Shown in pieces: positions 1 to 41,274 of a DNA stretch of 41,274 bases. The DNA is from an uncultured Opitutales bacterium (GTDB taxonomy: Bacteria > Verrucomicrobiota > Verrucomicrobiia > Opitutales > Seribacteraceae). The notes under the pieces were generated by a model. That model saw nothing but the letters and a program-made list of their open reading frames with translations. It had not been told where the DNA came from and did no database searches. The number at the start of each line of letters is the position of its first letter. Position 1 is the stretch's first letter. The stretch spans positions 1 to 41,274 of the forward strand of contig CALSMY010000010.1 in NCBI GenBank assembly GCA_943787575.1, written 5' to 3'. The position numbers were made by a program, and so were the translations under genes.

Positions 1-2152
<2,152 letters not shown>

Positions 2153-2181
2153 TCGACCACCCCGCTTTTCCTAATAAATGT

Positions 2182-2793
2182 TTATTGCCAAGAGTAGAGA
2201 TACTTCAGAGTGAAGTAATGAAGCTCAGCTTCGAAAGCTCGTTGGTATTCCAAACTGACCCCGTGCACGGCATCAAACCACCAAGTTATGCCCGTATCTA
2301 CGGTGAATTCATTTTCTCCAAATTCCGACCATAAACCTAAAAACCGACCACCCAAATGAAGTGACAAGGAATTAGTAAATTGTAGTTCGGTACCCAAAAG
2401 CAGGCTCCATGTAAATCCATCGTCGCCTAATTTGATCGGTCTTTCATCATCAATAAAGCCTACACCAGCACCCAAATAGGGACGCAGCCGAAAGGACCTA
2501 CTGCCCACCCCTTGGAAATGAGCAAGGTAATCTGCACCTAAGTTCCACGAGGATGCATCTTGGCCCCCAAAATTCATAGTTCCGTAATCAAGATAAACAC
2601 TAAGGTCTGAATTTGCATCATTGGGAGAACTGGCAGTGATGCGTAGAAAATCTCCTTCCCTGTTGTCGGTTCCTCCGCTTCCATCGGCCATACTATATCC
2701 AAATCCGAGGAAATATTCCCCTAATCGTGCTTTTGCCGAAAGCGAGGTGGTTATGGTAATACAAAGGAGAGCAAGATAGAGGGTTAATTTCAT
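2182..2793 (-). CDS. Small outer-membrane beta-barrel-like protein, function unknown
   Basis: This predicted secreted protein has 203 residues when started at the ATG at 2793. That ATG is preceded by GAAGG three bases upstream and begins a clean signal peptide (MKLTLYLALL, cleavage probably after SLSA). A longer start at 2820 would add nine residues before the signal peptide and is less likely. The mature part consists of alternating short hydrophobic and polar stretches with many aromatic residues and Gly turns (for example YLGAGVGF and LSLHLGGRFLGLW), as in OmpA-type eight-stranded barrels. It ends in YSWQ rather than the classical terminal Phe. No enzymatic motif is visible. It sits between the MFS transporter and the lyase on the same strand. 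Barrel fold is an inference from pattern. Confidence 0.7.
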   Translation of the reverse strand: MKLTLYLALLCITITTSLSAKARLGEYFLGFGYSMADGSGGTDNREGDFLRITASSPNDANSDLSVYLDYGTMNFGGQDASSWNLGADYLAHFQGVGSRSFRLRPYLGAGVGFIDDERPIKLGDDGFTWSLLLGTELQFTNSLSLHLGGRFLGLWSEFGENEFTVDTGITWWFDAVHGVSLEYQRAFEAELHYFTLKYLYSWQ

Positions 2794-2857
2794 AGACCTT
2801 CTATCAAACCACCCCCCCACATCCCGTCAATCGACAACTCTGTAATATCCAAATAAT

Positions 2858-4102
2858 TTACAAGCCGTTTTCTTTGGCTCTTTGATGGGTAAATAGACGT
2901 AGGAAGAGCAGGGTGGATAGAGTGACCAAAGCAACTGACAACCAGGCCACGCCTTTGTAGCCCATCAGACTAAGCATCCAATAACCAAGAAAAGGAGCAA
3001 GTGCCCCGCGAAGTCCAGTTAGGGCAACATGGGCACCCATGTACCTGGCTTCCATTCCTTCAGGCGCAAGTTTGGTAACCCACAGGCTCCATGCAATTTT
3101 GGAACCTCCAACTCCTACTCCTGCAAGCATCGCACCCAAAGATACCCCGAGAAATCCATCGGCATGAAAATAAACCAGGGTGGCAGCGATGAGGATAAGG
3201 TTGAGAGAGATGCGAAAAAACAAGAAACGAATACGGTCAAAAAGTTCTCCCCAAAGGCGTGAACTAATAATTCGGGCGACAGAAAAGATTACCACCGTGA
3301 CCAGGGCGATTTGTTCGTTACTCAAATCGAGCCCGCCAGAACCGCTTAGGTATTCCACCCGCAGGGGTAAAGTCATGATAATTCCCAGACCCATAACCAT
3401 CCACGCGAGTAACATGCTCGCAAACAATCGATCTTCTTTAAGCAATTTTAAGCTATCCAATAAGCCTGGGTTTCGATTCCCTTTAGTAATAGGCTGTGAG
3501 GGAATTAAAAAGAGTGCGACGGCAGATCCAAGGGAAACTAAAGCCATGGCTCGAAAAACCCATCCGGGATCAGCAGATTCAGTATCGAGGTAGGTTCCTC
3601 CTCCGTAGGATAGTACCATGCCAATGGCAGCAGAAAGAATGAAATTCCATGCTAATTTTTTTCCGCGCTCATTTGATCCATAGTTGCGGGAATATACTTG
3701 AATCATAAAGCCCGGAAGTTGTGAAAAGCATACTTGGGCCAGAAATAAAGAGATTGCCAGAGCCCAGGGGTCTTTGATTTGAGCGGCTAAAAACAAGCAA
3801 GCCGAAGAAACTAGCATTAAAAAAGCACAAAAAGTACTGGTGGATAAGGCGGTCCAAGCCGCCAATCTTTGCATGTATGGAACAAGTAATAATCCGGCGG
3901 ATACTCCAGAGGCAAGGATCGCTTTAATCGTATCGGATGCATCGAGAAAACGAATGGCAATGAGGATAGCAAAGGTTCCGAAACCCACCTCCAGTATTCC
4001 ACTCATCGAACTGTTTATCAGGTCGAGATGAAAGGTTCGCCGGGCAATGGACTGTTGACTTGGGGGAGGGGACATGAGTTTGGTTCCGATCCAGCCATTC
4101 AT
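2858..4102 (-). CDS. Major facilitator superfamily transporter
   Basis: This 414-residue inner-membrane protein has about twelve hydrophobic segments in two halves separated by a charged central loop near residues 200-220. The loop after TM8 has the MFS-like LWGELFDR, and the corresponding N-terminal-half loop carries NYGSNERGKK. It lacks motifs that would fix a substrate. The gene is divergent from the glycoside hydrolase and sulfatase pair, so uptake of released sugars is a reasonable but unproven guess. The start at 4102 has no clear ribosome binding site; an alternative ATG at 4075 would shorten the protein by nine residues without touching TM1. The barrel-protein gene starts 64 bases downstream of its stop on the same strand. 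Confidence 0.85.
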   Translation of the reverse strand: MNGWIGTKLMSPPPSQQSIARRTFHLDLINSSMSGILEVGFGTFAILIAIRFLDASDTIKAILASGVSAGLLLVPYMQRLAAWTALSTSTFCAFLMLVSSACLFLAAQIKDPWALAISLFLAQVCFSQLPGFMIQVYSRNYGSNERGKKLAWNFILSAAIGMVLSYGGGTYLDTESADPGWVFRAMALVSLGSAVALFLIPSQPITKGNRNPGLLDSLKLLKEDRLFASMLLAWMVMGLGIIMTLPLRVEYLSGSGGLDLSNEQIALVTVVIFSVARIISSRLWGELFDRIRFLFFRISLNLILIAATLVYFHADGFLGVSLGAMLAGVGVGGSKIAWSLWVTKLAPEGMEARYMGAHVALTGLRGALAPFLGYWMLSLMGYKGVAWLSVALVTLSTLLFLRLFTHQRAKENGL

Positions 4103-4195
4103 GAATGAAAAAGGTTGGAATATCGAACGAATAAGCCTTGTTCTCGAGAATATCCTTATATTAGGTGATTCATTCTTTTAACTGAATCTGCTTTT
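4103..4195. promoter_or_regulatory. Divergent intergenic region with a 10-bp perfect palindrome
   Basis: These 93 bases separate the start codons of the MFS transporter and the glycoside hydrolase, so both promoters should lie here. TTCTCGAGAA at 4141-4150 is a perfect palindrome near the middle and could be a repressor or activator half-site pair. TATATT at 4157-4162 is a possible -10 for the rightward gene, but I see no convincing -35. The site is short enough to occur by chance. Confidence 0.35.
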
Positions 4196-5974
4196 ATGAA
4201 TAATCAATTGAGGAAACGAAACATTTTGCTTCAACCTTATTTTACTCTCCTTTTGACCTTGGGTGTATCGACACTGGCAGGTAAGCCTGCCTTTGAATGG
4301 ACCACCGATCACATGCAGGTAGGAGTGCGTTGGCAGCCGTCTGTTTCGAGGCCGCTCAATAATAAATATGAAATGACCCGCCCGATCCTTGGGGAGCACA
4401 GCAGTTATGTTATGTTTTGGGTGGCATGGTCACAGGTGGAACCAAGCGAGAAGCATTGCGATTATCAAAATAATCCATCGGGCGGTTTGAAAATGTTCGA
4501 TCAGGTGGTCGATATGGCAAACGAGAAGGGATTGTTTGTTGAATTTGTTTTCTTTGGTACACCCGGCTGGGCATCAGAAATTGCTCCTAATGGAGGACGC
4601 AGGCCAAAGCCCGATCATTTTAATGCTTTTCTTTCGAGGTTAGCCAAACATTTCAAGGGACGCGTACATTCCTGGCAACTCGGGCATGAAACTAATTTAA
4701 AGAGCATTCTACCGGGTGCAGATGTTGAATTTTTACACAATGAAATCTTTATCAAGGGAGCGAAGGCGGTTCGTGGGGTCTACAACCAAGAGCCTGCTAC
4801 TTCTGTATTAATTTCCACCTCAGGAACTTCTCCTTGCCAGGGTTGTCCGGTCATTGATGGATTAAAGGGATTGGGTGGACAGGCAGTGGATGATTATTTT
4901 GAGCAGAAGATTCGCAACCATGCCCTGCTCGATCTCGTAGATTCTTTAAATATTAATGTTTCCGACCACCATGACGGCTATGGGATGATGGATGGTAGTT
5001 ATATTACTTCGACTTGGGGCAATTATGACTTGGTTCGGAAAAAATTAGACCGTGAGGGCTACTGGTGGAAACCAATCGTTTCCGCCGAGGCTTGGGTGAA
5101 TTGGAACGACGGTAAGCTTGGGTCGATGATCCTGAGTGCTGATGTGGATGGAGATGGTCGAAAAGATGAGGTCGATAGTTTTTACAAGACCCTGACCTTG
5201 ATGGGAAAATCTATGGAACGGGGAATGAATGTGATGAATTTTTTATGGACTGATAATGAAAGCCCATGGGCTATGGGGCTTACCAAGAGGCGCGATTACA
5301 ATGGCCGGGTGGGAGAATTAAGACCCGACTTAGTCATTCCTGCTTCCGATGGTGGCCCAGCAATCATTACACAGAAAGTTTCGCTGCGTGGTGCAGATCA
5401 GAATTTTAGGGTTTCAGATGGGCAGGGAAAAAATTTCAACATCAACGATTATCAAAATCCCCCTGATCCCAATCACTTACAGTTTTATATTTGGAAGTGG
5501 TTTTCTCAGGCAGGTGGAGCAAGAGATGAGGTTATCCGACATGCCATGGCAGGGGAGATTGGAAACGATTTATCGGTTTCTGGACCCGGTTATACGGGGA
5601 ATGAGCGATACCGCGTTTCCACCTGGAATCGGACGAGGAAAATATTTACCAATTTGATTTATTCTAGTGGTGGTTCGGGAATTGCCGATGCCAAGGTTTC
5701 CATCCCCGCAAAAATCCAGCAAGGTAAACGGTTTAATCATTCAAAATCACGCCGGGATTTTCGGGGGGAAGGATTTACAAATGGTTCTTATTACAAGGTC
5801 GATGTAATCACCAAAAATATCAATCCAACCACGGGTGAGGATGAGGATGTAGAGCTGTTTGAACTTGGGCCATATCGGGTACAAGATGGTGTTTTGAATG
5901 TAAGTATTCCCCGGATGAATAAGTTTACTAGGGTGGACTTTTTGCCATCTAAAATAGGAAAAGGAAAGAGATGA
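4196..5974 (+). CDS. Secreted TIM-barrel glycoside hydrolase, clan GH-A like, family not assigned
   Basis: This is a 592-residue exported enzyme with a basic N-terminus and a signal peptide (hydrophobic residues ~10-28, cleavage near STLA). The early strand YVMFWVAWSQVEPSE resembles clan A retaining hydrolases. A likely acid/base glutamate is E165 in WQLGHETNL at the end of strand 4, and a likely nucleophile is E298 in IVSAEAW on strand 7. The residue before the acid/base is His, not the usual Asn; GH26 enzymes also have His there, but overall similarity to GH26 is not obvious. The last ~130 residues look like a beta-rich accessory domain. The stop overlaps the sulfatase start by ATGA, pointing to one transcript and action on a sulfated polysaccharide. 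Substrate is unknown. No Shine-Dalgarno is visible at the ATG. Confidence 0.78.
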   Translation: MNNQLRKRNILLQPYFTLLLTLGVSTLAGKPAFEWTTDHMQVGVRWQPSVSRPLNNKYEMTRPILGEHSSYVMFWVAWSQVEPSEKHCDYQNNPSGGLKMFDQVVDMANEKGLFVEFVFFGTPGWASEIAPNGGRRPKPDHFNAFLSRLAKHFKGRVHSWQLGHETNLKSILPGADVEFLHNEIFIKGAKAVRGVYNQEPATSVLISTSGTSPCQGCPVIDGLKGLGGQAVDDYFEQKIRNHALLDLVDSLNINVSDHHDGYGMMDGSYITSTWGNYDLVRKKLDREGYWWKPIVSAEAWVNWNDGKLGSMILSADVDGDGRKDEVDSFYKTLTLMGKSMERGMNVMNFLWTDNESPWAMGLTKRRDYNGRVGELRPDLVIPASDGGPAIITQKVSLRGADQNFRVSDGQGKNFNINDYQNPPDPNHLQFYIWKWFSQAGGARDEVIRHAMAGEIGNDLSVSGPGYTGNERYRVSTWNRTRKIFTNLIYSSGGSGIADAKVSIPAKIQQGKRFNHSKSRRDFRGEGFTNGSYYKVDVITKNINPTTGEDEDVELFELGPYRVQDGVLNVSIPRMNKFTRVDFLPSKIGKGKR

Positions 5975-7848
5975 TTGAGATGAAAAGATTAGTTGGTTTG
6001 GTTTGTTTTATTGGAGCCGGTCTGTGGTTGCATGGTGAGGATAAACGTCCGGCCAAGCCAAATGTTTTATTAATGTTGGTGGATGATTTGGGTTGGCAGG
6101 ATGTAGTTTGTTATGACCTGGACGAGCCCTGTCCTTATGAGACTCCCAACTTGGATAAATTAGCCAAGCGTGGGGTACTTTTTCGTAACGGTTACTCTCC
6201 GGCGCCAGTTTGTAGCCCGAGTAGATGTGCGATCATGAGTGGGAAGCATCCCGCACGTACTATGAGTACCACGGTTGCATCAGGGAAACCTCTCTCTGCT
6301 TTTCATCCCCAAAATTCATTTATTGCTCCCTGGTGCCGTGGAGGTATGGATACAAAAGAAATTACCATTGCCGAGGCTTTGAAGTTGAATGGATATCGAA
6401 CTGGCCATGTAGGGAAGTGGCACATCGCGATCCAACATTATGCCTTTCCGCAACCAAGCGACGAGGGATTTGATTTTACCAGTCACTATGCCGGTAACCC
6501 ACAAGCCCGGGGTGTTCAAAACGGAATGCCTAATCGATTGGACAGTTTTGCTTCCAGGAAGAGTGAAGACCCTTACCGATTGGACGAGGCCGGATTCCCT
6601 CGGGACCATGTAACCGAGGAAGCTCTTCGATTTCTTAGTGAAAATAAGAATTCACCCTTTTTCCTTTATTATGCCAGCTGGTTGGTTCATTCGCCTTTGC
6701 AATCAAGAAGTCAGGAACTCTTGAGAAAATACTGTGAGAAACTGGGGGTGGACTACCCAACAAATCCGAAAGGCTGGCTCTTGGAGGGCCAACGAAATCC
6801 GTATTATTGTGCCATGGTTGAATCTCTCGATCATTACATTGGTAAAATGTTGAAGTATCTGGAGCGCACAGATGATCCACGCTGGCCGGGTCACAAACTG
6901 GTGGAAAATACCTACCTCGTATTTACCTCAGATAACGGCGGTATGGAAGGACACCATGAGGAGGTATTTACGGATAATTTACCCCTTGATAAAGGAAAGA
7001 TTTATATTCGAGAGGGTGGAATCCGTGTGCCCTTCATCATTGCTGGTCCCAATATTCCAAGTGCCGTTGAAAGCGATGTGGTCGTCAATGGTTTAGACCT
7101 TCATCCCACAATTCTTGGGTGGACAAATACACCCCCCAATGCGGGCCAAATTCTCGATGGGAGTGATCTCGGAGATATGCTGTTAGTCGATCCCCAAGAT
7201 GATAAAAGGATAATCAGTCCACAAACGAATAAACCTAGAGAATCGATGTTCTGGCATTTCCCCAATGGATATTGTCAACAGTCCGCCCATTTAAAAAATG
7301 GATATAAATTGATTTACAACCATGTCTATGAACGTCCACGCCTGGAGCTTTATCAGTTGTATGATTCTCAAGGCAAGCGGGTGGATTGGGAAGAGAAAAT
7401 TGATCTTAGCCAAAAACTTCCCGAACTTGCGAACTCGATGAATGCAGAATTGCTTGAATTTCTTGAGGGTATGGATGCGGGGATGACCTATTATAATCCT
7501 ACCTGTACGAGGGTGAAAATACCTGGGGCTAATCAACTTCTCTCTGTTATTGATGAACAGAGGACCAATCGTCGGGTGCGTTTACGCTTTAAGGAAAATG
7601 GGGCCAAGGTTACCCGGGCTCAAGTAATCTACACGATGAACGGAGATAGCAGGGATAGCGAATGGTTCCCCTTAGAGGCTCAGGTAATTTCGGCTAAGGG
7701 TAAACAACCTGCCAAAGTGGAAGCCACTCTACCTCCTCATGTTACTCACTATGTCTTCAACCTGATTGACGAGAACAATTTTCTTATTTCCCACCCGCAA
7801 ATGAAAAAGGGAGACTATCCGGGTGCCGCCTTGAAGGTGGTTCGTTAA
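5971..7848 (+). CDS. Secreted type I (formylglycine-dependent) sulfatase
   Basis: This 625-residue arylsulfatase-family enzyme hydrolyses sulfate esters. The motif CSPSR places the formylglycine precursor cysteine at residue 81. The metal-binding Asp pair is in LMLVDDLGWQD (38-39), and GKWH and TSDNGG, typical of the family, follow. A signal peptide covers about residues 4-22. The C-terminal ~120 residues after the core are a beta-rich extension. Two starts are possible: ATG at 5971, with AAAGGAAAG just upstream and overlapping the hydrolase stop, or ATG at 5980, which starts directly at the signal peptide (MKRLVG). The protein probably acts in the periplasm or outside. The maturase (formylglycine-generating enzyme or anaerobic maturase) it needs is not in this window. 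Together with the hydrolase it suggests use of a sulfated glycan. Confidence 0.93.
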   Translation: MIEMKRLVGLVCFIGAGLWLHGEDKRPAKPNVLLMLVDDLGWQDVVCYDLDEPCPYETPNLDKLAKRGVLFRNGYSPAPVCSPSRCAIMSGKHPARTMSTTVASGKPLSAFHPQNSFIAPWCRGGMDTKEITIAEALKLNGYRTGHVGKWHIAIQHYAFPQPSDEGFDFTSHYAGNPQARGVQNGMPNRLDSFASRKSEDPYRLDEAGFPRDHVTEEALRFLSENKNSPFFLYYASWLVHSPLQSRSQELLRKYCEKLGVDYPTNPKGWLLEGQRNPYYCAMVESLDHYIGKMLKYLERTDDPRWPGHKLVENTYLVFTSDNGGMEGHHEEVFTDNLPLDKGKIYIREGGIRVPFIIAGPNIPSAVESDVVVNGLDLHPTILGWTNTPPNAGQILDGSDLGDMLLVDPQDDKRIISPQTNKPRESMFWHFPNGYCQQSAHLKNGYKLIYNHVYERPRLELYQLYDSQGKRVDWEEKIDLSQKLPELANSMNAELLEFLEGMDAGMTYYNPTCTRVKIPGANQLLSVIDEQRTNRRVRLRFKENGAKVTRAQVIYTMNGDSRDSEWFPLEAQVISAKGKQPAKVEATLPPHVTHYVFNLIDENNFLISHPQMKKGDYPGAALKVVR

Positions 7849-7885
7849 ACCCAAGCCCGGAAAACGGTTGTTCCAGTTAAAATAT

Positions 7886-9580
7886 TTAAGAGCAGAATTT
7901 AGACTCGAAAGCTTTTTCTGCAGCTTCGCTTCCGATCAAGATAATCTCTCCGTTTTTACAAAATTCGTCCTTAGGTGAGGGAGTGATAATAGTTCCAGCA
8001 TCTCCTTTAATTGCTACGATACTACAACCCGTTTTATCGCGAATTTTTGAATCCTTAACTGATACTCCAGCGAGCGACTTCGGAGTTTTTTGACTAAATA
8101 CATCGAGCCCCTCGGTGATCATGAGGATTTCTGCACGGTTTAATAAATTAAAGATGGTGTTAGCACCCATCCAGTCTTGAGACATGACAAAATCTGCTCC
8201 AGCCCGGTGGAGGGGTTCGACATTTCGATGAAGAAATGCCCGGCTGACAATTTGAATATCAGGACGCAATTTTCGGCAATAAATGGTGAGGTACATATTG
8301 CTCTCATCATTATGACTGGTAATGACAACGGCAGGGGCTTTGTTTATACCAGCCCGTTCGAGCACGGCTTTTTCAGAGGCGTCTCCCAGGATTGAATTAT
8401 CCACCATGCCGGCTTTTTTCTCGTCGGTTTCGATCACCCGGTAGGGCACATTCATCTCGTGCAGGGTCTTGGCAGTTTCCCTGCCCACCCGGCCGGCTCC
8501 TATGATAATGACGGGAGCGGAGTTGGAGGAAAAGTTTTTAAAGTCATGATCATACTTGTCAAAACTGGTCTGAGTTCCGGCAAGCAAAAGGACGGTGTGG
8601 TTATTAAGCATGGTAGTCGCTTCCGGGGTTTCAAAGTTCCCCCGCTCCCAAATTCCCACCACATTAACTCCATATTCTTCACGAAGTGTGGTTTCCTGTA
8701 ATTGTTTTCCAACCAAGGGAGTTCCATGGACAGTTGCTTCTGCGATCAAGACCTCCCCAAAAGAACCAATCACATGGGTATTATTATCGGTACAGGAGAT
8801 TCTGCGGGCAAGAAAACTGCCCATCTGTTTGGCAAAACGAATGACATGATTGGCTCCTGCCAATTCGATAATATCTTCCGAACTTGGATTATTACAGGTG
8901 CCAACGATGGGAAGCTTAGGGTCAACATCCCGGGCCCGAAAGGCCACATTGACATTGCGGATATCGTCGTCTGTAGCCACGACCATGGCAGCGTTCTTAA
9001 TCCCCGCAGCCTCAAAAGTTTCGCGGTCTTCGATCGATCCAAACATAACTGGTATGCCCATGTCATGATATTTTTGGGCATCCTTCAATTTATCGATTAC
9101 CAAAACAAAGGGATACCCAAACTGGCTTAGCTTTTCCATCAAAGCATGGCTAATGGAATCATAATGTGTGAGAATGACATGTTTTTGCTCTCCACATTCG
9201 TAACGCTTGGGCACACGGGCTCCCGACTGGTACTCCACAAAGGGTTTGTAAAGAAACTCCATGAAAGCAAATGGGAGAACAATAAAGAGGTAGAACACAC
9301 CGGTAAACATTACTGCCATGGAGAATAAACGCCCAGTGTTTCCCGAAAAGGTGATATCTCCATAGCCCAAGGTGGACATGGTTGTGAGTACCCAGTACAA
9401 GGACTCGACCCATCCAATGTAAGCCCCTCCTCGTTCTTCGCCCATAATTGAACGGTAAAGATTCATGTATAGAACCACAAAGACCGCCAAGACAACAAAC
9501 AGTTTTAAGAGGCGGGTAACATTTTTGCGCCTATTGCGTTCCCTAAATACAGAGGGCATGAAGTGGATGGAAGCTTTCAC
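7886..9580 (-). CDS. Two-TM potassium channel with tandem RCK (TrkA-N/TrkA-C) domains
   Basis: This 564-residue inner-membrane protein has one transmembrane helix (about 24-42), a pore helix, the potassium selectivity filter TLGYGD (residues 70-75) and a second helix (about 84-110). A cytoplasmic part with two RCK units follows. The second unit has a proper Rossmann loop (IIGAGRVGRETA) and a terminal TrkA-C domain. The first unit begins HVILTHYDSISHALM and lacks the glycine-rich loop, so it may not bind nucleotide. The start at 9580 is GTG; an ATG at 9559 (residue 8) is an equally reasonable start and neither has a clear ribosome binding site. It converges on the sulfatase with 37 bases between stops. 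Function in potassium homeostasis is inferred from the family. Confidence 0.92.
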   Translation of the reverse strand: MKASIHFMPSVFRERNRRKNVTRLLKLFVVLAVFVVLYMNLYRSIMGEERGGAYIGWVESLYWVLTTMSTLGYGDITFSGNTGRLFSMAVMFTGVFYLFIVLPFAFMEFLYKPFVEYQSGARVPKRYECGEQKHVILTHYDSISHALMEKLSQFGYPFVLVIDKLKDAQKYHDMGIPVMFGSIEDRETFEAAGIKNAAMVVATDDDIRNVNVAFRARDVDPKLPIVGTCNNPSSEDIIELAGANHVIRFAKQMGSFLARRISCTDNNTHVIGSFGEVLIAEATVHGTPLVGKQLQETTLREEYGVNVVGIWERGNFETPEATTMLNNHTVLLLAGTQTSFDKYDHDFKNFSSNSAPVIIIGAGRVGRETAKTLHEMNVPYRVIETDEKKAGMVDNSILGDASEKAVLERAGINKAPAVVITSHNDESNMYLTIYCRKLRPDIQIVSRAFLHRNVEPLHRAGADFVMSQDWMGANTIFNLLNRAEILMITEGLDVFSQKTPKSLAGVSVKDSKIRDKTGCSIVAIKGDAGTIITPSPKDEFCKNGEIILIGSEAAEKAFESKFCS

Positions 9581-9670
9581 AACTTTTTATCTTATTTAGA
9601 TGGAATATCCTTGGGGTGCGAGAATGTTTTGCGCCCAACCGCTTTGATATACGAATAAGTTGCTTTCGGG
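9581..9670. promoter_or_regulatory. Divergent intergenic region between the K+ channel and the PQQ-propeller gene
   Basis: These 90 bases separate two divergent start codons and must carry the promoters for both, unless the rightward gene begins at the later GTG at 9707. The region is mixed in composition. I see no convincing -35/-10 pair, and the imperfect inverted repeat near 9611-9640 is too weak to name. Confidence 0.3.
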
Positions 9671-11089
9671 TTGAAGACATGCTCCAGATCGAAGATTGCT
9701 TGTGGGGTGACTAAAATTTCCAATTTCGTATGGTTTCTCTTTTTTTGCTTCTCTTCGTTTGCTGAGGAACGATGGACACAATTTTTGGCTCCCAATCCAT
9801 TAAGTAAGGGTGCGGTGGTGGAAGATTGGCCACGCTTTAATGGTCTGGCCGATAATGCCAAGTCTATGGAGTCACCTCTTTTGCAAAACTGGCCAGCGGA
9901 TGGGCCTTCCTTAATCTGGTCATTAGAGAAAGGGGATGGTTATGCATCACCTGCAATTATGGACGATATTCTGGTTCTTTTTCACCGCATGAATGGTCGG
10001 GAGGTTGCTGAGGGTAGAGATGCGATAAGTGGTGCCCCGCTTTGGGAATATTCCTACCCAGTCGACTATCGGGATCGATATGGATATTCTGCTGGTCCAC
10101 GGGCAAGTCCGGTAATTTTTCAAGACCGGGTTTATTTACACGGAGTTACTGCCTGGCTTACTTGCCTGGATTTAAAAACCGGCAAGCTGATTTGGAAACG
10201 CGATCTAACAAAGGAATACAAGGTCCCCCAGTATTTTTTTGGCAAGGGATCAAATCCAATTGTTTGTGGGAATATTCTTGTTCTCAACCTTGGTGGCGGA
10301 GACCGGCAATGTATGGTCGGGTTTGATCGTAAAAACGGAAAGACTTTATGGATTTTGAAAGACGACTGGGGTGCGAGTTATTCATCCCCAGTTCTCGCCA
10401 CAATTCATGGTAGGTTAGTCGGACTTGCGATGACGGGAGGCGAAAGCCGGCCAGCAACTGGTGGGCTTTTGATTTTTGATCCAAAGACAGGCGAAAAATT
10501 AATACGCTTTCCGTGGAGGTCGAAAAAATACGAGTCGGCCACCGCCTGTCCCCCAGTCTTCCTTGGAGATCAATATGTTTTTCTTTCGGAGTGTTATGAA
10601 AAAGGTTCCGTTCTTTTGCGTATCAAAGAGGATTTTTCTTATGAAATAGTCTGGGAAAATTCAGATATTGGAATTCATTGGATGACCCCAGTAGAAAATG
10701 AGGGTTATTTATATGGTGTTTCGGGTAGGCACCAACAAGGAGCGGAAGCCTTTTGTTTAAATTGGAAGACTGGTGAGGTGTTATGGAAAGAATTCATTGC
10801 TTGGCAGGAAACGATTCAGGGTCGTGAACTGAAGCTCCAACTCTTTAGGGCAAGCTGGTTACTTTTAGAGAATCGTTTTTTGAGTCTTTCCGAATTTGGA
10901 TCTTTGCTGAGAATTAAATTTTCGCCAAGCGGTTGGAAGATTGAAGAACGGACTCAGCTATTTTTCGCCCCGGAGGCATGGACCCTGCCAGCCCTGAGCC
11001 GTGGACTTCTCTACATTATGCAGAACGATACCGATCGTATGAGCGGGAGGTCGAGCCGTTTACTCTGTTACGATTTTCGCGGGCAATGA
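9671..11089 (+). CDS. Secreted PQQ-like beta-propeller repeat protein (BamB-like fold)
   Basis: This 472-residue exported protein has recurring propeller-blade motifs of the PQQ/quinoprotein type: LDLKTGKLIWKRDL, DRKNGKTLWILK, DPKTGEKLIRF and NWKTGEVLWKEF. Such proteins in Verrucomicrobiota and Planctomycetota are usually annotated as BamB-family; that does not prove a role in outer-membrane assembly, and no quinone-dehydrogenase catalytic residues were recognised. The start is uncertain: TTG at 9671 (given) or GTG at 9707, which removes twelve residues and leaves a compact signal peptide (VWFLFFCFSSFA). Neither has a clear ribosome binding site, and a stop lies in frame at 9656. The stop overlaps the priA start by ATGA, suggesting translational coupling of two functionally unrelated genes. 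Confidence 0.8.
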   Translation: MKTCSRSKIACGVTKISNFVWFLFFCFSSFAEERWTQFLAPNPLSKGAVVEDWPRFNGLADNAKSMESPLLQNWPADGPSLIWSLEKGDGYASPAIMDDILVLFHRMNGREVAEGRDAISGAPLWEYSYPVDYRDRYGYSAGPRASPVIFQDRVYLHGVTAWLTCLDLKTGKLIWKRDLTKEYKVPQYFFGKGSNPIVCGNILVLNLGGGDRQCMVGFDRKNGKTLWILKDDWGASYSSPVLATIHGRLVGLAMTGGESRPATGGLLIFDPKTGEKLIRFPWRSKKYESATACPPVFLGDQYVFLSECYEKGSVLLRIKEDFSYEIVWENSDIGIHWMTPVENEGYLYGVSGRHQQGAEAFCLNWKTGEVLWKEFIAWQETIQGRELKLQLFRASWLLLENRFLSLSEFGSLLRIKFSPSGWKIEERTQLFFAPEAWTLPALSRGLLYIMQNDTDRMSGRSSRLLCYDFRGQ

Positions 11090-13347
11090 AAGAGGTTTTA
11101 TCCAGCCCGGCCTTGGTCGAAGTTCTTCCCCTTGGAGGTTTTGATCACGCCCTTACTTACGGTGCCAAAAAATCCCTGTACGATTGTTTGAAGGTTGGTT
11201 CATTGGTCCGGATTCCGTTGGGTGCCCGAAGATTGATCGGGGTGGTTTCATCTTTAAGTCCCGAGCATGCTCCTCCGTTGGAAAAATTACGCTTCGTTTC
11301 TGCTTTAGTACAACCGGAACCAGTCCTTAGTACGGAACTTGTTAATCTGGCTAAGTGGATATCCGCTTATTATGCATGCTCTTTGGAAAATACTTTGGGT
11401 GCAATGATTCCGGCCTCTGTACGGGACGGTATGGAGGCGAGAACCCGTAGGATGATCGAAGCGATTATTATGCCCGAAGAACAGGTGGCTGATTTGGTTA
11501 AGCGCTCGCCTAAACAGGCGAATGCTTATGCTCTTTTGAAAGAGAGCAAGCCAAAACAGGTTGATGCAATTGTTTGGGGACGGGAATCAAAGGTTTCCCC
11601 ATCTGTGATCGATGGATTGATCAAGAAAGGATTGATTAAGCAATCCATGTCCGAGGTCTCCCGTGATGCTTACACCGATGAGTGGACAGATGATGCAGAG
11701 GGACTGGTTGAATCCTTACGCGAATTAACTGAAGAGCAGCAAAAAGCAACCGATGAAATCGTTGAGGACTTGGACTCAGGAGAATTTCGTACACGTCTTT
11801 TACAGGGGGTCACTGGATCAGGAAAGACAGAGGTCTACTGCCAGGCCATGGAAAAGGCATTGGGGCAGGGTGGTGGGGTATTATTTCTCGTGCCTGAAGT
11901 CGCACTGGCTCCCCAGACAGTTGATCGCTTACGAGCCCGATTTGGACAGAGTGGAGAGGAGGTCGTGGTTTGGCACAGTCATCTTTCGGGAGGTGAACGT
12001 TTGGATGCGTGGAGGAAATTGGTCCGTGGAGAGGCACGTATTGTGGTCGGTGCTCGTTCGGCCGTCTTTGCTCCTGTGCAAAACCTTCGCTTGGTGGTGG
12101 TCGATGAAGAACACGAAGCTGCATACAAGCAGGAGGATGCACCCCGTTACCAAGGTCGCGATGTTGCGGTATACCGAGCCTATTTAAACGGAGCCATCTG
12201 TTTGCTTGGGTCGGCCACTCCATCCTTAGAGACTGCCCGCAATGTGAAGAGTGGGAAATATGCAAAGTCGGTTCTTAGCAAACGGATAGATGGGAGGGAA
12301 CTTCCCTTGGTTCATTTAATTGATATGCGCAGGGAAGCTCTTAAACAAAAAGTTCCGCCAATTCTTTCCCAACCTTTGGTCGAGGCACTGCGGCAAAGAT
12401 ATGAAAACCGGGAGCAAAGCATTTTATTTCTTAACCGTCGCGGATTTAATACCACTTTGTTTTGTACGGAATGTGGTGAAGTTGAGCAGTGTAGGGATTG
12501 CAGCATTGCCATGACTTATCACCGGACTGATCATTACTTGCACTGCCATTTGTGCGGTTACCGTAAGCCTGCTCCCAGAGTATGTGGGAATTGTAAATCT
12601 GTTGATATTCGTAAAAAAGGTCATGGAACCCAACGGATTGAAGATGTGGTCGAATCGATCATGCCCAGACGAGCCCGGGTCGTACGGGTTGATGCTGATG
12701 TGATGACCAAAAAAAATCTTTTTCGGGAAATCCTTCGAGATTTTCGTAAAGGTAAGATCGATGTGATGGTAGGTACACAAATGATTGCCAAGGGACTGGA
12801 TTTCCCACGGGTTACTTTGGTGGGGGTAATCGATGCTGACCTTCCCTTGCGTATGGAAGACTTTCGGGCATCGGAACGAGCTTTTCAAATTTTAGTGCAG
12901 GTGGCAGGAAGAGCAGGCAGGGGAGACCGAGCTGGAGAAGTTTATGTGCAGACCTATGCTCCGCATGAAAGTTGTATTCAATTTGCGAGGCGGGCAGAAC
13001 TGGATGCTTTTTTGGACGAGGAACTGGCGATGCGCAAAGAATTGAAGTATCCACCTTTTAGGCATCTAGTAAGGCATGTCTTTCGTGGGCGAAGCGAAGA
13101 GAAAACCAAGTTTTATGCGGAACAGTGGAGAAAGGAATTGGACCGTGCGCAATTAAAGGGTGTGGAGATTAAAGGCCCGGCGGCAACCCCACTCGCTAAA
13201 ATGAAGGGTTATTATCGTTATCATTTGTTTTATCTAAGCCCATCGGTTCCGCATTGCTTATCTCAAATCCGGATTATTAGGCAGCAGTTTCCAATTGATA
13301 AAGAAATTATTGATACCTTGGATGTTGATGCCCATCAAGTATCCTGA
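11086..13347 (+). CDS. priA: Primosomal protein N' (replication restart helicase PriA)
   Basis: This 753-residue superfamily 2 helicase reloads the replisome at stalled forks. After an N-terminal DNA-binding region (starting MKEVLSSPALVEVLPLGG), Walker A is GVTGSGKT (residues 241-248) and the DEEH box is at 340-343. Eight zinc-binding cysteines lie between C460 and C503, as CxxC pairs. The helicase C-terminal half has GTQMIAKGLDFP and VAGRAGRG. The frame is open upstream to 10978, but the extra 36 residues lie inside the previous gene and do not resemble PriA. The ATG at 11086 forms an ATGA overlap with that gene and gives the usual N-terminus. Its stop converges on the next gene with only 18 bases between. 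Confidence 0.96.
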   Translation: MKEVLSSPALVEVLPLGGFDHALTYGAKKSLYDCLKVGSLVRIPLGARRLIGVVSSLSPEHAPPLEKLRFVSALVQPEPVLSTELVNLAKWISAYYACSLENTLGAMIPASVRDGMEARTRRMIEAIIMPEEQVADLVKRSPKQANAYALLKESKPKQVDAIVWGRESKVSPSVIDGLIKKGLIKQSMSEVSRDAYTDEWTDDAEGLVESLRELTEEQQKATDEIVEDLDSGEFRTRLLQGVTGSGKTEVYCQAMEKALGQGGGVLFLVPEVALAPQTVDRLRARFGQSGEEVVVWHSHLSGGERLDAWRKLVRGEARIVVGARSAVFAPVQNLRLVVVDEEHEAAYKQEDAPRYQGRDVAVYRAYLNGAICLLGSATPSLETARNVKSGKYAKSVLSKRIDGRELPLVHLIDMRREALKQKVPPILSQPLVEALRQRYENREQSILFLNRRGFNTTLFCTECGEVEQCRDCSIAMTYHRTDHYLHCHLCGYRKPAPRVCGNCKSVDIRKKGHGTQRIEDVVESIMPRRARVVRVDADVMTKKNLFREILRDFRKGKIDVMVGTQMIAKGLDFPRVTLVGVIDADLPLRMEDFRASERAFQILVQVAGRAGRGDRAGEVYVQTYAPHESCIQFARRAELDAFLDEELAMRKELKYPPFRHLVRHVFRGRSEEKTKFYAEQWRKELDRAQLKGVEIKGPAATPLAKMKGYYRYHLFYLSPSVPHCLSQIRIIRQQFPIDKEIIDTLDVDAHQVS

Positions 13348-13365
13348 GTTGCCTGTAATATCGGC

Positions 13366-15303
13366 TTAATCTTGGGAGATTGATCTGAGTGGAAGTGTGC
13401 TCTTTATTCCGTTAGGGTGTTTACGAATAAGTAGAGCTCCCGATCCTGCAGGTATTAACAAATCATTAATCGGTGCTTCTCCACGGCCCAAACTATTCCA
13501 ACCACCGGGGTGAACAACAACAGTGGGTGGACTGGTGTAGAATAAACCGCCGTAAGTAAGAGAAATGGAAGTAATCCTGCCCCCCTCTACAATCCCGACT
13601 GCACGGGCACCCTGTCCGCCTCCGCCCAGAATAGATAAGGAAACATTGGCGTCGTAGCCCTCTCCCGGATCTCCTGTTGTCCACTTGGCCAAACCATTTT
13701 CTTCAAAGTCCGACTCGACCAAACAATGGTTAAGTTCAAAGCTATCTGTGCTTACATTGATAATTTCCCACCTTCCATTGATCGAAGAGTTAATCAACAT
13801 ACCTTCTCCACTATCCACCTCTTCGCCTAATGAATTTATTTGAACCTTTGCATCGTTGGTAAGCCTTCCTTTTGCACCGCTTATTTTAATCCAAAAACCA
13901 GGTTCAAGTCCGTGGTCTTGGGCAGTAATTACAGGATTCCCACTAGGTGGATTGGTGACAGACTGAATAGTTCCAGAAGCCATGGAAAAATCTCTCATGG
14001 TCAAACCACCACCGATTCCACTTCCCGCTTTGGCTGAAATTACGGCCGGTTTTGTAATAGTAAGATTGGTTCCGTCATGCCAATAAGTTGACCACCCTGA
14101 AGAATTGAGTATTTGAATATTATCAGCTAAGTCCTGTTCTTTATGCGCGAGCCAACGAGTTGAGTTTTCTTCCGCAGAAGAATTATCATCCGTGATCGTC
14201 TCGTTGCCAATAATATCGGATAGTTTTATGGATGTGGGGAATGGATTGCTTACCAGTTTTGTACGGTTAAATTCAGGAAGGTGCCAAGCTGTCGGGGTTA
14301 AAGGGGAGATTCCGTTGAAGGTGAGGATTTTATTGGCTTCGGACCTTCGAGCGATAATTACCGATTCGTCAGGAGATATTTTGTAATGAGAAGTGGAATC
14401 ATTTGGGGAATTAACAAGTTTCCATTCTGTACCATTGTGGAAGTGGGCTACATAGTCGCTAGAGTCTCCAACTTGATTTGGAGAAGTTTTAAGCAGATAG
14501 ACCCAGTCTGCTCGTGATGCGTTAGCATCACTTTGCAGCTGAATTTCGGTGTAACCAAACAAGGAACCAAGGGTCCATACTGGCATAACCTCGACCACGG
14601 TATCTTTTAAGAATATGGAACCAAGGGGTAGGTTTAAGGAATTGTTCAATTCCAGGACATAGTCCGAATTGGAATTAATACGGAAAGAGTAGCCCGTGTA
14701 ATTAGATTCCGTATCAATAATTTTCAAATAATGCGGACCTCCTTCGATGTGGACCGCTGGGGGTTGATCATATCCAATACCTTTTTCCAAAATAGAAAAA
14801 CCAGTAATTGACCTGAGGGATGAATTCCACTCCGCTTCGACGGTCGCAGAACGGTAAACGGTTGCAGAATTGTTTGGATTAGATGGAGGAGGTAAGGAAA
14901 TCCTAGGTCTGCCACGGTATTCATTTCCAGCAAATAAAAGATTTAAATTTGATACGGAACCATTCTCATCGAGTATGCTCGAAGCACGTCCTTGTATACT
15001 ACCAAGAACCCCACTAGAAAAAGGGCCTCTACGGTTGGCCGGATTTGCCAGTTCAGAGGTACGATAAAATGAAACATTGTTATCAGATACAAACCCTTCG
15101 ATTGGACCACGAAAAATACAAGATCCGTGAATTCCCGGAGAAACGATTGTAAAGCTTGGTGCTTCCGGGCTTCCGCCGGCTAAGTTAAGATTTACCACCC
15201 CCATGGGTTCGCTAAGGTTGGATGCCAATACTTGGCTTCTGGAGCAAAGCATAAGCATTCCGAGAAATGCGTAGAGGATAAAACCTTTAGCTGGTGAACC
15301 CAT
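13366..15303 (-). CDS. Secreted beta-rich protein resembling the TIGR02597 family, function unknown
   Basis: This 645-residue exported protein has a signal peptide (MGSPAKGFILYAFLGMLML, cleavage near VLA). Its layout resembles the TIGR02597 proteins, an uncharacterised family I know mainly from Verrucomicrobiota. There is an early glycine-rich strand region, a segment with HYLKIIDTESNYTGYSF and MPVWTLGSLFG, then VYLLKTSPNQ, YHDGTN-like strands and the ending LIPAGSGALLIRKHPNG. The central and C-terminal parts also hold GxGYxxPPxVxxxGG-type motifs (for example GIGYDQPPAVHIEGG and TSPPTVVVHPGG), which recur in many beta-rich surface proteins. The gene starts 23 bases after the rhodanese stop and probably shares a transcript with it and with the giant gene upstream. 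Family assignment is from memory of the pattern, not from a search. Confidence 0.65.
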   Translation of the reverse strand: MGSPAKGFILYAFLGMLMLCSRSQVLASNLSEPMGVVNLNLAGGSPEAPSFTIVSPGIHGSCIFRGPIEGFVSDNNVSFYRTSELANPANRRGPFSSGVLGSIQGRASSILDENGSVSNLNLLFAGNEYRGRPRISLPPPSNPNNSATVYRSATVEAEWNSSLRSITGFSILEKGIGYDQPPAVHIEGGPHYLKIIDTESNYTGYSFRINSNSDYVLELNNSLNLPLGSIFLKDTVVEVMPVWTLGSLFGYTEIQLQSDANASRADWVYLLKTSPNQVGDSSDYVAHFHNGTEWKLVNSPNDSTSHYKISPDESVIIARRSEANKILTFNGISPLTPTAWHLPEFNRTKLVSNPFPTSIKLSDIIGNETITDDNSSAEENSTRWLAHKEQDLADNIQILNSSGWSTYWHDGTNLTITKPAVISAKAGSGIGGGLTMRDFSMASGTIQSVTNPPSGNPVITAQDHGLEPGFWIKISGAKGRLTNDAKVQINSLGEEVDSGEGMLINSSINGRWEIINVSTDSFELNHCLVESDFEENGLAKWTTGDPGEGYDANVSLSILGGGGQGARAVGIVEGGRITSISLTYGGLFYTSPPTVVVHPGGWNSLGRGEAPINDLLIPAGSGALLIRKHPNGIKSTLPLRSISQD

Positions 15304-15326
15304 GGGATTAAAAAATTTGGTAATTA

Positions 15327-15710
15327 CTATTTTTTAGCCACCTTATTACCGCTTTTCTTCCAGCCTGAAATTCCAGCAGATAAGTGACGAACATTGCTGT
15401 AACCAAGTTCGGCGGCTGCCTTTGCTCCACGAAGGTAAGCCCGGCATGAGGGGCCGCCACAGTAAGCAACAATTAGGGTATTTTTGTTGCTGGGTAGTAA
15501 TTTTTTAAGAGCTTGTTTTTGCGATGAAAAATTAATGGCCCCGGGGATGTGACCATTCTGGAATGATTTTTGGCCATTTACATCAATGATAGCGACTTTT
15601 TTTGCCAGAATGGCCTTTTGCAAATCTTCTATGCTTATGTCAGCAAAATCTTGGCCCTGTAAAGAAACAGCTGCCCAAATGAGAATGAATGGAATAAGTA
15701 TTTTTTTCAT
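15327..15710 (-). CDS. Secreted single-domain rhodanese-like protein
   Basis: This 127-residue protein has a signal peptide (MKKILIPFILIWAAVS, cleavage near LQGQ) followed by one rhodanese domain. It shows the substrate-loop entry IIDVNGQKSFQNGHIPGAIN and an active-site loop AYCGGPSCRAYLRG. The catalytic Cys should be the one in YCGGPSCR; the loop has a second Cys just before Arg, which is less usual. The C-terminal strand SAGISGWKKSG is typical. Exported rhodaneses can handle sulfane sulfur, but no substrate can be assigned. It lies 62 bases after the end of the giant gene and 23 bases before the TIGR02597-like gene on the same strand. No Shine-Dalgarno is visible; the leader is AT-rich. Confidence 0.9.
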   Translation of the reverse strand: MKKILIPFILIWAAVSLQGQDFADISIEDLQKAILAKKVAIIDVNGQKSFQNGHIPGAINFSSQKQALKKLLPSNKNTLIVAYCGGPSCRAYLRGAKAAAELGYSNVRHLSAGISGWKKSGNKVAKK

Positions 15711-15772
15711 TTTAGTTTTATAGGTTTTGTAGGTTTAATATTTGTAAATTCAAAATGTTTTTGGATTTTTGA

Positions 15773-16603
15773 TTAAGGTCCACTAAGGCCAATTTTTAGT
15801 CGTAGGAAAGGTTGTGTATCTCCATGGGCTGATTCCTCTGCAAAATAGCTAACTCGTTCCATACCTCCACCAATCGGGATAACTTTTGAGTTTTCAGAGC
15901 TTAAAGAAACAGTCCGCCAAGATCGAAGATCGAAGCTTTCTTCAATCATATATTGGAATGATTCGCCAGTGGATGAGAAAGAGTTTGTGAACCGTGTAAA
16001 AGAGATTCCGGACTTTCCGTTTTCCGGGTTAAGAAAATGGGGAGCATTTTGGGAATCGAATCCTAGAGAATCCATCCCTGTGGCTCGTTCAAAAAGATTA
16101 CTGTATCCATCCCCATCGGAATCAAAATTATCCGAATCAAATTCATATTCAGCCTGTTCAGTTGTGACTGAGGAGTGGCTACTGAGCCTGTTGTTAACGA
16201 ATCTTTCTTTTAATCGGGTATACCTTGTATCATTTCTACGATTTTCTAACCAGGCTGCTTTGGTTGGTTTGACCACTTCCAAAGTACGGGTTCGGGGAAG
16301 AGCAGCCACAAAGTTATCATCCTCGGGAACATTAAGGTTTAAGGTTACCACACCTGTTCTGTGAGCAATTATTTTATTTTGACCATAAATTTCTACTATA
16401 CTGGAGTCTGAACTAGTGAGGGAAACTCTATTTCCATTACTCGCATATACTCCAGGAATAAACTTCGTCCTGCTATTAGCCAAAACGGGTGCCAAAGAGC
16501 CTTCATTCTTCAAGTCTGTGAATAAAATAACTGGGCGTGTCCGATTGGAGACAATGATTTCTAAAGTTTGGGTGATTAGCAGCATCAACAAAAGCATTAC
16601 CAC
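15773..16603 (-). CDS. Giant protein, C-terminal fragment
   Basis: This frame carries the real C-terminus. True coding begins near 16577, where it continues the last Ig-like unit of the previous frame (ITQTLEIIV follows GNAFVDAA). The ATG at 16603 is only the first one in frame. The fragment holds the rest of an MBG-like or Ig-like unit and a linker. The calcium-binding type motif DSDNFDSDGDGYSN comes next, about halfway along. A terminal domain with the phrase ESFDLRSWRTVS and the ending FLRLKIGLSGP follows. This terminal arrangement recurs in exported proteins of Verrucomicrobiota and is presumed to help folding or anchoring outside the cell; no LPXTG, PEP-CTERM or type IX sorting signal is seen. 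Confidence 0.75.
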   Translation of the reverse strand: MVMLLLMLLITQTLEIIVSNRTRPVILFTDLKNEGSLAPVLANSRTKFIPGVYASNGNRVSLTSSDSSIVEIYGQNKIIAHRTGVVTLNLNVPEDDNFVAALPRTRTLEVVKPTKAAWLENRRNDTRYTRLKERFVNNRLSSHSSVTTEQAEYEFDSDNFDSDGDGYSNLFERATGMDSLGFDSQNAPHFLNPENGKSGISFTRFTNSFSSTGESFQYMIEESFDLRSWRTVSLSSENSKVIPIGGGMERVSYFAEESAHGDTQPFLRLKIGLSGP

Positions 16604-19600
16604 TTTGATAAGCGGAAATTACGATGGTACCGGCACTTCCGTCGAGAGTGACGACACCATGAGCATCAATGGTGGCTGGACCGGATTCAACTTTTAAGAC
16701 AACCGGTAGTTTGTAGACTGAATGATTTTGGCCACTCGACTCTGCTATAGCCACAACTTGGAAGGGCGGGTCTTCGCGAACTTTTTTAGGAACTTCGGAA
16801 AAAATAATTGCTTGTGTATCTTTTTGAAACGAAGGGTCTGAGAAATCAATAATTTCCAAAGCAACACTCTGAGGCTGGGCGGCAAAAAAGCGAATATTAC
16901 CAGGCTGGTAGGCGGTGATATTTATTTTTCCGGGGCGCAGTATTTTAGCTTGGTTATCAGCAATCGCCAAAATGGTCGGGTCACTGCTTGCAAAGATTAC
17001 AGGTAGACCGGATGAGGCAATGGCGTTAAGGGTGAAGTCAGGATCGTTTGCTGATTTCACAGGTAGTTCTAATTCACCATCACCACCATCATCAAAGTCG
17101 CTTGTTCCCAACCATGTTATCAATTGATTTCCCCCAAAAGCAGGGACAGAGGTGGAGAAGGGATGCAATTCGGGTAGCCTGCTTTCTAATTGCCATTTGT
17201 GGGCTAAGTAACCTTCAACTCGTTGACGGTTAACAAAGTTCAGAGTTTCCGAAAATACTAATAGTTCAGCAATTTCTCCGGTAAAAGACTGACCGATTGC
17301 ATCAAGTGGTTTTGGGTAGAATGAACTATTTCCGGAACCCATGAGCGTTCCGTTTATCCATAGGTTCTGAGTATTCGCCATGGTTCCCAAAACACATATT
17401 GTCCACGAGTTAGCTGGTTGTACAGAAGTTATGGATGGGTTGCCGAAGTTGTAATCGAGTGAGAAAAATCCATTGCTATTGGTGCTAATCAAATCACCCC
17501 CAAATAATTTGCTTTCGCTTATTGAAGTTTGCTTCGCAACAAGGAATAAAATCGCAGGTTCCGATATAGATTCTTGCAGGCTTAATGATTGATTGAATGA
17601 ATTGTTAAAAGAAACGACGGTTTTACCTTGAAGGGATTGAGCAGAGTTCGGTGCAATCCAGCTTGGCATCTTACTCGAGTTTGCTTCAACCGGGCTGTTG
17701 TTATTACCCGATCGGTCCGCCCAAAGGCTGATTTTGCCAGAAGCAAGGAAGTCGTCTGGTTGATCTTCAATGCCATCGTTGTTTATATCGTTTGCATCCA
17801 ACCAAAGAGCGAGCCCGGGAATGGAATCTGCAAAGAGATTACCGAACCTAATATTAAAAGATTGGCTAACTGGTTCAGCGGCAAAGAAACGATCATCTCC
17901 ATCTTGAGTTGCTGTTACTACTAATTCACCGGCATTGCGCACAGTCACATAATTATCTTTTATACTGGCCAAAGAAAGATCAGAGAGCGAAAACTGTACA
18001 GGTAGGCCCGAGCTTGCTTCTGCAGAAAGAACAAAAGGGAAATCTCCAACCGATCGATCTATCAAGTCGGCAAATGTTATATTCTGGTCGGATTTGATGA
18101 CATTGAGGTAATTATATTCTGGTAGTGCTTTTTCATATTGAATGTTTCCATTTTGCCTAGCAGTTATGCGGGTTGTGCCAGCTCCCAAGATTTCAATGGT
18201 TTGGTAATCTCCACCTCCTTGGTTGTAAATTTTGGTGATATCATTTTGAGAGAGTGATTTATTGTAGAGTCGTAAATCATCGATCAGACCGGCAAAAGAT
18301 GAGGTTTCGTCTCCGGCAAAAAAGGTGCTAAAGCGGAAGTCCAGTGGGCGACTGTTATTAGTCTCTTTTACTTCCGCTTCATCAATTACGACTTCACCAT
18401 TGGCATAAATTTTAAGGTTGCCCGTTTCCGGGTTGTGAGAAATTGCCAGGTGAGTCCAGTTGGAATCATTGAGCACGCTTTGGTTGGTATCGTATATGGT
18501 GGGCGTGTTATTTCCATCGGTGTAGAAAGCCAGGGCTATCGAACCGTTTCCATCCTCTTTGTAGAGCCGGAAATGATTCATGGTGGGAACCCCAGTTTTT
18601 GTAAGAATATTCATTTCCGGGCTATCGGAACTTGTGGAATTCGAATCCGGCTTTACCCAAACTGAAAATGTATAGTCGTCCTCGATTCGGATAGGTCCAA
18701 AATTTACTCTGCCTGAATTTCCGTTCAATTGTAAGGCACCTGAAAATTTACCGTCCTTCCAGGCGTTGTTTTCACCAACGGTTACCAGGTCGAGCAAAGT
18801 TCCGGAATTTTGGCCCGTTTGATCATAAGCCTCGGCATACTTCGTTTCATCAAATTTCCAATGAGATTTAAGAAACTCTCTTTGGGTTACCAAAATTTTT
18901 GCGACTTTCTCGTTTTCCACCTCGTAGTAAAGGGGAAGTCCAGTGGTTTCATTGTTGTCCAAATTAATGGAGCTCCCATTTAGAAGGATGGGTGGGGATA
19001 AGGCTGGAATATCATTGAGGTCTTGGTCAAAGATAATGCCCTGTTTTTGCTTGTTACTCACCGTGAGGGTACCATCTACATAAGTGAAGAAATATTTGTC
19101 AGATAGACCGCCTGATCCCAGAATGGGGTATTCTCCAACCGGGGTGGGGGAGGGAATAGATCCATCTGTTACACTAAGAGTTAAGCTAATGTTTCGGTCA
19201 AATTCAGTCTCGTTATCCTCGCCCACCAAACCGATCAAGTCGTAGCCTAATTCGGGGTTTTGTTCCTCTGGCTTTCTAAAATGATTGTGAATTTGCACAA
19301 CCAATTCTTTCTTAGCGATGAGGAATTCGTCCAACACCTTGGGGGCTGCCTGATAGGTTGCATTGCCATCTCCAGGCTGGGAACCTTCCAGTTTAACAAC
19401 CCCAGTCTTAAGGATATTCAAAGTGGTAGGCATTTGAGTTGAAGTAAGCTCGGCAAATTCTTCTCCCTCCACGATCCTTATATTCACCGGTAAGCCAGAG
19501 GTACTTGTCCAGTTTAGATCGATGGGAGGATCACCATATTTTACCGAACTTAATTCCTCAAAGATAATGCTTTGTGTTCCTGGGTTTACAAAAAGGGTCA

Positions 19601-22600
19601 TATTTTCTTCATCACTACCAGAAGAATTTGAAGCCACAATGGTGACATTAAAATCGAGACCTGATTGTAGAGGTGTTCCAAAAATTAATCCCGATTTTTC
19701 ATCGATGGACAATCCGGAGGGCAACCCGGTTGCGTTAAAATCAGTTGGCCCTTTGAGTGTTTCCACCTGATAGGAGAATTCTTCCCCGTAGGTCGCAACT
19801 AATGCAGAGTCGATAAAATTAAAAGCATTCTCCCTCTCCTTTGGATTAAGGGCATGTGCATATATTCTGAAATCGTCAATCAAACCGTTAAAAGCAAAAT
19901 TAGTTGAGTCATAACCCAAGTAAATAGTTGGATCTCCAGTAAGGTTGCCTTTTGCATTTACGGAAGCAGCTGCTTCTTCGTTATTAATGTAAAGCCGGAG
20001 TTTATTACCATCCCACCATAGAACTATATGTAACCATGTTCCTAGGGGTAAAAGAGTCGGCTCAGTAGAGCGCCATCTTGAGCCCACATAGGCATTCGCA
20101 CTTATGTATCCATCTTCAATCAATATATTAAAGCGACCCGAAGAAATTACATTGGCGTCACTGTCCTCAGTATTCATCCAAAAACTAAGAGAGAAAGAGT
20201 TTCTCAAGTTTGGTTTGTCATTGGATTCGTCGAGATTGGTTTTGATTTTTAAATCATCAAGGAAGCGAATCGCCTGACCTTTTTTGCCAGCAGCGGAATT
20301 ATTGATAAATAAATCGAATCCCGAATCGTTATTGTCGACAAAACCATGATTTTCAAAGCCCGAATAATCTATAATTTCTATGCCGTCCAGGGAGTCGAAC
20401 TTCCAGTGCGCTATTGCATCCTTAGGTAATAAAATAACTGGAACATTGTCAAAAATCGGAGGGAAAGACTCATAGCGATGTGTGCCAAAATCTCCCTCGC
20501 CACTACCATAAATCGTTTCAATTTCTTGGTTGGTTAATGTACGTTCATAAACACGAAAATCATCCAAGCTTGGCGAGAAGCGGCTTCCGCCTTGGAGTAC
20601 ATTTCCAATCGTGCGTATGTCAAGTGCTCCTCCATTGTAAGTGGTTTCTTTAAACTTTTCTTCGCCATCGATAAACAGGGAATAGCTATTTTGATCTGAC
20701 TTTAGGGCGAAATGATGCCATTTCGGTTGTTCTTCTGTACCCGATAGCGAGGTTGCATAAAAATCTGAGTCTGACACACCTGAAAGAATAAATTGTTCAT
20801 TTCCTGCAAGAAAAGCGGGAAAGTTGGACCCCGAAGACCAGGTAAGTACATATTCATCACCAAGAGGGTTATGAATTGGATATTTGAACCAAGTTGAGAC
20901 TGTCCAATTAGGCTGGGAGAAGAAAAGTGAGTTGTAATCAAGATCAATTTTAGCGTTTTGAGGGTCAATGGTATCAAAACCAATACCCGAAGTGAATTTA
21001 CCTTCAGTATTCAAATCTGCATCGATTACCATACCGTGCCTTAGGGTATCGGAATAATCCTCAACTATGGATCCGCCAGTTTCATTAAAGGGATAGTAAA
21101 GGGTCAATCCTTGACTAACCGCAAAACCAGACTCTGCCAAATCATCAAGTAATCCCCATTTATGAGCCAAATACCCCTCAACCATTTCGCGTTCAAAAGG
21201 TTCAAGCAGTCGGTCGAAGACGAGAATTTCTCCGATGGAGCCTGTCAGCATGCCTAAATTGGTTCTGGGGTCGAGTCCAAGGGTGATTTGCTGTAGCGAT
21301 TCATTTTCGCCACGAAATACATTCAACCAGTTGTATGAACTTGCCTCCAATGTCCAAGGGTTTTGGCCATCATCGCCTCCGATAACCACGCCATCACCAT
21401 AAGCACTTGCAAAGATATTAAGAGGGCCGCTCAAATTACTGAGTATCCCTACCTTCATTGATTGACCGGAGGAAAATTTAACCGAGGGAAGGGAGCCAAA
21501 ACCGTTTTCTTCATAGGTAGGCATTTGGTTGACAATAGTTTGAATCGCATCTTTGGCATTTATTGATTTATCAACCCAGATGGGAATGTTTGCTTGGTCC
21601 AGCAATGAGTCTCTTTGACCATCTGCATCAATATCAGTCGCATCTAACCAAAAAATCAAGCCGTCCATACTGTGCTTGGTAAATTGGGTGTCGATCGTTT
21701 TGAAGGTCATAATTTGTTGAGCCCAAGTTTCACCAGCAATGTTTTTGGCATAGGCTCGGAAATAGTAGAGCTTGTTTTCTTCGAGGTTTGTGGAAATGGT
21801 TTTCTCAAAATTCCCAATATCAGCAGCCTGACTGAGGACTAATTTGTAGTCCCATGATGAATTGTCGTCTGGATTGGCCGAAGTAGAGTTGGATTCGATA
21901 CGTTCATCTCCCCAAAAGATAATCACTTCGGAAGGATCTCCTCCCTCAGAACGAGAATTCGCTTGGGCAAGTTGTATGCCAAATGGATCAAGTTGAGCGT
22001 AGGGGTGGTCATCTGAGAGGATATCCTGCTGAAGGCTCCATTTGTGAGCTAAGTACCCTTCTAGGGTTGCCCGTTGCAAGGGGTTTAATTCACCCGAAAA
22101 AATCAGGATTTCTGCGACTTCACAGGCTGAGTTTTCAATGCCTTTACCTCCAAGCTGTAGTTGTCCAGGGCCAAAGTTTTGGTTGTCTGATTCTCGGGAT
22201 TCCAGGACTTTTAAAATACTGTCCTGCCAGAATGAAGCCCTGGGGTCCCCGGAATTATCACTAATGGTTCCCACATGAAGGTGCCATTCATTATCAATAG
22301 GATCGCCGAACGCATAGATGTTACCACCTGCCCGCCAAAGGCCTATGCCATCCTGATGAAACCCAAAATAGAAATCGTTATTCCTGGAAGTGATTACCTG
22401 TTTGTTATTACCCCCTGTAAATCTGGCCAAGGTAAGGATGGTGTAACCAGTTTCATGAAGAATTGAATTAAAGTTATAGCCTGTCCACATTTGGTCATCC
22501 TCCCCGTCAAAACTCACGGCTGGATTTCCATTGAGTGCAAAAGATAAAAGCCTAGGACTTCCGCTTACATTGTTAAAGCTACGATCTTGGTTCGGGCGGG

Positions 22601-25600
22601 CCGATTGATCCTGCCACCTACTGAGGGTTTGTCCATTCTGTCCACTAATTTGTTCGGCATCAAACCATGCCTGAATACCAGGTATGGTATCATATTTAAA
22701 AGTGTCACCCAAAGAAATTTCTTCTTCAATGATTTCCCCACCAATCGATGCCAGGTTGGCCCTTAAGATGACTGACTGTGGTCTTGCCTCCATCGCAGGC
22801 AGAGTATTAATTTGCGGCTTTTCAACCACCCGGTATTCGACCAACCCGGTTTGATTGGCATCTCCTGCAAATACTTGAGAGATTTCATTGGCAGATAATC
22901 CCCGGTCGTAGACTCTTACATCATCAACGGATCCCAGGAATGCACCAAAATTATCCAATCCAAAACTTCCTGAGGGTAAACCAATAGATGGTACATCCTG
23001 GTGTATGGGGACAAAACCATCTCCAGAAGAAATTTCCGGTTGGTCGACCAGTTTACCATCAAGGTAAAGCTTTAATGCTTTTGTGGTTTCTCCATAACTT
23101 ACGGCCAAGTGATGCCAATTTTTTTCAATCTGATTGACCTTTTTCAGCCCGCTGTAGCCAGGCGGTGACGCTTCAAGATAGCTATGATTCTGAGGTAATT
23201 TATTGGTCAGATTCCATTTGTGTGCCAAATAGCCCTCGATTTTTTCTATATTTTCACTACCCAAATCATTATTAAAAATAAGAACTTCTGAAATTCGTCC
23301 CGTCCATAAACCAGCCCCATCACCTGTCCCCCCAATTGTTACTGGAATATTAGAAGTGGATTTAAGGGCACCTGTTAGGTTGCTTTGGAGCGATTGACTG
23401 CCATTGACTTTCATGAATAAGTTATGACTCATCGAACTTAGGTTTGCAGATGAATAACGGATTGTGATCAAACTTGGACCTCCACTAAATCCATCATGTG
23501 TCCAAATGGCATCAGAACTCGTTCTCAGGTAAGAATTTCCTCCAGAAGCAGTATTAATGGCAGGACCCCATATTCTGTGGCCATTTTTATCAGCTCTGTG
23601 GATCGTTAATGCCCAGGAAAAATCGTAGCTGTTACTATTCATCCAACCCGTTTGAGTTCCCTTACCAATGGGGTAGCAAAAATGATCGAATGCAGTTTGG
23701 TAAAGAGTCGCAAAAATTACGATGTCATCCCAACCTTCAAAAGTACTCACACTGTTTTCGAGAAAAAAGGAATCATTGGTAATGTCTATACAGCTGTTAT
23801 CGTTAAACCCATTATTCAACCATTTAGGAGACCCGGAAAGAATCTTTGCGTTATGTCCAGATTGACTTTTATCCCTCCAAAACCCAACGGTTTGACCACT
23901 AGCTGGCGGACCTTCTGCACCTGGACTTGAACCTTTGTCCATACTTTCAATATCGGCAGAATCGAGCCATAGTTTCAAGTTCCACTCCGGTTCTTGCAGG
24001 GGTGAGAAAGGGAGTTTTAAACTCTCGTTTGTATTTTGCAAAAGTGCTGTGGAATTAACCTCAGTTCGAGTGCCGTTTACAATAACCTGTGCTCGGATGG
24101 TCCCTTCGTCATTTACAACAAGGAGACCATTATTCGAGTCACCTTCATCGTAGATTACTTGTTGGCGGTAACCTATGATTGGTTGGTCGGTAATATCATC
24201 CTCATAAATTTTGAGCATTTGCTCTTGGCTAAGGGCAGTATTGTAAAAGCGTAGTTCGTCTATCTTACCAAGGAAATAATCCTGCTCGATGGGGTCTGAG
24301 CCACCAACATTCCAGTACAAATAGTCAGACAAATCGGCAACCATACCGCTGGGTAATTCGGATGTTAAAACGGATTGGCCATTGATAAAGAGTTCTATAG
24401 ATGAATTCTGTTCGTTCACCGAGACTCCGACCTGTGACCAAGCTGATTGAGTAACCTTTTGATCAGACTCGACCAAAACGACATTATCCATGTTTTTATA
24501 TTGGAAAAAGATCGTACCATCCTTGTTTAGACCAAATTGAATTGGGCCTCTTCTAGCCAAAGTGGAACGACTTTGGGTGCCGAATAAATTATATTGATCA
24601 GACGCCGATGGATGTATGGTGGTTAAGGATGGAGGACCTGAGTTGCTAGATGGGGTAGAAAACCGTAATTCGATTGAGGGAACTTCAGAGGTTACAGCAT
24701 GGTATACGGCCAGGCTGTAATTTCCTTCCGCAAGTTCAATAGAATCGATGACTTGGTTGCTTTGATTCTCACCTAGGTAAACAAGTAGTCTTTCATCTGT
24801 TTCAAAGTATCCATTCTGGTTTTTATCAAGCCAGAGTGCTGATTGCTCACTAATATTTGCTAACTCCCATTGGTAAGCGCCCGATTCTTTGGCCTGAAAA
24901 ACTCCAGTAAAGAGAGTCAGGGAATTATTATAATTATTTTGTTCAGTAAGCTGAAGTTCATAAAAATCAGCACCTTCCGTAAATTTGAGCTTCCGGTTGA
25001 AATCAAATTCCAACTGATCGAGCATATTCCACTTGTTGGCCAGGTAATATTCAATGTTCAACCGTTCTGTGTTGGAGAGTTCGGAATTAAACAATAAAAA
25101 GGCAGATACTTCACCCTTACTGGTTTCACTATTAGTGCCTAACTCATTTCTCCACCCACCAAACCTTATTCTTCCTGGGTGTGACGAACTGTTAGATGCT
25201 CCTTCACCATTTATTACTCCGGGGACAAGATTCTTCCAGGTACTGCCTTGGTCATTGCTATTCATGGTGGCAGTATGAAGGTGCCAGTTTGTATCAGAGG
25301 CATCGGGTCCGCTGTAAAGCCAGCCATTAAAGTAGAAACGGTTGTTTCCACCGTTATGATATCCAAACAGCCAGTTGTGATGGCTCGCAATCAATCGTTG
25401 ATTATCATTTCCTGTTTGTCGGGATATAGAAAATACAGTGTAGTTTTTACTGTTGAAGGATGAATCAGTTCCAAGCATGTCAGTCCCATCAAAATTAACT
25501 GTCCATTTACCTCCCGAAAACTTCCTTGTGGGGTCACCCCAGGATCTAGTGAAGTTGTATCCCTGACCAATTACGCTGTTGTTCCAATCCAGAACGGCAT

Positions 25601-28600
25601 TGTTGGTTTCATTAAAGTCAAAGCTATTCTCGTTACTTGCATCCATCCAGATAACCAAACCGGGAATGTCCTGCGGACTGAAGGTGTTAAGATCGATGGT
25701 TTCCTCATCCTTAAGCAGGGAGGTAAAGGTTGGTTGTAAGGTTAAAAGGTTTTCAATCTCGGACAGGTAATAGTCACTTGGTTCTAAATCAAAAGAAAAA
25801 GCGTTTAACTGACCCCGGGTGAATTTATCATCCCCAATGGTAGCGTTTACCCAAAGTGAAATGGAGTAGGAGTCATGATGGAGTGTGGATAAACTTTCTT
25901 TCGCGGGTACGAGAACATGGTCGAGATCGGATTCAAGGTTGAGGGCACTGTCAAATATGCCTGCTGCCCAGGTGGTCTTTCCATTGATCGAGGCTTCATA
26001 CTGTTCATAGTTGGTATCGAATGCGGTTAGTCCGAAGCCTAATTTAAAAGGGAAGTAAGCGGCTAGATCTTTGAAGGCAGTGATCTCGGGACCGGCATAC
26101 AACTTGGGATCAATTTGCATCCAAGTCATAAAAGTGCGTCCTTCGAATGATTCGTTCAAGTAACCGGTGTTTTCCGGATCTAGGTTAAGCCAGTCATTTG
26201 CGCCATCAAGAGTCAGTCCATTTCCTGAATAGCCCGCCGTTCGGGTGGCATTCTCGTCTTTTCCTTGAATGAGGGCATCCCTAAGGGGAATGACAGAATC
26301 AGTGGCAATATTACCAGAAGACTCGTCCAGTCTCCAAAATGCCAAAAGATTTTCTTTGATCTCTGGTTCTCCGGTTGACCAGTCTGAACCATCCGCACTC
26401 TGAGCATAGGCTCGGAAAAAATACTTTTGGCCTGGGATAAGACCAGATATATTTGCGTCAAATTCACCCGCGGACAGGGGATTGCCGTTGTTTAATGTGA
26501 GATTGTTTTCCCAGCCTGATATGGCAAGACCACCATCGGAAGAACCGTAATAAATGGTTACCAATGGATTTTCCAAATCGATATTGGTAAGTTCACCCGA
26601 AAGAAGGACCGAGTTGTTTGACTCCGGACTGGCTTGATAAAGTTCCACCACCGGTGGTTGCCTTTCATTGGAAGTAGTGAACTCTACACTTCCTCCAAGA
26701 TAAAGAATGGAAATTTCTGAAGCGGTCAGGCTACGGTTGTAAATACGAATTTCATCCATTGTTCCTTCAAAGCCAAATTCCTCACTTGAACTAGTTCCAA
26801 GACTGAGGTTTCTCTCAGCTAAAGTATTGAGGGGAATGGATGAGGTAGTGAGTAGGTCTGCAGGGAGTTGGTTGGTGAGAACCCATTTATTGCCTAAATA
26901 AGACTCCAGTAAATTTGCATCTACATCGGATAACTTGTTCCCAAAAGCTAAGATTTCGGCAATATCCAAATTACACTGCAATCCAGTAAGCCTACCAATT
27001 TGGTAAGAAGAGTAGGGGCCAGGATCGTTATCATTTACCACCAAGCGAACGATCATGTAATCTGTTATGGTCTCGAGATCAAAATTACCACTTAAGGCGA
27101 CTCCATTTTTAAAGACCTCAGCAGGGTATTGGTTGCTATGAAAATAAGTAGCGTTGTGTTGGGTGATATAATTTGAGTTTCTTTGGGTATGACCGCTACT
27201 TGGATTATGCCCCATGGGACCACCATATCCACTCCATACGGAGTTGTCTGGGGGTGAACGGAAGACAAAAAAGTAATCTTTGGCAAAAAATGTACCGTCT
27301 ATGGGTAGATAATCCCCAGACCTTATTTCGATGGCCCGACCATTATTGGGGCCGCTCATTGTATTTAAATAAGGGGTACCAACAGAGCTAGCTTCCCGTT
27401 GATTCAGGCTCTTATCCATCCATGCTGAAATATTACCAGATGGAGTTGTGTCTATTATGCTATCCGCATCGAGATCACTGGCATCAAACCATACTTCGGG
27501 ACTGAGGTTTTGAACATCGAAGACAGGAGTCAGGTTTACAGATTCGCCGTCAAGATAGACAAATACATCACCAACTTGAGTAGCTCCATTAGGAATGCCA
27601 GTGACGATATGGTGCCAGGTGGAATCACTAACAAAGGCATCGGATTTAGCGGTTATGTATCCACCCAAAAACATAGATATCTTTCCGTCCTCTACCCTTA
27701 ATGTCCAGGACTCTCCTTTTCCCTCCCCACCAAAATCGAGGAGGGTAGCATTTTGATCATTGGTATGAATCCATAGAGAGATGGATCGGGGATTATTACC
27801 TGAAATCCCTTTGAAATTTGGAGTTTGTACAGATTCATTAGAGTTGGATGTGAAGTAAAGAGCTTTTCCTTTATAACCAAATACTTCGCTTCCTTCATTC
27901 ATGCCAGTCATACGGGCAGGTGAGTTACCATGATTATCGATGATTTCATCTCCAATAATCTCATCAAATGTCCACCAACTTATTAATCCCTCTGAAGTGG
28001 GCTCACTCCAGATATCGGAAGATACTGAATTACTTCCTTTCCAACGGTAAAAAATAGTTTCATTCTTTTCAAATCCGTCGATAAATTGAGATACCCGGCC
28101 GCTGGAAAAATTGCGGTCATTTATGGTATATTGATTTTCCCATTCTTGTTCATTATCCCCCCCATTTACACTTCCCCAAAAGAGCGACATGTTTAGGGCT
28201 TCCCCACCATCGGAATGAATCTGGGCAGATGATAAAGCTCCGTTGGAGCTAATGTTGCGTGGACTGATACTTGAGAGAACGGGCAGAGATTTACTTACCA
28301 CTAAGTTAACAGTTGAGATACTTGTGCCTGCTTCATTGGTAGCGGTCATATTTACTTCAAAAACACCAGATTCTTGGGGTGCTCCGATAACTTCCAATCT
28401 TTTCAGGTCGAGGGATAAACCTTCCGGAAGTCCAGTCATACTCACATCATCAACCTGCCCGCTAATACTTATGGGGAATTGATGATAAACCTGCTGTTCG
28501 ACGATGTCCTCAGCCCGATAAATCTGATCAATCTCAACCGGTAATAATGTATCGTTGTAAATTCGAAAATCATCAATAACCCCGTTGAAATAGGAGTCAC

Positions 28601-29756
28601 TCAAACTATTGGTTCGTCCGATTAAGAATGGTTCAGTAAGCCCCGTATTAATATTTGAATTACTTTGTGACCCAATCATTTTTCCATTCAAATAAATCGA
28701 TATATTGCTCCCGTCATATAAGTGTGCAAGGTGCGTCCAGTTATTTTGAATCTCCTGATCGTGAGAGAAAGAGATACTCGATCCATAATGCTCACTGGTT
28801 AATGACAAAAAGCCATTATCTGTAATGCTATGAATTCCCCAGAACCTGTCCGAATTATCGTAATTGGTACGCTCGCCATATCCATACAGACCGGGCTTGG
28901 TTTTAAGTTGTACTGGGTGAGTCCAAAACCAAAAGGATAGTGATCTGGATTGTTTTCCAGTTAATCCAATTTCTGTAAAATTTGGGTTGGTCCATATAAA
29001 TGCAGTCGAGCCATCAAATTCAATTGCTTTGCCAAGTTTACCATCCACTCTGCTGGTTTTGCCAGAGAGGTTTGCATGGTTCTCTCCAACAGCATCAATC
29101 AGAATAAATCCTTCTTCCTCGTCCATTGGCCAATGAACTACCAAATTATTAGTTCTGGTCGTTGCGTTGATATGTTTTTGAATTTCTTTAGCTTTTCCAA
29201 ACTTTAAATATTGAGTGCCGATCGGATCAAATTGAGGGGGGGTGATTTTAATCAAGTGACCAGATCCCAGGCTGATATTTCCTTGTTCCAACGAATTGGA
29301 TACGGCTAGAAGAACTTGCCCGCCTTCTGCACCTCCGTTCCCTCCGAGAACTCGGATCATTCCGCGATTATCAATATTGGTACCGAAAATATGAACCGCA
29401 CCTCCAGAGCCACCTCCTCCCGGCTTAGTGGGGTCCTGATCACTCCGTCCTTTACCACCAGATGCGGAGATAAGAGAACCTCCATCTAGAATAAAGTCTC
29501 CATCTGCAATAAATTTTATTGCACCTCCTCCAGCACCCGAGCCCTGAAATGAACTTCCACTCGATCCACTACTGCCGGGAACGAGAAATTTTCCGTCTCT
29601 ATTATAATTAAAGGAGGCCCCAGTTCCGGCATCAAAGCTAGTGGCGTCAGTCCCCCCGGGGCCGTATCCAGGTAAGTGCTTGGGAGCTTCTACCACTCCA
29701 GGGGTTAAGCACTCCCAAACCACCATACCCATCGGAGGATGAGGCATTTTTACCAT
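16503..29756 (-). CDS. Giant protein, main fragment (LamG, FnIII-like, He_PIG, PA14-like, MBG-like units)
   Basis: This open frame of 4,417 codons lacks its own start; true coding begins near 29702, and its last ~25 codons are frame-shift read-through. In order it holds the third Gly-rich repeat (to ~29240) and seven LamG tails marked by DDxRIY motifs near 28570, 26745, 24250, 22915, 20557, 19870 and 18275. FnIII-like units lie near 28270-28000, 26660-26350 and 22800-21690, and He_PIG Ig-like units near 28500-28290 and 19780-19600. A PA14-like domain spans about 24940-24640. Six EGYLAHKW modules follow the positions given in the repeat entry. Four or five MBG-like units (phrases ASSGLPV and QPGN) fill 19590-16580. 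Several domains are interrupted by others; see the findings. Confidence 0.8.
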   Translation of the reverse strand: MVKMPHPPMGMVVWECLTPGVVEAPKHLPGYGPGGTDATSFDAGTGASFNYNRDGKFLVPGSSGSSGSSFQGSGAGGGAIKFIADGDFILDGGSLISASGGKGRSDQDPTKPGGGGSGGAVHIFGTNIDNRGMIRVLGGNGGAEGGQVLLAVSNSLEQGNISLGSGHLIKITPPQFDPIGTQYLKFGKAKEIQKHINATTRTNNLVVHWPMDEEEGFILIDAVGENHANLSGKTSRVDGKLGKAIEFDGSTAFIWTNPNFTEIGLTGKQSRSLSFWFWTHPVQLKTKPGLYGYGERTNYDNSDRFWGIHSITDNGFLSLTSEHYGSSISFSHDQEIQNNWTHLAHLYDGSNISIYLNGKMIGSQSNSNINTGLTEPFLIGRTNSLSDSYFNGVIDDFRIYNDTLLPVEIDQIYRAEDIVEQQVYHQFPISISGQVDDVSMTGLPEGLSLDLKRLEVIGAPQESGVFEVNMTATNEAGTSISTVNLVVSKSLPVLSSISPRNISSNGALSSAQIHSDGGEALNMSLFWGSVNGGDNEQEWENQYTINDRNFSSGRVSQFIDGFEKNETIFYRWKGSNSVSSDIWSEPTSEGLISWWTFDEIIGDEIIDNHGNSPARMTGMNEGSEVFGYKGKALYFTSNSNESVQTPNFKGISGNNPRSISLWIHTNDQNATLLDFGGEGKGESWTLRVEDGKISMFLGGYITAKSDAFVSDSTWHHIVTGIPNGATQVGDVFVYLDGESVNLTPVFDVQNLSPEVWFDASDLDADSIIDTTPSGNISAWMDKSLNQREASSVGTPYLNTMSGPNNGRAIEIRSGDYLPIDGTFFAKDYFFVFRSPPDNSVWSGYGGPMGHNPSSGHTQRNSNYITQHNATYFHSNQYPAEVFKNGVALSGNFDLETITDYMIVRLVVNDNDPGPYSSYQIGRLTGLQCNLDIAEILAFGNKLSDVDANLLESYLGNKWVLTNQLPADLLTTSSIPLNTLAERNLSLGTSSSEEFGFEGTMDEIRIYNRSLTASEISILYLGGSVEFTTSNERQPPVVELYQASPESNNSVLLSGELTNIDLENPLVTIYYGSSDGGLAISGWENNLTLNNGNPLSAGEFDANISGLIPGQKYFFRAYAQSADGSDWSTGEPEIKENLLAFWRLDESSGNIATDSVIPLRDALIQGKDENATRTAGYSGNGLTLDGANDWLNLDPENTGYLNESFEGRTFMTWMQIDPKLYAGPEITAFKDLAAYFPFKLGFGLTAFDTNYEQYEASINGKTTWAAGIFDSALNLESDLDHVLVPAKESLSTLHHDSYSISLWVNATIGDDKFTRGQLNAFSFDLEPSDYYLSEIENLLTLQPTFTSLLKDEETIDLNTFSPQDIPGLVIWMDASNENSFDFNETNNAVLDWNNSVIGQGYNFTRSWGDPTRKFSGGKWTVNFDGTDMLGTDSSFNSKNYTVFSISRQTGNDNQRLIASHHNWLFGYHNGGNNRFYFNGWLYSGPDASDTNWHLHTATMNSNDQGSTWKNLVPGVINGEGASNSSSHPGRIRFGGWRNELGTNSETSKGEVSAFLLFNSELSNTERLNIEYYLANKWNMLDQLEFDFNRKLKFTEGADFYELQLTEQNNYNNSLTLFTGVFQAKESGAYQWELANISEQSALWLDKNQNGYFETDERLLVYLGENQSNQVIDSIELAEGNYSLAVYHAVTSEVPSIELRFSTPSSNSGPPSLTTIHPSASDQYNLFGTQSRSTLARRGPIQFGLNKDGTIFFQYKNMDNVVLVESDQKVTQSAWSQVGVSVNEQNSSIELFINGQSVLTSELPSGMVADLSDYLYWNVGGSDPIEQDYFLGKIDELRFYNTALSQEQMLKIYEDDITDQPIIGYRQQVIYDEGDSNNGLLVVNDEGTIRAQVIVNGTRTEVNSTALLQNTNESLKLPFSPLQEPEWNLKLWLDSADIESMDKGSSPGAEGPPASGQTVGFWRDKSQSGHNAKILSGSPKWLNNGFNDNSCIDITNDSFFLENSVSTFEGWDDIVIFATLYQTAFDHFCYPIGKGTQTGWMNSNSYDFSWALTIHRADKNGHRIWGPAINTASGGNSYLRTSSDAIWTHDGFSGGPSLITIRYSSANLSSMSHNLFMKVNGSQSLQSNLTGALKSTSNIPVTIGGTGDGAGLWTGRISEVLIFNNDLGSENIEKIEGYLAHKWNLTNKLPQNHSYLEASPPGYSGLKKVNQIEKNWHHLAVSYGETTKALKLYLDGKLVDQPEISSGDGFVPIHQDVPSIGLPSGSFGLDNFGAFLGSVDDVRVYDRGLSANEISQVFAGDANQTGLVEYRVVEKPQINTLPAMEARPQSVILRANLASIGGEIIEEEISLGDTFKYDTIPGIQAWFDAEQISGQNGQTLSRWQDQSARPNQDRSFNNVSGSPRLLSFALNGNPAVSFDGEDDQMWTGYNFNSILHETGYTILTLARFTGGNNKQVITSRNNDFYFGFHQDGIGLWRAGGNIYAFGDPIDNEWHLHVGTISDNSGDPRASFWQDSILKVLESRESDNQNFGPGQLQLGGKGIENSACEVAEILIFSGELNPLQRATLEGYLAHKWSLQQDILSDDHPYAQLDPFGIQLAQANSRSEGGDPSEVIIFWGDERIESNSTSANPDDNSSWDYKLVLSQAADIGNFEKTISTNLEENKLYYFRAYAKNIAGETWAQQIMTFKTIDTQFTKHSMDGLIFWLDATDIDADGQRDSLLDQANIPIWVDKSINAKDAIQTIVNQMPTYEENGFGSLPSVKFSSGQSMKVGILSNLSGPLNIFASAYGDGVVIGGDDGQNPWTLEASSYNWLNVFRGENESLQQITLGLDPRTNLGMLTGSIGEILVFDRLLEPFEREMVEGYLAHKWGLLDDLAESGFAVSQGLTLYYPFNETGGSIVEDYSDTLRHGMVIDADLNTEGKFTSGIGFDTIDPQNAKIDLDYNSLFFSQPNWTVSTWFKYPIHNPLGDEYVLTWSSGSNFPAFLAGNEQFILSGVSDSDFYATSLSGTEEQPKWHHFALKSDQNSYSLFIDGEEKFKETTYNGGALDIRTIGNVLQGGSRFSPSLDDFRVYERTLTNQEIETIYGSGEGDFGTHRYESFPPIFDNVPVILLPKDAIAHWKFDSLDGIEIIDYSGFENHGFVDNNDSGFDLFINNSAAGKKGQAIRFLDDLKIKTNLDESNDKPNLRNSFSLSFWMNTEDSDANVISSGRFNILIEDGYISANAYVGSRWRSTEPTLLPLGTWLHIVLWWDGNKLRLYINNEEAAASVNAKGNLTGDPTIYLGYDSTNFAFNGLIDDFRIYAHALNPKERENAFNFIDSALVATYGEEFSYQVETLKGPTDFNATGLPSGLSIDEKSGLIFGTPLQSGLDFNVTIVASNSSGSDEENMTLFVNPGTQSIIFEELSSVKYGDPPIDLNWTSTSGLPVNIRIVEGEEFAELTSTQMPTTLNILKTGVVKLEGSQPGDGNATYQAAPKVLDEFLIAKKELVVQIHNHFRKPEEQNPELGYDLIGLVGEDNETEFDRNISLTLSVTDGSIPSPTPVGEYPILGSGGLSDKYFFTYVDGTLTVSNKQKQGIIFDQDLNDIPALSPPILLNGSSINLDNNETTGLPLYYEVENEKVAKILVTQREFLKSHWKFDETKYAEAYDQTGQNSGTLLDLVTVGENNAWKDGKFSGALQLNGNSGRVNFGPIRIEDDYTFSVWVKPDSNSTSSDSPEMNILTKTGVPTMNHFRLYKEDGNGSIALAFYTDGNNTPTIYDTNQSVLNDSNWTHLAISHNPETGNLKIYANGEVVIDEAEVKETNNSRPLDFRFSTFFAGDETSSFAGLIDDLRLYNKSLSQNDITKIYNQGGGDYQTIEILGAGTTRITARQNGNIQYEKALPEYNYLNVIKSDQNITFADLIDRSVGDFPFVLSAEASSGLPVQFSLSDLSLASIKDNYVTVRNAGELVVTATQDGDDRFFAAEPVSQSFNIRFGNLFADSIPGLALWLDANDINNDGIEDQPDDFLASGKISLWADRSGNNNSPVEANSSKMPSWIAPNSAQSLQGKTVVSFNNSFNQSLSLQESISEPAILFLVAKQTSISESKLFGGDLISTNSNGFFSLDYNFGNPSITSVQPANSWTICVLGTMANTQNLWINGTLMGSGNSSFYPKPLDAIGQSFTGEIAELLVFSETLNFVNRQRVEGYLAHKWQLESRLPELHPFSTSVPAFGGNQLITWLGTSDFDDGGDGELELPVKSANDPDFTLNAIASSGLPVIFASSDPTILAIADNQAKILRPGKINITAYQPGNIRFFAAQPQSVALEIIDFSDPSFQKDTQAIIFSEVPKKVREDPPFQVVAIAESSGQNHSVYKLPVVLKVESGPATIDAHGVVTLDGSAGTIVISAYQSGNAFVDAANHPNFRNHCLQSDTPSYFIHRLEE
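16573..16580 (-). other. Frame-shift site E (one base too many)
   Basis: The Ig-like unit ends GNAFVDAA in one frame and ITQTLEIIV in the next. The minus strand reads GCT GCT AAT CAC; dropping one A restores the continuous unit. Only a two-base run is present, so this is less typical of a length error than the others. Confidence 0.7.
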
Positions 29757-30021
29757 CGAGAATGAAATCAGAACCGATTACAATATCACCTCCCGCAACC
29801 GTTTGAATGACAAGTGGTTTATCTCCCCGCAGGACAACTTCGACCTCTGGGCCAATATCTACATAGGTAAAGGTAAATACGCAGGTGTCGAATAACCAGG
29901 GATCTTCAATACCATGAGTGAATGATGTAGAAGTGATCAAACCCTCTCCGTGTGCTCCTCCTTCGACGAAGAAGCAACCCGACTTAGTATCAAAAACCAA
30001 GGTTCCGATATCCAGATCGAT
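29240..30021 (-). repeat. Gly-rich repeat 3 of 3, interrupted by a frame shift
   Basis: This is about 260 residues. It has GTLVFDTKSGCFFVEGG and FDTCVFTFTYVDIG, then a Gly-rich stretch (GSGAGGGAIKF, GGGGSGGAVHIFG) ending near SGHLIKITPP. The reading frame changes inside it at 29701-29704; the Gly-rich pattern is continuous only if the frame is changed there. Confidence 0.78.
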
Positions 30022-33000
30022 GGAGGATGCAAAATAATTTCCACCAATGAAAATTGACCCCGGGTTACTCATCCATTCTCCGGACACATCGACATTGCCG
30101 CTATGAATTTCTGCCTGGGCATATAAGGCTATACGTCCACCACTGGATCCCCTCGTTTGACTGGTGCCTGATAATTTCACCCCTTGGCCTGCTTTCGCCT
30201 CAATCCGCCCGAAGTTTTCGATCGATTGACCATCCAAGCGAATGGAGCCACCCGCTCCGGATGCAGAGGACCTAATGCCATTACCTCCATTGGCAGAGAC
30301 GATGACATTTGGTTCAATTTTTAATTTTCCAGCCGCTTTCAATTGAATGGATCCTCCTCCCGCACCCGAGCCATCCTGGCTGGAAGAACCACCAGAGCTT
30401 CCACCAAGTAAATTGTTCAACGAGGGATGACCGATTTCGCTTGCTCCACCGGAACCAATGGAGCCATGTCCCGCTCCATGTCCCTGTTCAGATGATTCGG
30501 TCGGTTTACCCGGGCCATTTCCAAGTAGTTGACCAGCAGCAGCTCCATCATATCCACCAAGGATAGCGATTCCACCACTACCATCCACATTTGATGAATG
30601 CCCGCCATCTGCACGGATGTCAGCACCTAGAACAAAATCACCGGATCGTGCTTCCAAAATTAATCCATTTGCTCCTTTAAGATTGATGACCAGGCTTCCA
30701 CCTAATTGAATTTCCTCAAAGACGAAGTGGCAAACGGAGTAGGGCCAGGAAGTTCCATCATCGTGACGGTAGGTTCGATCTTCGATGATTCCATAATGCC
30801 GGGTGCCATCCGAATGTTCCATAATACCTAAATTCGTATCTATGGTTAAGGTGCCACTGAACGAAAACAGATTAGCCTGTGCGATTAAACGGTCGAAACG
30901 AACGCTCCCTCCGGATCCCAAGTTCGCTCCTTCGCCTGGATTTGCGATTAGGTTGTCTTCGCCATCGTTATTCAAGGTAACCCGGCCACTGAGGAAAATT
31001 CTACCACCGGCTCCCCCATTTGCACCGCCTGTTACATCGAGTAAAGAATTTTCGGTGAGGGAAAGATCATCTGCCGATAAGCGGATTGCTCCACCTGAAC
31101 CCCCGGCACTCCCTGCCACACCATTACCTCCCAAGGCTAGTATGGAACCATCAATAGTGAGGGAACCATTGGCATCCACTGCCAGGGCACCACCACCACC
31201 ACCACCAGTTGTATCAACAACAAACCCTCCTCCGCCACTACCTCCGAGCAGGCTTGTAATTTTACCATCTCCATATGTTCTTCCCGAATTTTGGGTTGGG
31301 TTTGAACCGGTCCCTCCATGACCTGCTCCTCCAGGTGACGATGAGGATGTCCCACCGCCAGGGCCTTGGCCTCGTTCATTGACTGCACCACCGGCAAAAC
31401 CACCCGGACTTGACCCCGGTATTGGGGAATTATCTCCGCTTTGACCTGAAAGATCAAAGGTACTCCCGAGGTATCCGTCGCCGCTGATCTGAATACTTAA
31501 TGAGGCATCTCCGGAGACAATAATTTCGAGATCACCGCTTAGGCTTAATTGATCAAAGGCAAAATAACAGACTTTAAAAGTGTAGGCATTTCCCAATTCA
31601 TCATAAAAAGTTCTTTGGAAGACCTCACCATTTCGTGTATCTCCGTTGGTGTGTTCCCAAGTTCCCAAAGTTGTATTGATGAAGAGTTTTCCAGTTTCGT
31701 AGCTTACCCGGTCTTCAGCAGTAAATTGATCCGTTTGAGGTGCCCAGGAATACCCCCCATCATTGGAGGCAAAGGTACGATAGAAATAAGATTCGTTGGG
31801 GGATAATCCGCCGATATCCGCTTGGAATTTTCCATCATCTATAACCCAGATCTCAAGTTCTCCCCACTGATGACCCCATCCCTGGAATTGAGGGAGTAGA
31901 CGAATAGCCTGGGTATCCACACCCTCGAGCGAGAATTCTACCCACTTGCCCTGTTCCACTGGTCCCACAAGCTCATCAATGGTGCTGAAAAGATTGAAGT
32001 TGAGTTCATCATCGGCAGCGTATACCTGAATTAATTTGAGTTCATCATCTCGAGCGAACGGCTGGAAATAAAGCCTGGCTTTGCTTAATTCCCATGAGCG
32101 TTTGAAACTGAATGTGATTTGAGGGTCCACTCCATACCAGGCTGTCCAAGTGGATCGCCATCCATTTTTGGGCACCAGTCCATCTATTAATTTAGAGGCA
32201 GGATAGCTGGCTCCTTTATCATTGGGTTCGGGAATTGCTTTTACCAAAATTTCATCGGGTTCCAGTTTCCGAAGCCCTTTACGGATTCGTCCTAGACTGA
32301 CCGAATTTTCCCACATATCCAAATTGGTTCCTCCATCAGTATTTCCCCATAACAGAGTAATCTCGGCCGATGGTTCTGAAGGTACGGGTTTGTCATTTCT
32401 GAAAGGATGGGTGGGCAAGAGGTTAGGTTCTAATCCCCACTTATGTGCCAAGTAGCCCTCAATTTCACGAACTGCATTGGTTGGTAATACTTCGTTGAAA
32501 ATGAGTATTTCTGAAAGGTTTCCTTTCCAAAATCGGTTGCCGATAGGATTTTTGGAGAAATTCGAAGCCCGTACCGGGCCATCTGTGGTAATGCTAATTA
32601 TCGAAGAAGACCCGGCGAGGTAGTCCTGTGCGAGCCCATCTTTCCATTGCCCGTTTTCCTGAAACGATCCGTTAATTAGGTTGGGGTCGGACAATCCTTC
32701 GAGGTCGGAAAGGTCGAAGTCGTCTATATTTTCAGTGCTTATTTTGAGGAATTTCCATATGGTGGACTCCCCAGTCTGGAAGGCGGAATTTTGAGAATGT
32801 CCAAGTAAAAATCCCCGGTTTCCAGATACCCGTTTGGATACAATGAAAACGGACCTAATCGAATTGATTGACCGCTCGAAAGTGAGGAAGTCATTCCCGT
32901 CAAATTGTACTACACTCTTTCCATTTAATCCATTCAGGCTTAGCCCGGGTTGGTTATCACTATTCAATTGGGTGGCATGATTTCCATTGCCCGACAGGTC

Positions 33001-34851
33001 GTACAACCCACTTATCGGAGAGGGAGGTAAATAGGTTGGGTTGAATTGAGTTTTATAGGGGTGATCACTGGGCAGTTTATCAGCAAGTCCCCATTTATGA
33101 GCTAAATAACCTTCAAACTTTAGGCGGGTTTCATCCGATGCATTTTCAAGAACGATGAGTTCCCCGATCTTACCATCAAAGGGCATGTTGCTACCGAATA
33201 CACCATATCCAGTTCCAAGTGATGCAAATGGATTGGTGTCCAAGGGGTATTGTTCGGGGTTGGATAATTCAGTGGCGGATTGTTCGGTGCCATTAAAGAA
33301 AAACCTGGATGAATTATAATCGCTTGCTTTATTCCTGCTCCACACCTGCAGGCTGGGTGTGTTTGGTTCGATGGGGGAGTAATTTACTTCTCCTCCATTA
33401 AACCTCCAACTTCCCGGAGCGGCAGATAAAATACGGGTGTTTGCCTGCCCCCCAATGTGTATGAGAGGAGCGGTGCTCAACCAGGTGTCACTGCCGGGAA
33501 CGCCCAGAAGGTCTATCTCCCCTAACTCAATTTGTTTAGAATTATTAAACTCGTCCTGATTATTGAGAAAGGTAATCCGGTAAGTGCTGAAGTTTTGATC
33601 GTTTTCAAATGCGATCAGTCGATTCTGTTTGGGGCTATCAAATTCCGGAATTAGTTCTTCGGTGATCGTCGAAAAGGAACCATTGTTTTCCAAGCCTTCA
33701 AAAAGAAAACTGGAGGGATCTCCCTCGCGATCATCACTGTTGCTGGAAATAAAAGAAATTGCAGTTACGCGACCAGGGACGGGTAAATCGATGCTTAGGG
33801 TGGACTGGTTACCATCGGGTTGGACATAGGTCGTGAGTAAATCCTGGTCTACTAAAAATTCTGGCCCCTTGGTCTCTTCATAATTTGTGGGAGAGGCACT
33901 TATATTATTATCTTCGCTGTACATGCTGACCCGTTGCGAGTCAGTAATGGAAACGGCAAAAATAGAAAGATCGGGGTTTTTTCCAAGACCGAAACGGGAA
34001 TTTATAGATAGTGAATCTTTTGCCCCATCAAAATCGACAACCGGAAGCCCATTAATCACATTAGCAATTATCCCGGGTCGGCTTGGCAGGTCGCCTTGGG
34101 AAAATTCATTCTGGTTGGCACTATCCTTCCATTTTTTGACAAAGTTTTTATTTATGGTACTCGAATCATTGGCATCAAACCATGCCTGCAGGCTAACCTC
34201 ATTATTGGGTGACCAATCGGGTTGGGTACTGGCGTAAGGATGACTGGGGTCCACACTGAACATTTGTATCCAACGGTAGAATAAATAACCTTCGACTTTT
34301 TGTCTTTCCTCAATGGTAAGAACCTTGTTGAACGCAATGAATTCACCAATTTCGGCAGTGGAATATCCACGGTTTGTTCCATGCCCCCCAAATTGTAAGT
34401 ATTTGGGAAAGTGATTGTTGAAGTTTGTATTAGCAGCATTTGAATACTGGGTCACATTTCTAAGATCTACCCATGCATTGGCTAGATCTTCGGAGCCGTC
34501 AATATCCACTGCAACTAAGTGGAACCCATCGTCCCCAGAACTCAAGAACACACCGTTAGGAGGGCTTACTGTAAAGGTTAAGTTAGTCGATACCGAAACG
34601 CTTCTTGATATTTCAGTCGCACGACTACTCAAGCGAAGCCTGTCCGAGGACTTGCCAAAATTAAAGGTGCTAGGGAATTCACTGGCAATGGCGAGTGCAA
34701 TCCCATCAATAGCATCAGATTTTACCGTTGTTAGAGCAGTGAAATTACAATCAACACCTCCGATCGTTACTCGAAATACTTCATCTATTGAAACGGTAGA
34801 AGGTATGAACAGTTCGTGGCTTTCATAAGTTAATTGACTAACTACATTCAA
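29647..34851 (-). CDS. Giant protein fragment with discoidin-like insertions and Gly-rich repeats
   Basis: This 1,734-codon frame is internal; true coding runs from about 34900 to 29702. It begins inside an EGYLAHKW module. At 34580-34835 this module contains a small beta unit (VFRVTIGGVDCNFTAL) resembling the TVTING-type repeats of phage and surface proteins. Two more such modules follow, ending near 33091 and 32437. A discoidin (F5/8 type C) like domain lies near 33925-33490 and another near 32250-31830, with ASYPASKLIDG and GWGHQWGELEIW. The second one separates the two halves of an FnIII-like unit (ITLLWGNTDGG and YFYRTFASNDGGYSW). From 31707 two and a half Gly-rich repeats follow. The frame ends by a shift at the GGGG run at 29701-29704. 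Confidence 0.78.
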   Translation of the reverse strand: MNVVSQLTYESHELFIPSTVSIDEVFRVTIGGVDCNFTALTTVKSDAIDGIALAIASEFPSTFNFGKSSDRLRLSSRATEISRSVSVSTNLTFTVSPPNGVFLSSGDDGFHLVAVDIDGSEDLANAWVDLRNVTQYSNAANTNFNNHFPKYLQFGGHGTNRGYSTAEIGEFIAFNKVLTIEERQKVEGYLFYRWIQMFSVDPSHPYASTQPDWSPNNEVSLQAWFDANDSSTINKNFVKKWKDSANQNEFSQGDLPSRPGIIANVINGLPVVDFDGAKDSLSINSRFGLGKNPDLSIFAVSITDSQRVSMYSEDNNISASPTNYEETKGPEFLVDQDLLTTYVQPDGNQSTLSIDLPVPGRVTAISFISSNSDDREGDPSSFLFEGLENNGSFSTITEELIPEFDSPKQNRLIAFENDQNFSTYRITFLNNQDEFNNSKQIELGEIDLLGVPGSDTWLSTAPLIHIGGQANTRILSAAPGSWRFNGGEVNYSPIEPNTPSLQVWSRNKASDYNSSRFFFNGTEQSATELSNPEQYPLDTNPFASLGTGYGVFGSNMPFDGKIGELIVLENASDETRLKFEGYLAHKWGLADKLPSDHPYKTQFNPTYLPPSPISGLYDLSGNGNHATQLNSDNQPGLSLNGLNGKSVVQFDGNDFLTFERSINSIRSVFIVSKRVSGNRGFLLGHSQNSAFQTGESTIWKFLKISTENIDDFDLSDLEGLSDPNLINGSFQENGQWKDGLAQDYLAGSSSIISITTDGPVRASNFSKNPIGNRFWKGNLSEILIFNEVLPTNAVREIEGYLAHKWGLEPNLLPTHPFRNDKPVPSEPSAEITLLWGNTDGGTNLDMWENSVSLGRIRKGLRKLEPDEILVKAIPEPNDKGASYPASKLIDGLVPKNGWRSTWTAWYGVDPQITFSFKRSWELSKARLYFQPFARDDELKLIQVYAADDELNFNLFSTIDELVGPVEQGKWVEFSLEGVDTQAIRLLPQFQGWGHQWGELEIWVIDDGKFQADIGGLSPNESYFYRTFASNDGGYSWAPQTDQFTAEDRVSYETGKLFINTTLGTWEHTNGDTRNGEVFQRTFYDELGNAYTFKVCYFAFDQLSLSGDLEIIVSGDASLSIQISGDGYLGSTFDLSGQSGDNSPIPGSSPGGFAGGAVNERGQGPGGGTSSSSPGGAGHGGTGSNPTQNSGRTYGDGKITSLLGGSGGGGFVVDTTGGGGGGALAVDANGSLTIDGSILALGGNGVAGSAGGSGGAIRLSADDLSLTENSLLDVTGGANGGAGGRIFLSGRVTLNNDGEDNLIANPGEGANLGSGGSVRFDRLIAQANLFSFSGTLTIDTNLGIMEHSDGTRHYGIIEDRTYRHDDGTSWPYSVCHFVFEEIQLGGSLVINLKGANGLILEARSGDFVLGADIRADGGHSSNVDGSGGIAILGGYDGAAAGQLLGNGPGKPTESSEQGHGAGHGSIGSGGASEIGHPSLNNLLGGSSGGSSSQDGSGAGGGSIQLKAAGKLKIEPNVIVSANGGNGIRSSASGAGGSIRLDGQSIENFGRIEAKAGQGVKLSGTSQTRGSSGGRIALYAQAEIHSGNVDVSGEWMSNPGSIFIGGNYFASSIDLDIGTLVFDTKSGCFFVEGGAHGEGLITSTSFTHGIEDPWLFDTCVFTFTYVDIGPEVEVVLRGDKPLVIQTVAGGDIVIGSDFILDGKNASSSDGYGGLGVLNPWSGRSSQALTWIRPRGD
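29701..29704 (-). other. Frame-shift site D (one base too many)
   Basis: The plus strand has GGGG. Dropping one base joins GYGGLGVLNP to GVVEAPKHLPGYGPGG and keeps the Gly-rich repeat continuous. Confidence 0.75.
30022..30867 (-). repeat. Gly-rich repeat 2 of 3
   Basis: This is about 282 residues with the same order as repeat 1: GTLTIDTNLGIMEHSDG, YSVCHFVFEEIQLGG, then Gly-rich sequence (GAGHGSIGSGGASE, GSGAGGGSIQLKAAG) and the end MSNPGSIFIGGN. It is clearly homologous to repeat 1 but not identical in DNA. Confidence 0.8.
30868..31707 (-). repeat. Gly-rich repeat 1 of 3
   Basis: This is about 280 residues. It begins with a ~95-residue domain (TGKLFINTTLGTWEH, then FKVCYFAFDQLSL) and continues as a Gly-rich stretch with runs such as GGGGGG and phrases such as GGNGVAGSAGGSGGAI. 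It probably forms a beta-helix or loose Gly-rich coil. The Cys in VCYF is conserved at the same place in all three repeats. Confidence 0.8.
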
Positions 34852-35593
34852 GCTCTCTCTTCCAAGAAATGTGGATCCGAGAACATCGTACCCAAACCCA
34901 AAGGCTCCAGTTTCTTTTAGCTGATCTATCAGAAATTATGAAATTGTTCTTATACCATTCATCGGTTTGATCAGCGGCATAGCGGGCAACGGCAAACATA
35001 GTAAAGTCCCCAGTGCTGGTATCCCATTCTTTTTCAGTGTAAAGAGAATCCCCGCCTGCTTTCTTATCAGCTTTGGATTGTTGGTCTGTTTCAAATCGAA
35101 CAACCTTCAAACCAGTCCCATATCCATAGTCGACTAAAGTTGGGTGCCCCTGAGATATCATGTCATATCCGTTACCACTTTTGTCCATCCACTCCGCAAC
35201 ATCCTCATCACTTAGAGTAATACTTTCGGAGTCATTGGCATCCAAGTGGAAGACCACTTCCTGCACAACGCCTGGGTGCCAGGGAATTGGGTCGGGGGTA
35301 TCATTTGCATCATAATTCACCCCATTGGCCGCACTACTATCGAGCCATAACTGTAATCCCGGGTAATCCTGGGGTGAAAATTCTCCAGGTTTAAGAATAC
35401 CCCGACCCGGATTGATTAATTGTCCGGTAAGGGAAGCGGTGGACTGACGAAGATTGGCAGGTCCCAAGTTCACCGCAATTGGACTACTGGTTGGCCCAGT
35501 AAACCCGACCGGAGTAACCCCTTCTGATACGATTTCTCCAAAAGAAGGACGCCCCTTATCCCATGGGTGGGAAGAGGGCAGGGGACTCCCCAT
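34838..35593 (-). CDS. Giant protein, short internal fragment between two frame shifts
   Basis: This 251-codon frame connects two larger ones; the ATG at 35593 lies in the middle of a module end (LPSSHPW equals the usual LPxxHPY) and is not a start. After the module end it contains the first strand of an FnIII-like unit (STASLTGQLINPG). It then has the head of one EGYLAHKW module (YPGLQLWLDSS, near 35360) followed after ~30 residues by the head of another (EVVFHLDANDSE, near 35270). True coding in this frame is about 35570 to 34900; beyond that the sequence WSLWVWVRCS replaces the expected LGFGYD. Confidence 0.7.
   Translation of the reverse strand: MGSPLPSSHPWDKGRPSFGEIVSEGVTPVGFTGPTSSPIAVNLGPANLRQSTASLTGQLINPGRGILKPGEFSPQDYPGLQLWLDSSAANGVNYDANDTPDPIPWHPGVVQEVVFHLDANDSESITLSDEDVAEWMDKSGNGYDMISQGHPTLVDYGYGTGLKVVRFETDQQSKADKKAGGDSLYTEKEWDTSTGDFTMFAVARYAADQTDEWYKNNFIISDRSAKRNWSLWVWVRCSRIHISWKRELECS
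34898..34904 (-). other. Frame-shift site C (one base too many)
   Basis: RSAKRNWSL continues as GFGYDVLGSTF only if one T of the TTT run (AAA on plus at 34900-34902) is dropped. The sister modules read NWLFGYH and DFYFGFH here, which supports the join. Confidence 0.75.
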
Positions 35594-37860
35594 TTCTGAG
35601 CAAGGTAGCCTTCAAGTAGGAGACGTTCAGACTCTTCTAATTCGCCTTCAAATAAAAGGAACTCACCAATTTGACAGTTGGAGAATTCTAGCTGTGCGTT
35701 CTGCCTGGTCCATCCACCGAATGAAATATTTAGGGGGGTAAACCAATGATGATTGGAACCAGTTGGGGATCCTTTATAATAATTTCCAGCAACGGCATCG
35801 TTCCAAACATAGGCTCTTGGGTCGGAAGATTTATTCTGACCCTCATGAACTACTTCGAAAAGATGGAAGTTGTAATCCTTGCTAAATCCCTGGTCTACCC
35901 ACCCAAGGAAGTAATACCTCCCCATACTTCCAGCATGAAATCCCATCAGCCAATTGTCCCAGTTACGACTATTTGTCGAAGTGCTTGTAATTACTCTCTG
36001 GTTTAAGCCCTCGGTGTATCTGCAAACCGCCAGAGCCGAGTAGCCCGAGTTTCTCCAGCTTGTTGGAATTGAGTTGGGCTCATTTTGTAGCAAGTCATTT
36101 CCGTCAAATTCCACAACCGAAATGCCTTTATGACCATCGTGTGCAATCACAGGATTATTGGTATCGGGGCTTGAATCAGGAATAGATAAATCTCTCGATA
36201 TAGTAGAATTTATCGCCTTGTTTTTCCATGTATCAACTGGTGTGCCGACAGGATTGATTAGTAATTCGGTCTTGTTTTCAGCAAGTAAATCATTGGCATC
36301 AAACCAGAGAAAGAGAGAACTGGGCAAATCATCCGGGATAGGGACATAGTTAGTGATCGTTTCTTTACCCGTCCACTGAGTACCTGCGATGTTGGTTGCC
36401 ATTAAACGAACGAAATAGCGCTTGTCCGCATCCAGTCCCTTCATTTGAAATGTGCCCGGACCAAATCCCTGTTTGCCTAGGTCTAAACGATATTCCCAAT
36501 CATATAAATTGGTTCCCTTGTCCTCAGAGTCAGCAACCGCCATAAGGTAGGGTTCGTCACCCCCTGTTGCGGTGACATCATAGTGCAGGGTAAGGGTGGG
36601 CGTGCTGTCGCTAATGACCTCATCTAAGGTAACGACTGGTAGCCCGGCGGTAACTTGCAATGTGATTTGCTGTTCGGCGATGGATTGGTCCAAATAATAG
36701 GCTTCCAGGCTTATATTATATATACCTGCCTGAACAGGTGTTCCCGAGAGGTTCCCATCTGCCGGATTTATCGTGATTCCACCAGGCAGACCAGATGCGA
36801 GGAAAGCAAGAGGTTCTCCAGTGGCATCTACAAAAAGTTCGAAGTAAGATTCTGCCGGAGTTGTAAAAACAAGGTCGGGGAGGAGAAAAGACTCTTCCCC
36901 TTCAATGGAACCAAGGCTTGGAAAGACTGAGCTTCCTGACTGGTTATCATACATTGCTTTAATCCAGTCGGGAGAGCGGTTATTACTTGATACCCTGATT
37001 TCATCCAGCGCCAAGGGCAGAGTCGCTAAGCCGAAGCGCCAAGGAGCTGCACTCGGGTTAGTGGGGAAAGGGTTTTCAGGTAGGTCTTTCTGAGCGACTA
37101 AGTTTCCGTTTAGGTATATTTCAAGGGAATCATTTCCTTCATTTACTTGGGTGAATAAATGCATCCAGGTGGCTGGTTGTAGAGAGGAATTACCCTCTGC
37201 TTCAATGGCTTCTCCCCCAGAGATCCGATGGGTCGTTTGCGGCTTTAAACCAAGCAAGTTTAATCTTTCGGTAGGGCCATCCTGAAAGATGGTTACCGAG
37301 CTTATACGATCGCTCAGGTTTCCATCGAAAGTCAGGTGGTAATACTTGATTTGATCCGGGTCTGCTGGATCGATTAATGTCCAGTCCGAGAATATTTCGT
37401 TGTCTGACTTTACTTCGATAGAGAGATTGGTGGCAACGGAACCGCTGGGCACTCCATGTGCGAGCAGAAGGTTGTAGGATTCCCCCTCATCTAGGGCAAT
37501 GGGTTGAGAGGTGGTAATATCGGAACTACAGGTTGTATAATCGGGAAAAGTTCCACTCCTATTTTCATCGATCCATAGGGATGCAAAGTCATCGTCTCCG
37601 ATCTGTATCCGAAATTGATAAGCGGCAGATACGGGCGGACTGAATCGGGTCATTAGAGCAGTCATGAAACCACTGGATCTGGTGATGCCCAAATCAAGGG
37701 TTTTGAAATCATCCGCATTTCCAAAACTAATTCCTTGGTTGTTTGGACCTTTTTTGATGATGCGCCCACCATCTGGTTCGAGGGCTAAGAAAGTTTTCCG
37801 GTTTATCGAAATAGGTAGGTTGAGGAGTAGTATCGTACCCCAAGCCATAAAACGCCTCAT
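35470..37860 (-). CDS. Giant protein fragment with PA14-like, LamG, He_PIG and FnIII-like units
   Basis: This 796-codon frame is internal, with true coding from about 37790 to 35570. It starts within a LamG domain (FLALEPDGGRII). A PA14-like unit follows at 37670-37400 (AAYQFRIQIGDDDFASLWID). The LamG-type strands then resume (WMHLFTQVNEGNDSLEIYLNG near 37170, LALDEIRVSS near 37000). A He_PIG unit (GLPGGITINPADGNLSGTP) lies at 36880-36650, an FnIII-like unit (FVRLMATNIAGTQW) at 36640-36360, and an EGYLAQKW module (SLFLWFDANDL) to 35590. It ends by a single-base shift near 35570; the last ~30 codons are out of frame. Confidence 0.78.
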   Translation of the reverse strand: MRRFMAWGTILLLNLPISINRKTFLALEPDGGRIIKKGPNNQGISFGNADDFKTLDLGITRSSGFMTALMTRFSPPVSAAYQFRIQIGDDDFASLWIDENRSGTFPDYTTCSSDITTSQPIALDEGESYNLLLAHGVPSGSVATNLSIEVKSDNEIFSDWTLIDPADPDQIKYYHLTFDGNLSDRISSVTIFQDGPTERLNLLGLKPQTTHRISGGEAIEAEGNSSLQPATWMHLFTQVNEGNDSLEIYLNGNLVAQKDLPENPFPTNPSAAPWRFGLATLPLALDEIRVSSNNRSPDWIKAMYDNQSGSSVFPSLGSIEGEESFLLPDLVFTTPAESYFELFVDATGEPLAFLASGLPGGITINPADGNLSGTPVQAGIYNISLEAYYLDQSIAEQQITLQVTAGLPVVTLDEVISDSTPTLTLHYDVTATGGDEPYLMAVADSEDKGTNLYDWEYRLDLGKQGFGPGTFQMKGLDADKRYFVRLMATNIAGTQWTGKETITNYVPIPDDLPSSLFLWFDANDLLAENKTELLINPVGTPVDTWKNKAINSTISRDLSIPDSSPDTNNPVIAHDGHKGISVVEFDGNDLLQNEPNSIPTSWRNSGYSALAVCRYTEGLNQRVITSTSTNSRNWDNWLMGFHAGSMGRYYFLGWVDQGFSKDYNFHLFEVVHEGQNKSSDPRAYVWNDAVAGNYYKGSPTGSNHHWFTPLNISFGGWTRQNAQLEFSNCQIGEFLLFEGELEESERLLLEGYLAQKWGVPCPLPTHGIRGVLLLEKSYQKGLLRSGLLGQPVVQLR
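35565..35580 (-). other. Frame-shift site B (one base missing)
   Basis: The module end reads KWGVPCPLP in one frame and SSHPWDKG in the next. One base is missing, most simply in the CCC run (GGG on the plus strand at 35569-35571). This is the only shift of the opposite sign. Confidence 0.7.
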
Positions 37861-40800
37861 TGGTCCGTTGTTCCGGGGTGCCGTCCAGCCATATCCATCC
37901 CGAAAATGAATATTTATTTAAAGCGAGATTTTCCAATGAGTCATTGATCGGGGCAGTCAAATAATGATCGGGTTGCCCAAATAATTGGCGGGCTGAACCA
38001 GCTAATCCGTTAGCCCGCGAAACACCAAAATTATCAACTAGGTGATTTCGATAGGATGATGAGTCGGTGAGGATGGGTGTTCCCGAAGTTGGACGCATAT
38101 GCCATACCCCACGGTAGCCTGAACTCCACACCTCCCCGTTTATAGAATATGCAGGTGGGAACTCTGCTAAAGATGGATTACCCCAGTAGGCAGAAAAAGA
38201 GGTGTTGGCATCGAGGAAAGGGATTTTTACCCAGGCAACCAAACGATTGGCAGCCAGATCAAAAGTCTCAATCTCATAAGGGTATTCTTTTCCAGCGGGG
38301 TCAAAAAATCGTAAGTCATTACCCGTCCCCGATGCAAATTGTCTTACATTAAAACCGCTCACTGACCCATTCATTTCAATGAGCAAAGGAAAGTCCTCTA
38401 AAGTACTGGTGCCTGAATAGTTTGAACAATTGAATTCCATTTGCTTCGAAAAGATAGTGGGATCAAAAATACTCATCCCAAATGCCTTGGTTACTTTACC
38501 CTCATCATTTTGAACGATCACGGTTACCTGATATTGACCGTCTTGTACAGGTCTGCCACTTATCTCTCCAGTAACATTATTGATGGATAATCCCGCGGGT
38601 AATCCAACAGCTGTGAGGTTGCCTTCCCCAATGGGAAATCTTTCTATCATTGATGAGAAATCTTTTCCAACAAAGGCTTGCAGGTTTTGAGAAGAAAGGA
38701 TTATGGGAGGTCCACTTACGTAACCAGGGGAAAGAAAATTCGGACCGTCGGGCCTTTGGTTGGCATAAGACGCTGCAATCTTTTGGGTAGACTCGATTTT
38801 ATCCGATATTCTGACCTCATCAATCATTCCACGCCAAGCCTCGGTGCCATCTCTCTTTGAACCAATTCTGAACGAATCTACGGAACTTCCAAAGGGTCGG
38901 GTAATTCCGAAATATTCGGTGGCAAGATTTCCATTAAAGAAAATCTTGGATAGTCCGGAGTCTAAATCGGACTGAAGTACCCAATAATCCCAGCGATTAA
39001 TTGCACTTTGTGAAGTATAATCAAAAGAATTTGTATCAAGATTACCACTGCCTGTGAAAAACTCGAGATTACCTGCTGCAGATGGTAGCTGAACTTGTAG
39101 ATGTGTTCCTAAACTTGAGTGTGCATGGAATAAGGAATAATCATCAAGTAATTCGTACTGGTTTTGAGCCCAAAAAGAAATATTGAGCGTTTTTTCACCT
39201 TCAGCGAAATAAGATGTATTCGGCAATTCTAGAAAGTCGTCAATCCCGTCGAGGAAGAAAGCATTGCCAATTACGCCCTTTGGATTTTCGAGATTGGAAT
39301 TTCTGGCAATTGCATGCTGTCCAGACGCGTGGTCTTCAATCCTGTATTCCGGATCACCATCCATTCTCCAAACTGCCCGATGGTTTTTCCATACGGTGCC
39401 ATCGCTGGTATAATCCGGTCTGGAAGTAACGGCAGGATTACCCCACTTAACATAAATTGAGGTATCGTTTTCAAGTTTTGGCAAGAAGACCCAAAAAGAA
39501 GATGTTCCCAGCGGGTTCCATTCAATCAATTCGTAGGCCAATTCACTGGATCGGTCTGCTGAAAGGAATAGAATATCCCGACCCTCCTCGTCTGCGAATT
39601 GCTCATAATGAAATCCCTCAATTGATTGATTTAGCTCAACATACAAAACAAAATCTTCGGTCACACTATCCGCGTTGTATCCCGATACATTGAGCTCCAA
39701 CTGAAAAGGCCAGAGGGAGAAATCAGTTACCTCAAACTGAATTGGCTGGCTGTAGGTTCCCGCATCATTGGTGGCATGTAATATCGAATGGAAGGTTCCT
39801 CGAGCGGATGGTTTTCCGGAAATTACCCCATCTGCCTGGCTTAGACTAAGTCCGGTTGGCAATCCTTCTTCCTCAAACATACTAGCCGGGCGGTTGGTTT
39901 CGATCGTGAAATTTAAATCCTGATCAATACCAATAAAGTAGGGAGTACTGAGCAAAATCTCTGGCCGGTTTTCAAATGCGGGAGGGTTGATTTTGTAAGG
40001 ATGAATATCGGTCAAAGAATCTTCCACTGACCATTTGTGAGCTAAATAACCTTCCAGTTTTTCGATTCTATCTGAGGCCAGGGCTTCGTCGTAAATTAAG
40101 ATTTCTGCAATTTTAAAAGTCCCATGTTCATTGATGCCTGATTGTTCAAGCCCACCGATGATCAGGTCATCATTCTGGGCAGAGGAAGAAAAACCTTCAT
40201 CAAGCATGCGGATAATTGAAGTGCCATTTACCCGAATTGAGCGAAGGTAGGGAGTCTTATGAAAAGTGAAAACCTGAAACTGTTCTTTCCAGCCGGAAGG
40301 GGATGTGAGTACATCTTGTCCACTGGTACCTGTGATACCATAACTCGGGAGGCTGCTTTGATCATTACGTAAAACCCAGCTTGGATCATTTGGCCATCCT
40401 TTGCTCATTATAGTTGTACTGGGTGACATATCACTTCCTTCTATCACCAGCACTAAGGTGCCCTGATCTTCGATGTTCAAACTTTTGGATGAACTATAAG
40501 GGTAATCATTAATTCTAAGAAACTGTTCAGACCCATCAAATTGAAGAACGGATTTATCACCAAGTTCACGGTACAATATCGAAGGACCAAACCCATTTCC
40601 TGCATGCCGGTCTCCACCGGACTTGTCTCTCCAATCATTGACGGTTCCGCCAAACGGTTCATTGGTATAATCACCGTCGGCATTGATATCCGAAGCATCT
40701 AACCAAAGCAAAAGAGTCGAATCTAGCCAGGTACTTGCAGAGTAAGAAAAATCCCCTGTAGTAAACTTACCCACTTCTGACGACCAACTGGAACCAGCGT

Positions 40801-41251
40801 CATTGCTGGCAAGGAACCTGTAGTAATAATCTTTCCCCCTTTCCAACCCATCCATTGAGACTGAAAATTCACCCAGATTCATTGTTCCAAGATCAACTTT
40901 AGCGTCCCAGGAATATGTGGATGAAGCATTAATTTCTTCGCTTTGCCCCCCGTCTTCGTCTCCCCAAAAGAGGGTTACCTGGGGTTCCTGACCTCCCAGG
41001 TGTTGGGTCTCAATTAAATCGCCTTGATAGATTTTTGAAATTTCATCCATTCCGATGGCACGATCGTAGATACGTAGGTCATCAACCAGGCCGTCAAAAA
41101 ATTCCATCTGTACTGTTTGAGGAGAATAAGGGGACCTGTTTTTGTAGGGATGACTGCTTGCCAGATTTGATTGCAGTTTCCACTTGTGAGCGAGATAGCC
41201 CTCCACTTTCTCACGATCGCTATCCTGGATCGTTCCACTAACGACCATCAT
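37727..41251 (-). CDS. Giant protein, N-most fragment in window, with two DUF2341 units
   Basis: This 1,174-codon frame begins at an ATG inside an EGYLAHKW module, so it is not the protein start. It then has the tail of a LamG domain (GLVDDLRIYDRAIG near 41075) and an FnIII-like unit (40975-40750, VTLFWGDEDGG). A second EGYLAHKW module spans about 40720-40030, and a He_PIG unit (GLPTGLSLSQADGVISG) about 39950-39715. Two DUF2341-type units follow (about 39730-39380 and 38470-38100, with VKWGNP and AYWGNP), each continued by a LamG-like domain, with another He_PIG unit (GLPAGLSINNVTGEISG) between. The final 20 codons (SPRTRWWAHHQ) are read-through after a shift near 37790. Confidence 0.78.
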   Translation of the reverse strand: MMVVSGTIQDSDREKVEGYLAHKWKLQSNLASSHPYKNRSPYSPQTVQMEFFDGLVDDLRIYDRAIGMDEISKIYQGDLIETQHLGGQEPQVTLFWGDEDGGQSEEINASSTYSWDAKVDLGTMNLGEFSVSMDGLERGKDYYYRFLASNDAGSSWSSEVGKFTTGDFSYSASTWLDSTLLLWLDASDINADGDYTNEPFGGTVNDWRDKSGGDRHAGNGFGPSILYRELGDKSVLQFDGSEQFLRINDYPYSSSKSLNIEDQGTLVLVIEGSDMSPSTTIMSKGWPNDPSWVLRNDQSSLPSYGITGTSGQDVLTSPSGWKEQFQVFTFHKTPYLRSIRVNGTSIIRMLDEGFSSSAQNDDLIIGGLEQSGINEHGTFKIAEILIYDEALASDRIEKLEGYLAHKWSVEDSLTDIHPYKINPPAFENRPEILLSTPYFIGIDQDLNFTIETNRPASMFEEEGLPTGLSLSQADGVISGKPSARGTFHSILHATNDAGTYSQPIQFEVTDFSLWPFQLELNVSGYNADSVTEDFVLYVELNQSIEGFHYEQFADEEGRDILFLSADRSSELAYELIEWNPLGTSSFWVFLPKLENDTSIYVKWGNPAVTSRPDYTSDGTVWKNHRAVWRMDGDPEYRIEDHASGQHAIARNSNLENPKGVIGNAFFLDGIDDFLELPNTSYFAEGEKTLNISFWAQNQYELLDDYSLFHAHSSLGTHLQVQLPSAAGNLEFFTGSGNLDTNSFDYTSQSAINRWDYWVLQSDLDSGLSKIFFNGNLATEYFGITRPFGSSVDSFRIGSKRDGTEAWRGMIDEVRISDKIESTQKIAASYANQRPDGPNFLSPGYVSGPPIILSSQNLQAFVGKDFSSMIERFPIGEGNLTAVGLPAGLSINNVTGEISGRPVQDGQYQVTVIVQNDEGKVTKAFGMSIFDPTIFSKQMEFNCSNYSGTSTLEDFPLLIEMNGSVSGFNVRQFASGTGNDLRFFDPAGKEYPYEIETFDLAANRLVAWVKIPFLDANTSFSAYWGNPSLAEFPPAYSINGEVWSSGYRGVWHMRPTSGTPILTDSSSYRNHLVDNFGVSRANGLAGSARQLFGQPDHYLTAPINDSLENLALNKYSFSGWIWLDGTPEQRTNEAFYGLGYDTTPQPTYFDKPENFLSPRTRWWAHHQKRSKQPRN
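37785..37795 (-). other. Frame-shift site A (one base too many)
   Basis: On the minus strand the reading GAA AAC TTT CTT AGC must become a frame giving FLALEPDGG. Removing one T from the TTT at 37790-37792 restores PENFLALEPDGGR. The old frame then stops 60 bases on. Confidence 0.75.
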
Positions 41252-41274
41252 CTCCCCAGTGTCCAGTCAATACC
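41252..41274 (-). other. Possible sixth frame shift at the right edge
   Basis: In the frame of the 41251 ATG there is a TGA at 41269-41267, yet the residues just before the ATG (TGE) fit the module. The other frame reads GIDWTLG to the CCCC run at 41254-41257 and would join GEMMVVSG if one base were missing. Too little sequence remains to be sure. Confidence 0.35.

Follow-up and report, generated by a model that had tools for sequence, protein, structure and literature searches.

The giant gene and its reading frames

The window (here, the whole stretch of 41,274 nucleotides that was analysed) is contig C10, part of a 2.1-Mb genome that is 86% complete. On its minus strand, six long open reading frame pieces, P0001 to P0006, run from 41251 down to 15773 and make up a single gene, which is truncated by the contig end at 41274; the stretch 15773..41274 encodes about 8,500 C-terminal residues of a giant protein. 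The gene is read as six pieces because of five frame changes, and the pieces were analysed separately with the frames left uncorrected. These frame shifts, which had been listed in the first-pass annotation, are real in the assembly of the window, and all five are crossed in single frames by database proteins that are 98-99.8% identical, with P0009 reading through the first four junctions between pieces and P0007, for which no source is listed, through the fifth. The closest named locus found was L032 from an Opitutales MAG (92%). The ortholog in the relative G007 has 7,347 residues upstream of the first residue of the window; hence, the whole protein is estimated at about 15,800 residues, and the window probably holds its C-terminal half. 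In G023, a single stop-to-stop frame extends over 14,789 codons. The frames of G007 and G023 start, by eye, like signal peptides. A sulfatase gene is found near the giant gene.

As the contig ends inside the gene and five frame changes are present, a chimeric assembly of a repetitive gene might be suspected. This is highly improbable; it is contradicted by the same order in the independent assemblies G007, G003, G002 and G004 (95%, 61%, 58% and 43% identity, respectively, over the second LamG nest described below), the order is shared by P0009 and P0007 at 98-99.8%, and stop-free frames of 10,771-14,789 codons, most of which reach a contig end, occur in seven relatives.

Domain families and profiles

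Pfam scans of the window pieces found LamG_3, He_PIG, MBG_2 and DUF2341. P0005 as a whole scored 389 bits with LamG_3 (PF13385, cut-off 27.6), and an insert of an FnIII domain, when scanned alone, scored 32.2 bits with F5/8 type C (PF00754, cut-off 28.2). A second F5/8-like copy, located in the domain B3, reached 20.1 bits and lies below the latter cut-off, as do the weak scores of the PA14-like domains with respect to their own (GLEYA 16.6 and 15.0, PA14 13.4 bits). The EGYLAHKW module (LWLDA...EGYLAHKW), designated B, has about 229 residues and appears to be LamG-like, though the Pfam scans did not name it so; B matches were present in 48 of 240 genomes sampled from the phylum, the window's own genome counted.

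Only uninterrupted copies from other genomes went into the final profiles of LamG (A, AX2), B, FnIII (F) and PA14-like (P) domains. Window copies had seeded the first-round profiles of A, B and P, and the profiles D (F5/8-like) and H (He_PIG) were derived from the window itself. When the same profiles were applied to the unrelated giant protein P0011, LamG, B and PA14-like domains were found undivided and in tandem order, with two of the four B lacking the first 20 or so positions and no FnIII match. Hence, the profiles alone do not create splits.

Domains nested within other domains

All of the features below lie on the minus strand. The first split host is a LamG domain, whose head (37829..38089; P0001 1055-1141, profile 8-89) is separated from its tail (36991..37299; P0002 188-290, profile 93-190) by a PA14/GLEYA-like domain at 37408..37791, which was identified by profile and has a weak Pfam score below cut-off.

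The deepest nest has four levels, in the order FnIII, B1, B3 and F5/8. In the outermost host, the FnIII, the first strand lies at 35405..35455 (P0003 47-63, profile 3-19; a weak match, E 0.33) and is also seen in G022 and G023. It is followed by the head of B1 at 35309..35359 (P0003 79-95, profile 1-17; weak, E 0.013), by B2, a complete copy nested in B1 (34231..35251, by profile, with a frame change inside), and by the head of B3, likewise nested in B1 (33892..34194; P0004 from 220, by profile). The alignment of this last head overran into the insert, so that its boundary was taken from the F5/8 match; with an earlier profile, the two parts had aligned at 1-92 and 167-232. The F5/8-like domain at the fourth level (33523..33891, by profile; Pfam 20.1 bits) is succeeded by the tail of B3 (33052..33438; P0004 472-600, profile 105-228), the tail of B1 (32398..33018; P0004 612-818, profile 24-228) and the second part of the FnIII host (32272..32370; P0004 828-860, profile 22-54). 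The second loop of this host contains the F5/8 type C domain at 31840..32250 (by profile; PF00754 32.2 bits), behind which the FnIII tail is found (31717..31842; P0004 1004-1045, profile 50-91). The claim that EGYLAHKW modules are split by copies of themselves is thus borne out by B1, of which positions 1-17 (weak) and 24-228 enclose two B.

Among relatives, this FnIII forms a graded series of two to four levels. No insert interrupts B1 in G022 and G008; in G013, an insert of 201 aa (one B) is present near B1 residue 20; in G023, the insert in B1 is 428 aa long and is read as a second split B around another domain, both B heads being weak matches; and in G003, 671 aa consisting of B, F5/8 and B are inserted. 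G010 and G024 have F-B-F-F beside B1 in that FnIII loop instead. The second FnIII loop is occupied by F5/8 in the window and in G003, G004, G007, G008, G010, G013, G022, G023 and G024, by a PA14-like domain in G011 and by B in G006, the orthology of the last two being assigned by position.

P0005 contains two LamG nests. In front of nest 1 lies an FnIII domain (27996..28259; P0005 500-587, profile 2-86) whose last strand is, by eye, seemingly displaced behind the nest. The LamG head (27534..27977; P0005 594-741, profile 2-152) and tail (26712..26843; P0005 972-1015, profile 158-200) flank a complete B cassette at 26856..27500, supported by profile and alignment. This LamG is uninterrupted in 3 of 10 aligned relatives (L037, L039 and L042) and, in a separate comparison, in G017 and G008.

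Nest 2 is likewise preceded by an FnIII whose last strand seems, by eye, to be displaced behind it (26373..26621; P0005 1046-1128, profile 5-84). Its outer LamG, A1, is split twice. The A1 head (26109..26342; P0005 1139-1216, profile 1-72) is followed by the head of a second LamG, A2 (25827..26060; P0005 1233-1310, profile 1-76), which is nested in A1 and itself contains a B cassette (24996..25661, by profile) and a PA14/GLEYA-like domain (24651..24998, by profile; Pfam weak). After the A2 tail (24222..24599; P0005 1720-1845, profile 78-198) come a middle piece of A1 (23982..24209; P0005 about 1850-1925, alignment only), a further B cassette, which occupies the second A1 loop (23175..23981, by profile), and the A1 tail (22881..23132; P0005 2209-2292, profile 126-200). 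In an alignment of ten orthologous rows that includes the window, both B inserts of nest 2 are absent in 7 of the 9 relatives.

A further FnIII begins at P0005 residue 2325 with a strand assigned by motif (22734..22784; P0005 2325-2341), for which the G008 ortholog has a profile head of 1-22. It encloses a B cassette at 21996..22679 (by profile), present in all 11 relatives mapped there, and ends with a tail at 21693..21950 (P0005 2603-2688, profile 17-92). A2 in A1, the PA14-like domain in A2 and B in the FnIII at 2360 are older nestings that recur in the aligned or mapped relatives, among which no empty site was found for them. From about 21690 down to 16503, the domains are in ordinary tandem order, one B there having an internal gap.

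Evidence for split hosts

From motif order, it had been proposed that heads are cut off from their own tails by complete domains in at least ten places. Profile searches that tolerate split matches agree with this: in seven hosts the split is supported by profile matches on both sides, and in three more by motif; heads and tails are complementary to within a few profile positions, and ordinary tandem order is seen from about 21690 down to 16503. Up to three further hosts have their heads beyond the contig end, as P0001 opens at its N-terminus with B, LamG and FnIII tails, the heads of which would lie past 41274. The insertions use few loops, at profile positions of about 72-78, 89-93, 125 and 152-158 in LamG, in the first loop and near position 50 in FnIII, and near positions 20 and 104 in B. 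The recurrence of a few permissive loops, which had also been noticed earlier, therefore holds, with the loops of all three families being reused and the cassettes varying by species. Guests act as hosts in turn, as do B3 (in B1), which holds F5/8, and A2 (in A1), which holds B and a PA14-like domain.

A strict stack parser was run on 20 proteins, 4 window pieces and 16 proteins of relatives, the latter having also supplied profile training copies. It gave 31 complementary pairs, compared with 8.3 on average and at most 17 when the order was shuffled 1000 times; 203 partial tails and 97 heads remained without a match. Two of the 31 pairs are from the window, both in P0005 (p 0.021), and the remaining head and tail pairs of the window were assigned by hand from the profile match tables. 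A looser parser was not clearly above its own shuffles.

Two AlphaFold2 models were poor overall, with mean pLDDT of 52.1 and 55.1. Separated heads and tails had been expected to fold together, and this is seen in part: the A2 head and tail are predicted to form one jelly roll with the inserts in between, though the aligner reported no more than the two end residues of the alignment and the assignment of the A2 head and tail is our reading; in the same models, the fold of the nest-1 host was not resolved and A1 was not seen folding as one.

It may be asked whether the protein is an ordinary tandem array in which degenerate half-domains resemble splits, given that many partial profile matches have no partner and that the C-terminal part is in plain tandem order. 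This is very unlikely in view of the complementarity of heads and tails, the model that joins the head and tail of A2, and the undivided LamG, B and PA14-like domains that the same profiles give in P0011. It is contradicted by the empty sites, that is, by the same hosts being uninterrupted in relatives, and these are the decisive evidence for splitting. Hence, it is considered nearly certain that complete domains lie inside loops of other domains.

Cassette differences between species

B copies were assigned to insertion sites by anchors with B masked, before the tree of 130 copies was made. All labelled copies of sites s1 (9/9), s2 (9/9) and s7 (12/12) fall into one starred clade each. At s9, 10 of 11 labelled copies are in one starred clade, the eleventh being from G006, and at the B1 position, 9 copies are in one starred clade with those of G008, G011 and G006 elsewhere, indicating that some old sites vary too. 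Sites s4, s5 and s6 were picked for one-clade tests after the tree had been viewed. The eight rows of s4 (nest 1) occupy five places in the tree, and those of s5 and s6 (both nest 2) two places each; a one-clade tree was rejected for all three (p 4.5e-31, 8.7e-14 and 9.3e-6, respectively). Host trees of 11 and 10 rows, made without G002, G022, G023 and G017, match genus groups. On these trees, the host appears vertical while the inserted modules differ between species at s4, s5 and s6, and different loops appear to be occupied by similar modules.

The s5 core of G004 is 64% identical to the s4 core of G010, with flanks at 13% and 27%, and compared with s5 of G003 its core is at 32% and its flanks at 43% and 37%. 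Similarly, the s6 core of the window shares 30-34% identity with the cores of G002, G003 and G004, with flanks at 50-69%, and 54% with a cassette of G006 in an FnIII loop, with flanks at 27% and 16%. The s6 core of G003 is only 36-37% identical to those of G004 and G002, though the tree keeps them together, so that the 30-34% of the window is by itself no proof of exchange.

Differing cassettes could also arise if the same hot loops received insertions repeatedly and independently. This would be in keeping with the s4 linkers, which differ between species, with the absence of a cassette at s4 in some lineages and with the generally fast divergence of s6 cores. At nest 2, the flanks are alike (37-46% for s5 of G004, 50-69% for s6) and the cores at 28-34%, which fits core replacement better, and independent insertion as the general explanation is regarded as rather unlikely. 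The shared linkers at s5 and s6 thus favour core replacement, and at s4 the differing linkers are compatible with replacement and with fresh insertion alike. Same-codon use at the cassette ends was not clearly raised and no clear homogenisation was found, so that recent recombination was not seen there; the relatives that show swaps are distant (about 43-61% over nest 2), which places the breakpoints beyond reach on DNA. Overall, swapping of cassette cores is given even odds.

Proposed function and origin

LamG, PA14-like and F5/8 domains are often glycan-binding. With a probability of roughly 0.7, the giant protein is a secreted surface adhesin in which LamG-like, PA14-like and F5/8 modules, nested up to four levels deep, would be likely binding heads. 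What is seen in the sequences is the nested order, the complementary heads and tails, the empty sites, the series of depths and the differing cassettes at one loop. The giant protein would be exported and anchored at the surface, and the split hosts may hold the inserted lectin-type modules sideways, where these would bind glycans. Such a display function has about an equal chance of being right or wrong. New cassettes would enter loops with closely spaced ends, so that guest and host can both fold, and at two loops the cassette core may later have been replaced by recombination within conserved ends, which would change specificity and keep the architecture.

In its most extended form, the proposal is a recursive cassette system with a vertical scaffold, in which FnIII, LamG and B would serve as sockets, lectin-type cassettes would move between LamG and FnIII loops, and cores would be swapped inside fixed ends, four levels deep, to re-equip the surface of a species; this is put forward tentatively, at somewhat less than even odds. 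A neutral ratchet, in which insertions at close loop ends were merely tolerated, no display function exists and differing cassettes reflect drift and loss, agrees with several loops being empty in species that otherwise keep the gene. It is judged unlikely, as most inserted modules retain a full-length domain profile across long divergence and differing cassettes at the same loop retain frame and domain type. On the proposal of an adhesin built by insertion, nesting and exchange of binding modules are the likely means by which the protein becomes larger and changes its equipment.

Comparison with known systems

The size of giant bacterial proteins is usually explained by tandem duplication. 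Here, intermediates from an empty loop to a four-level nest exist in living relatives, so that growth of a giant protein by insertion becomes directly testable. P0011, the one unrelated giant examined in the phylum, has undivided tandem domains, unlike the window, and the LamG_3 (PF13385) multidomain proteins of the phylum share its LamG family. Very large extracellular surface proteins are known in Apilactobacillus (Giant1-5), where nested insertion is not named at the start of the abstract (PMC12863079).

The first-pass annotation had not recognised recursive insertion on this scale from known families. Nesting itself is known from cyanobacterial RNA polymerase rpoC2 (Si3), for which the part of the report consulted describes a six-level nest with recursive A1-B1-C-B2-A2 order (PMC13114784), and from RTX adhesins (PMC12077191); hence, the novelty lies not in the principle but in how large the scale is, in loops being reused and in the apparent exchange of cassettes. 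No paper on the family of the giant gene, or on cassettes being exchanged from one nested loop to another, came up in literature searches. As in rpoC2, a guest domain is itself a host. Si3, as described there, is a single region in an enzyme subunit and has hybrid motifs for its main insert, unlike the giant protein, in which FnIII, LamG, B, PA14-like and F5/8 domains all nest. The same source, as far as consulted, gives domain insertion in 20% of multidomain proteins and reports insertions to be smaller than their hosts (PMC13114784); here, contrary to this rule, inserts of many hundreds of residues sit in an FnIII that itself has about 95. Loops that naturally accept whole domains would be a resource for domain-insertion engineering, and their re-equipment is a candidate mechanism for changes of surface specificity in uncultured bacteria.

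The RTX adhesins AhLap, FrhA and MpIBP are described, in the parts of the reports consulted, as having an Ig-like host that is split by a ligand-binding module standing out from the axis of the adhesin, and AhLap as combining RTX roll, vWFA and an insertion in a short nest (PMC12077191, PMC10865825). Pfam scans of the six window pieces, which represent the C-terminal part, found no RTX families or repeats, and the C-terminal piece gave only a weak TSP3_bac. As in the RTX adhesins, a module is inserted in a split beta-sandwich host; unlike them, the giant protein has many split hosts of several families, guests that act as hosts, a depth of four levels and cassettes that differ between species at one loop. 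By this analogy, the giant protein would work like RTX split-domain display, recursively and on a larger scale.

In the protein on contig C5 of a relative's genome (G023), a stretch of about 175 residues with no assigned family (residues about 9188-9362) appears to lie within a B module, the LamG-like EGYLAHKW unit, itself within another B and this, in turn, within an FnIII domain. In the window, the nested blocks are separated at about 29200-31700 by repeats rich in glycine, which were not recognized in a Pfam scan and which perhaps form a beta-helix.

A second region rich in LamG and B domains is present in the window's own genome (G000:C7:163502-185255, loci L002 and L003), with a contig end nearby; its initial part is split into short frames, some of which have internal stops. 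Contig ends are found close to LamG-rich genes at window position 41274 and on contigs C3, C7, C9 and C20 of this genome; it appears as if the assembly breaks within such genes. A sulfatase gene in the vicinity of the giant gene (window 5971-7848) would fit the use of sulfated polysaccharides.

In the tandem part, profile search of the B module at window 21129-21662 (residues 2699-2876 of P0005, one of the giant gene's six ORF pieces) showed that about profile positions 103-170 are missing and that the halves are just 23 residues apart; this copy carries an internal deletion, the reverse of an insertion. The NCBIfam model of the fimbrial protein TafC matched P0005 3628-3850 (window 19000-18900 region) with 108.7 bits, below its cut-off of 410, and this match arises through an ordinary LamG domain.
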